From Sphingorhabdus sp. 109 (GTDB lineage: Bacteria; Pseudomonadota; Alphaproteobacteria; Sphingomonadales; Sphingomonadaceae), in contig NZ_LR732707.1 of the NCBI RefSeq assembly GCF_902506555.1, positions 3,185,290 to 3,249,289 of the forward strand: DNA of 64,000 bases. The letters are read 5' to 3'. Positions 1-64,000 of the stretch are shown piece by piece. Below the pieces are notes generated by a model. The model was not told where the DNA came from and did no database searches. It saw only the letters and a list, made by a program, of their open reading frames with translations. How positions within the stretch are numbered: position 1 is the first letter of the stretch; each line of letters opens with the position of its first letter. The position numbers were made by a program, and so were the translations under genes.

Positions 1-708
1 ACCATCCGATCCGACCGGTTCCGGGTGTCGACCGACAGTGCCTTTGCCGATGTGATCCGGATTTGCGCCAGCGAGGCCGACGACCGTCAGGAAACATGGA
101 TCAATGCCGAGATCGAACAGGCGTTCAACCAGCTGCACCAGCTGGGCCATGCGCACAGCGTTGAATGTTGGCTATGGAATGCCGAATCCGGTGAGGAGGA
201 TCTGGTCGGTGGTCTCTATGGCCTCGCCATTGGCGGCGCCTTTTGCGGGGAAAGCATGTTTTCGCGCGCCAGCGACGCGTCGAAAGTGGCGCTGGCATGG
301 CTGGTGGCCCGGTTGAAGGTCGGCGGATTTCCGCTGCTCGACTGCCAGTTCATGACCGATCATCTGGCATCGTTGGGCGCGGTCGAGATCAGCCAGAAAG
401 CCTATCTGGCTATGCTCGGAAAAGTGCGGAACTATGCGCCGTCTTCGGATTCGGCGATCAGGTCACCGATCAGGTCTTCCGGCGGATTGCTGGCCGGTGG
501 TGCTGGTCTCGCTGCCGGTGCCGGAGCAGGGCTTGGCGCGGCGGCCGGGGGAGATGGCGATTCCGTCTCCGTCTCGTTCGGCGCGCTCGATATATTGTTG
601 GCCAGATTGGACGATGATGTGCGCGGTGCCGTCGGATTGACCGAATTTTCCGGCGGATTTTCCTCGCCGGGGAAGCTCATCGCGCAGCTCTTGACCCAGA
701 CATCATAG
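1..708 (+). CDS. aat: Leucyl/phenylalanyl-tRNA--protein transferase, 5' end cut off by window
   Basis: The protein transfers Leu or Phe from aminoacyl-tRNA to N-terminal Arg/Lys, creating N-degrons for ClpS/ClpAP in the cytoplasm. The reading frame is open from base 1, and the residues before the first GTG (IRSDRFRV) fit the family, so the gene starts upstream. Family blocks seen are DLVGGLYGLAIGGAFCGESM, then FSRASDASKVAL, then LLDCQFMTDHLASLGAVEIS. Conserved Aat sequence ends near base 420. The remaining roughly 95 residues are Ala/Gly-rich and end in SSPGKLIAQLLTQTS, and this tail is entirely antisense to the DUF2155 gene. The identity is certain; how much of the tail matters is not. Confidence 0.93.
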   Translation, partial: TIRSDRFRVSTDSAFADVIRICASEADDRQETWINAEIEQAFNQLHQLGHAHSVECWLWNAESGEEDLVGGLYGLAIGGAFCGESMFSRASDASKVALAWLVARLKVGGFPLLDCQFMTDHLASLGAVEISQKAYLAMLGKVRNYAPSSDSAIRSPIRSSGGLLAGGAGLAAGAGAGLGAAAGGDGDSVSVSFGALDILLARLDDDVRGAVGLTEFSGGFSSPGKLIAQLLTQTS

Positions 709-1184
709 ATCGGGTGCTCGACAACGTTCAGCGACGGCGATTCGCGAAACAGCCAGCCGGAAAAAACCCGTTTCCATTGATCCTCGCCGGACCGATTGGA
801 AGGGCGTTCGTTAACCAGCAGCTGGACAAAGGCGCCCTGCTCGGGGGTGAGTTCCCAGGGGGCGGTGCGTTCGCAGGCTCGCAGCCGGACGATCGCGCGA
901 CCGATGCGGATGGACTGGCCGGGCCGCAATTCGAGATCCCGGGTCAGGCCGTTGCGCTTGTTCAGAAAGCCGAGCGTGGCAACCCGTTCCGCCATCGGCG
1001 TTCCGATCTGCTCCGTAACCGGTGCGACCAGATCCCCATCGGTTGCAGCAACTTCTCCTTTTTCAGCCGCCTGGCCGGTGGCATTTTCCTCGACATTGTC
1101 GTCGCTGAACCAGCCACAGCCCGTCAGCAACAGCATGGCGGCCAGCATCGGAAAGGAAACGGAGTGGCGCAGCATGCCGGTCAT
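432..1184 (-). CDS. DUF2155 family lipoprotein
   Basis: This is a 250-residue secreted protein of unknown function found across Alphaproteobacteria. The N-terminus has a hydrophobic stretch and a lipobox (LLLTGC), so it is probably a lipoprotein. The DUF2155 core runs from about residue 60 to 175 (KRNGLTRDLELRPGQS, RACERTAPWE, HPIYDVWVKSCAMSFP). The last 70 residues are Pro/Ala/Ser-rich and overlap aat on the other strand. The start overlaps the stop of the NDUFA12 gene by four bases (ATGA), so the two are translationally coupled. The gene order NDUFA12 then DUF2155 then aat (convergent) is, from memory, common in sphingomonads. Family assignment is firm; the role is unknown. Confidence 0.88.
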   Translation of the reverse strand: MTGMLRHSVSFPMLAAMLLLTGCGWFSDDNVEENATGQAAEKGEVAATDGDLVAPVTEQIGTPMAERVATLGFLNKRNGLTRDLELRPGQSIRIGRAIVRLRACERTAPWELTPEQGAFVQLLVNERPSNRSGEDQWKRVFSGWLFRESPSLNVVEHPIYDVWVKSCAMSFPGEENPPENSVNPTAPRTSSSNLANNISSAPNETETESPSPPAAAPSPAPAPAARPAPPASNPPEDLIGDLIAESEDGA

Positions 1185-1588
1185 TCCGCTTCGGCGGGGT
1201 TCCAGGATTCATAATCGCCGGTTGCTGCGGCACGGTGACCGCCTTGTTCCAGTGCCCCTGCCGGGCGATAGGCATAAGCGGTGCCGGTCAGGTTTCCGCT
1301 CGGCTCTTTCTCCCAGATGCGCGGTTGCGGCAAATGGCTTTCGGGAATTTCGTCATAGCTGTGATGCAGCCATCCGTGCCATTCCGGCGGCACGCGGCTG
1401 GCGTCATTGGAGCCGTTGTAAATAACCCAGCGCTTGCCGGCCGGATCGCCGGATTCGGCTTTTTTTGCCTGATAATAGATATTGCCAAACACATCTTCGC
1501 CGACGCGCTTGCCTTTGCGGGCGCTAAACAGGGCGGTGCCGATCGTTGCGCCGTCCCACCAAGTGAATATTTTCGCCAATATGTTCAT
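1181..1588 (-). CDS. NDUFA12-type NADH:ubiquinone oxidoreductase accessory subunit
   Basis: This 135-residue protein is homologous to the 17.2 kDa accessory subunit of complex I (NDUFA12/B17.2), which alphaproteobacteria share with mitochondria. It starts MNILAKIFTWWDGATIGTAL and carries the family stretch RWVIYNGSNDASRVPPEWHG followed by WLHHSYDEIP. It presumably sits on the cytoplasmic side of complex I or assists its assembly. The main nuo genes are not in this window, which is normal for this subunit. It is first in a coupled pair with the DUF2155 lipoprotein gene (four-base overlap). Confidence 0.93.
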   Translation of the reverse strand: MNILAKIFTWWDGATIGTALFSARKGKRVGEDVFGNIYYQAKKAESGDPAGKRWVIYNGSNDASRVPPEWHGWLHHSYDEIPESHLPQPRIWEKEPSGNLTGTAYAYRPAGALEQGGHRAAATGDYESWNPAEAE

Positions 1589-1669
1589 GCTGTGCGCTTA
1601 GCCCCGCAGCCATGCGCTTCGCAATGAAAAAATGTCAAAGCGGACGGATGGTGGCGCTTGTTGATAGCG

Positions 1670-2185
1670 TCACTGCCAAGTGATTTTGTCGCCGGGTTCG
1701 ATACCCAGTTCTGCCGCGCGCCCTGCGGCAATTTCAAACACGGCGGCCACCGGCTCGCCGGAGCGGACCGATTCCAGCGAATAGGGCGTGGTGTTGGCCG
1801 CGATCGATTCGATCGTCCCGTCGCGGCGGACAAAGATAATATCCAGCGAAATCACGGTGTTTTTCATCCAGAAGCTGGCGATGCGATCTTTGGCAAAGGG
1901 GAAAATCATTCCTTCGTCCGGCGCCAGCCGGGTCCGGAACATCAGGCCCTGTGCCTGTTCGGCAGCGCTTTCTGCCACTTCGACGGTGAAGCGATGCACC
2001 GCATCCGACGTCTTGACGCTGAGCGGCACCTGTCTGAGCCCCGCTTCGGAGAGGGGCATTTCATTCTGCGGCCCGCTCTGTGCGCTGGCCGCACTGCTAT
2101 CACCGGCCCGGGCATGGCAGCCGGGTAGGGCTGCCGTGGCAAGCAGCGTCAGGGAAAGCGCGATCGCTTTTGAATGCTTGATCAT
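1670..2185 (-). CDS. DUF192 family lipoprotein
   Basis: This is a 171-residue exported protein of the DUF192 family (compact beta fold, function unsettled). The N-terminus has a signal peptide ending in a lipobox-like LPGC. The DUF192 core is clear: EQAQGLMFRTRLAPDEGMIF, then SFWMKNTVISLDIIFVRRDG, then AVFEIAAGRAAELGIEPGDK. It lies 16 bases downstream of the cold-shock protein gene on the same strand, as in many alphaproteobacterial genomes where a CspA-like gene and a DUF192 gene are paired. Start is the first Met before the hydrophobic segment. The family is certain; the biochemical role is not. Confidence 0.9.
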   Translation of the reverse strand: MIKHSKAIALSLTLLATAALPGCHARAGDSSAASAQSGPQNEMPLSEAGLRQVPLSVKTSDAVHRFTVEVAESAAEQAQGLMFRTRLAPDEGMIFPFAKDRIASFWMKNTVISLDIIFVRRDGTIESIAANTTPYSLESVRSGEPVAAVFEIAAGRAAELGIEPGDKITWQ

Positions 2186-2201
2186 GCGGGGGGTCTCTTT
2201 T

Positions 2202-2822
2202 TCAGTCAGACGGAGGCAGGCAGACTTGCACCGCCATATGGCCGCGGTTTCCGTCTCTTATGCGGGTCAGTAGCGGCTGGCCCGGCGCAATTTCTGCAAT
2301 GCCCGCATCCCGCAGGGTTTCCATGTGGAGAAAAATATCGCCATCGAACGCGTCGCTCACCAGAAATCCATAGCCTTTGGCGCGATTGAACCATTTGACC
2401 TCGGCGTTGACGAAGGCGGAATTCTCGTCGACGATATGCATCGCCTGCCGGTTGCCTTTCGGCTCCGATTTGTCCGCTTTGGGGCCGCAACTGGACAGGT
2501 CGATGTCCAATATTCTGGTCGCTTGCAGCCCTTTGGGCGCAACCGCATATTCGCAGGTGACCAGGGCCATTTCCGGCAATTCGCGGGTGCCGAGGGATTC
2601 CAGCAGGCTCCAGTGCACCAATATATCTGATTGCGGGCCGGAAGAGGTGTCACCGGAATCGATATTTTCCGGAACGATGAAGCCGAAGCCGCGATGGCTG
2701 TCGAACCATTTCACCCGGCCGGTGGCGCGCAGCAATTCGCCGTCGGTTGAGGAATGATCATGCTCGCTGTGATGGGGCGTGCGATTACCCGCAGGATCAG
2801 GTTCCGCAAACAAGCTTGCCAC
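2202..2822 (-). CDS. Protein with two cold-shock domains
   Basis: This 206-residue nucleic-acid-binding protein contains two cold-shock (CSD) domains. The first begins at [16 protein letters not shown] with RNP1-like GFGFI, and the second at [16 protein letters not shown] with GYGFLV. The single CspA unit is about 70 residues, so this is the double-domain form seen in alphaproteobacteria. I place the start at GTG 2822 (VASLFAEP), because GGAGA lies six bases before it, whereas the longer reading to 2885 adds a hydrophobic segment atypical of the family. It leads the pair with the DUF192 gene. A role as an RNA chaperone or antiterminator under cold or stationary conditions is inferred from the family. 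Confidence 0.87.
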
Positions 2823-2972
2823 TATGCATCTCCGAACAAAACTAAACCAAATCAAAAAACTAACATATTTCGACTCGATCAGCACTATATATCACAATAT
2901 TGCAAGACTGGCGATTCTTGACGCCATAGAGCCCAATTCAACTGGACCGCAATCTACTTGCACTCGTGCTAA

Positions 2973-3491
2973 CTAGTCTTCCGCTGTTATTTCCTCGCCG
3001 GGCCGGGCGAAAACAAAACGGGATGCCAGATCGAAATCATGGCCGGCCCGCAGAAAAGCCTGCAACTGCTTGCGGCATATGTCCTCGTCCTGCTGGCTTT
3101 CGGCATAGCATCCGATCTTCCGTTTGCGAGCAAATTTATCTGCTGCAGCCCATTTATTTTCTTTGCTGATCTGAAAGGCTTCGGCTCCGTCCGCTTCGCT
3201 GATCCCGGCCTGATACAGCGCCAGCGAGACGCGCCGGGCCCCGTATCCGCGCCGGGTCAGCGCCGCCGCCTTGGTCTGCGCGTATAATGCATCGTCGATA
3301 TAGCCCAGATCGACGAACCGTTCGATCAGCGCTTCTACTGCCGGAGGTTTGGCATCCTGCCATTCCCTTTCGCGGATTTTCCGGTTCAGATAGTCGGCCA
3401 GTTTCTTGCGGGTCGTTGCATATCGCTCGACATAGCGGATGGCCAGCCGGTACAGGCTCTCCTGATCTAACGTTTTAACGCTGTTTTTCAA
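2973..3491 (-). CDS. recX: Regulatory protein RecX
   Basis: RecX is a three-helix-repeat protein that modulates RecA filaments, usually by capping them. The 172-residue length fits the family. Repeats are visible: YVERYATTRKKLADYL, then FVDLGYIDDALYAQTKAAAL with TRRGYGARRVSLAL, and a third, weaker repeat near ADKFARKRKIG. The start appears to be TTG 3491, preceded by an AAGGT Shine-Dalgarno at good spacing; no in-frame ATG fits. recA is not adjacent, as is common outside gamma-proteobacteria. Confidence 0.85.
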   Translation of the reverse strand: MKNSVKTLDQESLYRLAIRYVERYATTRKKLADYLNRKIREREWQDAKPPAVEALIERFVDLGYIDDALYAQTKAAALTRRGYGARRVSLALYQAGISEADGAEAFQISKENKWAAADKFARKRKIGCYAESQQDEDICRKQLQAFLRAGHDFDLASRFVFARPGEEITAED

Positions 3492-3676
3492 CGGCTTGAC
3501 CTTCGGTTATGACCTTTGCCCTTTTTGTGCCACAGTCGGGCCGAAATTTAAACGCCAGAGGTCATCAATGACACTGGTAGATGCATCTGACCGTGGAAAA
3601 AAGCCGATCAATCGTTCCCGGTAATGCGCATGAGACTGATTTTGGGAAGGCTGGACCTCCCGGAAATGGATATTGA

Positions 3677-5407
3677 ATGACCGAATTGACGCCAACTCCG
3701 ACCCTGGATGAACTCCCGCGCCGCTTCTCCGATTTCGAGACGCTGGGCGAGGCCCTCGACTATGCAGCCACAGGACAAAAGGGATTCAATTTTCACGATG
3801 CCCGGGCAACGCTGGTCCGGGCCTATCCGTTCAGCGAACTGCGCGATGACGCCATGGCGGCGGCAAAACGTCTGATTGCTGCCGGTATCAAGCCGGGTGA
3901 CCGGGTGGCGCTGATCGCCGATACCGAGCCGCAGTTCTGCGCGTTGTTCTTCGGCGCGGTCTATGCCGGCGCGCTGCCGGTTCCGCTGCCCCTGCCAACC
4001 TCTTTTGGCGGCAAGGAAAGCTATATCGACCAGATCGGGGTGCAGCTCGACAGCTGTGATCCTTCTCTGCTGCTGTTTCCGGACGAAATCGCGGATCTGG
4101 CCGGCCCCGCCGGGCAATCGCGATCGATCCCGATCTTCGGCTGGGATGCTTTCGCGCAACAGGATGCGCCTGATGTCGAATTGCCTGCGGCGAGCAGCAG
4201 TGATATCGCCTATCTGCAATATTCCAGCGGCTCGACCCGCTTCCCGCACGGCGTTGCCGTCACCCACAAGGCCCTGCTGCACAATCTCGGTTCGCACGCC
4301 CATGGCATGCTGATCAACGACACTGATCGCTGTATTTCCTGGCTGCCTTTCTATCATGATATGGGGCTGGTCGGCTGCTTCCTGTCGATGGTCGCCAACC
4401 AGGTCTCGACCGACTATCTCAAGACCGCCGATTTCGCGCGCCGGCCGTTGTCATGGCTGGATCTGATCACCCGCAACCCGGGCACCTCCTGCAGCTTCTC
4501 GCCGACCTTCGGCTATGAGATTTGCGCGCGGCGCATCGGCAGCCAGTCCAATGTGCAGGAACGGTTCGACCTTTCGCGCTGGCGGCTCGCCGGCAATGGC
4601 GCCGACATGATCCGGCCCGACGTGATGCAGCGCTTTACCGATGCCTTCGCACCGGCAGGATTTGATGCCAAGGCCTTCCTGCCCAGCTACGGTCTGGCCG
4701 AAGCCACGCTGGCGGTGACCCTCATGCCATCCGGCGAAGGCATGGAAGTGGAACTGGTGGAAGAGACCGAGCTTTCCGGCGAAAAGACGAGCGACGGCAG
4801 CCGTCCGAAACGCTATCGCGCCATCGTCAATTGCGGCAAGCCGGTCCGTGATACCCAGCTGGAAATCCGCGAGGAAAACGGAACGGTGCTGGCCGAAAAA
4901 TCGGTCGGCAAAGTCTGGATGAAGAGCCCGGCGGTCATGGAATGCTATTATCGTGACCAGGAAGCGACTGACGCCTGTCTGGTCGATGGCTGGCTCGATA
5001 CCGGTGATATGGGCTATCTCTCGAACGGCTATCTCTACATTGTCGGCCGCGCCAAGGACATGATTATCATCAACGGCAAAAACCACTGGCCTCAGGATAT
5101 CGAATGGGCGGTGGAACAATTGCCCGGATTCAAGGCCGGCGACATCGCGGCTTTTGCGATTACCACGCCGGGTGGTGAAGAAACACCTGCCGTTCTGGTC
5201 CAGTGCCGGACCTCGGACGAGATCGAGCGACTGCGGCTGTGGAACGAGATCCGGGACAAGGTGAGGGCGATCACCGGAATGAATTGTGTGATCGAACTGG
5301 TGCCTCCGCGCACCCTGCCGCGCACCAGCTCCGGAAAATTGAGCCGTGCGAAGGCCCGAAATCTCTATCTTTCCGGCGATATCCAGCCCTATGCGGTGGC
5401 CGCCTGA
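3677..5407 (+). CDS. Fatty acyl-AMP ligase (FAAL-type adenylate-forming enzyme)
   Basis: This 576-residue member of the ANL superfamily would activate a fatty acid to acyl-adenylate. The P-loop motif YSSGSTRFPHGVAVTH lies near residue 182. The A5-like block is SYGLAEATLAVT, and the hinge region GRAKDMIIINGKNHWPQDIE is the form typical of FAALs (which pass the acyl group to an acyl carrier protein) rather than of acyl-CoA ligases. The C-terminal lysine lies in RTSSGKLSRAKAR. No polyketide synthase, peptide synthetase or carrier protein gene is next to it, so its acceptor must be elsewhere. It is preceded by a 185-base gap after recX (opposite strand) and appears to be transcribed alone. Confidence 0.87.
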   Translation: MTELTPTPTLDELPRRFSDFETLGEALDYAATGQKGFNFHDARATLVRAYPFSELRDDAMAAAKRLIAAGIKPGDRVALIADTEPQFCALFFGAVYAGALPVPLPLPTSFGGKESYIDQIGVQLDSCDPSLLLFPDEIADLAGPAGQSRSIPIFGWDAFAQQDAPDVELPAASSSDIAYLQYSSGSTRFPHGVAVTHKALLHNLGSHAHGMLINDTDRCISWLPFYHDMGLVGCFLSMVANQVSTDYLKTADFARRPLSWLDLITRNPGTSCSFSPTFGYEICARRIGSQSNVQERFDLSRWRLAGNGADMIRPDVMQRFTDAFAPAGFDAKAFLPSYGLAEATLAVTLMPSGEGMEVELVEETELSGEKTSDGSRPKRYRAIVNCGKPVRDTQLEIREENGTVLAEKSVGKVWMKSPAVMECYYRDQEATDACLVDGWLDTGDMGYLSNGYLYIVGRAKDMIIINGKNHWPQDIEWAVEQLPGFKAGDIAAFAITTPGGEETPAVLVQCRTSDEIERLRLWNEIRDKVRAITGMNCVIELVPPRTLPRTSSGKLSRAKARNLYLSGDIQPYAVAA

Positions 5408-5495
5408 ACCGGCGCTTCAGGGCCCGCCCGAAAATAGTGAAGAAAATCAGGTCCTTCCTTACTTTTCGCTAAGAATTTCCTTGTAGGGACGAGCG

Positions 5496-7865
5496 GTGTC
5501 AAAAACATTCGCTCAAAATGGTCTGCCGCGGGTAATCCCGCTCAGCGTGTTGCTTGGTCTGTCGGATCCGGAAGGGGTCGACTGGGGCCGCATCCGCGCG
5601 TTGCAATTCAACGGCAATAGCCAGCATGGTCTGCTGAAGATCGTAGCTGCGGTCGTGTGCGGTCTGCTGACCGTGCAACTGGGCGTTGGTCAGGTCAATA
5701 TCCTGCTGCTCGGGGCCTGGCTCCTGGGGCTGTGTGCGGTCTATATCTACGCTCATCTGCTCTATCGCAAACAGTCGGCCTGGCAGCAGAAGTCGATCAG
5801 CCGTTCCGATCTGACAATATTCTATCTCATCTCCCTGGCCGGGGGTATGCTCTGGGGCGCCGGTTTTCTGCTGTTTGCCTTTAGCGCGGACCTGATGACG
5901 ATGATACCGGTATGGGCAACCATCGTCTGCCTGATGGTCGGCTCCGCAATGCTGTTGTCGAATATGCCGCTCAACAGCATTTTCTTCATCGCATCTTCCA
6001 GCATCGCGATAATCGGCGGCTGGCTTTACGTCGGCAGTGCGCATCTGGCGATGGCATCGCTTTCGATCGCGATCCTGCTGATTGCCGGATGCCTGATGTC
6101 CGGACGGGCATTCATTGACCGCAGGGTTGCAGAAGCCAGTCTCAACGAGAAAAGCGAAGTGGTCAGTCTGTTGCTCAAGGAATTCGAGGATACCGGCGCC
6201 GACTGGCTTTGGCAGACCGATACATCGCGTCGCATCATCCACGTCTCGCCGCGCTTTGCCCATGCGATCGGCCAGCCGACCGAGGAAATCGAAGGCAAGC
6301 CGTTTCTGCAGCTGGTTGCCGGAGAATCCTGGGACAGCGGGAAATTCTCGACGGCGTTGCACGAACTGGCGGACAAGCTGAAACGGCGCGACAGTTTCAG
6401 CAACATGCTGGTGCCGGTGCAGATCAATGGCGAAACCCGGTGGTGGGAATTATCCGCTTCGCCGAAGCTCGACGACAATGGCGTGTTTCATGGCTTCCGC
6501 GGCGTCGGATCGGACATTACCGAACAGCGCCAGTCGGCAGACAAGATTTCACAACTTGCCAGATTTGATACGCTGACCCGCCTGCCCAATCGCCTGCAGC
6601 TGACCGATGCGGCCAGCAAGGCGATGCAAACCGCCGAAAAATGGAATGGCCGCTGCGGCTTCATGATGATCGACCTGGACCGGTTCAAGGCGGTGAACGA
6701 CACGCTCGGCCATCCGGTGGGCGACCGGTTGCTGGCGCGTGTGGCCGACCGGCTGCGGTCGATCATGACCGACAACGAGCTGTGCGGCCGTCTCGGTGGC
6801 GACGAATTTGCCATCGTGATCAAGGAAGCCAGCGACACGCAATATATGGAATTGCTGGCCGAAAAGGTCATCGATACGCTGTCCCGGCCCTATGAAGTCG
6901 ACCAGCATACGCTTTACATAGGTGCCTCCGTCGGCACCGCGATCGGTCCCCGGGACGGACGGACGGTCGAGATGCTGATGCGCAGCGCCGATCTCGCACT
7001 TTACCGCTCCAAGGACCAGGGCGGCGGCGCCTTCACCCATTATGAGCCGAAGCTGCACGTCCAGGCGGAAGAGCGGCGGGTCATGGAGATCGCTCTACGC
7101 AAGGCGCTGAAGAACGACGAACTGTCGCTCCAATATCAGCCCGTTGTCAGCGCGGATTCGGGTGGTGTCGTCGGTTTTGAAGCATTGCTGCGCTGGACCA
7201 GCCCGGAATTCGGCATTGTGTCGCCAGCCAAATTCGTGCCGCTGGCCGAAGAAGCGCGGCTGATCATTCCGATCGGCGAATGGGTATTGCGAACCGCCTG
7301 CAAGGAAGCCCTGTCATGGCCGTCTTCGGTCAAGCTCGCGGTCAATGTTTCGGCGGATCAGCTGGCTGAAGTGAACTTTCTCCAGATGGTTGTCTCCGCC
7401 CTGAAAGAAAGCGGACTGCCGGCCAGCCGGCTGGAAATAGAAGTGACCGAAAGCATTTTCATGCACGAAGGCAATGGTGCTGCGGAAGTGCTCGACAAGC
7501 TCATCGATCTGGGCATCAACCTGTCGCTTGACGATTTCGGAACCGGCTATAGTTCGCTTGGCTATTTGCGCAAAACCCGTTTCACCACAATCAAGGTGGA
7601 TCGCAGTTTTGTCCAGGGGGCAGCGAAGAATGCGCCGGAAAGCCTTGCGATTATCCGGGCCGTTGTAGCCATGGCGGATTCGCTTGGCATGTCGACGACG
7701 GCCGAGGGGGCCGAGACAGAGGCGGAAGTCCAGATGATCAAGCGGCTGGGTTGTCGCAAAATCCAGGGCTATTATTTCGGTCGTCCGATGGTTGCCGATG
7801 ATGCCAAGCAACTGTTCCAGTCGTACGAACCCGGGCATCTGGAATATAGCCAAAGAACCGCCTGA
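5496..7865 (+). CDS. Membrane-anchored PAS-GGDEF-EAL cyclic-di-GMP signalling protein
   Basis: This 789-residue bifunctional-type protein has a multi-helix membrane region at about residues 45-205, a PAS domain at about 225-340 (DWLWQTDTSRRIIHVSPRF), a GGDEF domain with an intact motif RLGGDEFAIV near residue 433, and an EAL domain with GFEALLRW near 562 and DDFGTGYSSLGYL. Because both catalytic signatures are complete, diguanylate cyclase and phosphodiesterase activities are both possible, and which dominates cannot be read from sequence. The start is GTG 5496 with AGGGA about eight bases upstream. The upstream gap is short and shows no obvious promoter. Confidence 0.92.
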   Translation: MSKTFAQNGLPRVIPLSVLLGLSDPEGVDWGRIRALQFNGNSQHGLLKIVAAVVCGLLTVQLGVGQVNILLLGAWLLGLCAVYIYAHLLYRKQSAWQQKSISRSDLTIFYLISLAGGMLWGAGFLLFAFSADLMTMIPVWATIVCLMVGSAMLLSNMPLNSIFFIASSSIAIIGGWLYVGSAHLAMASLSIAILLIAGCLMSGRAFIDRRVAEASLNEKSEVVSLLLKEFEDTGADWLWQTDTSRRIIHVSPRFAHAIGQPTEEIEGKPFLQLVAGESWDSGKFSTALHELADKLKRRDSFSNMLVPVQINGETRWWELSASPKLDDNGVFHGFRGVGSDITEQRQSADKISQLARFDTLTRLPNRLQLTDAASKAMQTAEKWNGRCGFMMIDLDRFKAVNDTLGHPVGDRLLARVADRLRSIMTDNELCGRLGGDEFAIVIKEASDTQYMELLAEKVIDTLSRPYEVDQHTLYIGASVGTAIGPRDGRTVEMLMRSADLALYRSKDQGGGAFTHYEPKLHVQAEERRVMEIALRKALKNDELSLQYQPVVSADSGGVVGFEALLRWTSPEFGIVSPAKFVPLAEEARLIIPIGEWVLRTACKEALSWPSSVKLAVNVSADQLAEVNFLQMVVSALKESGLPASRLEIEVTESIFMHEGNGAAEVLDKLIDLGINLSLDDFGTGYSSLGYLRKTRFTTIKVDRSFVQGAAKNAPESLAIIRAVVAMADSLGMSTTAEGAETEAEVQMIKRLGCRKIQGYYFGRPMVADDAKQLFQSYEPGHLEYSQRTA

Positions 7866-7880
7866 ACCTCTCCGGCCGGT

Positions 7881-8615
7881 CTATTTTTTGGCCAGCTTCT
7901 TCTCGATACCGCGCCAGATCCGGGCATAGGCCTGGGCGGCTGGGCTGCGTGGCGCGAAGCTTCCGACCGGTTGCTGCAATTTTGTCATATGTTCCACCGC
8001 GCTCGACATCGGGATGACCGGCCATTTCGGTTTGCGGGCCAAGCCCTCGTTGTGAATCGAGCGGCGCCTGTCGACCATCGTATATACCGGCAGCAATGGC
8101 GCGTGTTTCTTGCTGTTGCTGTTCAGGAACATCTGGACATCGGTAAGGGCGCGTTCCGATAACGGCGACGGGATTGTCGGTACGATGACAATATCGGCGT
8201 TGCGCAAAATCTGTTCGCTGGTCTCGGTCAGGCCGGGCGGGCAATCGAGAATGATCCGGTCATAATGCCTGCCGATTTCCTTCAGCAGCTTGCCGAGATG
8301 CCGTTTCTTGCTAATCTGGAAGAACAGCCGGTCGAGACCACGCAACGACACGTCGGCGGCCAGAATATCGAGATTCTCCACGTCCGTATGCTTGATCAGT
8401 TTTTCCGGTTTGACATCGCCGGCGACCATTGCGCGTGCGCGATCCTTTTTCGACCGGTCACCCTTCAGGATGAACGACGCCGCGCCTTGCGGGTCAAGGT
8501 CCCAGAGCAAGGTCCGGCGGGAGCTGCCGACGGCGCTGTTCCATGCCAGATTGACCGCCGTGCAGCTTTTGCCGACGCCACCTTTCATGCTGTATATTGC
8601 GACTACCGACATCAT
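7881..8615 (-). CDS. ParA/MinD-family ATPase, orphan
   Basis: This 244-residue P-loop ATPase has a deviant Walker A (MKGGVGKSCTAVNLAW), DLDPQGAAS (Walker A') and IILDCPPGLTE (Walker B). Such proteins position chromosomes, plasmids or protein clusters. No parB-like gene or obvious parS-type repeats lie beside it, so it is not a standard partition operon. It is followed on the plus-strand side by convergent GGDEF/EAL sequence and preceded by arsC on the same strand with a 42-base gap. The start has a GGGAAAG ribosome site; the next codon is also ATG. The cargo is unknown. Confidence 0.85.
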   Translation of the reverse strand: MMSVVAIYSMKGGVGKSCTAVNLAWNSAVGSSRRTLLWDLDPQGAASFILKGDRSKKDRARAMVAGDVKPEKLIKHTDVENLDILAADVSLRGLDRLFFQISKKRHLGKLLKEIGRHYDRIILDCPPGLTETSEQILRNADIVIVPTIPSPLSERALTDVQMFLNSNSKKHAPLLPVYTMVDRRRSIHNEGLARKPKWPVIPMSSAVEHMTKLQQPVGSFAPRSPAAQAYARIWRGIEKKLAKK

Positions 8616-8657
8616 CTTTCCCGGTCTGTTGTTTCCACCCGCTGAAAGACGCTCCGG

Positions 8658-9008
8658 TCAGAGTATCTCTTGCACGATCTCCTGCGGACGACACAGCCGC
8701 ACCCCTTTTTCGGTCTCGACCAGCGGCCGGTTGATCAGGATTGGCTCCCGCGCCATTGCATCCAGGATCTGGTCGGCTGTAGCGCTGTCTTCCGTCAACC
8801 CGAGCTCCTCGGCAGGCGAACCGCGCACTCTTAGGCCTTCCTGCGGAGTCATGCCAGCATCGCTGTAAAGCTGTTCCAGCTTGGCACGGCTCGGCGGGTT
8901 TTTCAGATATTCGACCACAGTCAGATCAACGCCTGGTGTCTCTTCCAGTATCGCCAAAGTCTTGCGCGATGTGCCGCATTTCGGGTTGTGCCAGATCGTC
9001 GCTTTCAT
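8658..9008 (-). CDS. arsC: Arsenate reductase, ArsC glutaredoxin-dependent family
   Basis: This 116-residue thioredoxin-fold enzyme is expected to reduce arsenate to arsenite using glutathione/glutaredoxin. It contains the active-site HNPKCGTSRKTL with the catalytic Cys, the ILINRPLVE arginine and the terminal block GVRLCRPQEIVQEIL, all close to the E. coli plasmid ArsC pattern. I choose the ATG at 9008 (MKATIWHNPKC), which has GGGAGAG upstream; a seven-residue longer reading is possible but lacks support. No arsB/acr3 or arsR gene is adjacent, so it is a stand-alone arsC. Confidence 0.88.
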   Translation of the reverse strand: MKATIWHNPKCGTSRKTLAILEETPGVDLTVVEYLKNPPSRAKLEQLYSDAGMTPQEGLRVRGSPAEELGLTEDSATADQILDAMAREPILINRPLVETEKGVRLCRPQEIVQEIL

Positions 9009-9103
9009 GTTTCTCTCCCATTGGGTCAATGCCGCTTCATAAGCACAAGTCTGGCGGTTGTTTCAAAGAAAATGTCAAAAACCCAACGATTCTTTGTTGC
9101 GTA

Positions 9104-9118
9104 TGAGAACTAATCGCA
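9104..9118. promoter_or_regulatory. Possible second, degenerate Fur-like site
   Basis: TGAGAACTAATCGCA loosely fits the 7-1-7 Fur pattern (TGATAAT-n-ATTATCA) and lies 15 bases upstream of a much better site. It may form a tandem site, but alone it would not be convincing. Confidence 0.35.
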
Positions 9119-9133
9119 TTAGCGAAGCGGCAA

Positions 9134-9150
9134 TTGAGAATAATTCTCAA
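9134..9150. promoter_or_regulatory. Fur box upstream of siderophore receptor
   Basis: TTGAGAATAATTCTCAA is a perfect 8-1-8 inverted repeat and matches the 7-1-7 Fur operator pattern except for a G in place of T in each arm. It ends 13 bases before the GTG start of the TonB-dependent siderophore receptor, so iron-bound Fur would block transcription or sit across the start of the message. Confidence 0.75.
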
Positions 9151-9163
9151 GCGAGGGGGGTCT

Positions 9164-11326
9164 GTGGATATTGTTTCGTGCCGTTTGTTGTGCCTTTTAA
9201 CCTCTGTTAGTCTGGCCGCGGTCGCGGCAAGTCCGGCGCACGCATCCGGTCAGGAGATGTGGGAGGAAGGCTTTTCCGACGATCAGGAAATTATCGTAAC
9301 TGGTGAAAAGCAGGGCTATGTCGCGATCAGCAGCGCTGGTTTGAAAACCGACGTGCCGCTCATAGATACTCCCCAAACCGTATCAGTCCTGACCCGCGAG
9401 CAACTGGATGACCAAGCGCTTCAGGATATCGGGGATATTCTCCGTTATACGCCTGGCGCATCGATCGGACAGGGCGAAGGCAATCGCGACCAGATCACCA
9501 TCAGGGGGCAGAACACCACCGCCGATTTCTTCGTCGATGGTATTCGCGATGATGTCCAATATTTCCGGCCGCTCTATAATATCGAGCGGGTTGAAATTCA
9601 CAAAGGCCCCAATGCGATGATCTTTGGCCGGGGCGGCGGTGGCGGAATCGTCAACAGGGTGACGAAATCACCGATCTCCGATCGGCAGTTTGGCGAAGCG
9701 ACCGCCAGTGTCGACAGCTTTGGCGCATTTTATTTTGCCGGTGACCTGAATCTGCCCGTCGGCGATTCCGCGGCCTTCCGGCTCAATGGCCTTTATGAGG
9801 ATTTCAACAACCATCGCGATTTTTACGATGGCCGCCGTTTCGCCATCAACCCGACATTCGGTACCGAACTGGACGACAAGAACCGGATATTGCTGTCCTA
9901 CGAATATGTTGATGATGATCGTGCGGTAGACCGCGGCAATCCGGCGGAACTGCGCGCCGCAGGGGATGCCTGCTCGTTCGGCGACCCTTGCGGACCGCTT
10001 GCCGGATATCGCGATACATTGTTCGGCCAGCCCGGAACCAACCGCACGACGCTGCAGGCCCATATCGTCAAGTTGCGGGTGGAACATGATTTCAGTGATG
10101 AGCTGAGCTTCAGTTCGACCACCCAATATGGCGATTATGACAAGCTCTATCGCAACGTCTATCCGGTCGATGCGGTGAGCAACGATATCCGGCTGACGCC
10201 CGTCGCCAATTCGGTCACGCTCGACGGCTATGTCGACACGACTGACCGCGAGAATTTCATCACGCAGGGCAATTTGTTGTGGACGGGCGATACTGGTGCT
10301 CTGGGCCACAGCCTGTTGCTCGGTTATGAAATCGGCCAGCAAAAATCTGCCAATGCCCGCCGTGATATATTCTTTGCCGCCAGCAGTGATGACCAGATAG
10401 TGGTTCCGCTAACCGACCCTATCGTCGTTCCGGCATTCACCTTTCCGGCATTCAGCCGCAGCACCGTTTCCGACCTGAAATTCCTGTCGCTTTATGTGCA
10501 GAACCAGATCAGTATTGGTGATCATTTCGATATAATCGGCGGCGTGCGTTTTGATCGTTTTGATCTTGATGTCAACGATATCCAGAACAGCTTGCTGCTC
10601 AGCCGGACGGACGAAAAATTCTCGCCGCGATTCGGCGCGATCTACAAGCCGCAGGAAAATATCTCGATTTACGCGAGCTATGCCAAAAGCTTTCTGCCCC
10701 GTTCGGGTGACCAGTTTCTGACGCTCACCCCGAGCACCGCCAATCTCGCACCGGAAACCTTCGACAATTACGAAATCGGTGTAAAATATGACCTGACATC
10801 CGGGCTTAGCCTGACCGCAGCGCTGTTCCGTCTGGACCGGGACGACCAGTCTATCCTGCTCGACAATCAGGGCAATAGCACCTTGTCCGGGTCGCGGACC
10901 GAAGGCGTCGAGTTCCAGCTCGTCGGCAAGCTGACGGAACGGTTGCAAATCAATGCAGGCTATAGCTATCTCGATGGCCAGCAACGCAATGCGACTACCG
11001 TTGCCGGTCAGGAACTGCGCCTTTTCCAGGTGCCGGAACATATGGTTTCGCTGTGGACCAAATATGATTTCACCACGCAATTTGCGGCCGGTGTCGGTGT
11101 GACCCATCAGTCGAGCCAGTTCGCGACCAACGACAATAGCGTCCGCATACCGGCTTTCACCCGGGTCGACGCTGCTCTTTACTATGACGTCAGCGAGAAG
11201 GTGCAGGTCCAGCTCAACGTGGAAAATCTGTTCGACGAAACTTATTATCCGTCGGTCCATAATAATGACAATATTTCAACCGGTGAACCGCTCAACGCGC
11301 GGCTGACCGTGAAATTCGGCTTTTAG
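9164..11326 (+). CDS. TonB-dependent siderophore receptor
   Basis: This 720-residue outer-membrane receptor is of the ferric-siderophore type. A signal peptide ends near PAHA, followed by a TonB-box-like segment (DDQEIIVTGE). The plug domain (DTPQTVSVLTREQLDDQAL, then DILRYTPGASIGQGEGNRDQ, GPNAMIFGRGGGGGIVNRVT) precedes the barrel, which ends in aromatic Phe (LTVKFGF). The plug style resembles catecholate siderophore receptors such as Fiu. The start is GTG 9164 with a strong GAGGGGGG ribosome site; an in-frame TTG at 9134 lies inside the Fur box and is not the start. Iron repression by Fur is well supported by the site at 9134-9150. Confidence 0.92.
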   Translation: MDIVSCRLLCLLTSVSLAAVAASPAHASGQEMWEEGFSDDQEIIVTGEKQGYVAISSAGLKTDVPLIDTPQTVSVLTREQLDDQALQDIGDILRYTPGASIGQGEGNRDQITIRGQNTTADFFVDGIRDDVQYFRPLYNIERVEIHKGPNAMIFGRGGGGGIVNRVTKSPISDRQFGEATASVDSFGAFYFAGDLNLPVGDSAAFRLNGLYEDFNNHRDFYDGRRFAINPTFGTELDDKNRILLSYEYVDDDRAVDRGNPAELRAAGDACSFGDPCGPLAGYRDTLFGQPGTNRTTLQAHIVKLRVEHDFSDELSFSSTTQYGDYDKLYRNVYPVDAVSNDIRLTPVANSVTLDGYVDTTDRENFITQGNLLWTGDTGALGHSLLLGYEIGQQKSANARRDIFFAASSDDQIVVPLTDPIVVPAFTFPAFSRSTVSDLKFLSLYVQNQISIGDHFDIIGGVRFDRFDLDVNDIQNSLLLSRTDEKFSPRFGAIYKPQENISIYASYAKSFLPRSGDQFLTLTPSTANLAPETFDNYEIGVKYDLTSGLSLTAALFRLDRDDQSILLDNQGNSTLSGSRTEGVEFQLVGKLTERLQINAGYSYLDGQQRNATTVAGQELRLFQVPEHMVSLWTKYDFTTQFAAGVGVTHQSSQFATNDNSVRIPAFTRVDAALYYDVSEKVQVQLNVENLFDETYYPSVHNNDNISTGEPLNARLTVKFGF

Positions 11327-11342
11327 ACTTTTCGCGGAACTT

Positions 11343-11370
11343 GTACCCCGGCGAAGACCGGGGCCCATCG
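11343..11370. repeat. Sphingomonad-type REP palindrome (single copy)
   Basis: A GC-rich palindrome (ACCCCGG-CGAAGA-CCGGGGCC core) lies just after the siderophore receptor stop. The same general type occurs as an inverted pair at 62797-62946. It may also act as a transcription end point, but there is no T-run. Confidence 0.55.
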
Positions 11371-11497
11371 CCAAAAATCGGGTCAGCGCCCAATCGGGAA
11401 GAGGTTCAGCTCTTTGCGACCTGAAAGCGCTTTAAAATTCCGGCCGGGCTGTATCCTGATGGTCCTGGATGGACACCCGCCGTCTCGGGTGAACAAC

Positions 11498-12037
11498 TCA
11501 TTCCTTGGGGGTCAGCGCCGGCACGGCCTTGGCGGCATCTTCCGGGTCGATACCCGGCGGCGGAGCTGAACTAAGCACCGCTTCTCCGCGGGCCACGCGA
11601 CCGGCGCGCTGGATCGCCTCGCGGATGCGCGGATAGGTGCCGCAGCGGCAGATATTGGTGATCGCTTCGTCAATTTCGGACTTTGACGGATTGGAATTTT
11701 TCTTCAGCAATACCGCCGCCGCCATGATCATGCCGGACTGGCAGAAGCCGCATTGCGGGACATTCTCTGCCGCCCAGGCCTGTTGCACCGGATGGCTGCG
11801 ATCGCGCGACAGCGCTTCGATCGTCGTGACAAAACGGCCCTCCATCTCGCCGATGGTGACCAGACAGGAGCGGATCGCCTCGCCGTCGACCTCGACCATG
11901 CAGGCGCCGCAATCGCCCGTGCCGCAGCCATATTTGGTGCCGGTGAGATTGGATGCGTCGCGCAGCGCCCATAGCAGGGGGGTTTCCGGGTCCATCCGGT
12001 ACTGGACCGGACGGTCGTTGACGGTGAATTTGGTCAT
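11498..12037 (-). CDS. Two-[2Fe-2S] small subunit of a molybdenum hydroxylase (IorA/CoxS-like), orphan
   Basis: This 179-residue protein would carry electrons in a xanthine-oxidase-family dehydrogenase. The plant-ferredoxin-type cluster motif is GCGTGDCGACMV. The second cluster motif is QCGFCQSGMIM together with NICRCGTYPRIREAI. The closest named relatives are isoquinoline 1-oxidoreductase alpha and aldehyde-dehydrogenase iron-sulphur subunits. The large molybdopterin subunit normally sits next to it, but here the neighbours are a TonB receptor and a DUF2938 gene, so the subunit is orphaned. I choose Met at 12037 (MTKFTVNDRP), where homology begins; longer reading to 12112 lacks a ribosome site and homology. 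Confidence 0.88.
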   Translation of the reverse strand: MTKFTVNDRPVQYRMDPETPLLWALRDASNLTGTKYGCGTGDCGACMVEVDGEAIRSCLVTIGEMEGRFVTTIEALSRDRSHPVQQAWAAENVPQCGFCQSGMIMAAAVLLKKNSNPSKSEIDEAITNICRCGTYPRIREAIQRAGRVARGEAVLSSAPPPGIDPEDAAKAVPALTPKE

Positions 12038-12154
12038 GAAGCCAATCGTTACATCAGAAAATGCGGTCCGACAATGCAGCCCGACAAGTTGTATTGACGG
12101 AGCCATAAACAAGGCCTAAATAGCATGATATATCATAACATATGGCAAGGCAAT

Positions 12155-12655
12155 ATGAACCCGAACACTCCAGAACTTGTAATTGCAGTTGTCGCAATAG
12201 GTATCGGCGCCACGGCCTTGCTAGACCTGTGGGCACTGTTCGCGGGCCATGTGCTGGGTCTCCCTGTCGCCAATTGGGCCAGAGTGGGCCGGTGGCTTGG
12301 ATATTTTCCAAAAGGCCGGTTTGTTCATCACGATATCGCCGCTGCCCCGCCTATAGCCAGCGAACGATTGATCGGCTGGAGCGCACATTATATTATCGGA
12401 ATATTCTATGCGACGGTGCTGTTTCTATTCTTCGGGTCGAACTGGATCAGCAATCCGACACTCGCGCCCGCACTTGCCATCGGCTTGGCCACGGTTGTGG
12501 CGCCTTTCTTCATCATGCAACCAGCGATGGGAGCGGGAATCGCAGCCGCAAATACGCCCAACCCACTGGTAGCCCGTCTGAGCAGCATTTTGGGCCATAG
12601 CGTTTTTGGCTTCGGCCTCTATTTATCGGCGCTTATTCTCACAATGCCGGGTTGA
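12155..12655 (+). CDS. DUF2938 family membrane protein
   Basis: This 166-residue integral membrane protein has about four hydrophobic helices (VIAVVAIGIGATALLDLWAL, then IGWSAHYIIGIFYATVLFLF, ALAIGLATVVAPFFIMQPAM, and SVFGFGLYLSALIL). The conserved polar pieces GRWLGY and FVHHDIAAAPP fit DUF2938, whose function is unknown. The start is taken at 12155, where AAGGC precedes the ATG; an upstream ATG at 12125 has no ribosome site. It is divergent from the iron-sulphur subunit gene. Confidence 0.8.
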   Translation: MNPNTPELVIAVVAIGIGATALLDLWALFAGHVLGLPVANWARVGRWLGYFPKGRFVHHDIAAAPPIASERLIGWSAHYIIGIFYATVLFLFFGSNWISNPTLAPALAIGLATVVAPFFIMQPAMGAGIAAANTPNPLVARLSSILGHSVFGFGLYLSALILTMPG

Positions 12656-12748
12656 GTAAATGCTGATGGGCATTCGCATCGTCGGCAAATTTGGTCATGG
12701 GCCAATGCCCGTCATGCTGAAACAGGTTCTGCATGACGAAAGCGGTTA

Positions 12749-13513
12749 TTAGTCGCGCCAGCTTTTGTCTTCGCGATCAATCAGCCGCACCATTGCGTCG
12801 AATTCGGGGACGCCCTGCTGCAGCGGATCGATCGAGGCCTGCGACAGATTGTCGAGATGCTTTTTGATCACCTCTTCACCGATCAGCACCGGTTTGCCCA
12901 TCGACAGGGTCTGCATCTGGATTTCGCAGGCGCGTTGCAGCACCCAGTGGTTGAGGAAGGCTTGTTCCAGTGTCCGGCCCATCACCACCGGTCCGTGATT
13001 TTCCAGCATCATCATCCGTTTCTGGCCAAGGCTGGCGAGAAAGCGCGGGCCTTCATCCTCGTGCACGGTGATGCCTTCGAACTTGTGATAGGCGAGGCGC
13101 GGGACGATCGCTGCGGCGTAGAAATTGATTGGCTGCAGTCCGCCTTCTACCGAGGACACTGCCATGGTTGCTGTCGTGTGGGTATGGATAATGGCATGGA
13201 CATCGGGCAATTCGCGGTGGAACAGGCTGTGCTGGGTAAAGCCGGCCTTGTTGACCGGGTAGGTCGAGCCATCCAGCGTGTTGCCGTCGATATCGATCTT
13301 GACCAGGGTCGAGGCGGTCACCTCGCTGAAATGCAGGCCATAAGGATTGATCAGAAAGGCATCATCCTCGCCGGGCACTTTGAGCGTGATATGGTTGAAA
13401 ATCATTTCGTCCCAGCCGAGATAGGCGAAAATCCGGTAGCAGGCGGCAAGCCGCTGGCGTGCTTTCCATTCTTCTTCGCTGCAACTGGACTGGATATTGA
13501 TTGCGGTGGCCAT
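12749..13513 (-). CDS. Class II aldolase/adducin family protein
   Basis: This 254-residue cytoplasmic enzyme has the zinc-binding aldolase II fold. Metal-ligand histidines appear in AIIHTHTTATMAVS, with a further one in MLENHGPVVMG. An acidic catalytic-region segment GWDEMIFNHITLKVPG is near the N-terminus. Substrates of the family are often sugar phosphates or hydroxy acids, but no pathway neighbour identifies one here. The start has a GAGGAGAG ribosome site. It stands alone, convergent with DUF2938 and divergent from rpsU. Confidence 0.88.
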   Translation of the reverse strand: MATAINIQSSCSEEEWKARQRLAACYRIFAYLGWDEMIFNHITLKVPGEDDAFLINPYGLHFSEVTASTLVKIDIDGNTLDGSTYPVNKAGFTQHSLFHRELPDVHAIIHTHTTATMAVSSVEGGLQPINFYAAAIVPRLAYHKFEGITVHEDEGPRFLASLGQKRMMMLENHGPVVMGRTLEQAFLNHWVLQRACEIQMQTLSMGKPVLIGEEVIKKHLDNLSQASIDPLQQGVPEFDAMVRLIDREDKSWRD

Positions 13514-13773
13514 GTCTGTCTCTCCTCGAATCGGCTAGTCTTTTATTATCCGCCATATTATAGCAATGACCCGAAAAGACGAAGGCCAAGCTGCCCTCAT
13601 TCGCGCAAAGAATCGCGTAAAAGCTTGCCTCGGTTCCAAGAAATTGATAGGCGGCGCGAGATTGAAGCAGATTGATTCTGCTGCAAACCCTTTTTTATGG
13701 CTTTTACACTAATATAGGCCGGAAGAAATTGCTTCTGGACCGCTACGAAATCTGAACGGAGTTACTCAGTCTT

Positions 13774-13980
13774 ATGCAAATCATGGTTCGCGATAATAAT
13801 GTTGATCAGGCCCTTCGGGCGCTCAAGAAAAAATTGCAGCGTGAAGGCGTCTATCGCGAAATGAAACTGCGTCGCCATTATGAAAAGCCGTCTGAAAAGC
13901 GTGCTCGCGAAAAGGCAGCTGCCGTACGTCGCGCCCGCAAGATGGATCGCAAGCGTATGGAACGCGATGGTCTCATTTAA
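13774..13980 (+). CDS. rpsU: Small ribosomal subunit protein S21
   Basis: This 68-residue basic protein of the 30S subunit starts [20 protein letters not shown] and ends in the Arg/Lys-rich tail [15 protein letters not shown], the usual alphaproteobacterial form. It assists the base pairing of the Shine-Dalgarno region. It is followed by an FKBP isomerase gene after 35 bases, likely in one transcript. Confidence 0.97.
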
Positions 13981-14015
13981 GCGCTTCGGCTCCACAAGAA
14001 CAAGGTAGCCCGCCC

Positions 14016-14591
14016 ATGTCTGTTACGACGGTTCCGATTCATCCCATCAAAAAGGGATCACTGACCAAGATCTGGATCGGTGTATTGCTGATTGCTGCCG
14101 CAGCATTCGGTCTCGCCTATGCAGGAACCCAGAGTGCGGTTGTGACGGGCGCGTCCAACGAGCAGTTTCTGGCAGCCAATGCCGGTGAAGACGGCGTTGT
14201 AACAACCGAATCCGGGCTGCAATATAAAGTCATCACTCCGGGCGAGGGGCCTTCGCCGGTCGCCACCGACACGGCTCTGGTCAAATATGAAGGCCAGTTG
14301 CGCGACGGCACGGTTTTCGATGCCAACGAGCAGGCACCGATGCCGGTTGGCGCCGTAGTTCCCGGTTTTTCCGAAGCGCTGCAGCTGATGCAGAAAGGCG
14401 GCGAATACCGCATCTGGATCCCGTCCGAATTGGCCTATGGCGAAGCTTCCCCCGGCGAACAGATCCCGCCGAACAGCCTGCTGATTTTCGACGTTACGCT
14501 GATCGATTTCATTTCGCAGGCGCAGATGGAAGAATTGCGTCAGCAGATGCAGGCTGAGGGAATGCCCGGCGGACCACCGCCAAGCCGCTGA
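14016..14591 (+). CDS. FKBP-type peptidyl-prolyl cis-trans isomerase, membrane-anchored or exported
   Basis: This 191-residue protein has an N-terminal hydrophobic helix (IWIGVLLIAAAAFGLAYAG) followed by an FKBP domain at about residues 60-165. Typical pieces are ESGLQYKVITPGEG, DTALVKYEGQLRDGTVFDAN, VPGFSEALQLMQKGGEYRIW and IPSELAYGE. It catalyses proline isomerisation, most likely in the periplasm. Its short distance from rpsU suggests co-transcription, an arrangement I recall in other sphingomonads. Confidence 0.9.
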   Translation: MSVTTVPIHPIKKGSLTKIWIGVLLIAAAAFGLAYAGTQSAVVTGASNEQFLAANAGEDGVVTTESGLQYKVITPGEGPSPVATDTALVKYEGQLRDGTVFDANEQAPMPVGAVVPGFSEALQLMQKGGEYRIWIPSELAYGEASPGEQIPPNSLLIFDVTLIDFISQAQMEELRQQMQAEGMPGGPPPSR

Positions 14592-14629
14592 TCCCGCGCC
14601 CGGCTACTAATCCAGGCTTGCCGACGCGA

Positions 14630-16720
14630 TCATGTGCGTTCGGCCTGAGCGACCGCTTCCGACGCGCGCAGAGCTGACAATATCCGCATCAGATGGTGGA
14701 CATTGTGTACTTCCAGATCAACGTCGAAGGTATGGAACGGGCCGTCCCGGTGGGACAGGCGCAGGTTCAGGATATTGGCGTTGTGAAAGCCGAAAATCCC
14801 GGCCATTTCGGACAGCGTCCCCGGCTTGTTGTGCAAGACCACGCATAGCCGCGCCGCGGCGCCATCGCTTTCATTGCCCCAGCTGAGATCGACCCAGTCG
14901 GCATCGACGCCGTCGGCAAGGCTCTGGCAGTCGATCGTGTGCACCTCGACATTCTGGCCGCTGCGGCGCAAGCCGACGATCCGGTCTCCGGGTACCGGGT
15001 GACAGCATTCGGCGAGATTGAAGGCGACGCCGGGCGTCAGGCCCTTGATCGAGATCGCGCGATCCTGTTCCGGCCATTGCCGCTCGTCGTCATTGTCGTG
15101 CACGCTGCCCGGGATGATCGCTTCCATCACTTCCCGATCGCTGAGCTGACGGGTGCCAATCGCGATCATCAGGTCGTCCGGCTCCTTCAGGTCCAGCCGC
15201 TTGAGCGCGGCCTTGATCGCGCGCTTGCCGATCTTGCCGGGCAGCCGCTCGATGATTTCCTCGTAAAGTTCCGTGCCGATGGCGATAATCTCGTCGCGTT
15301 CCTTGAACCGGACGTTGCGGCGGATGGCAGCGCGTGCCTTGCCGGTAATGACAAAGGACAGCCAGCCCGGCTGCGGTTCCTGTCCCTTGGACTTGAGGAT
15401 TTCGACAACATCGCCATTTTGCAGCTGGGTCCGGAGCGGGACGTGCCGCCCGTTGACCTTGGCACCGACCGCCTGGTTTCCGAGATCGGTGTGCACCGCA
15501 TAGGCAAAGTCGACCGTGGTCGATCCGCGCGGCAGCTGCAGCAGGGTCCCTTTCGGGGTGAAGGCAAAAATCCGGTCCTGGTACATCGCCAGCTTGGCAT
15601 GTTCGAGCAATTCTTCGGCATCTTCCGCCTGGTCCAGGATCTCGATCAGGTCGCGGATCCAGCCGGCCTGTCCATCGGGCCGGTTGCCCTGTTTATAAGC
15701 CCAGTGCGCGGCAAGACCGAATTCATTATCCTCATGCATGCGCTGCGAGCGGATCTGGATTTCCACGCGCATATTGTTGCCGTGCATGATGGTCGTATGG
15801 ATCGAGCGGTAGCCATTGCGCTTGGGCGTGGAAATATAATCCTTGAACCGGCCCGGCACCATTTTCCATTTCTCGTGCAGGATGCCGAGCGCCCGGTAGC
15901 ATTCGGCACTATTGTCGGTCACCACGCGGAACGCCATGATATCGGTCAGCTGTTCGAAGCTGACGTGCCGCTCCTGCATCTTGCGCCAGATCGAATAGGG
16001 GTGTTTCTCCCGGCCATTGACATCCGCTGCCAGCCCGCCGCTTTCAAGCGCCTTCTGGATCGACAGGGCAATCTTGTCTACCTGACCCTCGTCGCCTTCC
16101 TTGATCGTCTGCAGTCTCTTGGTGATCGTTTCATAGGCTTCCGGTTCCATATGCTCGAAAGCCAGAAGCTGCATCTCGCGCATATATTCATACATGCCGA
16201 TCCGCTCGGCCAGCGGCGCATAGATATCCATGGTCTCATGGGCGATCCGCAGGCGTTTCTCTTCGCTCTTGATGAAATGCAGGGTCCGCATATTGTGCAG
16301 CCGGTCGGCCAGCTTGACCAGCAGGACGCGGATATCATCAGATGTGGCGAGCAGGAATTTGCGCAGATTTTCTGCGGCTCTTTCATTATCGGTCTGGGCT
16401 TCGATTTTTGACAGTTTGGTCACGCCATCGACCAGCCGGGCGATTTCGGAACCGAATAATTTGCTGATTTCTTCGGTAGTGGTGAGCGTATCCTCGACGG
16501 TATCGTGGAGCAGTGCGGTTACAATTGTCTGCTGGTCCAGCTTGAGGTCGGTCATCAGCCCGGCAACCTCGATGGGATGGCTGAAATAGGGGTCGCCGCT
16601 GGCGCGTTTCTGACTGCCGTGCCGCTGCACGGAAAAGACATAGGCCCGGTTGATCAGATCCTCATCTGCATCCGGATCGTAGGATCTTACACGTTCCACC
16701 AGTTCATATTGTCTCAGCAT
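14630..16720 (-). CDS. rsh: Bifunctional (p)ppGpp synthetase/hydrolase, long RSH
   Basis: This 696-residue RelA/SpoT homologue makes and degrades the alarmone (p)ppGpp. The HD hydrolase domain is intact (HGSQKRASGDPYFSHPIEVA, then ALLHDTVEDT and LVKLADRLHNMRTL). The synthetase domain carries GRFKDYISTPKRNGYRSIHT and VEIQIRSQRMHEDNEFGLAA. A TGS domain starts near FAFTPKGTLLQLPRGSTTVD, and an ACT domain lies at the C-terminus (LCVVLHNKPGTLSEMAGIFG). Both activities are predicted, as for the single alphaproteobacterial Rsh. An upstream terminator at 16756-16820 separates it from the gene before it, so it has its own promoter. Confidence 0.95.
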   Translation of the reverse strand: MLRQYELVERVRSYDPDADEDLINRAYVFSVQRHGSQKRASGDPYFSHPIEVAGLMTDLKLDQQTIVTALLHDTVEDTLTTTEEISKLFGSEIARLVDGVTKLSKIEAQTDNERAAENLRKFLLATSDDIRVLLVKLADRLHNMRTLHFIKSEEKRLRIAHETMDIYAPLAERIGMYEYMREMQLLAFEHMEPEAYETITKRLQTIKEGDEGQVDKIALSIQKALESGGLAADVNGREKHPYSIWRKMQERHVSFEQLTDIMAFRVVTDNSAECYRALGILHEKWKMVPGRFKDYISTPKRNGYRSIHTTIMHGNNMRVEIQIRSQRMHEDNEFGLAAHWAYKQGNRPDGQAGWIRDLIEILDQAEDAEELLEHAKLAMYQDRIFAFTPKGTLLQLPRGSTTVDFAYAVHTDLGNQAVGAKVNGRHVPLRTQLQNGDVVEILKSKGQEPQPGWLSFVITGKARAAIRRNVRFKERDEIIAIGTELYEEIIERLPGKIGKRAIKAALKRLDLKEPDDLMIAIGTRQLSDREVMEAIIPGSVHDNDDERQWPEQDRAISIKGLTPGVAFNLAECCHPVPGDRIVGLRRSGQNVEVHTIDCQSLADGVDADWVDLSWGNESDGAAARLCVVLHNKPGTLSEMAGIFGFHNANILNLRLSHRDGPFHTFDVDLEVHNVHHLMRILSALRASEAVAQAERT

Positions 16721-16755
16721 AGGCTAAAGATGGTGCGCTTTTGGTGTCGGGGCAA

Positions 16756-16820
16756 CAAAAAAGAGCGCCGAAGCCGCCGCTAGTTTCCGGGGAAGGGAAG
16801 CTAGGACAGGCTTCGGCGCC
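16756..16820 (-). terminator. Rho-independent terminator of the CC_3452-family gene
   Basis: On the minus strand an 11-base stem (GCGCCGAAGCC pairing with GGCTTCGGCGC, arms 16809-16819 and 16765-16775) is followed directly by TCTTTTTTG. The long loop of about 33 bases contains a second small complementary pair. It ends transcription 75 bases past the stop at 16895 and before rsh. Confidence 0.75.
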
Positions 16821-16894
16821 AAAGCTGACCGGCGGGGGCCAGGAATCTGGCTGCCACGGGGAGTGAGAAGGCCGGTCAGACGGGGACGGTCAAA

Positions 16895-17224
16895 TCAGTC
16901 GTTACATTGTGCGAGCGCCTCGGCATCAAACGCTTCGTCCTTGTAGGCGAAGCTGGCGAGCGGGCCGAACTTGTCGGCGATTTTGGCGCAGACCGAACGG
17001 GCGGAGGAGTTGCTTTTCGTACCGACGCAGCCGGTCCCGGAACAGCGCACTACCGCGCCTTTGATGATTTCCTGAGACGATTCTACCGGGGCTTGCAGCT
17101 CGGCGGTATAGGCAATGGGTGTGCTCCGCGCCTCGGCCGTCGTTGCCGTAAACAGGGTGAGCGAGGCCATCGCCGCGATCGAGAAGAATATGGAGGCGCG
17201 AAGCGGGCTTTGGGAGAGAAGCAT
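16895..17224 (-). CDS. CC_3452-family small secreted protein
   Basis: This 109-residue protein has a signal peptide (FFSIAAMASLTLFTATTAEA) and a mature domain with four cysteines (VVRCSGTGCVGTKSN, RSVCAKIADKFG, ALAQCND), fitting the CC_3452 family of Caulobacter and sphingomonads; the function is unknown. The start at 17224 is set by an AAAGGA ribosome site. The gene is divergent from an HxlR regulator with palindromes between them, so it is a likely target of that regulator. Confidence 0.78.
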   Translation of the reverse strand: MLLSQSPLRASIFFSIAAMASLTLFTATTAEARSTPIAYTAELQAPVESSQEIIKGAVVRCSGTGCVGTKSNSSARSVCAKIADKFGPLASFAYKDEAFDAEALAQCND

Positions 17225-17292
17225 GATATTTCCTTTCGTCAGTCGTTTTCTGCGGCCAGCCGGGGAGCGGCCGCAAGGGGAAGAAATCGGGC

Positions 17293-17347
17293 ATTGCAAT
17301 CTAGGTTGCGAATCAATACTTATATTGATAAGTTTTAAGTTGCAACT
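17293..17347. promoter_or_regulatory. Candidate HxlR operator palindromes in divergent promoter
   Basis: Between the CC_3452 and HxlR genes lie three small palindromes: ATTGCAAT (17293-17300), an ATCAAT-6-ATTGAT inverted repeat (17312-17329) and the perfect AGTTGCAACT (17338-17347). Two share the core TTGCAA. Dimeric HxlR proteins bind such short dyads next to their own gene; binding here is inferred. Confidence 0.5.
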
Positions 17348-17399
17348 AAAAACGTATATTTTTTTCGCACAGACGAAAAAACTGGGTTAGGAACGATGC

Positions 17400-17939
17400 A
17401 TGGATAAAATCAGAGAAAATCTATCGAGTCTGCCGGGCGACGAATGCAGTCTTCCGGTTTCGCTGGAAGTGATTGGGGAACGCTGGTGCTTCATGATCTT
17501 GCGCGCCGCCCTCAATGGCGTCGGACATTTTGAAGATTTTCTGTGTGAAATCGGCATTGCCCGTAACATATTGGCCAATCGGCTTACCCGGATGGTGGAA
17601 GCGGGAATCATGACCCGTCGTCCCTGTGATCATGACAAGCGAAAAGTCGAATATCGACTGACCGACAAGGGGCAGGATCTGTTGCCGACGATGATTGCGC
17701 TGCGGCAATGGGGCGAAAGATGGGAAACCGGCGTCCAGTCCAATCCGATCTTGTGTGATTCGCGTGACCGGCAACCGATTGCCCAGATCAGCATGCAGGC
17801 CCATGATGGCCGGATATTGCAAATGGAGGACCTGTGCTGGATCGACGAATCGGAGTTTAAGCCGGATGCCGACGGTGCCCGGCGCGACGATATCGTCGTC
17901 CGGAATCTAAAGGATATCGGCGAATCTTCCGCCGCCTGA
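17400..17939 (+). CDS. HxlR-family winged-helix transcriptional regulator
   Basis: This 179-residue protein has the HxlR HTH at about residues 15-105. Seen are the N-terminal Cys (DECSLPVSLEVIGERW), the helix FEDFLCEIGIARNILANRL and the wing RRPCDHDKRKVEYRLTDKG. Some HxlR members sense aldehydes or oxidants through the N-terminal Cys; that Cys is present. The extra C-terminal 70 residues have no recognised domain. The start has TTAGGA eight bases upstream. The likely target is the divergent CC_3452 gene and itself. Confidence 0.87.
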   Translation: MDKIRENLSSLPGDECSLPVSLEVIGERWCFMILRAALNGVGHFEDFLCEIGIARNILANRLTRMVEAGIMTRRPCDHDKRKVEYRLTDKGQDLLPTMIALRQWGERWETGVQSNPILCDSRDRQPIAQISMQAHDGRILQMEDLCWIDESEFKPDADGARRDDIVVRNLKDIGESSAA

Positions 17940-17958
17940 AACGGCTGGCAAGCCGCCC

Positions 17959-18540
17959 CTATTCGGTCGCGTAAATGCTGTTTACCGGACGCGCCATGAC
18001 ACGACGGACCATGGGTTCGAAAAATTCCAGCGGCGCCGTGTCATAATTGGCATCGAAGGCCGTCTGGTCATATTTCGCGCAAAATTCCGCACAATCCTCG
18101 AAATGTTCGTGACCGCGAAACTGTTCGCGCATGTCACGATCTTGGCCGAGATAGTGGAAGAAATAATAGCCCTGGAAAATGCCGTGCTTTTCGGTGATCC
18201 AGTGATTTTTCTCGCTGACAAAAGGTTTCAGGATCGCAGCGGCAATATCGGGATGATTGTAGGTGCCAAGCGTGTCACCGACATCATGCAGCAAGGCCAT
18301 TACGACATATTCTTCGTCCCGGCCATCGCGGTGCGCGCGGGTTGCGGTTTGCAGGCTGTGCTGCATCCGGTCGATCGGGAAACCGCCAAAATCGCCGTCG
18401 AGCAATTTCAAATGGTCGAGCACCCGGTCGGCAACCTTGCTGGCAAAAGGGGCGAAATGCCCGCCGATGATCTGCCAGTCTTCCTGCGTGCCCTCTTCCA
18501 TGGAAGGGAATTTTGCCCGAACTTCGTTGGGACCGCCCAT
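17959..18540 (-). CDS. HD-domain protein (COG4341/PhnZ-like)
   Basis: This 193-residue protein has an HD fold: QHSLQTATRAHRDG followed by VVMALLHDVGDTLGTYNHPD. The arrangement resembles the mixed-valence di-iron oxygenase PhnZ and related predicted HD phosphohydrolases, so it could be either an oxygenase or a hydrolase. No phosphonate genes surround it. The start at 18540 (MGGPNEVRAKF) has an AGGAGAG ribosome site. It is divergent from the histidine kinase gene. Confidence 0.75.
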   Translation of the reverse strand: MGGPNEVRAKFPSMEEGTQEDWQIIGGHFAPFASKVADRVLDHLKLLDGDFGGFPIDRMQHSLQTATRAHRDGRDEEYVVMALLHDVGDTLGTYNHPDIAAAILKPFVSEKNHWITEKHGIFQGYYFFHYLGQDRDMREQFRGHEHFEDCAEFCAKYDQTAFDANYDTAPLEFFEPMVRRVMARPVNSIYATE

Positions 18541-18701
18541 GATACTCTCCTCTTTGCATATTCGGATATCCGGCAGAAGTTTCATGGCCGACAATGCCAA
18601 TATCCTGGCAATATCGTCAGAAGTCTGCCGTTTTCCGACTTATTTGTCCAAATGATAGGCGATTCTTTCCCAAGCGGCAATGCCCCGCTATAGATAAGGT
18701 G

Positions 18702-19934
18702 ATGGCCGTCATGGAAATTCGACCCCAGCCGTTTTTTGGCAACAAGAACCGCGCGTTCTGGAACCTGCAGTCCGCCGGCTGGGCCGGTGCGCTTATCTTG
18801 CGCGCGATCGGCGGGATTTCCAACGGGCTACCGCTGAGCTTTCTGGTGCCGGTGATCATCTCGACCATCACCGGCTATTCGATTTCGCTGCTTTTGTCGG
18901 TGGTTTACAAAAATCTGATCCACCGCCGTCCGATTGTGACCTGGAGCAGTACCGCCGTCATATTGACCATTGCCTCCGCTCTCTACGCCTTCATCGACGC
19001 CTGGGTATTTCTTATCCAGAACCCGACTTCGGAAACGGCCTTCGGGACTCTGTTTCTCGGTTCGCTCTTTCTGGGCATCATGCTGTTGGGGGCCTGGTCG
19101 GCGCTTTATTACGCCATCAATTTCTTCCTGCGGGTCGAGGAACAGAATGACCAGCTGCTGCAACTGGAAGCGCAGGCAACCCGCGCGCAGCTGGCGATGT
19201 TGCGCTATCAGCTCAACCCCCATTTCCTGTTCAACACACTGAACAGTATTTCGACGCTGGTGCTGCTGCGCCAGACCGAACCGGCCAATGCCATGCTCTC
19301 GCGCCTATCCTCTTTCTTGCGCCATACTTTGGTCAATGAAGTCCACAGCCGGGTGACGCTGGCGCAGGAAGTGGAAACCCTGCACCTTTATCTGGATATC
19401 GAGAAAATGCGTTTCGAGGAACGGTTGCGGTCGCATTTCGATATCGATCCGGCCGTGCGCAACGCGCTATTGCCTTCGCTCCTGCTGCAGCCTCTGGTCG
19501 AGAATGCGATCAAATATGCGGTGACACCGCAGGAAGAAGGGGCGGATATTTCGGTCTCGGCCCATCTCGATGGCGACAAGTTGCGGATTACCGTTTCGGA
19601 CACCGGGCCGGGCAAGGCAGGAAATACGAGCGGAAAAGCTGAATCGACCGGCGTAGGACTTGGCAATATTCAGGAGCGATTAAACCAGGCTTATGGAGAA
19701 GGCGCGATATTCGAGACGCGCTCTTCGCCCGGTGAAGGCTTTTCGGTGTTCATTGCCTTGCCATTTGAAACCAGAGAGCAAATTCAGCGGGAAGCGGCAG
19801 ATCATGCCGCCACCGGAGAGCAGTTGAGAAACGAGACTATTTTTGGGGAGCATGCATCCAGTGATGACCATCAGCGGGAGTCGGCAAATGCACGGACGAT
19901 GGCATCATTTCAGCATAAGGATTTAAAAACATGA
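18702..19934 (+). CDS. LytS/YehU-type sensor histidine kinase
   Basis: This 410-residue inner-membrane kinase has four predicted membrane helices at about residues 25-150, a short coiled coil (EEQNDQLLQLEAQATRAQLA), a His_kinase domain with the phospho-acceptor YQLNPHFLFNTLNSISTL, and an HATPase_c domain (LLQPLVENAIKYAV, then DTGPG and GVGLGNIQERL). A 60-residue polar tail follows. The start at 18702 follows AAGGTG. It overlaps the LytTR regulator gene by four bases, so the two are a translationally coupled two-component system. The signal is unknown. Confidence 0.9.
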   Translation: MAVMEIRPQPFFGNKNRAFWNLQSAGWAGALILRAIGGISNGLPLSFLVPVIISTITGYSISLLLSVVYKNLIHRRPIVTWSSTAVILTIASALYAFIDAWVFLIQNPTSETAFGTLFLGSLFLGIMLLGAWSALYYAINFFLRVEEQNDQLLQLEAQATRAQLAMLRYQLNPHFLFNTLNSISTLVLLRQTEPANAMLSRLSSFLRHTLVNEVHSRVTLAQEVETLHLYLDIEKMRFEERLRSHFDIDPAVRNALLPSLLLQPLVENAIKYAVTPQEEGADISVSAHLDGDKLRITVSDTGPGKAGNTSGKAESTGVGLGNIQERLNQAYGEGAIFETRSSPGEGFSVFIALPFETREQIQREAADHAATGEQLRNETIFGEHASSDDHQRESANARTMASFQHKDLKT

Positions 19935-20731
19935 CGATCAGGACAATATTAGTCGATGACGAGAAGCTGGCTATTCAGGGCCTGCAGATCCGGCTCGAAA
20001 AATTTGACGATATCGAGATTGTCGACACCTGTCGCAATGGCCGCGAAGCGATTCGCAAGATCAAGACCCTGAAGCCCGATCTGGTCTTTCTGGATATCCA
20101 GATGCCGGGGTTCGACGGTTTTTCGGTGGTTCAGGGGATTATGGAAATCGAACCGCCCCTGTTCATCTTTGTAACCGCCTATTCCGAACATGCCGTGCGT
20201 GCCTTCGAGGCGGAAGCAATCGACTATCTGGTGAAGCCGGTCGAGGAAGACCGGCTGGCCGATGCGATCGACCGGGTGCGCAAGCGTCTGCTGGAAAAAC
20301 GCGGTGGGGCCGAGCTGGAAAAGCTGAAAAATGTGCTCAGTGAAGTGGCACCCGATGCCATGGCCAATATCGACGAATCGGAGGAGCCTGCGACGGCGAA
20401 TCGCTATGAGAAGCTGATCAATGTCAAAGACCGCGGCCAGATTTTCCGCGTCGATGTCGACACGATCGAACGGATCGACGCCGCTGGCGACTATATGTGC
20501 ATCTATACCGCGGACAACAGCCTGATCCTGCGCGAAACCATGAAGGATCTGGAGAAACGCCTCGACCCGCGTCATTTCCAGCGGGTGCACCGCTCGACGA
20601 TCGTCAACCTGAGTCAGGTCCGGGAAGTGAAGCCGCACACCAATGGCGAATGTTTCCTGATTTTGGGATCGGGCGCACAGGTAAAAGTGTCACGCAGCTA
20701 TCGCGATGTTGTCGCGCGCTTTGTGCACTAA
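19931..20731 (+). CDS. LytTR-family response regulator
   Basis: This 266-residue partner of the LytS-type kinase has a receiver domain (TILVDDEKLAIQGLQ, phospho-Asp in PDLVFLDIQMPGFDG, and FVTAYSEHAVRAF, Lys in DYLVKPVEEDRL) followed by a LytTR DNA-binding domain at about residues 155-262 (RIDAAGDYMCIYTADNSLIL, RFQRVHRSTIVNLSQV region). The first codon overlaps the kinase stop as ATGA. LytTR proteins bind paired direct repeats; I did not find a convincing site in the window. Confidence 0.92.
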   Translation: MTIRTILVDDEKLAIQGLQIRLEKFDDIEIVDTCRNGREAIRKIKTLKPDLVFLDIQMPGFDGFSVVQGIMEIEPPLFIFVTAYSEHAVRAFEAEAIDYLVKPVEEDRLADAIDRVRKRLLEKRGGAELEKLKNVLSEVAPDAMANIDESEEPATANRYEKLINVKDRGQIFRVDVDTIERIDAAGDYMCIYTADNSLILRETMKDLEKRLDPRHFQRVHRSTIVNLSQVREVKPHTNGECFLILGSGAQVKVSRSYRDVVARFVH

Positions 20732-20734
20732 CTG

Positions 20735-21193
20735 TCAATCGCGCCGGCCGCGGAAAAAATCCAGCAGCAACTCGGCCGAGCGCTTGCCCTCTATCCCGGC
20801 GTAAACCTCGGGACGGTGATGGCAGGTCGGGGCGTCGAAGAAGTGTACACCGCTGTCCACCGCTCCGCCCTTGGGATCCTCCGCACCATAATAGAGCCGG
20901 CGCAAACGGGCGTGGGCAATCGCGCCGGCGCACATGGTGCAGGGCTCCAGCGTCACCCACAGATCGCAATCGTCCAGCCGGTCATTGCCGAGAAATCGGG
21001 CCGCCTGCCGAATCGCGACAATCTCCGCATGGGCCGTTGGGTCCTGATCGATGCGGGTACGGTTATGGCCGCGGCCAATGATATGGCCATCCCGGACGAT
21101 CACCGCGCCGACCGGCACTTCGTCGACAGCGACAGCCGCGTGCGCCTGCTCGAGCGCGTCGCCCATGAATGAAGTATATCTTGCTGCCGTCAT
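20735..21193 (-). CDS. tadA: tRNA adenosine(34) deaminase
   Basis: This 152-residue zinc deaminase converts A34 of tRNA-Arg(ACG) to inosine. The zinc site HAEI (DPTAHAEIVAIRQA) and PCTMC (VTLEPCTMCAGAIAHARL) are intact, and the C-terminal segment ELLLDFFRGRR is typical. Several in-frame Mets exist; I choose 21193, while 21166 also gives a full domain. It is convergent with the LytTR gene, with only three bases between stops, and divergent from rpmB. Confidence 0.92.
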   Translation of the reverse strand: MTAARYTSFMGDALEQAHAAVAVDEVPVGAVIVRDGHIIGRGHNRTRIDQDPTAHAEIVAIRQAARFLGNDRLDDCDLWVTLEPCTMCAGAIAHARLRRLYYGAEDPKGGAVDSGVHFFDAPTCHHRPEVYAGIEGKRSAELLLDFFRGRRD

Positions 21194-21275
21194 GCCGGTG
21201 GAGTAGCGCGGAAGCGGTTCGAAGGCTATAGGGAGCCGGAGACGGACCGGTTCGCGCAAAATGGCTCGGACATGC

Positions 21276-21303
21276 TTGACGCATGGCTCGATTATGGTTA
21301 GGT
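21276..21303 (+). promoter_or_regulatory. Possible rpmB promoter
   Basis: TTGACG (21276-21281) is followed after 16 bases by TTAGGT, about 54 bases before the rpmB start. The -35 element is good; the -10 is weak. Confidence 0.4.
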
Positions 21304-21356
21304 GACCGCTCTTTCCCGCTGGGAATCACTCAATAACAAGAAATTGGACTTTTACG

Positions 21357-21647
21357 ATGTCGCGGATTTGCGAACTGACAGGTAAGACTCGGCTGGTAGG
21401 CAATAATGTGTCGCACGCCAAAAACCGGACCAAGAAGACATTTTTGCCCAATCTGCAAAATGTGACTCTTTTGTCTGATACACTGGGCAAGGGCGTGAAA
21501 CTGCGTGTTTCCACCCATGGTCTGCGTTCCGTGGAACATGTTGGCGGCCTCGACAACTGGCTGTTGAAAACCAAGGACGAAAAGTTGAGCCTGCGCGTCA
21601 AACGCATCAAAAAGGAAATCGTGAAAAAGCAGGCCGCCGCCGCTTAA
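21357..21647 (+). CDS. rpmB: Large ribosomal subunit protein bL28
   Basis: This 96-residue protein of the 50S subunit starts [20 protein letters not shown] with [14 protein letters not shown], the standard alphaproteobacterial L28 form, and has the usual Lys/Ala tail. It is monocistronic: a strong terminator follows at 21672-21705, located inside the 3' coding end of the convergent gene. Confidence 0.97.
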
Positions 21648-21651
21648 GCGA

Positions 21652-22737
21652 TCATTCCGATTCGAACGCAGAAAAGCCGGGGCTCGCTCCGGCTTTTTCG
21701 TTTTTCTGCCCGGGCCGGGGCCTTTTTGCGCTGTCTTCGGCATCCAGCAGCCGGAATTTGAACAACAGAGATTCCTGCAGCATATTGAAATTGTCGTCCG
21801 ATGCGAGCCAGACAATCACCCTGTCCCCGTCGCGCGTAACGGCGAGAGCTTCCATATTGTCGACCTTGACCGGTGGTTTCAGCGTCGCGACCGGGATCGA
21901 CGTGGCGACTGTGCCCGGCCGGAAATCGGCCAATCGCGCAATCGACAATATCGCGGAGACCCCGTCGATCGGGGTGAAGCGCCGGTGCAGCATCAATGCT
22001 GTCTTGTCATCCATCAGCACCGCATCGGTCAAGCGGTAGCCCTCGGGGCCCCGATAGCCCATCAGCCGGGCCTTGGTGTCCGCTTCGGACGGGTCTCCGT
22101 CAAAGACCAGCGCCTGGTAGCCGCCACCGGAATAATCCGCGGATTCCGAGAAAACCAGAAAGCGGCCGTTCGGTAAATGGAGCATGGCTTCCGCGCCGCC
22201 ATTGTCGGGCCATTTCTGCATCGCTTTCGGGAAATTCGCCGATTCCTTGCGCGCTAAGGACGGACCGTAGCGCCAGATACTGTGCTGATGTTCGTAACCG
22301 ACCCAGAACTGGCCGGTTGCGGGATCATGCAGGAAGGATTCTGAATCCCAGTTTTTCTTGGCATGTTCGTTGGGCGGTGCGGGGCCGTCGGGCAGGGGGG
22401 CAATGAACGGCCGGACCGCCGCTTGATTGTCCTCGTCCAATGTAAAGCCGACCAGCGTGCCGTTATCGCTCAGCATCAGGAAGCGGTTGTCGGCCAGCGC
22501 CAGCATCGAGGATATGCCGCCGAATTCCTCGTTATCGCTGGTTATTTTCCAGCCGCCGAGAAATTCCAGACGGCCGATCCGGGTGCGGTCTGGGTCCCGG
22601 GCGTCGAGCATGACCGGTTCGAGCGCGATATACTGGCTGTCATTTGCCGGCGGCTCGGGGCCCCGCACATATGTGACCGGGACAAGAAAGAAGAACAGGG
22701 ACAGGCAGGCAAGTACACGCAACATGCATCCGCGCAT
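21652..22737 (-). CDS. Phytase-like / esterase-like beta-propeller protein, exported
   Basis: This 361-residue protein of the esterase-like-activity-of-phytase family (PF13449-type propeller) has an N-terminal signal helix (VLACLSLFFFLVPVTYV). Family features include EFGGISSMLALADNRFLMLS, NWDSESFLHDPATGQFWVGY, NGGAEAMLHLPNGRFLVFSE and KVDNMEALAVTRDG. The acidic pattern is consistent with a calcium-rich propeller, but activity is unproven for most members. The last 20 or so codons contain the rpmB terminator hairpin, and its stop is only four bases from the rpmB stop. Confidence 0.82.
   Translation of the reverse strand: MRGCMLRVLACLSLFFFLVPVTYVRGPEPPANDSQYIALEPVMLDARDPDRTRIGRLEFLGGWKITSDNEEFGGISSMLALADNRFLMLSDNGTLVGFTLDEDNQAAVRPFIAPLPDGPAPPNEHAKKNWDSESFLHDPATGQFWVGYEHQHSIWRYGPSLARKESANFPKAMQKWPDNGGAEAMLHLPNGRFLVFSESADYSGGGYQALVFDGDPSEADTKARLMGYRGPEGYRLTDAVLMDDKTALMLHRRFTPIDGVSAILSIARLADFRPGTVATSIPVATLKPPVKVDNMEALAVTRDGDRVIVWLASDDNFNMLQESLLFKFRLLDAEDSAKRPRPGQKNEKAGASPGFSAFESE
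21672..21705 (+). terminator. rpmB rho-independent terminator
   Basis: A nine-base stem AAAAGCCGG / CCGGCTTTT (21672-21680 and 21689-21697) with an eight-base loop is followed by T-rich TCGTTTTT. It lies within the last codons of the convergent phytase-like gene. Confidence 0.8.
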
Positions 22738-22827
22738 AACCGATAAGCCGATTCAAGCATATTCTATTCTGGACGCTCGTGCGCCTCCTGCGCTAGATGG
22801 CGGGCGATCAGTCAGGAAAGCATATTT

Positions 22828-23535
22828 ATGAAGAAAATCTATCCGGATGCGGCGGCCGCTCTCGAGGGTCTATTATTTGACGGAATGCATCTCTGCGTGG
22901 GCGGCTTTGGCCTGTGCGGGATCCCGGAAAGGCTGATTGACGCGATCCAGGAAGACGGGGTCAAAGATCTCACCATAGCCTCCAACAATGCCGGTATCGA
23001 CAATGAAGGTCTCGGCAAATTGCTGCGTTCGCGCCAGGTGAAGAAGATGATCTCTTCCTATGTCGGCGAAAACAAGGAATTTGAACGGCAATTTCTCTCC
23101 GGCGAACTGGAGGTGGAATTCTGTCCGCAGGGCACGCTGGCCGAACGGTGCCGCTCCGGCGGTGCGGGGATACCCGGATTCTACACCAAGACCGGGGTTG
23201 GCACCCAGGTGGCTGAGGGCAAGGAGCATAAGGAATTCGACGGCGAAACCTATATTCTCGAGCGGGGCATTTTTGCCGACCTCTGCCTGATCAAGGGCTG
23301 GAAGGCGGACAAGGCGGGCAATCTGATTTTCCGCAAGACTGCCCGCAATTTCAACGCGCCAATGGCGACCGCAGGCAAGATCTGCGTCGCCGAGGTCGAG
23401 GAGATTGTCGAAGTGGGCGAGCTGGATCCCGATAGCATCCATCTGCCGGGAATCTATGTGAAACGGCTGATCGATGGATCGCCCTATGACAAGAAGATCG
23501 AATTCCGCATGACCCGGGAGCGCGAAGACGCCTGA
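22828..23535 (+). CDS. 3-oxoacid CoA-transferase, subunit A
   Basis: This 235-residue alpha subunit of a class I CoA-transferase (succinyl-CoA:3-ketoacid type) would move CoA from succinyl-CoA to acetoacetate or a similar acid. The glycine-rich stretch [20 protein letters not shown] and the block [20 protein letters not shown] fit the family. A GGAAAG ribosome site precedes the ATG. The beta subunit gene is not directly next: a lipoprotein gene starting in the TGATG overlap lies between them. Confidence 0.93.
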
Positions 23536-24479
23536 TGGCGCAAATCCGCCTGTCTCTGCTGATACTGACAGCCTTGCCGTTGCTCTCCGGTTGCGTGGCC
23601 GCAATATTGCCGCTCGCGGCAATCGGCACCATGGGGAAAGCACAGATCGACCGGACCAAGGCGAAACAGGATCTGGTCGCATCCGGAGCGATTGATCTGG
23701 CGATTCCGGCTGGCTCCGTGACGATCGGGCTCGACGGTGACGAGGCGGTGGAAATGCGGGAGAAAGACGCTGGTTTCGCCGGACAGGGCGGTGCGTTCGA
23801 AATTGCCGGGCTCGATCTCGAGCGAAAATCTGCCGACCGCGATTCTCCGGTAATCCCGACGCCGGGTCTGGACGCGTCCCCTTATGCTGATTTCGCGGCC
23901 CATGCGCTGCAGCAATCGGCCAAACTGGAAGCCGGAGAGGGCGTCGATTCGGTGGTGCTGGTCCCGCGCGTGGATATTTTCGAGCCGGAAACCATCGAAT
24001 GCGAAGGCAAGCCGTTGGCCGTTCTGATTGATCTCGATAGTCCGACGGGCGGTGACCTGATCAAGGCCGACACGCTTTACCGGCAAAATGGTCTGGTCGA
24101 AGCGCTCAGCCGGCTGCATTCGGCCGAGATCAGCGTGATCTGGCTGTCTGATCATCCGGTGGCCGCATCCGGGAGAATCTCTGCCATTCTCAACGAGGCC
24201 GGTCTTTCGCGTTCCGGATCGGATGATTTTCTTTTTCTTGACCGCGGAGGGGATGACCGCAAACAGGTGCGGCGTTGGGATGCCGCGCGCAACTATTGTA
24301 TTGTCGCCATCGCGGGTGACGACCGTGCCGATTTTGACGAACTTTATGACTATTTGCTGGAACCCGACGGCGCGATTGCGCTCAACCATATGTTTGACAA
24401 CGGCTGGTTTCTGACCCCGCCTCCGCTTGTGGAGGCGACCAGGAAGCCGACAGCCAAACCAGATGACAAAGAAGGATAG
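23535..24479 (+). CDS. HAD-like predicted lipoprotein inserted between CoA-transferase subunits
   Basis: This 314-residue protein is not recognised by name. The N-terminus is a signal peptide with lipobox LLSGC at Cys20. Residues about 160-300 look like a HAD-superfamily fold: [11 protein letters not shown] (motif I, D-x-D), VIWLSDHP (motif II Ser), a Lys in DRKQVRRW (motif III) and [10 protein letters not shown] (motif IV). This most resembles the secreted acid-phosphatase branch of HAD. The ATG overlaps the subunit A stop (TGATG), and subunit B starts two bases after the stop, so it is locked in the operon. A periplasmic phosphatase role is inference only. Confidence 0.6.
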
Positions 24480-24481
24480 AT

Positions 24482-25123
24482 ATGCCCTGGACTCGCGATG
24501 AAATGGCCGCTCGGGCGGCAAAGGAACTGCATGACGGCTATTATGTGAATCTCGGCATCGGTATTCCCACGCTGGTTGCCAACCATATCCCGCCCGGCGT
24601 GGAAGTCACCTTGCAGAGCGAGAATGGAATGCTGGGCATCGGACCGTTTCCCTATGAGGACGAGATTGATCCCGATCTGATCAACGCCGGCAAGCAGACG
24701 ATCAGCGAGCTGCCATCTTCAAGCTATTTCGGTTCGTCCGACAGCTTTGCCATGATCCGCGGCGGCCATATCGATCTGACGGTATTGGGCGCGATGGAAA
24801 TCGCCGAGAATGGCGATATCGCCAACTGGATGATCCCCGGCAAGATGATCAAGGGCATGGGCGGGGCGATGGATCTGGTCGCGGGCGTGAAGAAGATCAT
24901 CGTCGTGATGGATCATTGTGCCAAGGACGGCAGCCCCAAATTCATTCCGGAATGCACCTTGCCGCTGACCGGTACCAATGTCGTCGACATGATCATTACC
25001 GATCTGTGCGTGTTCCAGCGGCCAGACCATGACAGTCCGTTCCGTCTGATTGAGCTGGCACCGGATGTCAGCGCCGAGGATGTTGCTGCCAAAACCTCTG
25101 CGGCCTATGAACTAGCCCTATAA
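24482..25123 (+). CDS. 3-oxoacid CoA-transferase, subunit B
   Basis: This 213-residue beta subunit carries the catalytic Glu in the family motif ([20 protein letters not shown]). Further family blocks are [40 protein letters not shown], and [19 protein letters not shown]. With subunit A it forms the active transferase. It is third in the operon subunit A, HAD-like lipoprotein, subunit B, and is followed after ten bases by a serine hydrolase gene. Confidence 0.94.
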
Positions 25124-25133
25124 GATCCGGGCG

Positions 25134-26393
25134 GTGAAAAGATCTCTGGCGCTGCTGTTCGGGCTGGCGGCTCTGCTGCTGGTGAGCTGGAACGGCTATC
25201 GCGCGCTGGTGGAACAGCGCGCGGGTTTCCCGCTACCCCTGCTCGCCCAACAGGTGGCGCAGGAGAAGCTTCCGGTTGCGGCGGACGACTGGCACGGCAA
25301 GATTGATTATCGCGGTCTCGACCGCGACTTTACGGTGCTGGCAGCGCGGCCCGAAATGGCAGGGCTGGCGGTAGCGATTGTCGAAGATGGCGAGCTGCGC
25401 TTTGTCGGAACCTATGGCGTGGTCGACAGGGCAAGCGGCGATCGGGTGATGCCGGATACGGTTTTCCGCTGGGCTTCGGTTTCAAAAGGCGTCGCGGGTG
25501 TGCTTGCGGCCCAATTGGCGGAAGAGGGCGGGCTCAATCTGCAGGCGCCATTGAGCAGCTGGCACTCTTCGCTACGGCTTCCGGGCAATGCTGAAACGCA
25601 GATAAATCTGGCGCAACTGCTCTCCCACCGGACAGGCCTCACGAAAAATGCCTATGACAGCAAGCTGGAGGACGGCGAGGATCCCGGAATGCTTCGCAGG
25701 CAGCTGGTCGATGCCCCTTTGCAATGCGTGCCGGGCAGCTGCCACAGCTACCAGAATATCGCCTTCGACGCGGCGAGCGAAATATTGGGTCAGGCAGCGG
25801 GAACATTATATTCTGATGCGGTGCAAAAGCGTCTGTTCGAACCGCTCGGCATGACAAGCGCGCAATTCGGCATGAGCGGTCTGACCGGCGCGAAAAGCTG
25901 GGCGCGGCCGCATCGCGGTGATCAGGTGCGGACCCTGTCGAAATCCTACTGGCGGGTGCCTGCAGCTGCCGGTGTGAGCAGCAATATTGTCGATATGGCC
26001 CGCTGGATGCGCGCGCAGATGGGCGAGAACAGCGATGTCCTCTCGGGCACAGCGCTGACGCTGGCCCATGCGCCCTTGGTCCGGACGCATCGTGTCTACA
26101 GGGGCGATCTGGCCCGCGCGCTAAAGGATCCGCATTACGGACTTGGCTGGCGCAGTTTTACCTATTCTGACCGGCAGTTGGTCGGGCACAGCGGAGCGGT
26201 AGACGGCTTTCGCTCGACGATGATTTTCGATCCAGCAGCGCGAACGGGCGTGGTTGCAATGTGGAACAGCAGCTGGGGCCGGCCATTCAGCCTGCCGTTC
26301 GCGGTGCTGGACAGTTTCTATGGCCAGTCCGGAAACAGCTGGCTCGATTTGTCGGATTTGCCTGCACCGGATGTTCCGCCGCCCGCGTCCTAG
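25134..26393 (+). CDS. Serine hydrolase, class C beta-lactamase family
   Basis: This 419-residue exported protein begins at GTG and has an N-terminal signal/anchor helix (LALLFGLAALLLVSW). Catalytic SxxK is FRWASVSKGVAG, the YxN element is HSYQNIAFD, and the third motif is VGHSGAVDG, so all three penicillin-binding elements are present. Substrates in this broad family include D-amino peptides and small esters; nothing specifies one here. It continues the CoA-transferase operon (ten-base gap) and overlaps the convergent TIM-barrel gene by four bases. Confidence 0.88.
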   Translation: MKRSLALLFGLAALLLVSWNGYRALVEQRAGFPLPLLAQQVAQEKLPVAADDWHGKIDYRGLDRDFTVLAARPEMAGLAVAIVEDGELRFVGTYGVVDRASGDRVMPDTVFRWASVSKGVAGVLAAQLAEEGGLNLQAPLSSWHSSLRLPGNAETQINLAQLLSHRTGLTKNAYDSKLEDGEDPGMLRRQLVDAPLQCVPGSCHSYQNIAFDAASEILGQAAGTLYSDAVQKRLFEPLGMTSAQFGMSGLTGAKSWARPHRGDQVRTLSKSYWRVPAAAGVSSNIVDMARWMRAQMGENSDVLSGTALTLAHAPLVRTHRVYRGDLARALKDPHYGLGWRSFTYSDRQLVGHSGAVDGFRSTMIFDPAARTGVVAMWNSSWGRPFSLPFAVLDSFYGQSGNSWLDLSDLPAPDVPPPAS

Positions 26394-27187
26394 CCCAGCA
26401 GTCTGCGGCTTCCCCGGATCGCGCGTTGGGCCCAATCTCTCGCGCTGATTTTCGATGGTCTCATGAAAGCCGGAACTTCTATGTCGATATCGACATGGGA
26501 GCCCAGCAAGCTGACAAGCTCGCGCAGGGGGAAGACACCCTCTCCGGGGACCATCCGGTTCATCGCTTCATCCAGATAGTCGGCTGACAGATGCAAGGCG
26601 GGACCGTCGCAGAGCTGGGCGTAGCCGATGATAGCCGGATCGACGGATCGCAATTGCTCTATAGTGCCGCCAGTGCGGAACAGATGGAGCGCATCGATCG
26701 CGATGGCCAGATTGGGCTGGGCAAGACGAGTGTGTAGAGCAACGGCTTTTTGCAGGCTGTTGCAACCGGCGGCAAAGCCGGTGAATTCCAGTCCGACATC
26801 GAGATCGTGCGCGCGAGCCAGGGTACAAAGATGGGACAACTGGTCTTCCGCGCGGTGCGGATCGGTATCGTGAACATGGCTGACCAGCCGTCTGGCGCCG
26901 ATTTCTGCGGCAAGACTGATGGCGGGGAGATAGTCGGCAACATCCCGCCCGGCCATCACCGGGAAATATTCCGCATTGATGACAGACACGTGATGGTCGC
27001 GGAGCAGACGCCCGAATGACGGAGCCGCATCCGCAGAAACCAGCGGGAACATATTGCGGCCTGCGGCATCAAGCGGAGAGGTGGTAAACAGGCAGACACC
27101 GGCCAGCCCGGCATCGGCGGCAAAGCGGACAAGACCCTCCGGTCCTCCCTCCATCATGGTGATCTGATGCAATGCCGGTTCGCGCAT
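26390..27187 (-). CDS. Sugar phosphate isomerase/epimerase-like TIM-barrel protein
   Basis: This 265-residue protein of the AP-endonuclease-2/xylose-isomerase-like superfamily has recognisable metal-site pieces in HDTDPHRAEDQLSHL, DVGLEFTGFAAG (Glu) and AIAIDALHLFRTGGT (Asp/His), then GYAQLCDGPAL and IDIEVPAF (Glu). Members act on sugars, inositols or hydroxypyruvate-like compounds, and the family name alone does not identify a substrate. It is divergent from the acyl-CoA synthetase gene. Confidence 0.8.
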   Translation of the reverse strand: MREPALHQITMMEGGPEGLVRFAADAGLAGVCLFTTSPLDAAGRNMFPLVSADAAPSFGRLLRDHHVSVINAEYFPVMAGRDVADYLPAISLAAEIGARRLVSHVHDTDPHRAEDQLSHLCTLARAHDLDVGLEFTGFAAGCNSLQKAVALHTRLAQPNLAIAIDALHLFRTGGTIEQLRSVDPAIIGYAQLCDGPALHLSADYLDEAMNRMVPGEGVFPLRELVSLLGSHVDIDIEVPAFMRPSKISARDWAQRAIRGSRRLLG

Positions 27188-27333
27188 GGATTTACCCTAA
27201 AGCAGCTTGCATTGCTTTTGCCACCGGAGTCGGGGCTTTGCGGCTAGTCAATCTGCTAGCTGTATCATGTCATGGCGTCTCTATGTATTCCATGGAAAAG
27301 CCGATCACAGAATCGCGCCAAGAGGACCATTGC

Positions 27334-28920
27334 ATGACCGAAGAAGATATTATTTCCGTTGCCGATGTGGTGCGTTTTCACGCGCAGGAACAACCGGATT
27401 CCGTGGTTTTCACCTATGAAGGTGACGAGATGACCTATGCGGCGCTTGATGAAGGCAGCAGCCGGGCGGCTCAGGCGCTGAAGTCGAAAGGCGTCGGCAA
27501 GGGCGACCGGATCGCCTATATGGGCAAGAATAGTCACCTTTATTTCGAAATATTGGTGGGGGCGGCGAAGCTGGGTGCCGTTATGGTCCCGGTCAACTGG
27601 CGTCTCGCCCCGCCGGAAGTGGCCTATATCCTCAACGACTGCCAGGCGAAGATCCTGTTCATCGGCCCCGGCTTTGATGATCTGGTCCGCAAGATCGCGG
27701 CCGATCTGGACCATGTCGATCTGATATTGGGCAGCGAGAAAGCCGAGGGTGAATTCGCCAGCTATCCGGAATGGCGTGATAGTTTCGACGCGGTTGATCC
27801 GATGGTCCCGTGCGCGGAGGATGATGACGCGCTACAGCTTTATACATCAGGCACGACCGGCCACCCAAAGGGTGCGATCATGACCAGCGGTTCGATTTTT
27901 TCCTCGCGCAGCTCCGGGTTGACCGAAGAAGATCTGATGGACTGGCAAAAGCCGATCCCGGGGGAGATTACCCTGCTGGCCATGCCCTGTTTCCATATCA
28001 GCGGCACCGGCACCGGCTTGGGCGTGATGTTCACTGGCGGCAGCGCGGTTGTCCTGCCCGAATATGACCCGACCCAGGCGCTGGACCTGATCGAGAAATA
28101 CACGATCTCGAAAATTTTCATGGTGCCGGCGGCGATCCAGATATTGCTCAATCACCCCCGCGCCAAGGAGGTCGATTTTTCCGATCTGCAATATATCACC
28201 TACGGGGCATCGCCGATACCTCTGGAACTGATGAAGCAGGCGATGGATGTGCTGGGCTGCGGTTTCGTCCAGATGTACGGCATGACCGAAACGTCCGGGA
28301 CGATCACGACGCTCAATCCGGAAGATCATGATGTCAACGGCAACGAGAAGATGCGCTCGGTCGGTACGCCTTTGCCCGGTGTCGAAATCAAGATCATCGA
28401 TCCGGAAACGGGAGAGACCTTGCCGCCCTACACGATCGGCGAAATCGCAACCCGTTCGGCCAAGAATATGAAGGGCTACTGGAACCGGCCTGATGCCACT
28501 GCGGAAGCCATCGATGCCGACGGCTGGCTGAAGACGGGCGATGCCGGTTCGCTCGACGAGGATGGTTATCTCTATATCCAGGACCGACTGAAAGACATGA
28601 TCATCTCCGGTGGCGAGAATGTCTATCCTGCGGAAGTGGAGAATGCGCTCTATGCCAATCCCAAAGTCGCGGATGTTGCCGTCATCGGAGTGCCCGATGA
28701 AAAATGGGGCGAAGCGGTAAAAGCCTGCGTGGTTGTCAAAAAGGGGCAGGAGCTGACCGAGGCAGAGCTGATCGCTGACGCGCGTCAGCGTATTGCCGGC
28801 TATAAATGTCCCAAGTCGATCGATTTCATCGACGCCCTGCCGCGCAATCCGTCGGGCAAGATTTTGCGCAAGGATTTGCGCGCACCTTATTGGGAAGGCA
28901 AGGACCGGGCAGTCAACTGA
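27334..28920 (+). CDS. Acyl-CoA synthetase (FadD3-like, AMP-forming)
   Basis: This 528-residue ANL enzyme would activate a carboxylic acid to its CoA thioester. The phosphate loop is LYTSGTTGHPKGAIMT near residue 169, the A5 block QMYGMTETSGTITTLNPEDH, the hinge DRLKDMIISGGENVYPAEVE and the C-terminal Lys RNPSGKILRKDLR. It differs from the FAAL at 3677 by the CoA-ligase-type hinge. The start at 27334 follows AGAGGA; longer readings cover leader sequence with no homology. An enoyl-CoA hydratase gene follows. Confidence 0.92.
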   Translation: MTEEDIISVADVVRFHAQEQPDSVVFTYEGDEMTYAALDEGSSRAAQALKSKGVGKGDRIAYMGKNSHLYFEILVGAAKLGAVMVPVNWRLAPPEVAYILNDCQAKILFIGPGFDDLVRKIAADLDHVDLILGSEKAEGEFASYPEWRDSFDAVDPMVPCAEDDDALQLYTSGTTGHPKGAIMTSGSIFSSRSSGLTEEDLMDWQKPIPGEITLLAMPCFHISGTGTGLGVMFTGGSAVVLPEYDPTQALDLIEKYTISKIFMVPAAIQILLNHPRAKEVDFSDLQYITYGASPIPLELMKQAMDVLGCGFVQMYGMTETSGTITTLNPEDHDVNGNEKMRSVGTPLPGVEIKIIDPETGETLPPYTIGEIATRSAKNMKGYWNRPDATAEAIDADGWLKTGDAGSLDEDGYLYIQDRLKDMIISGGENVYPAEVENALYANPKVADVAVIGVPDEKWGEAVKACVVVKKGQELTEAELIADARQRIAGYKCPKSIDFIDALPRNPSGKILRKDLRAPYWEGKDRAVN

Positions 28921-29036
28921 TTGCCTGTGCGGCCGGAATCCCGTAAACCGTTCGTCCTGTGGCCGTCAAAGGGCCTGTTACCAAGTTGGCGCGACAGGCT
29001 TCGCACGAACCGTGCCGGGATAAAGGGAGAAGGGAC

Positions 29037-29780
29037 ATGGCGGAACTGGTGCTGCGGGAAGATCGGGACGGCTGGACGCTGCTGACGCTCAATCGGGCTG
29101 ACAAGCTCAATGCACTGACGGTGGCGATGTTTCGCGAGCTGCGGCACCATGTCGAGGATCTGCGCAAGGATGACAGTATCGGCTGCGTCGTGCTCCGCGG
29201 TGCGGGCAAATGCTTTTCCGCCGGGCATGATCTCGGCGATATTGCCGAGGGCGAAGCGTTGCCGTCGGCCGGCTGGCATTCCGAAACCTTGCGGATGCTG
29301 GAAAAGCTGCCCAAGCCGGTGATCGCGGCTGTACACGGCCATTGCTATACGGGCGCGCTGGAAGTGGCGCTGGCGGCGGACTTCATTCTCGCAGCGGACA
29401 GCGCGCGCTTTGGCGATACCCATGCGAAATGGGCGTTGACCCCGGTGTGGGGGATGAGCCAGCGATTGCCGCGGCGAGTGGGCGTTGCCACCGCCAAACG
29501 GCTGATGTTTACCGCCGACATGATCAATGCCGAGGAAGCGGTGCGAATTGGTCTTGCCGAATATGCGGTGCCGCTCGCGCAGTTTGATACCGAGATCGAG
29601 GCACTGGCACGCAAGATCGTCGCCAATTCCGGATTTTCCCACGCCGCGAACAAGCGGCTGCTGGAGGCAACCGACGGCGGCCCGCTCGACGCCGGACTGC
29701 AATGGGAAGTGATGGAGAGCGAAGGCCACGGCCCCGATATGCACGAGCGGATTGGGGCTTTCATCGGGAAAGGCAAGTGA
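29037..29780 (+). CDS. Enoyl-CoA hydratase/isomerase family protein
   Basis: This 247-residue crotonase-fold enzyme has the oxyanion-hole segments CVVLRGAGKCFSAGHDLGDI and AVHGHCYTGALEVALAADFI. One active-site Glu position is replaced near LEVALAADF, so hydratase versus other crotonase activity is uncertain. The start at 29037 follows GAGAAGGGAC. It lies 116 bases after the acyl-CoA synthetase, so the two probably share a transcript and a beta-oxidation-like pathway. Confidence 0.88.
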   Translation: MAELVLREDRDGWTLLTLNRADKLNALTVAMFRELRHHVEDLRKDDSIGCVVLRGAGKCFSAGHDLGDIAEGEALPSAGWHSETLRMLEKLPKPVIAAVHGHCYTGALEVALAADFILAADSARFGDTHAKWALTPVWGMSQRLPRRVGVATAKRLMFTADMINAEEAVRIGLAEYAVPLAQFDTEIEALARKIVANSGFSHAANKRLLEATDGGPLDAGLQWEVMESEGHGPDMHERIGAFIGKGK

Positions 29781-29895
29781 TCGAAAGATGATTCGCTTGT
29801 TTTTGGCGTCTATATTGGTCTGAAAGCGGACTGCAGCGCTGGCACTTGCTCGAAATTGGTTTAGAATTGGCAGCAAGAATGCCCAACCATGATTC

Positions 29896-30840
29896 ATGCC
29901 TCTGGCCAGCGAGACCCCAATGAATAGTAATCCCTTTTATCCGATCGGAATTCCGGGCCAGGCTTGGGGCGAATATGAACGGAAACAATGGCGGGCACGT
30001 CAATCCGTCCAGCGCCGATATGCTCAGGACGTTGTGCCGCGGATCGAGGCAATGACTGACCAATTTGATATCATCACATATGGCCAACTCGATTACGCTG
30101 AGGAAATCTATTCACTCTTCGCTCTGCGGAACGGTCCTCATGACCCGGCTCTGCCCACGGCGTTCGTAACCGGCGGCGTCCATGGCTATGAGACGAGTGG
30201 CATAATGGGTGCCCTTGAATTTCTGGAAACGCGCGCAGCCGACTATGTCGGAAAGATCAATCTTCTTGTCGCACCTTGCGTGAGCCCTTGGGCCTACGAG
30301 CGCGTCAATCGTTGGAATTACAACGCGCTGGATCCCAATCGCAACTTCAAGACAGGCAGCGAAGCGGCTGAGTGTGCCGCGCTGATGGCATTGGTGGCTG
30401 CGCAGCCCGGGCCGTTCCTTCTGCATATCGACCTGCATGAAACAACCGACAGCGACGAGACCGAGTTTCGTCCCGCGCTGGCGGCACGAGACGGGAAAAG
30501 CTATGAGCCGGATACCGTGCCGGACGGTTTCTATCTCGTCGATGACAGCGCGAACCCGCAACCCGCCTTCCAACAGGCGATCATCGCGGCGGTCGAACGG
30601 GTAACCCATATCGCTCCGCCGGATGAGAATGACATGATTATTGGTTCGCCAGTCGTCGCTGACGGCGTGATCGAATATCCGCAAGCCCAATATGCCATGT
30701 GTGGCGCCATGACCGATGCCCGGTTCAGGACAACCACCGAAGTCTATCCCGACAGCCCGCGAGCAACCCCGCAGATATGTGACGAGGCGCAGGTCACGGC
30801 TGTTTGCGCGGCGCTTGATTATGCGCTCGCGCACGCTTGA
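29896..30840 (+). CDS. M14-type zinc carboxypeptidase/deacylase-like protein
   Basis: This 314-residue protein of the metallocarboxypeptidase M14 / succinylglutamate-desuccinylase-like group has the zinc motif in GGVHGYETSG (HxxE), a substrate-binding block ALDPNRNF, a third zinc His in FLLHIDLHETTD and the catalytic Glu in RTTTEVYPDSP. There is no signal peptide, so a cytosolic role is likely. Start could be 29896 or 29920 (MNSNPFYPIG); neither has a strong ribosome site. It appears monocistronic. Confidence 0.8.
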   Translation: MPLASETPMNSNPFYPIGIPGQAWGEYERKQWRARQSVQRRYAQDVVPRIEAMTDQFDIITYGQLDYAEEIYSLFALRNGPHDPALPTAFVTGGVHGYETSGIMGALEFLETRAADYVGKINLLVAPCVSPWAYERVNRWNYNALDPNRNFKTGSEAAECAALMALVAAQPGPFLLHIDLHETTDSDETEFRPALAARDGKSYEPDTVPDGFYLVDDSANPQPAFQQAIIAAVERVTHIAPPDENDMIIGSPVVADGVIEYPQAQYAMCGAMTDARFRTTTEVYPDSPRATPQICDEAQVTAVCAALDYALAHA

Positions 30841-30879
30841 GGCGGCTGGAATATCTGTCTTGGCAGACGGGACAGCCGT

Positions 30880-31788
30880 CTATGCCGGGGCACCGGGCGT
30901 AATGATCGCATTGTCCGATTCGGTGGTCAGAAGCGCGCCGATCGAGGCGATGACGATGCAGCCGATGGCCAGCCATTGAAGGCCGCTGAGTTGTTCATGA
31001 AGAAGAAACATGCCTGCAATCGCGCCCACGGCCGGTTCGGCAGATAGCATCACGCCGAAGGTCCGCTCCGGGATGTGGCGCAGGGCAATCATTTCCAGTG
31101 AGTAAGGCAGAGCGCTGGAGAGCAGGGCGACACCCAGACCGACAAACAGCACCGACGGCAACAGCAAGGCTGTACCCGCGCTCATGACGCCAAAGGGCAA
31201 AATGACCAGTGCGGCGGTGCTCATGCCAAGGGCCACGGACTGTCCTGCGTGCATGTGCGACAGGCTCTTGCCGAAAACAATATACAGGGCCCAGAACAGG
31301 CCTGCTGCTGCGGCGAAAGCCACTCCGACGGGATCCAGTGCATGCACGCCGCCGCGGAGGGGCAGCAGAAGACCCAGTCCGACAACTGCGCAGCCAACCC
31401 AGACAAAGTGAATCCAGCGACGGGCGTGTATTAACGCCAGAGCCAATGGCCCGATAAATTCGATCGCGATAGCCGGTCCAAGCGGTATTGTGCGCAGTGA
31501 CAGATAGAAGGCAAGATTCATCAGCCCCAGCACGAGCCCGTATAATAATATTCGGCCAGCATCAGCCTTGCTCAGCTTGAAACGCCAAGGGCGCCAAACG
31601 GCTATCAATATAAGCGCCGACAGGCTGACCCGCAGCGCGGATGTGCCCTCCGCACCGATCAGTGGAAACAGCTGTTTTGCGAAGGAAGTTCCTATCGCCA
31701 AGGAAGCCATCCCCCCGAACAGGGCAAGATAGGGCATGGCAGTCCAAAGGGACCGGGGCAGAGTGAAGTTTTGCGCAGATGTCGACAT
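30880..31788 (-). CDS. EamA-family inner-membrane exporter, RhtA-like
   Basis: This 302-residue protein has about ten hydrophobic helices in two EamA repeats (MPYLALFGGMASLAIGTSFA, ALRVSLSALILIAVW, AIAIEFIGPLALALI, then LFWALYIVFGKSL, ALPYSLEMIALRHIPERTFG and LQWLAIGCIVIASIGALL). The PERTFGVMLSAEPAVGAIAG block and overall pattern fit the RhtA (YbiF) threonine/homoserine exporter branch. Substrate is inferred from family only. It is transcribed alone. Confidence 0.85.
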   Translation of the reverse strand: MSTSAQNFTLPRSLWTAMPYLALFGGMASLAIGTSFAKQLFPLIGAEGTSALRVSLSALILIAVWRPWRFKLSKADAGRILLYGLVLGLMNLAFYLSLRTIPLGPAIAIEFIGPLALALIHARRWIHFVWVGCAVVGLGLLLPLRGGVHALDPVGVAFAAAAGLFWALYIVFGKSLSHMHAGQSVALGMSTAALVILPFGVMSAGTALLLPSVLFVGLGVALLSSALPYSLEMIALRHIPERTFGVMLSAEPAVGAIAGMFLLHEQLSGLQWLAIGCIVIASIGALLTTESDNAIITPGAPA

Positions 31789-31935
31789 GATGCGCGCTAT
31801 AATGCGCTTTGCATCGTTTGCCTCATAAAATCATCGGGGGATAGCGTGAGCATCCATTTTGACTATGGCGGCCGGCTGGAAAATCACTCAGCGCTGATGA
31901 GCACAACCCGGAACACGGAGCCCGAAAGGCAGATC

Positions 31936-31967
31936 AAGCCTCCCCCTCGATCGGGAGGGGGAGGCTT
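31936..31967. repeat. GC-rich hairpin after the SDR gene
   Basis: An 11-base perfect stem AAGCCTCCCCC / GGGGGAGGCTT lies just past the SDR stop on its downstream side. No T-run follows on the minus strand, so it is a weak or Rho-assisted terminator, or a messenger-stabilising hairpin. Confidence 0.45.
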
Positions 31968-31973
31968 GTGGTT

Positions 31974-32732
31974 TTAGAACTGGACGCGCTTGGTGAAGCC
32001 GCCGTCGATGACCAGATGCGCGCCAGTGGTGTAGCTGGACGCGGGGCTGGCGAGGAAGACGACGCTGCGGGCTACGTCATCGGCGGTGCCGAAATCACCC
32101 AGAGCGAAGCCGGCTTTCGTGCCTTCATAAAATTCCGGCATGCCTTTCTCGATCTGCGACCAGTTGCCACCCGGGAATTTGATCGGGCCCGGGGATACCA
32201 TGTTGACGCGGATGCCCTTGGGACCCAGCGCCTGGCCGAGCTGGCTGCCATAGGTGATCAGCGCGGCTTTCATCGCGTTGAAAGCCTGTGGCGCAACAAA
32301 GGTTTCGAAGGCTGCGGTGGAGGACATGAAAATCACGCTGCCATCGTCGGATTTTTCGAGATGGGGTTCCAGCACTTCCATCGCCTTGACCGCACCGAGA
32401 ATGTCGGTGTTGAACGTAACTTCCCAGTCACCGGTTGCGCCGGCACCCGACGAGCTGACATTGTGGATGAAAATATCGCAGCCGCCGAGATCGCCCGCCG
32501 CTTTTTCAAGCCATTTGGCATAGCCGTCGAGATCGCTCATATCGAGCGCATCGGCGAAGACCTTGCCGCCGTGGGCTTCGAGCTCCTTTTTCGCCGTCGC
32601 AACCTGTTCGGCGTTGCGCGAGAAGAAGGCGACATCGGCGCCTTCTGCGGCAAAATGTTCCAGCGCTGCACGCCCGAGGCCACGGCTACCGCCGGTGAGA
32701 ATGACTTTCTTGCCCTTGAGTCCTAAATCCAT
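31974..32732 (-). CDS. SDR-family protein lacking the catalytic tyrosine
   Basis: This 252-residue classical-SDR-length protein has the Rossmann motif TGGSRGLGRAALEHFA, HNVSSSG in place of NNAG, and a Ser in FMSSTAAF. Where YxxxK is expected, the sequence reads AFNAMKAALI (codon TTC), so the catalytic Tyr is Phe and the Lys remains. The C-terminal SSYTTGAHLVIDGGFT is typical. It may bind NAD(P) without the usual proton transfer, use another residue, or act as a lyase-like or structural partner. It is last in the operon GST, VOC, ThuA, SDR. Confidence 0.85.
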   Translation of the reverse strand: MDLGLKGKKVILTGGSRGLGRAALEHFAAEGADVAFFSRNAEQVATAKKELEAHGGKVFADALDMSDLDGYAKWLEKAAGDLGGCDIFIHNVSSSGAGATGDWEVTFNTDILGAVKAMEVLEPHLEKSDDGSVIFMSSTAAFETFVAPQAFNAMKAALITYGSQLGQALGPKGIRVNMVSPGPIKFPGGNWSQIEKGMPEFYEGTKAGFALGDFGTADDVARSVVFLASPASSYTTGAHLVIDGGFTKRVQF

Positions 32733-32764
32733 TGTCGTCTCCTTTATGTTTCGTGAAATCGGGG

Positions 32765-33550
32765 TTAGAATTTTGCTATGGCCGGTTCGCAGCTCCAGCC
32801 GATACCGCGCCGCAGCAGGTCATAGATGATCGGCTGCTGCCAGCCGGAACGGTCGACCTCAGGCCACCAGTCGAGCACCGGCTCCATGTCATAATGGCCA
32901 CGGCAGTGTCCCATGGTCAGATAGAGCACGGCGCCTTCGCCCATCCGGCGGATATAGAAGACCGGATGGCGGCTCTTCTCGATATCGCTATGGACGAAGC
33001 CGCTGATATCGTCGGTGCCATTATATTCGGTGTCGAGCAGAACATCGAGTTCGGCGCGGGTCTCGACCAGATATTGTTCGTCGACGGTTTCAAAACTGGG
33101 GATGCCCTTGACCAGCGGATGATCCGGCTGGGCGTTGTCGACGGTGAACGGAATGATCGGCGGGTGGCTCAAAAAGCGCGTGCCGAGCGTGTCGGCGAAG
33201 ACCGGCATTTCATCCGGTGCATCGACCCGGCCATCTTCCAGAAAGCGCAATACAGAATTGGTGCCATGCAGCGCGAAATAGCGGCCACCGTTGTTGACGA
33301 ACTCCTGAATAGTCTTCTGCGCCGCCTCGCTGGGTTGCAGGTCGCAGGTATAGCTGACGAGGAAATCGGCATTTCTGATCGCTTCGAGATTTTCATAATC
33401 CTCGAATACGCGAACCCGGATCCGGTCATCCTCGGCGAGCAGCTTCATCACTTCCAGCCGGGCATAATCGATATCATGATATTTGCCTGCGGCGACCAGC
33501 ACGCAGCGGATCGGTTTCTGGTCGGGGCGGCGTTCTGGCGCTTCGCTCAT
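32765..33550 (-). CDS. ThuA-like domain protein
   Basis: This 261-residue protein of the ThuA family has a glutamine-amidotransferase-like fold. Typical pieces are IRCVLVAAGKYHDIDYARLE, NADFLVSYTCDLQPSEAAQK, NGGRYFALHGTNS and a late PVFYIRRMGEGAVLYLTMGH followed by CRGHYD. ThuA proteins are linked to sugar or trehalose use elsewhere, but biochemical roles are largely unknown. The start directly abuts the VOC gene stop. It is third of four genes in the operon at 31974-34725. Confidence 0.85.
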   Translation of the reverse strand: MSEAPERRPDQKPIRCVLVAAGKYHDIDYARLEVMKLLAEDDRIRVRVFEDYENLEAIRNADFLVSYTCDLQPSEAAQKTIQEFVNNGGRYFALHGTNSVLRFLEDGRVDAPDEMPVFADTLGTRFLSHPPIIPFTVDNAQPDHPLVKGIPSFETVDEQYLVETRAELDVLLDTEYNGTDDISGFVHSDIEKSRHPVFYIRRMGEGAVLYLTMGHCRGHYDMEPVLDWWPEVDRSGWQQPIIYDLLRRGIGWSCEPAIAKF

Positions 33551-34099
33551 CTATTCTTTTCCTATTACGGGGTTTGTTTTGCCATCCCAGTCGAGATGCA
33601 TCTGGCGCATTGCGGCAAAGCCGTCGAGGCCGGCCTGCGGGATCTGCAGATATTCGATAATCGTACCGGGGCCGCCGCCATAATCGGCGTAGAAAGCACC
33701 ACCGACGCCACCGGGGAGGCTGACTTCCTGGATCACCTCGCCCCCCGCTTCTTCGGTCAGCGCGCGGGCGTGCGCCAGATCGTCGACCACCAGACAGAGA
33801 TGCTGAACTCCTTGCAGACCTTTTTCCCGCCAGTCCTTAAACATCGACGGGGCCTCATTGTTCGGGCGGATCAGTTCGACCTGGATATCGCCCCAGTAGC
33901 CGATCGCCATGGAAAACTGGATATCGGAAGGCTCGCCGCGATATTTGACATTTTCCACTTCGACCTTTTCGGTGTGGAAAAACGGGCCGGCGCCCATTTT
34001 CCGGGTCCAGTAATCGAGCGCGGCGTCATAATCCTCCGGCACATAGCTGATCTGCATGATCGTGCCGAGTTTGGCGAGAGAGGCTGGCTTGTTGGTCAT
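33551..34099 (-). CDS. VOC-family (glyoxalase/extradiol fold) protein
   Basis: This 182-residue protein has the paired beta-alpha-beta-beta-beta modules of the vicinal-oxygen-chelate superfamily: IMQISYVPEDYDAALDYWTR and VQHLCLVVDDLAHARALTEE, with GDIQVELIRP and GTIIEYLQIP as the metal-site strands with Glu residues. Possible reactions include isomerisation, epimerisation or glutathione-dependent rearrangement. It overlaps the GST gene by four bases and abuts ThuA, so these act in one pathway. Confidence 0.85.
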   Translation of the reverse strand: MTNKPASLAKLGTIMQISYVPEDYDAALDYWTRKMGAGPFFHTEKVEVENVKYRGEPSDIQFSMAIGYWGDIQVELIRPNNEAPSMFKDWREKGLQGVQHLCLVVDDLAHARALTEEAGGEVIQEVSLPGGVGGAFYADYGGGPGTIIEYLQIPQAGLDGFAAMRQMHLDWDGKTNPVIGKE

Positions 34100-34725
34100 T
34101 CGCTGTCCTGCCAGACTTTCGAGGATGGCCGCTCGCCGATCCGATCGACAAATTTTGCCAGATTATTCGTGCCTTCAGGCAGCGACCAGCCGACGGTGTA
34201 GCCGAACTGGATGAAGCAATAGGCGATAAGGTCCGCCATGGTGAACTTGTCCTGGCAGATATAGTCTTTGCCTTCGAGCTGGCTGTCGAGCCACTTCCAC
34301 TTGTTGTCCGCCATGCGCGACAGGTCGGCCGCGCCTTCAGCGCCGACGACTTCCATTCGCGGTTCGAACATCGGCCGTCCGGCACCGCCACGAAATCCGA
34401 GGGTCATCGGAACGGCGATTTCAAGATCAATACGCCGCGTCCACATCCGCACTTCTGCGCGCTCCTGGGCAGTGGATCCGATCAGCACGGGATCGGGATG
34501 GGTTTCCTCGAGATATTCGGCAATCGCCATGATCTCGCTGAGCATGAAACCATTGTCCAGTTCGAGCACCGGCGTGGTACCGAGAATATTCTTGTCGGCA
34601 AAATCCGGCTGCCGATTTTCCGCGGTGAGAATGTCGATATGGACCCGTTCGATATCGAGCCCCTTTTCGAGGATGAACATGCGGATGAATCGGGGATTGG
34701 GACCAAGGCTTGAATAAAGCTTCAC
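34096..34725 (-). CDS. Glutathione S-transferase family protein
   Basis: This 209-residue cytosolic GST has a thioredoxin-like N-terminal domain (VKLYSSLGPNPRFIRMFILE, NILGTTPVLELDNGFMLSEI with the cis-Pro) and an all-alpha C-terminal domain (FTMADLIAYCFIQFGY). The start is GTG 34725 with AAGGAGA upstream; the longer reading to 34839 has no homology. It leads the operon GST, VOC, ThuA, SDR and is divergent from a Rieske oxygenase gene. The pairing with a Rieske enzyme suggests thiol-dependent processing of an oxygenated aromatic or polycyclic compound, by analogy only. Confidence 0.88.
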   Translation of the reverse strand: MKLYSSLGPNPRFIRMFILEKGLDIERVHIDILTAENRQPDFADKNILGTTPVLELDNGFMLSEIMAIAEYLEETHPDPVLIGSTAQERAEVRMWTRRIDLEIAVPMTLGFRGGAGRPMFEPRMEVVGAEGAADLSRMADNKWKWLDSQLEGKDYICQDKFTMADLIAYCFIQFGYTVGWSLPEGTNNLAKFVDRIGERPSSKVWQDSE

Positions 34726-34907
34726 GTGAGATTTCTCCTTCGGGGCGGATTCGCTTCCGTCTCTATATGATGTAAAGATACACAGGTAACCACCGGGGAC
34801 TAACCTCTCAAAAACAACAGGCGATGCTGCCAGATTCACTAGTGGCCGAAGGGCCTGTTTAGGCTATTTTGATCGAAACAAAGACGTTCAGTTTTCAGGA
34901 GAAGATG

Positions 34908-36485
34908 ATGGTTGAGACTTTAACCGGACATAATCGGTCTAACGGTATTTCCTACACGGAACTGCTGGAGGGTGACAAAGTCGCTCCCCCCGCCGTGTAT
35001 CTCGAGGAATCTCCGATGGAGCCGGGCGTTACCACCGTCGAGGTCAGCCGCTACTGGTCCAAGGAAGAGCATGACCGCGAAGTCGAGAAGCTCTGGAAAC
35101 GCGTCTGGCAGATGGCTTGTCACAAGGATGAGATCAAGAATGTCGGCGACACGTTCGTCTATGATATTGCCGAGCTGTCCTTTCTGGTGGTCCGCGTTTC
35201 GGAAGACGAGATCAAGGCCTTCCCGAACAGCTGTATGCACCGCGGCCGGGCAATTTGCGACAATCACAAAAAAGGCCAGAAGGCGCTGCGCTGCCCGTTC
35301 CATGGCTGGTCCTGGGAGCTCAACGGCAAGCTGAAAGAAGTGCCCTGCCAGTGGGATTTTCCCTCGGTCAGCGAAGAAACCCACAGCTTGCAGGAAGTCA
35401 GTGTCGGCGAGTGGGGCGGGTTCGTCTTCATCAATCCGGATCCGAATTGCGAGCCGCTGGAGGATTTCCTCGGCGATATCGATCGCCATTTCCAGATTCC
35501 CTTCGAGCGGCGCTACAAGGCTGCGCATATGATCAAGCGTCTGCCCTGCAACTGGAAGATTGCGCAGGAAGCCTTCATGGAATCCTATCATGTGGTCGGC
35601 ACCCATCCCGAGCTGATGCCCGCCTTTGCCGATGCGAACAGCAAATATGATGTCTGGCACAATATTTCCCGTGCAATGTCTGCCCATGGTCAGCCCAGTC
35701 CGCATACCGGACTGGTCAATCCCGACCCGACAGCTTTCCCGGACCAGAAGGCGTTCCAGAGTTTCATCCACCCGATCAGCAAGCACAAGTTCGAACGGCT
35801 TGAGGAAAATCGCGTCAAAGTATCGCTGCCGAACGGCAAAAGCGGCATTTTCGATATGGAAGCCAATTATATCGAGGGCGATGTGACATCGGCCGATCCG
35901 CACATGTGTAACTGGATTGGCGGAAAGATCGCGCCGGCGGATGAAGATATGCCGATGGTTTATACCGATGAATCCGCACATGCATTGCGCGATGAGGCCG
36001 CACAGGCGCGCCGCGAGGAAATGCGGCCCATGTGGGGCGATATGGTCGACGAGATCAGTGACGCCGATCTGATGGACGCTATTTTCTACAGCGTGTTCCC
36101 GAACATCAGTCCATGGGCCGACTTCAACCCGATTTTCTACCGGTTCCGGCCGGATGGTGACAATCCGGAACAATCGCTGCATGAAGTCATGTTCATGGTT
36201 GCGCTGCCCGAGGGCGCGGAGCGGCCCGAACCGGCAAAATGCACGTTCCTCGACCTGGATGACGATTATACTCAGGCGGCTGAATTCGGCAGCTATCTGA
36301 ACAAGATTTTCAATCAGGATTATCTCAACCACAAGGCGATGCAGAAAGGGGTCAAGAGTCAGCCGGATGGCGTCTCCCTGTTCGCGCAATATCAGGAATC
36401 GAAGCTACGCCATTTCCACGAGACGCTGAATTTGTGGCTGAATTCTGACGAACCGCCCAAGAGCCCGAAGCGGGCGGCTGCCTGA
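34908..36485 (+). CDS. Rieske non-heme iron ring-hydroxylating oxygenase, alpha subunit
   Basis: This 525-residue oxygenase has the Rieske [2Fe-2S] motif SCMHRGRAICDNH followed by LRCPFHGWSWELNGKLKE, and the mononuclear iron region AFMESYHVVGTHPELMPAFA with two His ligands. The SRPBCC catalytic domain fills the C-terminal half and is longer than in KshA-type enzymes. No ferredoxin, reductase or beta subunit gene is adjacent, so electron donors lie elsewhere. Two adjacent ATGs occur; 34908 has the better AGGAGA spacing. A hotdog thioesterase follows two bases after the stop. Substrate unknown. Confidence 0.9.
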   Translation: MVETLTGHNRSNGISYTELLEGDKVAPPAVYLEESPMEPGVTTVEVSRYWSKEEHDREVEKLWKRVWQMACHKDEIKNVGDTFVYDIAELSFLVVRVSEDEIKAFPNSCMHRGRAICDNHKKGQKALRCPFHGWSWELNGKLKEVPCQWDFPSVSEETHSLQEVSVGEWGGFVFINPDPNCEPLEDFLGDIDRHFQIPFERRYKAAHMIKRLPCNWKIAQEAFMESYHVVGTHPELMPAFADANSKYDVWHNISRAMSAHGQPSPHTGLVNPDPTAFPDQKAFQSFIHPISKHKFERLEENRVKVSLPNGKSGIFDMEANYIEGDVTSADPHMCNWIGGKIAPADEDMPMVYTDESAHALRDEAAQARREEMRPMWGDMVDEISDADLMDAIFYSVFPNISPWADFNPIFYRFRPDGDNPEQSLHEVMFMVALPEGAERPEPAKCTFLDLDDDYTQAAEFGSYLNKIFNQDYLNHKAMQKGVKSQPDGVSLFAQYQESKLRHFHETLNLWLNSDEPPKSPKRAAA

Positions 36486-36487
36486 CC

Positions 36488-36898
36488 TTGGTTGAGTCTG
36501 TCCCGGCCGGTTTTGAACGGGCGAAATTTTCGAACCCGTTTCTGGACATGGCCGGGCCCTATTATGTGCGGCCTGGTGACGAGGGCATCATCGTCGGTAC
36601 GCGCATCCACGAGGGCCAGATCAATCATATTAACGTCGCGCACGGCGGCGTCCTCGGGACGCTCGCCGACGTGGCGCTGAGCCTGCAGGTTCATGAGGCC
36701 GAAAGGCCCCGTCTGCCGGTTGCTACGATGAGTCTGAATACCAACTATCTGGCTGCCGCAAAGCTGGATGACTGGGTCGAGGCCAATTGCCGGATCGATC
36801 GCATGAGCAAGCGTACCGCTTATTGCAGCGGCCGGATTGTCTGCGGCGACACGGTTCTTATGACGATGACCGCGGTGTTCGCGATTTTGCGGAAATAG
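36488..36898 (+). CDS. PaaI-family hotdog thioesterase
   Basis: This 136-residue hotdog protein has the typical HGGVLGTLADVALS block (helix entry) and SLNTNYLAAAKLDDWVEANC. It would hydrolyse acyl-CoA or aryl-CoA thioesters. The start appears to be TTG 36488, just after the Rieske stop, which implies translational coupling with the oxygenase. A second, unrelated PaaI-like gene lies at 59746. Confidence 0.85.
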   Translation: MVESVPAGFERAKFSNPFLDMAGPYYVRPGDEGIIVGTRIHEGQINHINVAHGGVLGTLADVALSLQVHEAERPRLPVATMSLNTNYLAAAKLDDWVEANCRIDRMSKRTAYCSGRIVCGDTVLMTMTAVFAILRK

Positions 36899-36946
36899 CG
36901 ATAGTGCGCCGCGCTTGACGCGGCAGATAATCTCTAGATCACGCGA

Positions 36947-37762
36947 TCAGTCGGTCGCGCCGAGATACCCAAGCTGTCCGGCCTTGAAAATCGTCTGTCC
37001 GCGGTTGACGCTGTTCAGTTTCTGCCCGGCACGGTTAACATGATAGCGTATCGTCGCATGGCTGAGTGACAGGATCATGCTGATTTCCTTGTCGGTCTTG
37101 CCGATCGCCGCCCAGTGCAGACACTCGGCTTCCCGTTTGGACAGTATACAATTGGCCGGCATCCGGTGCTTTTCGCGCATGGCCAGTACATAGCCGGTGA
37201 CGAAACGGCGGGTGATGATGCCGAAAAAATCGGAATAGAGCCGATAGGGTTCGGTAAGATCGGAGATATCGTGCTCCAGCGGGGTGAAGCTGACCGCAGC
37301 TATCTGGCCAAACGGCAGGTGCACCGGGATGAGAATAGCAGATTTTGCCGAGGTGCCGCCCTGCGCGTAGAAATCCTTCAGGTCGATCTTGTCGAGATAT
37401 TCATTCGGCCAATGACCGTGGAAGCCGTCACCATTGCACCAGATCGGCTCGCTTTCGTAGCGGCAGGCCCTGGGCAGGGGGGAGCTGAGCGCGAGACGGG
37501 TATCTTCCCACCAGCGTTCGCCTTCAGCAACCCAGCCGAAGACGTCCTTGTTGATCAGATTGCCGTCGGCATCGACCAGATGCGCCTTGGATGAGATATC
37601 GGCGGAAACCGCTATTCTGAAGCCGTAGGACTGGGCAATCTTGTGCACGGCCTCGGCAGCAGGACGAATCTCCGCCGGATTGGTGATGGTGACACTGTTT
37701 ACATTCTCCCGAAAACGTTTCCGTCCAATCTCGGGAATTTCTGCGATAAAATTGTCAGCCAT
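36947..37762 (-). CDS. LuxR-family regulator, solo (no luxI)
   Basis: This 271-residue protein has a C-terminal LuxR-type HTH at about residues 205-268 (LSKREAECLHWAAIGKTDKE, then ISMILSLSHATIRYHVNRAG). The N-terminal domain has the size and position of an autoinducer-binding domain, but the usual W-x-Y-x(n)-D-P signature is not clear, so the ligand may not be a homoserine lactone. No luxI gene lies in the window. A good AAGGAG site precedes the ATG. It sits 119 bases downstream of the lipoyl gene on the same strand and is a candidate regulator of the island. Confidence 0.78.
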   Translation of the reverse strand: MADNFIAEIPEIGRKRFRENVNSVTITNPAEIRPAAEAVHKIAQSYGFRIAVSADISSKAHLVDADGNLINKDVFGWVAEGERWWEDTRLALSSPLPRACRYESEPIWCNGDGFHGHWPNEYLDKIDLKDFYAQGGTSAKSAILIPVHLPFGQIAAVSFTPLEHDISDLTEPYRLYSDFFGIITRRFVTGYVLAMREKHRMPANCILSKREAECLHWAAIGKTDKEISMILSLSHATIRYHVNRAGQKLNSVNRGQTIFKAGQLGYLGATD

Positions 37763-37881
37763 CTGGCACTACTCCTTGCGACGCTTATTTTATGATCGCC
37801 GTGTGTCGCGTTGTTTGGTTTTCTAGTCAACCAAACATTCCTAACCATAATGATAGGAGCTGTAGTGCCTTCCGGCTTTTG

Positions 37882-38115
37882 CTATTCAATCGTTCCGATC
37901 AGTTCGCCGACCGGATATTCTTCGCCATCGGCCTGGATAAGAATTTTCAGTTTTCCGCTTGCTGGCGATTCGACTTCCTGTGTCGATTTCTCATTTTCCA
38001 GCGCGTAAATTTCCTGTCCGGCGGTGACATCTGCGCCGTCCTCGACCAGCCATTCTGCAAGGATACCCGATTCCATGCTGAAGCCCAGTTTCGGTATTCT
38101 GATTTCTGTAGCCAT
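37882..38115 (-). CDS. Free-standing lipoyl (biotinyl-lipoyl) domain protein
   Basis: This 77-residue protein is a single lipoyl domain: IRIPKLGFSMESGILAEWLV, then EIYALENEKSTQEVESPASG with the lipoylated Lys at residue 43, and GEEYPVGELIGTIE. There is no E3-binding segment and no acyltransferase catalytic domain, so it is not a normal E2. It ends the operon E1-alpha, E1-beta, lipoyl and starts six bases after the E1-beta stop. It may shuttle between this E1 and an E2/E3 coded elsewhere, or act with a GcvH-like role. Confidence 0.85.
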   Translation of the reverse strand: MATEIRIPKLGFSMESGILAEWLVEDGADVTAGQEIYALENEKSTQEVESPASGKLKILIQADGEEYPVGELIGTIE

Positions 38116-38121
38116 TGTAAT

Positions 38122-39114
38122 TTATCCTAAGATTTTGTGCACTTCGCGTTCGATGTCGTCCTGGCTGAACATCCAGGCCTTTTCGATCGCTGGGGAAAAG
38201 GGAACGGGCGCATAGCCGGAGCCGACGCGGCCGACGGGTGCTTTCAGTTCGGAAAAGAGTTCTTCGTGGATGCGCGAAGAAATTTCCGCGCCCACACCGA
38301 AGTTCCTGACCGCTTCGTGGACAACGACCGCAGCCTTTGTCTTGGCGACGCTTTTCAGCACCGTTTCTTCATCGAATGGCGCAATGGTGCGCAGATCGAC
38401 GATTTCACAGGAGATGCCGTCTTCGGCCAGCTTGTCTGCGGCAGCATGGCACCGGCTGATGCTGCTGCCATAGCCGATCAGGGTGACATCCGTGCCTTCG
38501 CGCGGGACAGACGCCTTGCCGAGCGGCACCGTATGATCGGCTGCCGGAGCGGGGCCTTTGACAAAATAGCCCGGCGTATTCTCGATGAAGATCACCGGAT
38601 TGGGATCCATGATCGAGGAATAGAGCAGGCCATAGGCATCCGCCGGATTGGATGCGGCAACAACCTTCAGGCCGGGAACATGGGCCAGCCATGCCTCGAG
38701 CATGTCGCTATGCTGACCACCAAGACCGGTGCCGGCACCGGTGGTGGTGCGGATTGTCAGCGGAACCGTGGTCTGTCCGCCAGACATGAAGCGAAGCTTG
38801 GCGGCATGGTTGACGATCTGGTCCATCGCCACGGTGATGAAGTTCATCAGCATGATCTCGGCGACCGGCTTGTAGCCGACCATTGCGGAGCCAACCGCGG
38901 CGCCGACAATTGCCTGTTCGGAAATCGGGGTCGAACGGACGCGGTCCGTGCCGAATTTCTCGGACAGGCCGAGCGTCACCTTGAACACGCCACCGCCCTG
39001 TTCGTCGGCGATATCTTCACCCATCAAAATGACTTTGGGATCGTCTTCCATCGCCTTGGCCATCGCCATGTTGCAGGCCTGGGCGAACATGATTTCTTTT
39101 GGTTTCTCGCTCAT
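38122..39114 (-). CDS. 2-oxoacid (or acetoin) dehydrogenase E1, beta subunit
   Basis: This 330-residue transketolase-like beta subunit has the pyrimidine domain blocks KVILMGEDIADEQGGGVFKV, RVRSTPISEQAIVGAAVGSA and GLGGQHSDMLEAWLAHVPGL, and the C-terminal domain CEIVDLRTIAPFDEETVLKS. It forms the TPP enzyme with the alpha subunit, whose stop overlaps this start by four bases (ATGA). Pyruvate, branched-chain oxoacid and acetoin enzymes look alike at this level. Confidence 0.92.
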   Translation of the reverse strand: MSEKPKEIMFAQACNMAMAKAMEDDPKVILMGEDIADEQGGGVFKVTLGLSEKFGTDRVRSTPISEQAIVGAAVGSAMVGYKPVAEIMLMNFITVAMDQIVNHAAKLRFMSGGQTTVPLTIRTTTGAGTGLGGQHSDMLEAWLAHVPGLKVVAASNPADAYGLLYSSIMDPNPVIFIENTPGYFVKGPAPAADHTVPLGKASVPREGTDVTLIGYGSSISRCHAAADKLAEDGISCEIVDLRTIAPFDEETVLKSVAKTKAAVVVHEAVRNFGVGAEISSRIHEELFSELKAPVGRVGSGYAPVPFSPAIEKAWMFSQDDIEREVHKILG

Positions 39115-40094
39115 GCTGCAATCTCCACGTCGAGTACATCGATGCGATATTCCTCGCCCGGAGGATAGGGGGTGTCGAGCGCAAATTGTGACGCTTCCTC
39201 GATGATCGCTGCGTTTTTCGCTTCGATCGCGGCAATATCCGCTTCGCTGATCTGCAGATCGAGCAACTGCTGGCGCAGGATTGGCATCGGATCGTCTTTC
39301 TTCGCCTGCTCCATTTCCTCTTTCGGGATATAATGGCTGGTATCGCCAAGCAGATGGCCGTGGAACCGGAAGGTCATCGCCTCGATCAGCGTCGGTCCGT
39401 GGCCGGCACGCGCATATTCGACCGCTTCTTTCGCGGCTGCATACATCGCGCTGGCATCATTGCCGTTCACTTGCACCGACCGCATGCCAAGGCCTTCGCC
39501 GCGCTGCTTGATCGAATCAGAGCTGGTGGCAAAAGCCATCGGGGTATGTTCGGAATAAAGGTTGTTCTGGCACAGGAAGATTACCGGAAGCTTCCAGATC
39601 TGGGCCATGTTGAGGCCCTCGTGGAAAGCACCGATATTGGTAGCGCCATCGCCGAAGCAGCAGACGGTGACCTTGCCATCCTTGTCGAGCTGGCTGGCGA
39701 GACCGAGGCCGTTAGCAATGGGAATGCCCGAGCCAACGATACCGGTGGTCACCATCACTCCGGTTTCGGGATGGGTGATATGCATCGGCCCGCCCTTGCC
39801 CTTGCAAGTGCCCGCCATCTTGCCGGCAAATTCGGCCCAGAGATCTTTGGAAGGAATGCCCTTGGCGAGCTGGTCATGCAGGCCGCGATAAATCGTGACC
39901 AGATAATCTTCCTTGTTCACCGCTGCCATCATTGCCGAGGAGACAACTTCCTGTCCGCGCACGGGATAATAGACGATTTGCAACTGGCCCGCTCCGATCA
40001 TCTGCCGGAATTTGATATCCGACTGCATGATCAGGTCGGCGCGGGTAAAAATATCGATGAGGACGTCTTTGTCCGCCATGTCACTATTTGCCAA
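39111..40094 (-). CDS. 2-oxoacid (or acetoin) dehydrogenase E1, alpha subunit
   Basis: This 327-residue alpha subunit has the TPP motif CFGDGATNIGAFHEGLNMAQ, the region KGKGGPMHITHPETG, and TFRFHGHLLGDTSHYIPKEE near the phosphorylation-loop region. The start is TTG 40094 with AAAGGAG at good spacing; the next ATG at 40079 lacks one. It leads the operon with E1-beta and a free lipoyl protein but no E2 or E3. The divergent gene is an MDR-family reductase. The substrate is unknown and could be a 2-oxoacid or acetoin-like product of the island. Confidence 0.92.
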   Translation of the reverse strand: MANSDMADKDVLIDIFTRADLIMQSDIKFRQMIGAGQLQIVYYPVRGQEVVSSAMMAAVNKEDYLVTIYRGLHDQLAKGIPSKDLWAEFAGKMAGTCKGKGGPMHITHPETGVMVTTGIVGSGIPIANGLGLASQLDKDGKVTVCCFGDGATNIGAFHEGLNMAQIWKLPVIFLCQNNLYSEHTPMAFATSSDSIKQRGEGLGMRSVQVNGNDASAMYAAAKEAVEYARAGHGPTLIEAMTFRFHGHLLGDTSHYIPKEEMEQAKKDDPMPILRQQLLDLQISEADIAAIEAKNAAIIEEASQFALDTPYPPGEEYRIDVLDVEIAA

Positions 40095-40262
40095 GGCTTT
40101 GCTCCTTTGTAATGCGGCCCTCTGAAGGGGACGCTATCCTTAAAAAACGTCATAGCGCGAGCGGCCCGACCCGCCACTATTGTTATAGGGAGTAAGCCGC
40201 CAGCGGGCCACTCGATAGTCAGGCTTTGTTACGCCCTTCACTATGGCTGAAAAGTAGCAATC

Positions 40263-40377
40263 ACAGGTGCTAAATCTTCCCGCCCACTGCGGCCGATAGC
40301 GGTTTTAACCGGTCAGCTATCAAAGCTGGCAGTTCGGTTGGTCAAGAGAATCCGTCTAACAGGTTTCTAAATCTTCC
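40263..40377. promoter_or_regulatory. Direct repeat in divergent promoter region
   Basis: ACAGGTGCTAAATCTTCC (40263-40280) and ACAGGT-TTCTAAATCTTCC (40359-40377) form a near-exact direct repeat with 96-97 bases between repeat units. They lie between the E1-alpha operon and the MDR gene, the second copy just upstream of the MDR ribosome site. A regulator binding both with DNA looping is possible. Confidence 0.45.
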
Positions 40378-40391
40378 AACGGAGAGAATAT

Positions 40392-41393
40392 ATGACCGAC
40401 AACAGGCAATGGCTGATCAATGGGCGTCCCAAAGGGCGCGGACTAGTGGATGATGATTTCAAGAAGGTCGTCACCGAAGTTCCGCAATGTGCCGAAGGCC
40501 ATGTGCTGGTGAAGACGGAAATTCTCGGCTTCGACCCTGCGCAGAAGGGGTGGATGGAAAATATCGGCGGCTATGTCGCGCCCACCGAAATTGGTGAAGT
40601 GATGCGCGGTTCCGGAATTGGCACCGTGGTCGAGTCTTGTCATCCCGGATTTGCCGAGGGCGACAAGGTCATGGGGATGCTGCGCTGGCAGGATTATGCC
40701 CATGTTCCCGGCGGCGAGCTGAACAAGGTTCCGGACGATGATTTGCTCGCTGCCAATCTGGGCGCTTTGGGTACGACCGGAATGACCGCCTATTTTGGCC
40801 TGCTGAAACATGGCCGGCCCCAGCCGGGCGATACGGTCGTCGTTTCCGGTGCGGCCGGCGCAACCGGTTCGATGGTCGGGCAGATTGCCAAAATCGCCGG
40901 CTGCCGCACCATTGGCATTGCCGGGGGTGAAGAAAAATGCAGCTGGCTGACGGAAGAGGTCGGCTATGATGTAGCGATCGACTACAAGAATGACGATGTC
41001 CGTGCGCAGTTGAAGGAACATTGTGCGCAGTCAATCAACGTCTTTTACGACAATGTTGGCGGCAAGATCCTGAACGATGCGCTGGCACATATCGCGATGC
41101 ATGCCCGGGTCGCGATCTGCGGCGGTATTTCCCGCTACGAGCAGGGCGACATGCCGGCCGGTCCTGAGAATTATTTCAACCTGATCTTCAAGCGCGCCAG
41201 CATGTCGGGCTTTATCGTCTCGGATTATGCAAGTGAATTTCCCGAAGCGCGCAAACGTATGCGGGAGTGGATCAAGGAAGGCAGAATAACCTTCAAAGAA
41301 GATATCCAGAACGGCTTTGACAATATTCCCGCGACATTGAAGCGGTTATTCGCTGGCCAGAATTTCGGCAAGCAAATGCTTCGTCTGGACTGA
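40392..41393 (+). CDS. MDR-family NADP-dependent reductase (PTGR/CurA-like), copy 1
   Basis: This 333-residue zinc-independent medium-chain reductase has the LTB4DH/PTGR-type block GFDPAQKGWM, the nucleotide site VVSGAAGATGSMVGQIAKIA with GCRTIGIAGG, and the tail LFAGQNFGKQMLRL. Such enzymes reduce enone double bonds with NADPH. A paralogue lies at 47926. A GGAGAG ribosome site precedes the ATG. It is divergent from E1-alpha and upstream of two acyl-CoA dehydrogenase genes. Confidence 0.88.
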   Translation: MTDNRQWLINGRPKGRGLVDDDFKKVVTEVPQCAEGHVLVKTEILGFDPAQKGWMENIGGYVAPTEIGEVMRGSGIGTVVESCHPGFAEGDKVMGMLRWQDYAHVPGGELNKVPDDDLLAANLGALGTTGMTAYFGLLKHGRPQPGDTVVVSGAAGATGSMVGQIAKIAGCRTIGIAGGEEKCSWLTEEVGYDVAIDYKNDDVRAQLKEHCAQSINVFYDNVGGKILNDALAHIAMHARVAICGGISRYEQGDMPAGPENYFNLIFKRASMSGFIVSDYASEFPEARKRMREWIKEGRITFKEDIQNGFDNIPATLKRLFAGQNFGKQMLRLD

Positions 41394-41479
41394 TGGTGCG
41401 GATGACATCGCTAACTAAATGCGCAGTGCCAGCATCGTGTCGGCTGACATATGACATGGTTGTCACGAGAGGTTAAGTC

Positions 41480-42691
41480 ATGAGCGATCTTGAAAATTTC
41501 CGCATCGAAGTGCGGGCATGGCTGCAAGAAAACTGTCCCGAGGAAATGCGCGACGGGGATATTACCGCCGAAAATCAATGTTGGGGTGGACGCCAATGGG
41601 AGTTCCAGTCCGAGGCGCAGAAAATATGGTTCGAGCGGGCCCTGGCCAAGGGCTATACGGTGCCGACCTGGCCCAAGGAATATGGCGGAGCCGGGCTTTC
41701 TGCCGACCAAGCCAAGATTCTCGATGAAGAACGCCAGGCGATCAATGCCCGCAAGCCGCTGAGCAATTTTGGCATATCGATGCTTGGCCCCGCCTTGCTG
41801 GCCTTTGGTACGCACGAACAGAAGGCGCAGCATCTGACTGCAATTGCGCGGGGCGAAATTCGCTGGTGTCAGGGCTATTCCGAGCCGGGAGCCGGTTCGG
41901 ATCTGGCCTCGCTCAAGACGAAATGCGAGGACAAGGGCGATCATTGGCTGATCAACGGCCAGAAGGTCTGGACGTCCAATGCCGACATTTCGGACTGGAT
42001 ATTCTGTCTGGTGCGGACCGATTTCGACGCCCCGAAGCACAAGGGTATCACGTTCATCCTGATCGACATGGCCAGCGAGGGCATTAGCGTGAAGCCGATC
42101 GTCCTGATTTCCGGCCACTCGCCCTTTTGTGAAACATTTTTCGACAATGTCAAAGTTCCCAAAAGCTATGGCGAGAATAATGCGTCGGTTGTCGGCGAGG
42201 TCAATCGTGGCTGGGACGTGGCAAAAAATCTGCTGGTGCACGAGCGCGGGATGCTCGGAACCATGTCACCGTTGCGCGGTACGAGCGGGCCAGAGAGTCT
42301 TGGAAAGCATGCAGCCGAGAAAATCGGTCTGGATGCCACCGGGCGTCTGGATGATCCCGCCTTGCGGCAGAGCATAGCGCAGGCTGAGCTGGACGACTGG
42401 GCCTATAATTTGACGGTGGAGCGGCTGACCGACGAAGCCAATGCAGGTAGCGGTCTGGGGGCGAAATCCTCGATGCTCAAATATGCCGCATCGGAACTCA
42501 CCAAGCGCGGCACCGAGTTGCTCATGGAGATCGAAGGCACGACCGGAGCAACCATCGGTGAAGATGGTATCGAATATGGCAGCCTGGCCAACAACTGGCT
42601 CTATCACCGGGCCTATTCGATCCTTGGCGGTACCACGGAAGTTCAATTTAACATCATTTCCAAGCGCGTCTTGGGATTGCCGAGCGAATAG
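41480..42691 (+). CDS. Acyl-CoA dehydrogenase, alpha-type of an adjacent pair
   Basis: This 403-residue flavoprotein has QGYSEPGAGSDLASLKTKCE (FAD/substrate region) and the C-terminal block LGGTTEVQFNIISKRVLGLP. The Glu of the MCAD-type YEGT motif is Gly here, so the catalytic base would be the alternative position in the helix near VHERGMLGTM; this cannot be settled by eye. It is followed after 11 bases by a second, shorter acyl-CoA dehydrogenase. Such pairs form heterotetramers in steroid side-chain oxidation. Confidence 0.9.
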   Translation: MSDLENFRIEVRAWLQENCPEEMRDGDITAENQCWGGRQWEFQSEAQKIWFERALAKGYTVPTWPKEYGGAGLSADQAKILDEERQAINARKPLSNFGISMLGPALLAFGTHEQKAQHLTAIARGEIRWCQGYSEPGAGSDLASLKTKCEDKGDHWLINGQKVWTSNADISDWIFCLVRTDFDAPKHKGITFILIDMASEGISVKPIVLISGHSPFCETFFDNVKVPKSYGENNASVVGEVNRGWDVAKNLLVHERGMLGTMSPLRGTSGPESLGKHAAEKIGLDATGRLDDPALRQSIAQAELDDWAYNLTVERLTDEANAGSGLGAKSSMLKYAASELTKRGTELLMEIEGTTGATIGEDGIEYGSLANNWLYHRAYSILGGTTEVQFNIISKRVLGLPSE

Positions 42692-42702
42692 AGCGAATTA
42701 TC

Positions 42703-43842
42703 ATGCCTTTGATATTGAACGAAGAACAAGAAATGCTGCAGGATGCAGCGAACGGTTTTCTGGCTGAAAAAGCGCCGGTTGCCGCTTTTCGCAAGGTGCG
42801 CGACAACAAGCCGGCAGACGGTTTCTGCCGTGAGCTTTGGTCCGAGATGGCCGAAATGGGCTGGGCCGGTATCATCGTCGGGGAAGAACATGGTGGCAGC
42901 GGTTTCGGCTATGTCGGTGCCGGTGTTCTGGCCGAACAGATGGGCCGCAATCTGACCGCCTCGCCCTTCTTTTCGACGTCTGTTCTGGGTGCAACAGCCA
43001 TCCAGCAATATGGGACCGAGAAGCAAAAAGCGGAAAATCTGGCGGCAATCAGCAGCGGCGAGACGCTCTATGCGCTGGCCGTCGACGAAGGCCCGCGGCA
43101 TAACCCCGGCCGGATTGCGTTCTCCGCCATACCGTCGGGCAACGGCTTTACGCTGTCCGGAACAAAGACCTTTGTCGCGGATGGCCATGTCGCAGACAAG
43201 CTGATCATTGCAGCCCGAACTTCGGGTGAACAGGATGATCCGCATGGTATCACCCTGTTCCTGGTGGATGCCGACGCGCCGGAAATTACGCGCGAGCATA
43301 CGCCCATGGTCGACAGCCGCAACGCAGCCAATCTGTCGGTTGATGGCCTGGAAGTCACCGGAGATGATATATTGGGTGAACTGGACGGCGGCTTCGGGGC
43401 GCTGGAAGGCATATTGTCTGCTGGTCGGGCCGTGCTGAGCGCGGAAATGTCCGGATCTGCGCAACAGGTGTTCGACGTTACCACCGACTATCTCAAGGAA
43501 CGCGAGCAATTTGGCCAGAAGATAGGCTCATTTCAGGGATTGCAGCATCGCGCTGCCCAATTGGCGACCGAGATCGAAATGATGAAATCGGCGGTGCTGA
43601 AATCGCTGAAAGACCTCGATCAGGATTTTGCCAATGCCGGCATGACCTGCTCGCTGGCGAAGGCCAAGACCGGCCAGGTCGCGCAGCTTGCAACCAAGGA
43701 AGCGATCCAGATGCACGGCGGAATCGGCGTAACCGACGAATATGATGTCGGACTTTATTTCAAGCGGGTCCATGTCGCGCAGCAAATGTTCGGCGATGCC
43801 GGTTTTCACAGTGATCGCTGGGCAAAAAAGTCCGGCTATTGA
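42703..43842 (+). CDS. Acyl-CoA dehydrogenase, beta-type of the pair
   Basis: This 379-residue acyl-CoA dehydrogenase homologue has LILNEEQEMLQDAANGFLAE, the middle domain AGIIVGEEHGGSGFGYVGAG, and the C-terminal QMHGGIGVTDEYDVGLYFKR, with no YEGT catalytic block after it. That pattern is typical of the non-catalytic or partner subunit of heteromeric enzymes. It is co-directional with the 403-residue partner, and ends 16 bases before the convergent ketosteroid-isomerase-like gene. Confidence 0.9.
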   Translation: MPLILNEEQEMLQDAANGFLAEKAPVAAFRKVRDNKPADGFCRELWSEMAEMGWAGIIVGEEHGGSGFGYVGAGVLAEQMGRNLTASPFFSTSVLGATAIQQYGTEKQKAENLAAISSGETLYALAVDEGPRHNPGRIAFSAIPSGNGFTLSGTKTFVADGHVADKLIIAARTSGEQDDPHGITLFLVDADAPEITREHTPMVDSRNAANLSVDGLEVTGDDILGELDGGFGALEGILSAGRAVLSAEMSGSAQQVFDVTTDYLKEREQFGQKIGSFQGLQHRAAQLATEIEMMKSAVLKSLKDLDQDFANAGMTCSLAKAKTGQVAQLATKEAIQMHGGIGVTDEYDVGLYFKRVHVAQQMFGDAGFHSDRWAKKSGY

Positions 43843-43858
43843 TCGGGTGGGGAACGGG

Positions 43859-44239
43859 CTAGGCGCCCTTTACCGTCACGTTGGCTGGTCCGAAATGCGC
43901 CGTCATCTTGCCCACCTTGCCGTCGGCATCAAACTCGAAAATATCGATCACGTCCACAACCAGAATATGACCGCCTTGCTGGTTGATTTCGGCGCGGAAC
44001 GGAAAAGCAGCCGCTTTTGCCGAGATACGGACCGGGCCGGTCAGTTCGACATTGGCGCCACCGGAGAAGGCCTTGGTGTAAAATTCCAGAATATCATTGC
44101 CGGATTTGGGCTCTGTGCCAACCGGGTCCTCGACGGCAGCATTGTCGGCATAGAGGTCCATCACCGCCTGCATATCGCCATCGTTGATTGCGGCCAGATA
44201 TTGGTCGACAATTTGTTTCATATATTCCGGTGTGAGCAT
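43859..44239 (-). CDS. Steroid delta-5-isomerase-like (ketosteroid isomerase) protein
   Basis: This 126-residue NTF2-fold protein strongly resembles Comamonas ketosteroid isomerase, which moves a 5-ene double bond to the 4-ene position of 3-oxo-steroids. The whole triad is present at Comamonas numbering: Tyr14 (QIVDQYLAAIN), Asp38 (AAVEDPVGTEP) and Asp99 (VVDVIDIFEF). The start at 44239 follows AAGGAAG. A longer open frame to 45082 is only antisense of the SDR gene. It is divergent from that SDR, which has the right type for a hydroxysteroid dehydrogenase. The substrate is inferred from homology. Confidence 0.88.
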   Translation of the reverse strand: MLTPEYMKQIVDQYLAAINDGDMQAVMDLYADNAAVEDPVGTEPKSGNDILEFYTKAFSGGANVELTGPVRISAKAAAFPFRAEINQQGGHILVVDVIDIFEFDADGKVGKMTAHFGPANVTVKGA

Positions 44240-44323
44240 CAGGCTTCCTTTCGCTGTATATGGGGCCGGAACTAGAGTGCCGAGGCGTGATAGGCCTCTG
44301 CTGAATTTGATAGGGAGAAGAAA

Positions 44324-45094
44324 ATGTCGGGTCAATTGGAAGGCAAGGTGGCGATCGTCACCGGCGGCGCTTCGGGTATCGGGGCAGCGACCGTCGAACG
44401 TTTTGTCGAAGAGGGTGCCAGGGTTCTTTCTACCGACGTGCAGGACGCTCTGGGACAGGAGGTTGCGGATGACGCAGGCGCGCTGTTCATGGCGCAGGAC
44501 GTGAGCGACGCCCGGGCCTGGGACGGGGTAATGGCCAAGGCGCTTGGCGAATTCGGAAGGCTGGACATCCTGGTCAACAACGCCGGCATCGTGATTGGCA
44601 AGAATATCGAGGAAATGGATCTCGACAGCTGGCATCATCTGCTCGGCATCAACCTGACCGGCGTGATGCTGGGGTGCCAAAAGGCAATTGGCGCAATGAA
44701 GGAAAATCCGGGCGGTTCCAGCGGTTCGATCATCAATATCGCATCGACCAGCGCTTTTGCCGCGCTGCCCGGTGATGTTGCCTATACCGCCTCGAAAAGC
44801 GCGGTACGCATGCTGTCCAGATCGGTGGCGGTGTACTGCGCGCAAAGCGGCTTGAATATCCGCTGCAACAATCTGGTGCCCGGCGCCACTCATACCGGCA
44901 TTATCGACACCGCAGCAAAGAGCGTTCCCGGGATGGTCGAAATGGCGGCCGCCATGTCGCCCTTGAACCGGATCGGGCAAGGCAGCGATCTGGCCGCGGC
45001 CGCTGTATATCTCGCGAGTGACAACAGCAGTTTCGCGACCGGCAGCGATCTGCTGGTCGATGGTGGCATGCTGGCGGTGCATCCAGGCTATTGA
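44324..45094 (+). CDS. SDR-family dehydrogenase (hydroxysteroid-dehydrogenase-like)
   Basis: This 256-residue classical SDR has TGGASGIGAATVERFVEEGA, the NNAG motif, Ser in IASTSAFAALPG and the catalytic YTASKSAV. The pattern, including PGATHTGI and SDLLVDGG, fits 3-beta/17-beta or 3-alpha/20-beta hydroxysteroid dehydrogenases, though SDR substrates cannot be assigned safely by eye. It is divergent from the ketosteroid-isomerase-like gene, making a 3-hydroxy-5-ene to 3-oxo-4-ene conversion plausible. It has a GGGAGAAG ribosome site. Confidence 0.88.
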   Translation: MSGQLEGKVAIVTGGASGIGAATVERFVEEGARVLSTDVQDALGQEVADDAGALFMAQDVSDARAWDGVMAKALGEFGRLDILVNNAGIVIGKNIEEMDLDSWHHLLGINLTGVMLGCQKAIGAMKENPGGSSGSIINIASTSAFAALPGDVAYTASKSAVRMLSRSVAVYCAQSGLNIRCNNLVPGATHTGIIDTAAKSVPGMVEMAAAMSPLNRIGQGSDLAAAAVYLASDNSSFATGSDLLVDGGMLAVHPGY

Positions 45095-45176
45095 GGCGCA
45101 TCCTCCCTAGCCGTTTTGGCAGTTATTTGCCGCCCGCTTTCCCCCTTATAGGATTCGCATAAAAGGAGAGACCTTC

Positions 45177-45590
45177 GTGAGTGCACAACCGATTGCTGAT
45201 AATCTGTTTACCGATGACATGGGCGCCCTGTTGGGCGCGCGCAACAGGCAAACAGGCCAGATATTCTTTCCGCTGCCACTAACTCCCGATGACAATATCG
45301 AGCCCGTTGTGCTCGGTACGCGCGGCACCGTCTGGACCTATACCGTCCAGCGCTTTCCGCCGAAGCCCCCCTATATCGGACCGACCGATCCGGAGAAGTT
45401 CAAGCCCTATGTGGTCGCCTATGTCAGCCTGCCTGACCAGACGATGGTGGAATCTCGTCTGACCGGCATTGATCCGGACGATGTCAAAATCGGCATGGAG
45501 GTCGAATTTACGGTGATTCCGCTCGATCCCGATGCGCCGGTGGAAGAGCAGAAGCTCATCCATGCCTTCAAACCTGTTCAGGGAGAATAA
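45177..45590 (+). CDS. DUF35 (OB-fold/zinc-ribbon-like) thiolase partner
   Basis: This 137-residue OB-fold protein of the DUF35 family has the OB region GTVWTYTVQRFPPKPPY with PYVVAYVSLPDQTMVESRLT. The N-terminal zinc-ribbon cysteines of many members are absent. It starts at GTG with AAAAGGAGAG upstream, and the thiolase-like gene follows after two bases. In actinobacterial steroid degradation a DUF35 domain and an Ltp2 thiolase-like protein form the retro-aldolase that removes a side chain; the same pairing is seen here. Confidence 0.88.
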   Translation: MSAQPIADNLFTDDMGALLGARNRQTGQIFFPLPLTPDDNIEPVVLGTRGTVWTYTVQRFPPKPPYIGPTDPEKFKPYVVAYVSLPDQTMVESRLTGIDPDDVKIGMEVEFTVIPLDPDAPVEEQKLIHAFKPVQGE

Positions 45591-45592
45591 TC

Positions 45593-46738
45593 ATGTCAGA
45601 CGTTTGTATCGTAGGAGCCGGCATTCATCCGTTCGGCCGCACCGAAGGGCGCGATGGCATGGACCAAGGCATTTTCGCGGTCCGGCAGGCGCTCGCCGAC
45701 AGCGGTATCGAATGGAAAGATGTCCAGTTCGCCTTCGGCGGCTCGGCGGCATCGGGCAGCGCCGACAATATGGTGTCGCAGCTGGGCTTGACCGGCATCC
45801 AGTTCATCAATGTCTCGAACGGCTGTGCTACCGGCGGCTCTGCGCTCAACGCCGCTGTCAGCGCGATCAAGTCGGGTGAATATGAAATGGGCATGGCGGT
45901 CGGTTTCGACAAGCATCCACGCGGTGCCTTCAATGCCGATCCGTCGGCCTACGGTTTGCCCAACTGGTATGGTGAAGCCGGCTATATGCTGACCGTGCAG
46001 TTTTTTGGCGCGAAGATCATGCGCTATTTACACGAACATAATATCAGCCGCGAAACATTGGGCCGGGTTGCCGAAAAAGCGTTTCGCAACGGGGTGAAAA
46101 CCGATCATGCTTGGCGGCGGAGCGAGGTGGACCTGGAAACGATCATGAACGCACCGATGATCTGCGATCCGCTCACCAAATATATGTTCTGTTCGCCCGC
46201 CGAAGGGGCCGTCGCGGTCATTCTGGCCAGCGAGAAAAAGGCAAGGGAGCTGGGCGTGCCCATCATTCGCCTGAAAAGCTCGGTGATGCGCACCCGGCCG
46301 CCGGGCTCCTTCGAGGTCTTTGCCGCGTCGATCGACAATGAACGCGGTGGCACGGCAACCGAAATCGCGTCCAAGGCTGCCTTTGAGCAGGCTGGCATGG
46401 GCCCCGAAGATATCGATATTGCGCAATTGCAGGATACGGAATCCGGTGCGGAAATCATGCATATGGCGGAAAATGGTTTCTGCAAGCCCGGCGAGCAGGA
46501 GCAATGGCTGCTGGAAGGGCGCAGCGATATCACCGGTTCACTGCCGATCAACACGGATGGCGGGTGCCTTGCCTGTGGCGAACCTATCGGTGCGTCGGGT
46601 CTGCGGCAGGTCTACGAAAATGTCGTGCAGCTGCGCGGCACCGCGGGCGCTCGGCAGGTGCAGGGCGATCCGAAGACTGCTTATACACAAGTCTATGGCG
46701 CGCCGGGCGTATCTGCCGTAACGATTCTCCAAAGATAG
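45593..46738 (+). CDS. Thiolase-like lipid-transfer protein (Ltp2/SCP2-thiolase type)
   Basis: This 381-residue thiolase-fold protein has the N-terminal Cys in VSNGCATGGSALNAA and the second Cys in GGCLACGEPIGASGLRQVYE. Where thiolases carry HDCF-like catalytic His, the sequence reads AQLQDTESGAEI, so His is replaced and thiolytic activity is doubtful. This matches the non-thiolytic Ltp2 group that acts with a DUF35 partner as an aldolase, and the DUF35 gene is directly upstream. Retro-aldol cleavage of a CoA-bound side chain is the inferred reaction. Confidence 0.87.
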   Translation: MSDVCIVGAGIHPFGRTEGRDGMDQGIFAVRQALADSGIEWKDVQFAFGGSAASGSADNMVSQLGLTGIQFINVSNGCATGGSALNAAVSAIKSGEYEMGMAVGFDKHPRGAFNADPSAYGLPNWYGEAGYMLTVQFFGAKIMRYLHEHNISRETLGRVAEKAFRNGVKTDHAWRRSEVDLETIMNAPMICDPLTKYMFCSPAEGAVAVILASEKKARELGVPIIRLKSSVMRTRPPGSFEVFAASIDNERGGTATEIASKAAFEQAGMGPEDIDIAQLQDTESGAEIMHMAENGFCKPGEQEQWLLEGRSDITGSLPINTDGGCLACGEPIGASGLRQVYENVVQLRGTAGARQVQGDPKTAYTQVYGAPGVSAVTILQR

Positions 46739-46746
46739 GAGATTCA

Positions 46747-47922
46747 ATGACGAAGAAGATCAGCGCCGAAGCGCATGACATGGCTGAACGGGTGGAGACA
46801 TTCGTTCGCGACAAGATTTTTGCTTATGAAAAGGACGAACGGTGCGAAGACCATGGCCCGACCGACGGTCTGGTTCAGGAAATGCGTGCATTGGCCCGAG
46901 AAGCCGGTGTCCTGACGCCGCATATCCGTGAAGATGGCAGCCACCTGACCCATCTGGAAACGGCGCTGGTTTTGCGCAAGTCCGGGTTGTCGCCGTTGGG
47001 GCCTCTGGCGGTGAACACTTTCGCGCCCGATGAAGGCAATATGTACCTGCTTGGCAAATGCGCGTCGCCTGAGCAGAAGGAGCGGTTTCTTGAGCCGCTC
47101 GTATCCGGGCGGGAACGATCAGCCTTTTTCATGACCGAGCCAGCGAGTGAAAATGGTGCTGGTTCCGATCCGATGATGATGCAGACGACGGCCAAGCCCG
47201 ACGGGAACCACTGGGTAATCAATGGTCGCAAGACGTTCATCACCGGTGCAAAAGGCGCGAAGGTCGGGATCATCATGGCGAAATCCGATGAGGGTGCGAC
47301 GATGTTCCTCGTCGACCTTCCGGACCCCGCAATCAAGATCGAGCGCGTACTCGACACAATTGACAGCTCGATGCCGGGCAGTCACTCGGTTGTCCAGATT
47401 GACAATCTTCGTGTGCCAGCGGACCAAATGCTCGGTGAAAGCGGCGAAGGTTTCAAATATGCCCAGGTGCGTCTGGCGCCAGCGCGTCTAACCCATTGCA
47501 TGCGTTGGCTTGGCAGTTGTGACCGGGCTCAGGAAATCGCCATCGACTACGCCTGCAAGCGGCAGGCCTTTGGCAAGCCGCTGATCGATCATGAAGGGGT
47601 CGGTTTCATGCTGGCGCAGAACCAAATCGATTTGAAGCAGGCCGAACTGATGATCGACTGGTGCGCTTCTATACTCGATACCGGTGCGCTGGGGACAACC
47701 GAAAGCTCGATGGCCAAGGTTGCTGTTTCCGAAGCTTTGTTCCGGATTGCCGACAATTGCGTGCAAGTCATGGGCGGTACTGGCCTCAGCAAGGATACAG
47801 TGGTCGAACAGGTGTTCCGTGAAGTGCGCGCTTTCCGCGTTTATGATGGGCCGACCGAGGTGCACAAATGGTCGCTCGCCAAGAAAATCAAGAAATCCCA
47901 CAAAATTGCCAATGAAGGATAA
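46747..47922 (+). CDS. Acyl-CoA dehydrogenase, ACAD10/11-like
   Basis: This 391-residue dehydrogenase has FFMTEPASENGAGSDPMMMQ, VQIDNLRVPADQMLGESGEG and the C-terminal block RVYDGPTEVHKWSLAKKIKK. The DGPTEVH end resembles the ACAD10/11 branch that handles branched or hydroxylated acyl chains. The start at 46747 has AGGAGA nine bases away; an upstream open frame to 46504 lies inside the thiolase-like gene. It follows that gene after eight bases and precedes an MDR-family reductase. Confidence 0.9.
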   Translation: MTKKISAEAHDMAERVETFVRDKIFAYEKDERCEDHGPTDGLVQEMRALAREAGVLTPHIREDGSHLTHLETALVLRKSGLSPLGPLAVNTFAPDEGNMYLLGKCASPEQKERFLEPLVSGRERSAFFMTEPASENGAGSDPMMMQTTAKPDGNHWVINGRKTFITGAKGAKVGIIMAKSDEGATMFLVDLPDPAIKIERVLDTIDSSMPGSHSVVQIDNLRVPADQMLGESGEGFKYAQVRLAPARLTHCMRWLGSCDRAQEIAIDYACKRQAFGKPLIDHEGVGFMLAQNQIDLKQAELMIDWCASILDTGALGTTESSMAKVAVSEALFRIADNCVQVMGGTGLSKDTVVEQVFREVRAFRVYDGPTEVHKWSLAKKIKKSHKIANEG

Positions 47923-47925
47923 TTC

Positions 47926-48948
47926 ATGACCAAAAACCGCAAATTTACACTTGTCAGTCGCCCGGTGGGCGAGCCCAAGGAGAGCGATTTTGCGCTGGTC
48001 GAGGAAGATCTGCCGGAACTCGCCGACGGCTCGTTTCTGGTGCGCAATCATTATATCTCGCTCGACCCGGCCCAGCGCGGCTGGATGAGTGATGCCGAAA
48101 GCTATATGCCGCCGATCGCTCTCGGTGCGGCGGTTACGGCCAGCACGGTCGGCCGGGTTTTCGAGTCAAGGAATCCCGATTTTCCGGTTGGCCAGTGGGT
48201 TGTCGGCCTCAGTGCGATGGAAGAATATTCCGTCGTCGAAGCCGGTGGTTTTACCTCGCCCGTCGATGCTTCGCTGGTTCCTTCGCCAACCAATTTTCTG
48301 TCGGTGCTCGGCGCAGTCGGGATGACCGCCTATTTCGGCATGATCGACGATGGCAAGCCCAAGGAAGGTGACACATTGCTGGTCACCGGCGCGGCTGGTG
48401 CGGTCGGTTCGCTGGTCGGGCAGATTGGCAAGATCAAGGGCTGCCGGGTTGTCGGCATCGCTGGTGGTGCCGAAAAATGCGCGCGGCTGACCGATCATTA
48501 TGGCTTTGATGCGGCGATCGACTATCGCGGCAAGAGTCAGGCCGATCTGGAAAAGGAAATTGCAGCGGCAGCCCCTGATGGTGTCGACATCATCTGGGAA
48601 AATGTCGGCGGCGAGATTCTCGATGCCGGAATTACCGCGATCAACGAATATGGCCGCGTCGTTCTTTGCGGCCTGATCAGCGAATATAATAGCCCCGAGC
48701 CGGTCGGCATTCGCAACCTCTGGTATCTGATCTCCCGTCAGGCGACGATCAAGGGCTTTCTGGTTCGCGATTACCCGCCGCGTTTCGCCGAAGGCATCGC
48801 CGATATGGGCAAATGGCTGGCCGAGGGCAAGATCAAGCATGACGAGGATATCGATAAGGGAATCGAGAACAGCTATGCTGCGTTTATGAAGCTGTTCTCC
48901 GGTGCCAACCAGGGCAAGATGATCCTCGACGTTTCACCGGAAGAATAG
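47926..48948 (+). CDS. MDR-family NADP-dependent reductase (PTGR/CurA-like), copy 2
   Basis: This 340-residue enzyme is a paralogue of the gene at 40392: SLDPAQRGWMSDAESYMPPI, nucleotide site LVTGAAGAVGSLVGQIGKIK, and tail LFSGANQGKMILDV. It would reduce an alpha,beta-unsaturated ketone or acyl group with NADPH. It lies three bases after the acyl-CoA dehydrogenase and upstream of the epoxide-hydrolase-like gene, within the same run of genes. Confidence 0.88.
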   Translation: MTKNRKFTLVSRPVGEPKESDFALVEEDLPELADGSFLVRNHYISLDPAQRGWMSDAESYMPPIALGAAVTASTVGRVFESRNPDFPVGQWVVGLSAMEEYSVVEAGGFTSPVDASLVPSPTNFLSVLGAVGMTAYFGMIDDGKPKEGDTLLVTGAAGAVGSLVGQIGKIKGCRVVGIAGGAEKCARLTDHYGFDAAIDYRGKSQADLEKEIAAAAPDGVDIIWENVGGEILDAGITAINEYGRVVLCGLISEYNSPEPVGIRNLWYLISRQATIKGFLVRDYPPRFAEGIADMGKWLAEGKIKHDEDIDKGIENSYAAFMKLFSGANQGKMILDVSPEE

Positions 48949-48962
48949 AAGGAATTTTCGCC

Positions 48963-49355
48963 ATGTCCGACAGCAAGCGACAGGTGCTCGACTTCATCGA
49001 CGCCTGGAACCGGCTCGATTTTGACGCGATCTACGCGGCGATGGCGAACGATATTTTCTATCATAATATCCCGATGGAGCCGTGCGTCGGGATTGATGCT
49101 GTCCGGGCCTTTTTCGACGGATCCGGGATGGGTTCCGATGGTGCGGAATGGATCGTTCACCATATAGCCGCCGAGGGCGACGCGGTGCTGACCGAGCGCA
49201 CCGACAAGTTCCGGATCAACGGACAGTGGATCGCCATCCGCGTGATGGGCACCTTCGAAATGCGTGATGGCAAGATCGCCAAGTGGCGGGATTATTTCGA
49301 CCTTGCCGAATTCCAGAACCAGATGGCGGCAGCCGTGGGTGCTGCCGCCTCCTGA
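48963..49355 (+). CDS. Limonene-1,2-epoxide hydrolase-like protein (NTF2 fold)
   Basis: This 130-residue NTF2-fold protein fits the LEH family: DFIDAWNRLDFDAIYAAMAN, the catalytic Arg-x-Asp in LTERTDKFRI, and the Asp in KWRDYFDL, forming the Asp-Arg-Asp triad of LEH. It could hydrate an epoxide, as mycobacterial relatives act on cholesterol epoxide. It ends two bases before the convergent SDR gene. Confidence 0.83.
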   Translation: MSDSKRQVLDFIDAWNRLDFDAIYAAMANDIFYHNIPMEPCVGIDAVRAFFDGSGMGSDGAEWIVHHIAAEGDAVLTERTDKFRINGQWIAIRVMGTFEMRDGKIAKWRDYFDLAEFQNQMAAAVGAAAS

Positions 49356-49357
49356 TA

Positions 49358-50119
49358 TCAGGCGGGCTTGTAGAGCACCCCGTTGTCGACCGGATATTCG
49401 CCAGCGGTCATGAAGCGGGATTCATCGCTCGCCAGATAGACGCATAGAGCCGCAACATCATTGGGGTGGCCCAGTTCACCAATCTTTATCATTCCGGTTG
49501 CCGGCGTTTCTCCGCCGCCAGCGCCAACGGATTCCTGACGCACCATCGGCGTGTCGATCCCGGCGGGATGCAGGCTGTTGCAGCGGATCGGGTAATCCTG
49601 CTCCTTGCAATGCAGGGCCACCGATTTGGTCATCGACCGCACGCCACCTTTGGCGGCGCTATAGGCGACAAATGGCGAATAGCCCTGCAAGGCCGCCATC
49701 GAACTGAGATTGATGATCGAGCTCGGCTGGTCGTTGGACTTCATCGCTCGCACGGCGCTGCGACATCCCAGAAATACACCGTCGAGCATGATAGAGGTCT
49801 GTTTGCGGAACAGTTCGAACGAGCAATCCTCGATTGTTCCGGGGAGGACCAGCCCTGCATTGTTCACCAGAATATGCGGCGTACCGAAAGCGCCTGCCGT
49901 CTCCGCGAATATTTTATCCCAGCGCGCCTCGTCGACAACATCCTGCTCCAGGGCGATGGCATTGGCGCCGATCCTCTCGGCGACCTGTTTTGCGGCGTCA
50001 ATCTCAATGTCGGTTAGCACGACCCGGGCGCCTTCTGCGGCAAATGTTTCGCTGATCGCTTTTCCGAGGCCGGATCCGGCGCCGGTTACGATGGCAATTT
50101 TTCCCTTGAGGCGGCCCAT
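49358..50119 (-). CDS. SDR-family oxidoreductase
   Basis: This 253-residue classical SDR has TGAGSGLGKAISETFAAEGA, VNNAGLVLPG, Ser in NLSSMAALQGY and the catalytic YSAAKGGVRSM. A C-terminal YPVDNGVLYKPA replaces the usual DGG end. It is the only minus-strand gene between the acyl-CoA dehydrogenase run and the TonB receptor pair, and is divergent from the first receptor. Confidence 0.87.
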   Translation of the reverse strand: MGRLKGKIAIVTGAGSGLGKAISETFAAEGARVVLTDIEIDAAKQVAERIGANAIALEQDVVDEARWDKIFAETAGAFGTPHILVNNAGLVLPGTIEDCSFELFRKQTSIMLDGVFLGCRSAVRAMKSNDQPSSIINLSSMAALQGYSPFVAYSAAKGGVRSMTKSVALHCKEQDYPIRCNSLHPAGIDTPMVRQESVGAGGGETPATGMIKIGELGHPNDVAALCVYLASDESRFMTAGEYPVDNGVLYKPA

Positions 50120-50186
50120 TGATCAATCTCCCGTTCTGAATCGTTGCGATGCTTTAGGCGTCGTGCAGCCCGCTGTTGCAATCCCT

Positions 50187-50250
50187 ATTATCGTTAGCAT
50201 TATCGATAGTGGGTATACGGATTGGCGGCGCAAACGTACTTTTGTTGCGC
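50187..50250. promoter_or_regulatory. Candidate operator region before the first TonB receptor
   Basis: Two copies of ATTATCG twelve bases apart (50187-50193, 50199-50205), the second reading into palindromic TATCGATA, are followed by a GCGCAA-11-TTGCGC inverted repeat (50228-50250). No clear Fur box is seen here. Function is inferred from position in the divergent SDR/receptor region. Confidence 0.35.
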
Positions 50251-50401
50251 AGACACCACAGTTTTCATTAGTTGCTATCAAATTGGCTAGCAGAGCGATC
50301 CGGAACGCATGCTTAAGATAAACCCCACACTAAGGCTGTAAAACCGCCAAAAACTGGAAAAGGATTCCGGTCGACCCGACCGGGCCATTTGGGAGAGAGC
50401 T

Positions 50402-52864
50402 ATGACCAGAAATTCGCCGCGCCACAAAACCAACCTGAAAAGCACAGCAGTCAGATCGCTTCTGCTGAGCTCGGCCGCCGCCACCGCTTGCGCGGCGTTG
50501 GCGTCGCCAGCCTTGGCACAAGATTCCGAAGGCATGGATGAGCCAGCCATAATTACCGTTATTGCCCGCAAGCAGACCGAAACTTTGCAGGAAGTTCCTG
50601 TCACGGTCACCGCGATTGGCGGCGATACGCTGGAAAAATTCCAGGTCAATGAAATCGCCGATGTGGTCAGTCGTGTGCCTGCACTGAACGTGCAGGTTGG
50701 TGGCTCCGGTTCGGGTGGGCAGATCAGCTTGCGTGGTGTCGGTTCTTCCAACATTTCCGCATCATTTGACTCCGCTGTGGCATTTGATTTTGACGGTGTT
50801 CAAGTCAGCACCATGCGGATGGTACAAGCCGGATTTTTCGATGTTCAGCAGATCGATGTTCTGAAGGGGCCGCAATCTCTGTTCTTTGGCAAAAGTGCTT
50901 CCGCTGGTGTTTTCGCCATTCGTTCCGCCAATCCAACCCAAGACTGGGAAGTGGCAGGCAAGGCATCCTACGAGTTTGAGGAAAAAGGTTATACGCTCGG
51001 GGGGCATATCTCCGGTCCGATCACCGATACGCTTGGTATTCGCGTAGCTGCGCAATATCAGGATATTGAAGATTATGTGAAGCTGGCACCGGGAACGCCG
51101 GCCTTCAATCCCGATGGCAGTGTCCGGGATTCCAGGGGTATCAGCAATTTCATCAGCCGTGTGACCCTGCAATGGGATCCGGTTGACAATTTCAATGCGA
51201 ATTTGAAATTGAATTATATCAAGAACAAAAGCGACGGCGCGATTGGGCATACTGATGTAAGTTGCGGCGCAAATGGTGTTGCGGATCCCATCTATCTGTT
51301 GTCAGGCGCACTTGTGATCCCGTCGAATGCGGACTGTAACTCCCATGATGGCCTTTACCATACTTCCGATGGTGCGGCCGCCCTGGTATCCAACATTCCG
51401 ACCGGCTCAGGCGGTGACAATACAAAATTCGAAAACGGCACGCCTTTTGGTGAAACCGAGATTTTCTTCGGCCGTCTGAAATGGGACCTGGGTCTTTCCG
51501 ATTATCTGACCCTGTCGTCGGTTTCCGGTTATCTGAGCCTCGATGCTGTCGACACCGACTGTTATTCCTATGTCGGGGAATTGGCTCCCGGCGTTCCGGG
51601 TGGCGCAGGGTGTAGTGACCCGGTCAACCAGACCGAGCAATTCACGCAAGAGCTTCGTATCACCAGTGACTTTGACGGTATGTTCAATTTCATGATCGGT
51701 GCATTTTATGAAAGCCGCGATATCGACTTCAACACTTCGCAGCAGGGCGTGAATATTTCTTTCCTCGGCGCAGATCCCATTACAGGCTTCACCTATGACT
51801 GGTATAAGAAGCAGAACACGAAAACCGAAGCGCTATCGTTTTTCGCTAGTGCCACGCTGGATTTGACAGACCAGCTGGAACTGTCGGGCGGTGTGCGTTG
51901 GACTGACGAAAGCAAGGTATCGAGAATTACCGTTCCCTATGTTCATTCATTCCTTTCGGCTGGCCCTGCCTTTATCCCGAGCGGCTTTTTCTCGGGGCCC
52001 ATCAATTTCTCGGACTCCAATTTTTCACCGGAAGCCTCGATCAAATATCAGGCGACGCCCGATATCAATATCTACGCTTCTTTTAAAACCGGCTTCAAAT
52101 CCGGCGGCATAGACAATAGTGCATTGCCATCCTCTAGCCTGCTTGGCTTCAATGATCCTGATCCTGCTGTTCGTCAGGGGGTCGCCGATGCATTGAAGTT
52201 CGATTCCGAAACCGGATTGGGTGGCGAGATTGGCGTGAAAACCCAGTTGGCAAATCGCACGATTACCCTGAATACTTCGGTGTTCTACTATGTCTTTGAT
52301 GATCTTCAGGTTCAGAATTTCGACGCTGCCGCGGTTCAGTATCAGACTTTTAACGCCAGCCAGTTGACCAGCCAGGGTGTCGATGTCGAATGGGCGTGGC
52401 GCACGCCGGTTCAGGGCCTGAACTTCTCCGGCTCGCTTGCCTATACTGACGCAGAATTCACCGCTCCCTTCGTGACCACCTCGGGTGAGGACATCAACGG
52501 GCGGGCAGCGGCGCGCGCGCCAAAATTTGCGGCCAATGCAGCGTTTGATTGGTCGATCCCGATGGGCGATTCACTGGAACTCGGATTGAATGGCAACCTG
52601 CAATATAGCAGCTCCTATTTCACCAACGAAGATTCGCTGAACGATCTGAAGCAGGACAGCTATGTGTCCATCGACGGGTCGGTTTCGGTTGGGGATCCGG
52701 ACGGCAAATGGAAATTGTCGCTGGTCGGCGTCAACCTGACCGACAAGATCTGGATCAATACCAGTGCCGGCCGTCCGTTCCTTGAACCGGGTGTTGGGGA
52801 TGATTTGCTGCTGACGCAAAATCGTGGCCGTCAGGTATTTGTGGAAGCCGCCTTCAAGTTCTAA
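50402..52864 (+). CDS. TonB-dependent receptor, tandem copy 1
   Basis: This 820-residue outer-membrane receptor has a signal peptide (SSAAATACAALASPALA), a TonB-box-like segment IITVIARKQTETLQEVPVTV, plug blocks VSRVPALNVQVGGSGSGGQI and DVLKGPQSLFFGKSASAGVF, and a barrel ending in VEAAFKF. It is nearly identical to the following gene but with a different signal peptide. The type and its place in the catabolic island suggest uptake of the island's hydrophobic substrate rather than a siderophore. An ATG with GGGAGAGA upstream sets the start. Confidence 0.92.
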   Translation: MTRNSPRHKTNLKSTAVRSLLLSSAAATACAALASPALAQDSEGMDEPAIITVIARKQTETLQEVPVTVTAIGGDTLEKFQVNEIADVVSRVPALNVQVGGSGSGGQISLRGVGSSNISASFDSAVAFDFDGVQVSTMRMVQAGFFDVQQIDVLKGPQSLFFGKSASAGVFAIRSANPTQDWEVAGKASYEFEEKGYTLGGHISGPITDTLGIRVAAQYQDIEDYVKLAPGTPAFNPDGSVRDSRGISNFISRVTLQWDPVDNFNANLKLNYIKNKSDGAIGHTDVSCGANGVADPIYLLSGALVIPSNADCNSHDGLYHTSDGAAALVSNIPTGSGGDNTKFENGTPFGETEIFFGRLKWDLGLSDYLTLSSVSGYLSLDAVDTDCYSYVGELAPGVPGGAGCSDPVNQTEQFTQELRITSDFDGMFNFMIGAFYESRDIDFNTSQQGVNISFLGADPITGFTYDWYKKQNTKTEALSFFASATLDLTDQLELSGGVRWTDESKVSRITVPYVHSFLSAGPAFIPSGFFSGPINFSDSNFSPEASIKYQATPDINIYASFKTGFKSGGIDNSALPSSSLLGFNDPDPAVRQGVADALKFDSETGLGGEIGVKTQLANRTITLNTSVFYYVFDDLQVQNFDAAAVQYQTFNASQLTSQGVDVEWAWRTPVQGLNFSGSLAYTDAEFTAPFVTTSGEDINGRAAARAPKFAANAAFDWSIPMGDSLELGLNGNLQYSSSYFTNEDSLNDLKQDSYVSIDGSVSVGDPDGKWKLSLVGVNLTDKIWINTSAGRPFLEPGVGDDLLLTQNRGRQVFVEAAFKF

Positions 52865-52889
52865 CTGTTTTTCACGGTTGATCTAAACG

Positions 52890-52928
52890 GGCCGGGGCAG
52901 CGCAAGCTGTTCCCGGCCTGTCATTTTT
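52890..52928 (+). terminator. Likely terminator of TonB receptor copy 1
   Basis: GGCCGGG pairs with CCCGGCC (52890-52896, 52912-52918), with CAG/CTG inside extending the stem, followed by TGTCATTTTTG. The T-run is short, so termination may be partial. Confidence 0.6.
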
Positions 52929-53036
52929 GACGATGCGCTCACCAGCCAAATAGCGAAAGTGACAGTAGCAGGCAGCAAGGGACCTGTTACTCGCTGCGAA
53001 ACAAGGCGGCAGACAAATAGCCGTCAGTTTTTGGAT

Positions 53037-53069
53037 ATGCCTCAGGTCATCACTGAGGTATTTTTTTTT
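53037..53069 (+). promoter_or_regulatory. Leader hairpin with nine-T run abutting the receptor-2 ribosome site
   Basis: ATGCCTCAG pairs with CTGAGGTAT (with one G-T pair) around a seven-base loop, immediately followed by a run of Ts, then GGAGG and the ATG at 53080. It has the form of a rho-independent terminator placed directly before the Shine-Dalgarno, so it could be an attenuator for receptor 2 or the second terminator of receptor 1. Confidence 0.55.
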
Positions 53070-53079
53070 GGAGGTTCTT

Positions 53080-55539
53080 ATGAGTACACAATCGACACGT
53101 CTTGCTAAAATATCGCCCTGCCATTCCGTTCGGGGGCTGCTGATGGGTTCGGCGGCGAGCCTGGCTTTCGCCGGCATTGCGGCACCAGCATACGCACAGG
53201 ACGCTGTCGAATATGATGATAGCAACGTCATCACCGTGGTTGCCCGTAAGCAGACCGAAACTTTGCAGGAAGTGCCTGTGACGGTTACCGCTATTGGCGG
53301 CGACACGCTGGACAAATATCAGGTCAATGAAATTGCCGATGTGGTCAGCCGTGTGCCTGCGCTCAACGTGCAGGTCGGTGGCTCGGGTTCTGGTGGCCAG
53401 ATCAGTCTCCGCGGCGTCGGATCGTCGAATCTTTCGGCAGCGTTCGATTCCGCTGTCGCATTTGACTTTGACGGTGTTCAAGTCAGTACCATGCGGATCG
53501 TTCAGGCGGGCTTCTTCGATGTTCAACAGATCGATGTTCTCAAGGGACCTCAGTCACTTTTTTTCGGCAAAAGCGCGTCCGGCGGTGTCTTCGCTATCCG
53601 CTCCGCCAATCCGACCCGGGACTGGGAAGTCGCTGGCAAAGCTTCCTACGAATTTGAGGAAAACGGTTACACGCTCGGCGGGCATATTTCCGGGCCGCTC
53701 ACCGATACGCTCGGCATCCGTGTTGCTGCGCAATATCAGGATATCGAGGACTATGTGAAGCTGGCACCGGGAACCCCGGCCTTCAATCCCGATGGCAGCG
53801 TCCGGGATTCCCGAGGGATCAGCAACTTCATCAGCCGGGTGACCCTGCAATGGGATCCGGTTGACAATTTCAATGCCAATCTGAAGCTGAACTATGTCAA
53901 GAACAAGAGCGATGGCGCCATCGGTCATACCGACATCAACTGCGGTGCAAATGGCGTGGCGGATCCTGTCTATCTGCTTTCCGGTGCGGTCGTCATCCCT
54001 TCGAACGCCGATTGTAACGATCGTGACGGCCTGTATCACACTTCTGATGGCGCAGCGGTTCTTATGGGCAATGTCCCCGACGGATCCGGCGGCGACACCC
54101 GTTTTGAAAATGGCATACCTTATGGCGAAACCGATATTTTCTTCGGGCGGCTGAAATGGGATCTGGGTCTTTCCGATTATCTGACCCTGTCGTCGGTGTC
54201 CGGCTATCTCAGCCTCGATTCGATCGACACCGACTGCTATGCCTATCTCGGCGAGATCTCGCCTGGTGTACCCGGTAACGCGGGTTGCAGCGATCCTGTG
54301 AACAAGACCGAGCAGTTTACTCAGGAACTTCGGATCACCAGTGATTTTGACGGCATGTTCAATTTCATGGTCGGTGCATTTTATGAATCACGCGATATCG
54401 ATTTCAACACCTCGCAGCAGGGTGTGAATATTTCTTTCCTCGGCGCTGATCCGGTCACTGGCTATACTTATGACTGGTACAAGAAACAGAATACCAAGAC
54501 CGAAGCGCTTTCGTTTTTCGCCAGTGCAACGCTGGACCTGACGGAAGAGCTGCAGGTTTCCGGCGGTGTACGCTGGACGGACGAGAACAAGACCAGCCGG
54601 ATTTCGGTGCCTTATGTCCACACTTTCCTGTCATCGGGCCCGGCATTCATTCCAAGCGGCTTTTTCTCCGGACCGATCGAGTTCAGCGACGACAATTTCT
54701 CGCCGGAACTGTCGATCCGTTATCAGGCCACTCCGGACATTAATATTTACGGTGCCTTCAAGACCGGCTTCAAATCTGGCGGTATTGACAACAGCGCTCT
54801 GCCATCATCCAGCTTGCTGGGCTTCAATGATCCGGATCCGGCTACCCGTCAGGCGGTTGCCGACGCATTGAAATTCAAATCGGAAACCGGTCTCGGCGGC
54901 GAAGTCGGGGTCAAGGCGCAGTTCGCCAATCGCACGCTGACGGTGAACACTTCGGTTTTCTATTATGTATTTGATGATCTTCAGGTGCAGAATTTTGATG
55001 CCGCTGCGGTCCAGTTCCAGACGTTCAATGCCAGCCAGCTGACCAGCCAGGGTGTCGATGTCGAATGGGGATGGCGCACGCCGGTCGAGGGTCTGAATCT
55101 CTCCGGTTCGATTGCTTATACCGATGCGGAGTTTACCGCTCCGTTCGTGACCACATCGGGAGAAGACATTAACGGCCGGTCCGCCGCACGCGCGCCGAAA
55201 TTCGCCGCCAATGCTGCTTTCGACTGGACAGTCCCGATGGGCGATGCTCTCGAACTGGGATTGAACGGCAACCTGCAATATAGCGGTTCCTATTTCACCA
55301 ACGAGGATTCCTTCTCGGATATGAAACAGGACAGCTATATCTCGATCGACGGTTCGGTCTCGGTTGGCGATCCGGACGGCAAATGGAAATTGTCGCTGAT
55401 CGGTGTCAACCTGACCGACAAAATCTGGACCAACACCAGCAGTGGTCGCCCGTTCCTCGAGCCCGGTGTCGGTGACGATCTCGTGCTTACCCAGAATCGC
55501 GGCCGTCAGGTGTTCGTGGAAGCCGCCTTCAAGTTCTGA
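53080..55539 (+). CDS. TonB-dependent receptor, tandem copy 2
   Basis: This 819-residue receptor matches copy 1 over nearly its whole length; plug blocks, barrel repeats and the last 60 residues align almost without gaps, whereas the signal peptides differ (here SAASLAFAGIAAPAYA). A one-residue gap occurs near GSGGDTRFENG. Third-position changes are common, so the duplication is not brand new. The start is ATG 53080 with GGAGG; a TTG twelve bases upstream is not used. A strong terminator follows at 55562-55597. Confidence 0.92.
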   Translation: MSTQSTRLAKISPCHSVRGLLMGSAASLAFAGIAAPAYAQDAVEYDDSNVITVVARKQTETLQEVPVTVTAIGGDTLDKYQVNEIADVVSRVPALNVQVGGSGSGGQISLRGVGSSNLSAAFDSAVAFDFDGVQVSTMRIVQAGFFDVQQIDVLKGPQSLFFGKSASGGVFAIRSANPTRDWEVAGKASYEFEENGYTLGGHISGPLTDTLGIRVAAQYQDIEDYVKLAPGTPAFNPDGSVRDSRGISNFISRVTLQWDPVDNFNANLKLNYVKNKSDGAIGHTDINCGANGVADPVYLLSGAVVIPSNADCNDRDGLYHTSDGAAVLMGNVPDGSGGDTRFENGIPYGETDIFFGRLKWDLGLSDYLTLSSVSGYLSLDSIDTDCYAYLGEISPGVPGNAGCSDPVNKTEQFTQELRITSDFDGMFNFMVGAFYESRDIDFNTSQQGVNISFLGADPVTGYTYDWYKKQNTKTEALSFFASATLDLTEELQVSGGVRWTDENKTSRISVPYVHTFLSSGPAFIPSGFFSGPIEFSDDNFSPELSIRYQATPDINIYGAFKTGFKSGGIDNSALPSSSLLGFNDPDPATRQAVADALKFKSETGLGGEVGVKAQFANRTLTVNTSVFYYVFDDLQVQNFDAAAVQFQTFNASQLTSQGVDVEWGWRTPVEGLNLSGSIAYTDAEFTAPFVTTSGEDINGRSAARAPKFAANAAFDWTVPMGDALELGLNGNLQYSGSYFTNEDSFSDMKQDSYISIDGSVSVGDPDGKWKLSLIGVNLTDKIWTNTSSGRPFLEPGVGDDLVLTQNRGRQVFVEAAFKF

Positions 55540-55561
55540 TCAACTCCCGTTGATTGATTTT

Positions 55562-55597
55562 GGCCGGATTGACTCACGTCAATCCGGCCTTTTTTTT
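55562..55597 (+). terminator. Strong rho-independent terminator after TonB receptor copy 2
   Basis: A perfect 12-base stem GGCCGGATTGAC / GTCAATCCGGCC (55562-55573, 55578-55589) with a TCAC loop is followed by eight Ts. It separates the receptor pair from the downstream SDR. Confidence 0.92.
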
Positions 55598-55686
55598 GGC
55601 GACAATAGCCATTGTGAGAGTAGTCCGCAGTTCGTGAACAACTAATATGGCGAAACGCATAACAACTGGATTGGAGGAGCAAGTCT

Positions 55687-56478
55687 ATGGGACGACTGGA
55701 AGGAAAAAGGGCGATAGTTTTAGGGGCTGCCGGCCGCGACAATATGGGGCAGGTAATTGCCAAGCGTTTTCACGATGAAGGTGCCGATGTGCTGGTTGCA
55801 GGACGCCACGAAGAGGAGTTGAAGCGCTTTGCCGAGGAGATTGGCGGCCATTACGCACTGTGCGATCTCACCAACGAAGCGGATATCAAGGCGCTAGCCG
55901 ATAGCGCGAAAAGCCAAATGGGCGGCGTCGATATTGCGGTCAATGCCACCGGACTGGGGTTTCTCAAGCCATTTCTGGAAAACACCAGGGAAGAGCTGGA
56001 AACCATGTCAGCGCTGCAGCTGGTCGGGCCGTTCCAATTCTATCAGGAAATGATCAAGGCAATGGGCGATAGCGGATCACTCATCCAGATCAGCTCGGCA
56101 ACCGCGACGATCATGCTCAACGATCACGCCGCATATATGGGCACGAAGGCGGCAACCGACCATATCATCCGCTGCGTGGCGCATGAATTTGGCGAGCAGG
56201 GCATAAGAGCCAACAGTATTTCTCCGGGTCTGACACGCACGCCCATGACCGCTGGTGTCGACCAGGTGCCGGGACTGGTTGAATCCTTCGAGGCGCGCTA
56301 CCCGCTCGGGCGGATCGGCACCAGCGAGGATATTGCAGCTGCCGCCGTATTCCTGGCCAGCGACGAATGTTTCATGACCGGCGAGAATTTGCAGGTCAAC
56401 GGTGGACTGTGCCTGCGCGGCAATCCGACCCGCAAGGACCAGGAACTGATGATGGGGGCTGTCGCCGCCGCTTCCTGA
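55687..56478 (+). CDS. SDR-family oxidoreductase
   Basis: This 263-residue SDR has an altered glycine motif LGAAGRDNMGQVIAKRF (as in enoyl-reductase-like SDRs), NATGLGFLKP in place of NNAG, Ser in IQISSATATI and the catalytic YMGTKAATDHI. The C-terminal tail is longer than usual. It could oxidise or reduce an island intermediate. It sits after the receptor terminator with its own GGAGGAG ribosome site, and is convergent with the DUF393 gene. Confidence 0.87.
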   Translation: MGRLEGKRAIVLGAAGRDNMGQVIAKRFHDEGADVLVAGRHEEELKRFAEEIGGHYALCDLTNEADIKALADSAKSQMGGVDIAVNATGLGFLKPFLENTREELETMSALQLVGPFQFYQEMIKAMGDSGSLIQISSATATIMLNDHAAYMGTKAATDHIIRCVAHEFGEQGIRANSISPGLTRTPMTAGVDQVPGLVESFEARYPLGRIGTSEDIAAAAVFLASDECFMTGENLQVNGGLCLRGNPTRKDQELMMGAVAAAS

Positions 56479-56480
56479 TC

Positions 56481-56834
56481 CTAGTCTGCGGGTTTGAACC
56501 GCTTCCGGATGTGCGGACGGATTTTCAGGAACTGGATATACAGGGCCTCGAGGATCCGCAGCACAGCCGGAATGCGGGCGAGATGGCCGATTGGCCGCAG
56601 GACCGGAATGACGCGCCACATGGCGGCGAATGCGGCCGCACCGGTATATATGTCCCCGTTTACCGAAGCGTGAAACCGGCTGAGCATCAATTGCCGGTCG
56701 AGCGGGCAGGACGCGGCGGGCACGGATATATCGATGAAGGAGACGGCATCACGGCAGTCGAGCCGACGCATCAGGGCGATTTCCCGGATACACAGCGGAC
56801 AGGCGCCGTCGTACCAGACAGTCACCCGGCGCAT
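56481..56834 (-). CDS. DUF393 (DCC-type) thiol-disulfide oxidoreductase-like protein
   Basis: This 117-residue protein fits the DCC family: VWYDGACPLCIREIALMRR with the CxxC pair (CPLC). Later conserved pieces are SRFHASVNGDIYTGAAAFAA and IGHLARIPAVLRILEALYIQ. The CxxC suggests redox or metal binding, but function is not known. It is transcribed toward the SDR gene stop and lies beyond gyrB's stop. Confidence 0.83.
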   Translation of the reverse strand: MRRVTVWYDGACPLCIREIALMRRLDCRDAVSFIDISVPAASCPLDRQLMLSRFHASVNGDIYTGAAAFAAMWRVIPVLRPIGHLARIPAVLRILEALYIQFLKIRPHIRKRFKPAD

Positions 56835-56951
56835 CGCTGTTTCCCATCACTGCTGCCTTGCTTCACAAGCGTCTCACTATCATTGCAACAGACAGTTAAG
56901 CGACGGGATGGCCCATCACCATATGGCCCAAAGGCCTAAGGGCAACTGAGG

Positions 56952-59597
<2,646 letters not shown>

Positions 59598-59625
59598 TTA
59601 TCAAAATGGATAGGGGGCGACAGCA

Positions 59626-59653
59626 GCCGCCGAGGGAAGTCTTCCACGGCGGC
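59626..59653. repeat. GC hairpin between gyrB and the thioesterase gene
   Basis: GCCGCCG (59626-59632) pairs with CGGCGGC (59647-59653), with an inner GGAAG/CTTCC pair. There is no T-run on either strand. It lies in the 277-base gap upstream of gyrB and may be in either leader. Confidence 0.5.
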
Positions 59654-59745
59654 GGTCAAAAGCCCTTTCTCCCGCAGCGCCTTTGTGCAAAACAATACAA
59701 TTCTTCCCGCTTTTACGCCGAAAACGAGTAAAAAGGACCCCGATC

Positions 59746-60147
59746 ATGACCAATCCTGCCGATATGGTGCCCTTTGCCAAAGCCATGGGGATTACGATTA
59801 CCGAGATGGGCAAGGATGTCGTGCGCGGCGAAATGCTGGTGCGGCCGGAAATCTGTACCGCGGGGAACGGGCGGGGCAGCCCTAGCATTCACGGCGGCGC
59901 GGTGATGACCTTCGCCGATGTGCTGGGCGCGTTCGGCGGCTTTGCCAATCTGCCAGACGGTTCGAACGGCACCACCACATCGGAAAGCAAGACCAATTTC
60001 CTGAGTGCGGCCCCCGAGGGCTCCACCGTCTATGGCGAGGCGACGCCGTTCAAGATTGGCCGCCGCCAGTCGGTCTGGCAGACGAAGATCACGCTGGAAG
60101 ACGGAACGCTCGTGGCCGTGGTCACGCAGACGCAGATCGTGCTGTGA
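59746..60147 (+). CDS. PaaI/YbgC-like hotdog thioesterase
   Basis: This 133-residue hotdog protein has GSPSIHGGAVMTFADVLGAF followed by SNGTTTSESKTNFLSAAPEG and a C-terminal TLEDGTLVAVVTQTQIV. It would hydrolyse acyl-CoA thioesters, substrate unspecified. The start at 59746 follows AAAGGA; an upstream Met at 59683 lacks support. It is followed by a REP-like inverted pair. Confidence 0.87.
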   Translation: MTNPADMVPFAKAMGITITEMGKDVVRGEMLVRPEICTAGNGRGSPSIHGGAVMTFADVLGAFGGFANLPDGSNGTTTSESKTNFLSAAPEGSTVYGEATPFKIGRRQSVWQTKITLEDGTLVAVVTQTQIVL

Positions 60148-60155
60148 GGCTCAAT

Positions 60156-60225
60156 CCGTTCGGGCCGAGCGCGGCGAAGCATCTTTGCGTTCTCCGGCGT
60201 CCTTCGACAGGCTCAGGACGAACGG
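60156..60225. repeat. REP-like inverted repeat pair, type A
   Basis: Two 24-base arms (60156-60179 and 60202-60225) are imperfect inverted copies, the second with the core TTCGACAGGCTCAGGACGAA widely seen in intergenic DNA of sphingomonads. About 18 of 24 positions match. Confidence 0.65.
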
Positions 60226-60312
60226 CAGGATGGGAGTCGAATAGCCTCGGCCCCGCCGCCGCAAATATTCGCAGCTTCCCAAGGACCCTGCTTTTGCGCT
60301 AGACCTTCTGTC

Positions 60313-60843
60313 ATGATCCGAAAAATCCTGACTATTTCTGCACTGTCGCTGGCGACGCTTGCCTGTTCCGAGACTACCCGGGTGGAGGATGACCTGTCCG
60401 AAGCGCAGGCAGATCTCGTTAATCCGACGGGCCGCGAGGCGCGCCAGGGGTCGGATCCGGCTGAAAAGCCGGTGCGCATCGGTGAAGGCGGGCCGCGTTT
60501 TGATGCCTGCCAGGCGGTGGGACGGGTGCAGGGTCTGCGCGGCGGCACGCTTCCGGTCCGGATTGCGCCGTTTGATGCAGCGAAGCAGAAAGCGGAAATA
60601 GGGGAAGGTCAGCAACTGTGGATATGCACTCGCAGCATCGACCAGCAATGGTTTGGCATTGTCTATGATGACGGCGTTGTTGACGACGTCGAAGGCGCTG
60701 AAGAAAACAGCGCGACACCGGTTGCCGCCAAGGGACCCGGCGATTGCGGCGTGTCCTCTCCGGTGCGCTCGAAACGTGATTATGACGGGCCGTGCAAAAG
60801 CGGCTGGGTCGAGAGCACCTTTGTGAAGCTGGTGGCCGGCTAG
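60313..60843 (+). CDS. Predicted lipoprotein of unknown function
   Basis: This 176-residue protein has a signal peptide with a lipobox (LATLAC). The mature part contains a four-Cys pattern (FDACQAVGRVQGL, LWICTRSID, GDCGVSSPV, GPCKSGWVES). The order WICTRSIDQQWFGIVYDD and the ending SGWVESTFVKLV suggest an SH3-like beta-barrel, but I do not recognise a family. It stands alone between repeat-rich intergenic regions. Confidence 0.75.
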   Translation: MIRKILTISALSLATLACSETTRVEDDLSEAQADLVNPTGREARQGSDPAEKPVRIGEGGPRFDACQAVGRVQGLRGGTLPVRIAPFDAAKQKAEIGEGQQLWICTRSIDQQWFGIVYDDGVVDDVEGAEENSATPVAAKGPGDCGVSSPVRSKRDYDGPCKSGWVESTFVKLVAG

Positions 60844-60848
60844 TTTTA

Positions 60849-61129
60849 TCACGCGAAGCCGCTAAGGCGCGAAGAGGTAGGTGACCGGGGTATTTCTGGC
60901 CAGGGCTTTGCGCATCTGCGCCAAGGACGTCATTGCGAGCGCAGCGTGGCAATCCAGGGCGGCAGGCGCTAGTGATTGGGGTGAGACGCTCTGGATTGCC
61001 GCGTCGCTGCGTTCCTCGCAATGACGATGATCTGCCCAGATTCTGGAATTTGCAGCGACAACCTTCAAGCTGGGTCTACGCCGCATCGTCAATAATTATC
61101 ACCCTTAGCGCCTTCACGTCTTCGCGTGA
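60849..61129. repeat. Nested inverted repeats in a 367-base gene-free stretch
   Basis: An outer inverted pair (60849-60874 and 61103-61129, about 22 of 26 matching, beginning TCACGCGAAG) encloses an inner pair (60929-60957 and 60991-61025, cores GTCATTGCGAG and CTCGCAATGAC). Both cores are common intergenic repeats of proteobacteria. No gene or RNA was recognised between 60844 and 61210. Confidence 0.7.
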
Positions 61130-61210
61130 AAATCTTCCCTACCTGTTCAAAAGAACAAGCCGCGCGGAAAGCCATTGCATCTCAAACCGATATGCGGAAT
61201 TAATCGCTTG

Positions 61211-62773
61211 ATGAAACATATTGACCCCGCCCGCTATCTCGAGCAGCCGTTCGGCCATCTCGCCGATTTGATCAACGCCCATGTGGTCAACCAGCCCGAC
61301 CGGATCGCGCTGGATGACAGCGGGGAGAAGCTCAGCTGGGCGGAGACCGCGGCGCAGGTCAACAGGATTGCGGCGCAGTTGCAGGCGGACGGGCTGCAAA
61401 AGGGGCAGGCGGTTGCGATTCTGGGGACCACCACGGTGCGCTATGCGCTGGCCTATCTCGGCGCGATCGTTGCGGGTGGTTGTGCGGCGCCGCTGACCAC
61501 TTCGGCGACACCGACGCAGCTGGCGAACATGATGCGCGACAGCGGCGCGATGCATCTGTTCATCGACTGCGCCAAGCGCACCGAGCTGCTGGAGAGTGGA
61601 GAAGCTTTGCCGCCGCTCAAACAGGTGATGCTCGATCAGGCGGTGGACGATGCGCCGGCGATGTCCGACTGGATGGCAAGCGAAGGCGCGATGCCCGCCG
61701 ATCCCGATGTCGGACCGAAAGACCCTTATAATATCATCTATTCCAGTGGCACCACGGGCACGCCCAAGGGCATTGTCCACAGCCGCCAGATGCGCTGGTA
61801 TCATGCCGCGGTGGGCGAGGCGACCGGATATGGCAAGCCCAGTCAGGTCACCCTGCTGTCGACGCCGCTCTATTCGAACACGACGCTGGCGCTGTTCACT
61901 CCGACGATCGCCTATGGCGGGACGGTGGTGCTGATGGGCAAGTTCGATTGCCAGCGCTGGCTGGAACTGGCGCAGGAACACCGCGCGAGCCATACGATGC
62001 TGGTGCCCGTGCAATATCAGCGGCTGATGGATTTTGCAGGCTTTGACGATTTTGATCTCGGCAGCCTGACCCATAAATATTGCACCAGCGCGCCCTTCTC
62101 GGCGGAGCTGAAGGCGGAAGTGCTCAAACGCATGCCGGGCGGGCTGATCGAGATTTATTCGATGACCGAGGGCGGCGTGGTCTGCCTGTTGCTGTGCCAC
62201 GAGCATCCCGACAAGCTGCACACGGTCGGCATCGCTTGGGGCGGTAGCGAGGTGATCACCGTCGACGAACAACTCAACCGGCTGCCCGCGGGCGAAATGG
62301 GCGAGCTGGTCGGCCGGTCGCAGACGATGATGTCGGGCTACAAGAACCAGCCTGAGAAGACCGAGGAAGCCAGCTGGTATGACGAAAATGGCGACCGCTG
62401 GCAGCGGATGGGCGATATCGGCAAGGTCGACGAGGACGGCTTCATCACGCTGATGGGCCGGACCAAGGACATGATCATTTCGGGCGGCTTCAATATCTAT
62501 CCGCGCGATCTGGAAGAAGCGCTGATGGCGCAGCCCGGCGTCGCCGATGCGGCGGTCATCGGTGTGGCTTCGCGGCAATGGGGCGAGACGCCGGTCGGCT
62601 TCGTCGTGGCGGACGTCGGTGTGACGCTTGATCCGGAAGCGCTGAAGGCGGCGACCAACGCCAATCTCGGCAAAACCCAGCGGCTTTCCGAACTGCGCCT
62701 GATCGACGAACTGCCACGCAGTCATATCGGCAAGATATTGAAGACGGAATTGCGGGATATGGCCGAGGGATAG
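61211..62773 (+). CDS. AMP-forming acyl-CoA/aryl-CoA ligase (ANL superfamily)
   Basis: This 520-residue ligase has the phosphate loop IIYSSGTTGTPKGIVHS near residue 176, the A5-like EIYSMTEGGVVCLL, hinge GRTKDMIISGGFNIYPRDLE and the catalytic Lys in RSHIGKILKTELRDM. It would form a CoA thioester of an unspecified acid. The start at 61211 (MKHIDPARY) is the first Met before homology; the ribosome site is weak. It is flanked by repeats on both sides and is apparently monocistronic. Confidence 0.88.
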   Translation: MKHIDPARYLEQPFGHLADLINAHVVNQPDRIALDDSGEKLSWAETAAQVNRIAAQLQADGLQKGQAVAILGTTTVRYALAYLGAIVAGGCAAPLTTSATPTQLANMMRDSGAMHLFIDCAKRTELLESGEALPPLKQVMLDQAVDDAPAMSDWMASEGAMPADPDVGPKDPYNIIYSSGTTGTPKGIVHSRQMRWYHAAVGEATGYGKPSQVTLLSTPLYSNTTLALFTPTIAYGGTVVLMGKFDCQRWLELAQEHRASHTMLVPVQYQRLMDFAGFDDFDLGSLTHKYCTSAPFSAELKAEVLKRMPGGLIEIYSMTEGGVVCLLLCHEHPDKLHTVGIAWGGSEVITVDEQLNRLPAGEMGELVGRSQTMMSGYKNQPEKTEEASWYDENGDRWQRMGDIGKVDEDGFITLMGRTKDMIISGGFNIYPRDLEEALMAQPGVADAAVIGVASRQWGETPVGFVVADVGVTLDPEALKAATNANLGKTQRLSELRLIDELPRSHIGKILKTELRDMAEG

Positions 62774-62796
62774 GATGAACCCCGGGACTGTTCGAT

Positions 62797-62946
62797 GTGC
62801 CCCCGCGCAGGCGGGGGCCCATCTCCCGATGGTGCGCTTGGACGGAATGCTTTTTAGTTCGCGCAATGCCGGGGCCGGAGCGCTGAAAATAACCTGTCTC
62901 TGGCGACGGGAATTCCGGAGATGGTCCCCTGCCTGCGCAGGGGCAC
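62797..62946. repeat. REP-like inverted repeat doublet, type B
   Basis: Two 30-base arms (62797-62826 and 62917-62946) are inverted copies with three mismatches, each internally palindromic around CGCGCAGGCG or CTGCGCAGGC. The arms enclose 90 bases. This resembles a BIME/REP doublet moved by RAYT transposases; no such transposase is in the window. A related single palindrome lies at 11343-11370. Confidence 0.8.
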
Positions 62947-63000
62947 TGCTCGTTACTACGGGCTCGGCCAACCTAGTTTGATGAGGAGCGTTATCCCGAC

Positions 63001-63705
63001 ATGTTGATGACTTTTCTTGTCGTGGGGGTGGTGTCGGCGGCGCTGATCGCCGGGGCGCTCTGGGGTATCTACGGCAAATTGTCGCGCAAAACCGAGGGCT
63101 TTGTCATAGCGCTTGCCGGGGGCGCGCTGATCGTCTCGCTGGTCAGCGAACTGATCCAGCCAGCGGTCGCGCAAAGCAACCTGTGGGTCGGGCTGGGCGC
63201 GGTGGCAGCCGGGGCCATGGTCTTTTCCGTTGTCGATTACTGGATCGACGAAAAATGGGGAGCGGAAGGCGGCGGCGGTTTGCTGGCCGCGATCACGCTG
63301 GACGGGGTGCCGGAAAATCTGGCGCTCGGGGTCGCCCTGATCGGGGCGGCGCCGATTGAAGTGGCGGCGCTGGCCGGGTCGATCCTGCTGTCCAATCTTC
63401 CCGAAGCCGCGGGCGGGGCCAAGCAGATGGTCGGCAACGGGCTGTCGAGGGGCAGGACGCTGGGGCTTTGGGCGATGACCGCGCTGATATTGTCGGCCGC
63501 AGCGATCATCGGATATTTCGCGCTGGAAGGCGTCTCTCCGCATGTGCTGGCTGCGACCCGCTGTTTTGCTGCGGGTGCGGTTGTGGCATCGCTCGCGACC
63601 GAGGTGTTTCCCAAGGCCTATAAGGAAGATCATCATATGGCCGGCGTCGCGACTGCAATCGGCGTGATATTGGCGGTCTTTCTGGGCGAGCTTGCCACCG
63701 CCTGA
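63001..63705 (+). CDS. ZIP-like metal transporter family protein
   Basis: This 234-residue membrane protein has about eight hydrophobic helices. The family metal-site motif HNxPEG of ZIP transporters is here AITLDGVPENLALGVAL, with Asp in the His place and Asn in the Gly-adjacent position, and the second His-containing helix reads SNLPEAAGG. This fits a ZIP-related branch with altered metal ligands. Transport of a divalent metal is inferred. It precedes guaA by 75 bases on the same strand. Confidence 0.75.
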   Translation: MLMTFLVVGVVSAALIAGALWGIYGKLSRKTEGFVIALAGGALIVSLVSELIQPAVAQSNLWVGLGAVAAGAMVFSVVDYWIDEKWGAEGGGGLLAAITLDGVPENLALGVALIGAAPIEVAALAGSILLSNLPEAAGGAKQMVGNGLSRGRTLGLWAMTALILSAAAIIGYFALEGVSPHVLAATRCFAAGAVVASLATEVFPKAYKEDHHMAGVATAIGVILAVFLGELATA

Positions 63706-63780
63706 GCCGGGCGGGATTTTGCGGTGGCGGGCGACAAAGGCACTAGACTCGAATGGGGTGGCCCACTAAGCGGCTAAGCC

Positions 63781-64000
63781 ATGTCCATAGCTCATGAAGA
63801 AACCATTCTGATCGTCGATTTCGGCTCTCAGGTCACGCAGCTTATCGCCCGCCGGGTGCGCGAGGCGGGAGTCTATTCGGAGATTGCTCCGTTCAACACC
63901 GCGGAAGAAGCCTTTCACCGGCTGAAACCCAAGGGGGTCATCCTCTCCGGATCACCCGCCGGTGTGCCCGAAGAAGGCAGCCCGCGCGCGCCGGATGTGA
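63781..64000 (+). CDS. guaA: GMP synthase (glutamine-hydrolysing), 5' part only
   Basis: The first 73 codons start [20 protein letters not shown] and continue [40 protein letters not shown], which is the N-terminal part of the class I glutamine amidotransferase domain of GuaA. The enzyme converts XMP to GMP. The window ends before the catalytic Cys, so integrity of the rest cannot be judged. Confidence 0.95.

Follow-up and report, generated by a model that had tools for sequence, protein, structure and literature searches.

The 64,000-nucleotide stretch of Sphingorhabdus sp. 109 DNA analysed here (the window) carries a cluster of about 26 genes, and we judge the chances to be roughly even that these genes specify one vertically kept, probably LuxR-regulated pathway whose substrate, rather than a steroid nucleus, is a small to medium-sized carboxylic acid with a ring or a methyl branch. 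The cluster includes a thiolase-superfamily protein whose active site, judged by alignment, is unlike those of the described relatives with which it was compared. Among the papers listed by a literature search, none describes a pathway with this gene combination, in agreement with a sequence-only reading of the same DNA, which had taken the genes for one catabolic cluster of a combination it did not recognise. What had been a vague 'catabolic island' can now be framed as a defined pathway, about 26 genes in extent here and 11 in its minimal form, which makes substrate screening feasible.

Gene content of the cluster

The sequence-only reading had set the borders at 31974..56478. All the parts that it listed lie inside, but the cluster extends further left, to a CoA ligase gene and a crotonase gene located immediately 3' of it. 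Genes are given below by position in the window and strand; fractions are the other-genus loci in which a relative was found.

27172..28920, +, AMP-dependent acyl-CoA ligase (AMP-binding domains; left of the earlier border, counted in the cluster)
28959..29780, +, crotonase (enoyl-CoA hydratase/isomerase; ECH_1, E=1.7e-42; 1/26)
31974..32732, -, SDR1 (Pfam; 8/26)
32765..33550, -, ThuA-domain protein (PF06283, E=7e-20; 22/26)
33551..34099, -, VOC (Glyoxalase_4) protein (Pfam; 11/26)
34096..34839, -, glutathione S-transferase, GST (Pfam; 3/26)
34869..36485, +, Rieske oxygenase alpha subunit, 538 aa (Rieske and Ring_hydroxyl_A; start codon uncertain)
36488..36898, +, 4HBT thioesterase (Pfam; 1/26)
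36947..37762, -, LuxR-type regulator (GerE, E=1.7e-14; 23/26)
37882..38115, -, free lipoyl-domain protein, 77 aa (PF00364, E=2.4e-15)
38122..39114, -, TPP E1 beta subunit (Pfam; 14/26)
39111..40094, -, TPP E1 alpha subunit (E1_dh, E=4.4e-72; 6/26 at the identity cut used)
40392..41393, +, MDR1, curcumin-reductase-like (17/26)
41480..42691, +, acyl-CoA dehydrogenase ACAD1, PimC-like large subunit (best model, below cut-off; 0/26)
42703..43842, +, acyl-CoA dehydrogenase ACAD2, PimD-like small subunit (best model, below cut-off; 0/26)
43859..44239, -, SnoaL_2/NTF2-type protein (Pfam; 0/26)
44324..45094, +, SDR2 (Pfam; 18/26)
45177..45590, +, OB-fold (ChsH2_C) thiolase partner (PF01796, E=5.2e-17; 16/26)
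45593..46738, +, thiolase-superfamily protein, Cys78-Gln280-Glu330 (Pfam, alignment)
46747..47922, +, third acyl-CoA dehydrogenase, ACAD3 (Pfam; 7/26)
47926..48948, +, MDR2 (Pfam; 19/26)
48963..49355, +, limonene-epoxide-hydrolase (LEH)-type protein (PF07858, E=1.2e-24; 8/26)
49358..50119, -, SDR3 (Pfam; 9/26)
50402..52864, +, first TonB-dependent receptor (Pfam; 2/26)
53068..55539, +, second TonB-dependent receptor (Pfam; 2/26)
55687..56478, +, SDR4 (Pfam; 11/26)

The earlier part list is borne out by Pfam for the Rieske alpha subunit, the GST/VOC/ThuA/SDR run, the TPP E1 alpha and beta subunits with their free lipoyl protein, the three acyl-CoA dehydrogenases, the LEH-type epoxide hydrolase and the four SDRs, and the duplicated outer-membrane receptors are two TonB receptors that are 87% identical. 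Two identities were not confirmed. The supposed 'DUF35-Ltp2' pair is treated below, and the protein read as a ketosteroid isomerase gives only a match of the SnoaL_2/NTF2 type. The CoA ligase, the crotonase, both MDRs, the LuxR regulator and the 4HBT thioesterase were absent from that list. An open reading frame antisense to the crotonase gene (28887-29897, - strand) was rejected as a gene and its congener matches were left uncounted; the crotonase itself is seen in congeners solely via antisense matches.

Pyruvate dehydrogenase is the best match of the E1 proteins among models and structures, and the score of the beta subunit lies above the threshold of a subfamily model for pyruvate dehydrogenase E1 beta. 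The sole pointer to acetoin dehydrogenase is the lipoyl domain, which scores best with the E2 of that enzyme. The window form resembles pyruvate/acetoin dehydrogenase in having E1 alpha and beta subunits of that family and a lipoyl carrier, but its 77-aa lipoyl protein lacks an E2 transferase domain. Among 72 loci with a lipoyl match, the domain stands alone in 32 (76-78 aa), is fused in a full E2 in 37 (458-484 aa) and is cut by a contig end in the remaining three.

Conservation within the genus and beyond

Of 32 genomes in the genus (own genome counted), 31 have the thiolase gene, and gene order is kept in 10 of the 11 congeneric loci compared. In 26 loci from other genera, none of 22 flanking control genes of the window recurs near the thiolase orthologue, whereas 16 of the 26 other cluster genes have a relative beside it in at least five of these loci. 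This conserved order, the near-universal thiolase and the contrast with the controls show that the genes are inherited together and that they form a genus-core cluster rather than a mobile island. The earlier view that the genes belong together is thus upheld, their positions being conserved rather than scattered within the genus, while the word 'island' finds no match in any patchy presence among congeners.

Some variation is nonetheless visible. The Rieske alpha subunit is 78-98% identical in all 11 congeneric loci, six of which show just one TonB receptor, and one congener (G173) has no matches to ACAD2, ACAD3 or SnoaL. The CoA ligase lies within a 40-kb stretch around the thiolase in 11/11 congeneric and 5/26 other-genus loci. 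At the cuts used, the Rieske, ACAD1, ACAD2 and SnoaL genes and a sugar-isomerase-like gene (26390-27187) were found in none of the 26 loci outside the genus, and for the first four this suggests that substrates may differ between lineages. Other Rieske families often occupy the other-genus loci instead, and five loci from outside the genus, Novosphingobium-titled or sphingomonad (L125, L128, L130, L131 and L132), have the window-type Rieske (68-69%) next to the thiolase. The Novosphingobium form carries OB-thiolase-ACAD-E1-E2-VOC in a single run, and in some loci of the Novosphingobium or Croceicoccus type ACAD3 relatives (71-78%) have an APH-type phosphotransferase as neighbour.

Any claim of universal linkage is limited by genome G216, where the panel genes in two neighbourhoods (L235 and L236) are a thiolase, an OB gene and a crotonase-like match only, and by genome G011, where OB and thiolase are the sole panel genes shown. 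Two Rhodococcus loci share the thiolase alone at the identity cut used, the remainder being family-level content, and in a Mycobacterium branderi locus the OB gene does not immediately adjoin the thiolase relative.

An unusual thiolase active site

In the window thiolase, the nucleophilic Cys is kept as Cys78, and Gln280 and Glu330 replace both catalytic His residues, with HDxF changed to QDTE and GHP to GEP. Cys, Gln and Glu are found there in every one of 122 distinct orthologues. The best PDB matches are 7yvy, 7pxp and 6hsj. The OB partner has zero Cys residues and no zinc ribbon; in 103 distinct homologues the aligned part contains 0-2 Cys, and at least four are found in the Rhodococcus DMU1 partner.

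These features do not fit the earlier assignment to DUF35-Ltp2. Two Ltp2 relatives read G/Y/Y where the thiolase has Cys/Gln/Glu, and published work describes Ltp2 and Sal as lacking the thiolase Cys nucleophile and using Tyr294/Tyr344 or Tyr302/Cys304 (PMC12329534, PMC8399759). The Ltp2-ChsH2(DUF35) and Sal-Shy aldolases resemble the window pair in having a thiolase fold, an OB/DUF35 partner and two-subunit acyl-CoA dehydrogenases in the cluster, but here the residues are Cys78-Gln280-Glu330, the zinc ribbon is absent and the OB protein carries no fused hydratase. SCP2-type thiolases and the benzoylsuccinyl-CoA thiolase BbsAB share the nucleophilic Cys, but differ in that the window enzyme has both catalytic His replaced. 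With Cys as the presumed nucleophile and Glu330 (and Gln280) standing in for the two His, the OB-thiolase should catalyse acyl transfer or retro-Claisen cleavage, not the Tyr-based retro-aldol reaction of Ltp2. Such an enzyme would represent another active-site solution beside the His-based thiolases and the Tyr-based aldolases.

Compact forms, linked genes and the nature of the substrate

Three carrier genomes measure 1.3-1.4 Mb. Two of them contain an 11-gene version, with the order ligase-OB-thiolase-MDR-ACAD-ACAD-MaoC-Rieske-SDR-E1a-E1b, which makes a compound of modest size the probable substrate. In the third (L230), the half made up of ligase-OB-thiolase-MDR is present, with no Rieske or E1 gene found within 20 kb. 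A relative of the CoA ligase (50-51%) lies beside the OB-thiolase in L229, L230 and L231. In another relative (L119), the cluster continues into CoA-transferase, hydantoinase-type and HMG-CoA-lyase genes, homologues of which are present in the Sphingorhabdus genome, and this linkage makes an isoprenoid-like substrate possible. The HMG-lyase link comes from this one relative alone, and E1 was not found in its 21 kb.

The absence of classic ring-opening genes, noted earlier for the window, extends to the whole genome at the thresholds used: KshA_C (PF19298), searched without a sphingomonad positive control, gave zero matches, as did the BphC/HsaC type (TIGR03213) at E<=1e-20, a level at which 50 of 149 family genomes have a match. 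The reported lack of KstD holds for the window, but one divergent KstD-like flavoprotein (298 bits against a cut-off of 788) is encoded 0.69 Mb from the cluster. It is 58-66% identical to copies that eleven relatives have no more than about 19 kb from the thiolase, and these neighbouring copies point to a cyclic ketone. Given the missing KshA_C and HsaC-type matches and the compact version in small genomes, a steroid-nucleus substrate appears unlikely. Of the earlier candidate catabolic island for a steroid- or isoprenoid-like compound, then, the catabolic cluster is supported and an isoprenoid-like substrate is possible, but the island, the steroid nucleus and Ltp2 are not supported.

Alternative explanations

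The genes might form a steroid or bile-acid side-chain cluster in which the OB-thiolase supplies the side-chain lyase that Sphingomonadaceae are missing, with the ring genes at other places. One study states that Chol11 and bile-acid degraders related to it gave no homologues of Sal1, FadA5, Sad or Sal2/Ltp2, so that an alternative route is expected (PMC8399759), and the thiolase occurs on a contig from a metagenome-assembled genome titled Novosphingobium sp. Chol11. Another study places homologues of progesterone genes on pNL2 (PMC12239570), which carries the Novosphingobium aromaticivorans DSM 12444 copy. KstD-like genes are found in 19/28 thiolase carriers against 16/121 non-carriers, and strong HsaC-type matches in 9/28 against 15/121 (p 0.019), but kinship and genome size are confounders in both comparisons, and 13 of the 28 carriers have no HsaC-type match at all. 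With the Sphingorhabdus genome giving neither ring-gene match and the minimal version present in such small genomes, we regard this explanation as quite unlikely. Similarly improbable is a cyclic norisoprenoid acid such as abscisic acid, whose side chain would be shortened to a methyl ketone and then a tertiary-alcohol acetate while the MDRs, SDRs and KstD-like enzyme act on the oxo-cyclohexenyl ring. Novosphingobium and Rhodococcus strains use abscisic acid, with dehydrovomifoliol as an intermediate in Rhodococcus, according to two reports (PMC7996341, PMC12509608); the thiolase is found in both genera, and the genes linked in L119 would suit this route. However, genus overlap is weak evidence, and the step assignment is our own proposal, not one from the literature.

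An aryl-acyl-CoA pathway of the ibuprofen (ipf) kind, in which a ligase, Rieske dioxygenation and thiolase-fold deacylation yield a catechol, would account for the part list, since ligase, Rieske, OB and thiolase-fold genes likewise share one cluster on pIBU218 of Rhizorhabdus wittichii, and IpfE also lacks the four-Cys ribbon. We consider it very unlikely, because IpfD carries Tyr at the two positions, lacks the Cys and is 22% identical to the window thiolase; the window Rieske matches IpfA at just 27% over 211 residues; and a genome search for BphC-type dioxygenases gave zero matches at E<=1e-20. The product described for the ipf pathway is a catechol. Two or more unrelated pathways that adjoin by chance would explain why the GST, SnoaL and thioesterase genes are mostly lineage-specific and why E1 and ligase are missing from many other-genus loci. 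This is improbable, in that the minimal single run unites ligase, OB-thiolase, Rieske, SDR and E1, and the flanking controls never recur.

A proposed pathway for a cyclic or methyl-branched acid

For the single-pathway reading that we prefer, both substrate and mechanism are inferred from gene content. The TonB receptors would take up the substrate, an alicyclic or methyl-branched acid that the ligase at 27172 would activate with CoA. The Rieske enzyme and the SDRs may oxidize the ring to an alpha-hydroxyketone or 2-oxo compound, which the E1 subunits, of the pyruvate/acetoin dehydrogenase type, could cleave at a C-C bond onto the free lipoyl carrier; such TPP/lipoyl cleavage would replace extradiol ring opening. 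The MDRs would then reduce enones, the PimCD-like dehydrogenase pair would desaturate, the crotonase would hydrate and the OB-thiolase pair would cleave the chain, closing a modified beta-oxidation. Were the substrate one of the abundant acids of plant, algal or humic origin, the near-universal presence of the cluster in the genus would be ecologically relevant.

More tentatively, and with doubt, we raise the possibility that the Cys-Gln-Glu proteins, found in sphingomonads, other alphaproteobacteria and actinobacteria, are a new C-C-cleaving class of the thiolase superfamily that anchors an undescribed aerobic pathway of alicyclic ring opening, one that employs Rieske and TPP/lipoyl enzymes without an extradiol dioxygenase and has a compact form in small alphaproteobacterial genomes. 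This broader proposal is weakened by the pyruvate dehydrogenase models that the E1 subunits match best.

Some observations sit less easily with a single pathway. E1 beta at only 14 and E1 alpha at six of the 26 other-genus loci count against it, and the scheme leaves the acyl acceptor unexplained, the lipoyl protein being without an E2 transferase.

Two further enzymes deserve mention. MDR1 scores best with curcumin reductase, below the cut-off of that model. The LEH-type protein, aligned to solved LEHs, keeps Y-x-N (YHN), R-x-D (ERTD) and WRDYFD, motifs that presumably hold the five LEH catalytic residues.

Gene content and borders

A sequence-only reading had proposed a 25-kb catabolic island for a steroid- or isoprenoid-like compound at 31974-56478. 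Pfam scans bore out its gene list and coordinates apart from two names: what was read as a ketosteroid isomerase matches SnoaL_2 without further specificity, and the pair called DUF35-Ltp2 is actually an OB_ChsH2_C protein (OB) beside a thiolase-superfamily protein of another type. The listed genes stand, but the left border must be moved outward to take in two further cluster members, the ligase and the crotonase, given here with the OB-thiolase pair.

27172-28920, acyl-CoA ligase
28959-29780, crotonase
45177-45590 (+), OB
45593-46738 (+), thiolase

On the right, gyrB (56952-59546) forms the border here and in 5 of 11 congeneric loci compared, and does not occur in the stretch fetched for the other six. 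Further left are two CoA-transferase subunits on either side of an ORF with no Pfam match (23535-24479; together 22828-25123) and a serine hydrolase of the Beta-lactamase Pfam family (25134-26393), probably an esterase-like enzyme, which four of those 11 congeneric loci share in the stretch compared.

A widely shared, inherited cluster

We conclude that this is a real, widely shared catabolic cluster, inherited as one unit, and that the word ‘island’ is wrong. Of the 32 genomes of the genus, own included, 31 encode a relative of the thiolase (one match is a 171-residue piece from a genome 67% complete). Gene order from SDR1 to SDR4 is kept in 10 of the 11 congeneric loci fetched as 40-kb stretches, five of these ten having one TonB receptor instead of two, and the ligase is within the stretch in all 11. 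Many cluster genes are rearranged in G173, a congener in which ACAD2, ACAD3 and SnoaL have no match. Between crotonase and SDR1 lie AstE- and EamA-like genes of patchy occurrence among congeners, with EamA present in 3 of 32. Among the 80 top-ranked of 550 confirmed places in a genome scan, a set that possibly omits the window's own record, the highest-ranking named contigs carry thiolases of 96-98% identity and belong to MAGs with the titles Sphingomonadales, Parasphingorhabdus, Sphingopyxis, Sphingorhabdus and Sphingomonadaceae.

Across the 149 genomes of the family, a thiolase relative at ≥66% identity occurs in 28, counting the own genome, and the next best matches reach at most 37%. We compared 26 loci from other genera, in which each of 22 flanking control genes of the window scored 0/26, as did Rieske, ACAD1, ACAD2, SnoaL and gene 26390-27187 at the same thresholds. 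Genome-scan loci include five outside the genus (L125, L128, L130, L131 and L132) with a window-type Rieske gene (68-69%) near the thiolase.

Other-genus loci (of 26, ≤40 kb each, four shorter) with a relative at ≥40% identity over ≥55% length; some SDR and MDR counts may come from paralogues, as both families are large
LuxR, 23
ThuA, 22
MDR2, 19
SDR2, 18
MDR1, 17
OB, 16
E1 beta, 14
SDR4 and VOC, 11 each
SDR3, 9
SDR1, lipoyl and LEH, 8 each
ACAD3, 7
E1 alpha, 6
Ligase, 5
GST, 3
TonB receptors, 2 each
Thioesterase and crotonase, 1 each

Two forms and a compact run

Novosphingobium, Croceicoccus and others share a common order (SDRs / Rieske-ThuA / ACAD / LuxR / OB-thiolase-ACAD-E1a-E1b-E2-VOC), and an ACAD with an APH-type phosphotransferase often comes next. 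Where that form has E2, the window encodes just a lipoyl domain; lipoyl matches in 72 loci, with some genomes counted twice under two locus names, comprise a 76-78 aa protein in 32, a full E2 in 37 and cut copies in 3. E1 alpha and beta accompanied only by a free lipoyl protein (37882-38115 in the window) also occur in loci L095, L072, L084 and others.

When the search was widened to the class, 13 of 385 genomes (counting the own one) proved to carry the thiolase; three of these are only 1.3-1.4 Mb and 93-97% complete. Two of these three carry a compact run of ligase, OB, thiolase, MDR, two ACADs, MaoC, Rieske, SDR, E1 alpha and E1 beta, with an ACAD and an FAD oxidase on the other side; within 20 kb, the third shows no more than the ligase-OB-thiolase-MDR segment. 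Nothing argues more strongly than this run for a joint action of oxygenase, TPP enzyme, ligase and thiolase, and for a substrate of limited size. Loci of G011, G216 and Rhodococcus have little beyond OB and thiolase and fit the cluster more poorly. G216, G343 and G439 (family f39) each hold three thiolase-relative copies, two in tandem, all Cys/Gln/Glu in G216.

The E1 subunits have clear Pfam and TPP-family membership: E1 beta passes the cut-off of a pyruvate dehydrogenase subfamily, E1 alpha best matches pyruvate dehydrogenase models and structures, and the lipoyl domain scores highest with acetoin dehydrogenase E2. Copies in the TomTYG65 record are named acoA/acoB2/acoC. The module may act on a 2-oxo acid or a hydroxyketone.

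An unusual thiolase active site

Alignment with solved thiolases and among 23 sequences indicates that Cys78 is kept, whereas the HDxF and GHP histidines are replaced by Gln280 and Glu330. All 122 distinct sequences examined (≥45% identity, >300 residues) are Cys/Gln/Glu; 79 came from a possibly biased scan with GAEIMHM, a peptide near Gln280. Sets not picked by pattern (28 found in genome searches, 9 on plasmids and 9 in the class search, possibly overlapping) are likewise all Cys/Gln/Glu. Four more distant sequences are Cys/His/His (2), Cys/Gln/Glu (1) and Gly/Tyr/Tyr (1), and 20 paralogues at 29-34% identity are Cys/His/His (10), Cys/Tyr/Glu (6) and Cys/Ala/Glu (4), so that sister groups, too, can have Glu in place of the GHP histidine. 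Five of the six Cys/Tyr/Glu paralogues (L216, L217, L219, L224 and L228, in G061, G133, G011, G071 and G057) have a BphC/HsaC-type dioxygenase gene ~2-4 kb away, which suggests that a sister class of enzymes serves aromatic pathways.

Ltp2 uses Tyr294 and Tyr344, Sal uses Tyr302 and Cys304 with Gln352, and SCP2 thiolases have an HDCF motif (PMC12329534); IpfD of the ibuprofen pathway differs again (Glu/Tyr/Tyr). These residues therefore set the window protein apart both from classical thiolases and from aldolases of the Ltp2/Sal/IpfD type. The OB partner has no Cys, and no more than two occur in the aligned part of any of 103 distinct homologues, whereas DUF35 partners in solved complexes hold zinc by three or four Cys (PMC12329534). 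IpfE, with two Cys, likewise lacks the four-Cys ribbon, and thus ribbon loss alone is not special. The catalytic mechanism of the OB-thiolase pair is one that we infer. The active site of this thiolase-like enzyme fits none of the described types compared here.

Steroid or other substrate

The pair could instead be the side-chain lyase of a steroid or bile-acid side-chain cluster whose ring genes lie elsewhere. The own genome (3.62 Mb, 5 contigs, estimated 100% complete) gave no KshA_C match, in a search lacking a sphingomonad positive control, nor did any match of the BphC/HsaC type reach E≤1e-20; 13 of the 28 thiolase carriers have no BphC/HsaC-type match at all. Strong matches of this type are mildly enriched among carriers (9/28 vs 15/121 non-carriers, p 0.019), which lends the steroid explanation mild support, as do steroid-gene homologues placed on pNL2 in a progesterone paper (PMC12239570). 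Chol11 and related bile-acid degraders are reported to have no Sal1, FadA5, Sad or Sal2/Ltp2 homologue (PMC8399759), and their side-chain route is described as open (PMC8399759; see also PMC12882949). We consider the linkage to steroids probably wrong.

KstD-like genes occur in 19/28 carriers vs 16/121 non-carriers (Fisher p 1.8e-8), a hint of a cyclic ketone, although kinship and genome size confound the comparison. Such a gene lies within ~15 kb of the thiolase in 7 of 27 relatives, judged by match coordinates. The own copy, 0.69 Mb from the thiolase, is 58-66% identical to thiolase-near copies in G082, G054, G096, G018, G127, G033 and G173 and on contigs L136, L128, L130 and L125, and is the flavoprotein gene of a run HMG-CoA-lyase, hydantoinase A, hydantoinase B, flavoprotein, SDR. 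On L119, a contig from a MAG that bears the title Novosphingobium sp. Chol11, the thiolase cluster is followed by relatives (54-75%) of these lyase and hydantoinase genes and of the CoA transferase, a linkage that in this one locus hints at a methyl-branched, isoprenoid-type skeleton.

The nearest described logic is that of the ibuprofen pathway (PMC9195938, PMC11347016), and a tetralin review has PimCD-like enzymes acting on a product of an alicyclic ring (PMC6563040). One lead on the substrate is abscisic acid, which Rhodococcus and Novosphingobium degrade (PMC7996341, PMC9599779, PMC12509608).

A second catabolic locus of the own genome (G000:C2:2530971-2539600; L185, L186) encodes a CoA transferase, HMG-CoA lyase, hydantoinase A/B, the KstD-like flavoprotein and an SDR, and parts of it stand near the thiolase cluster in relatives.
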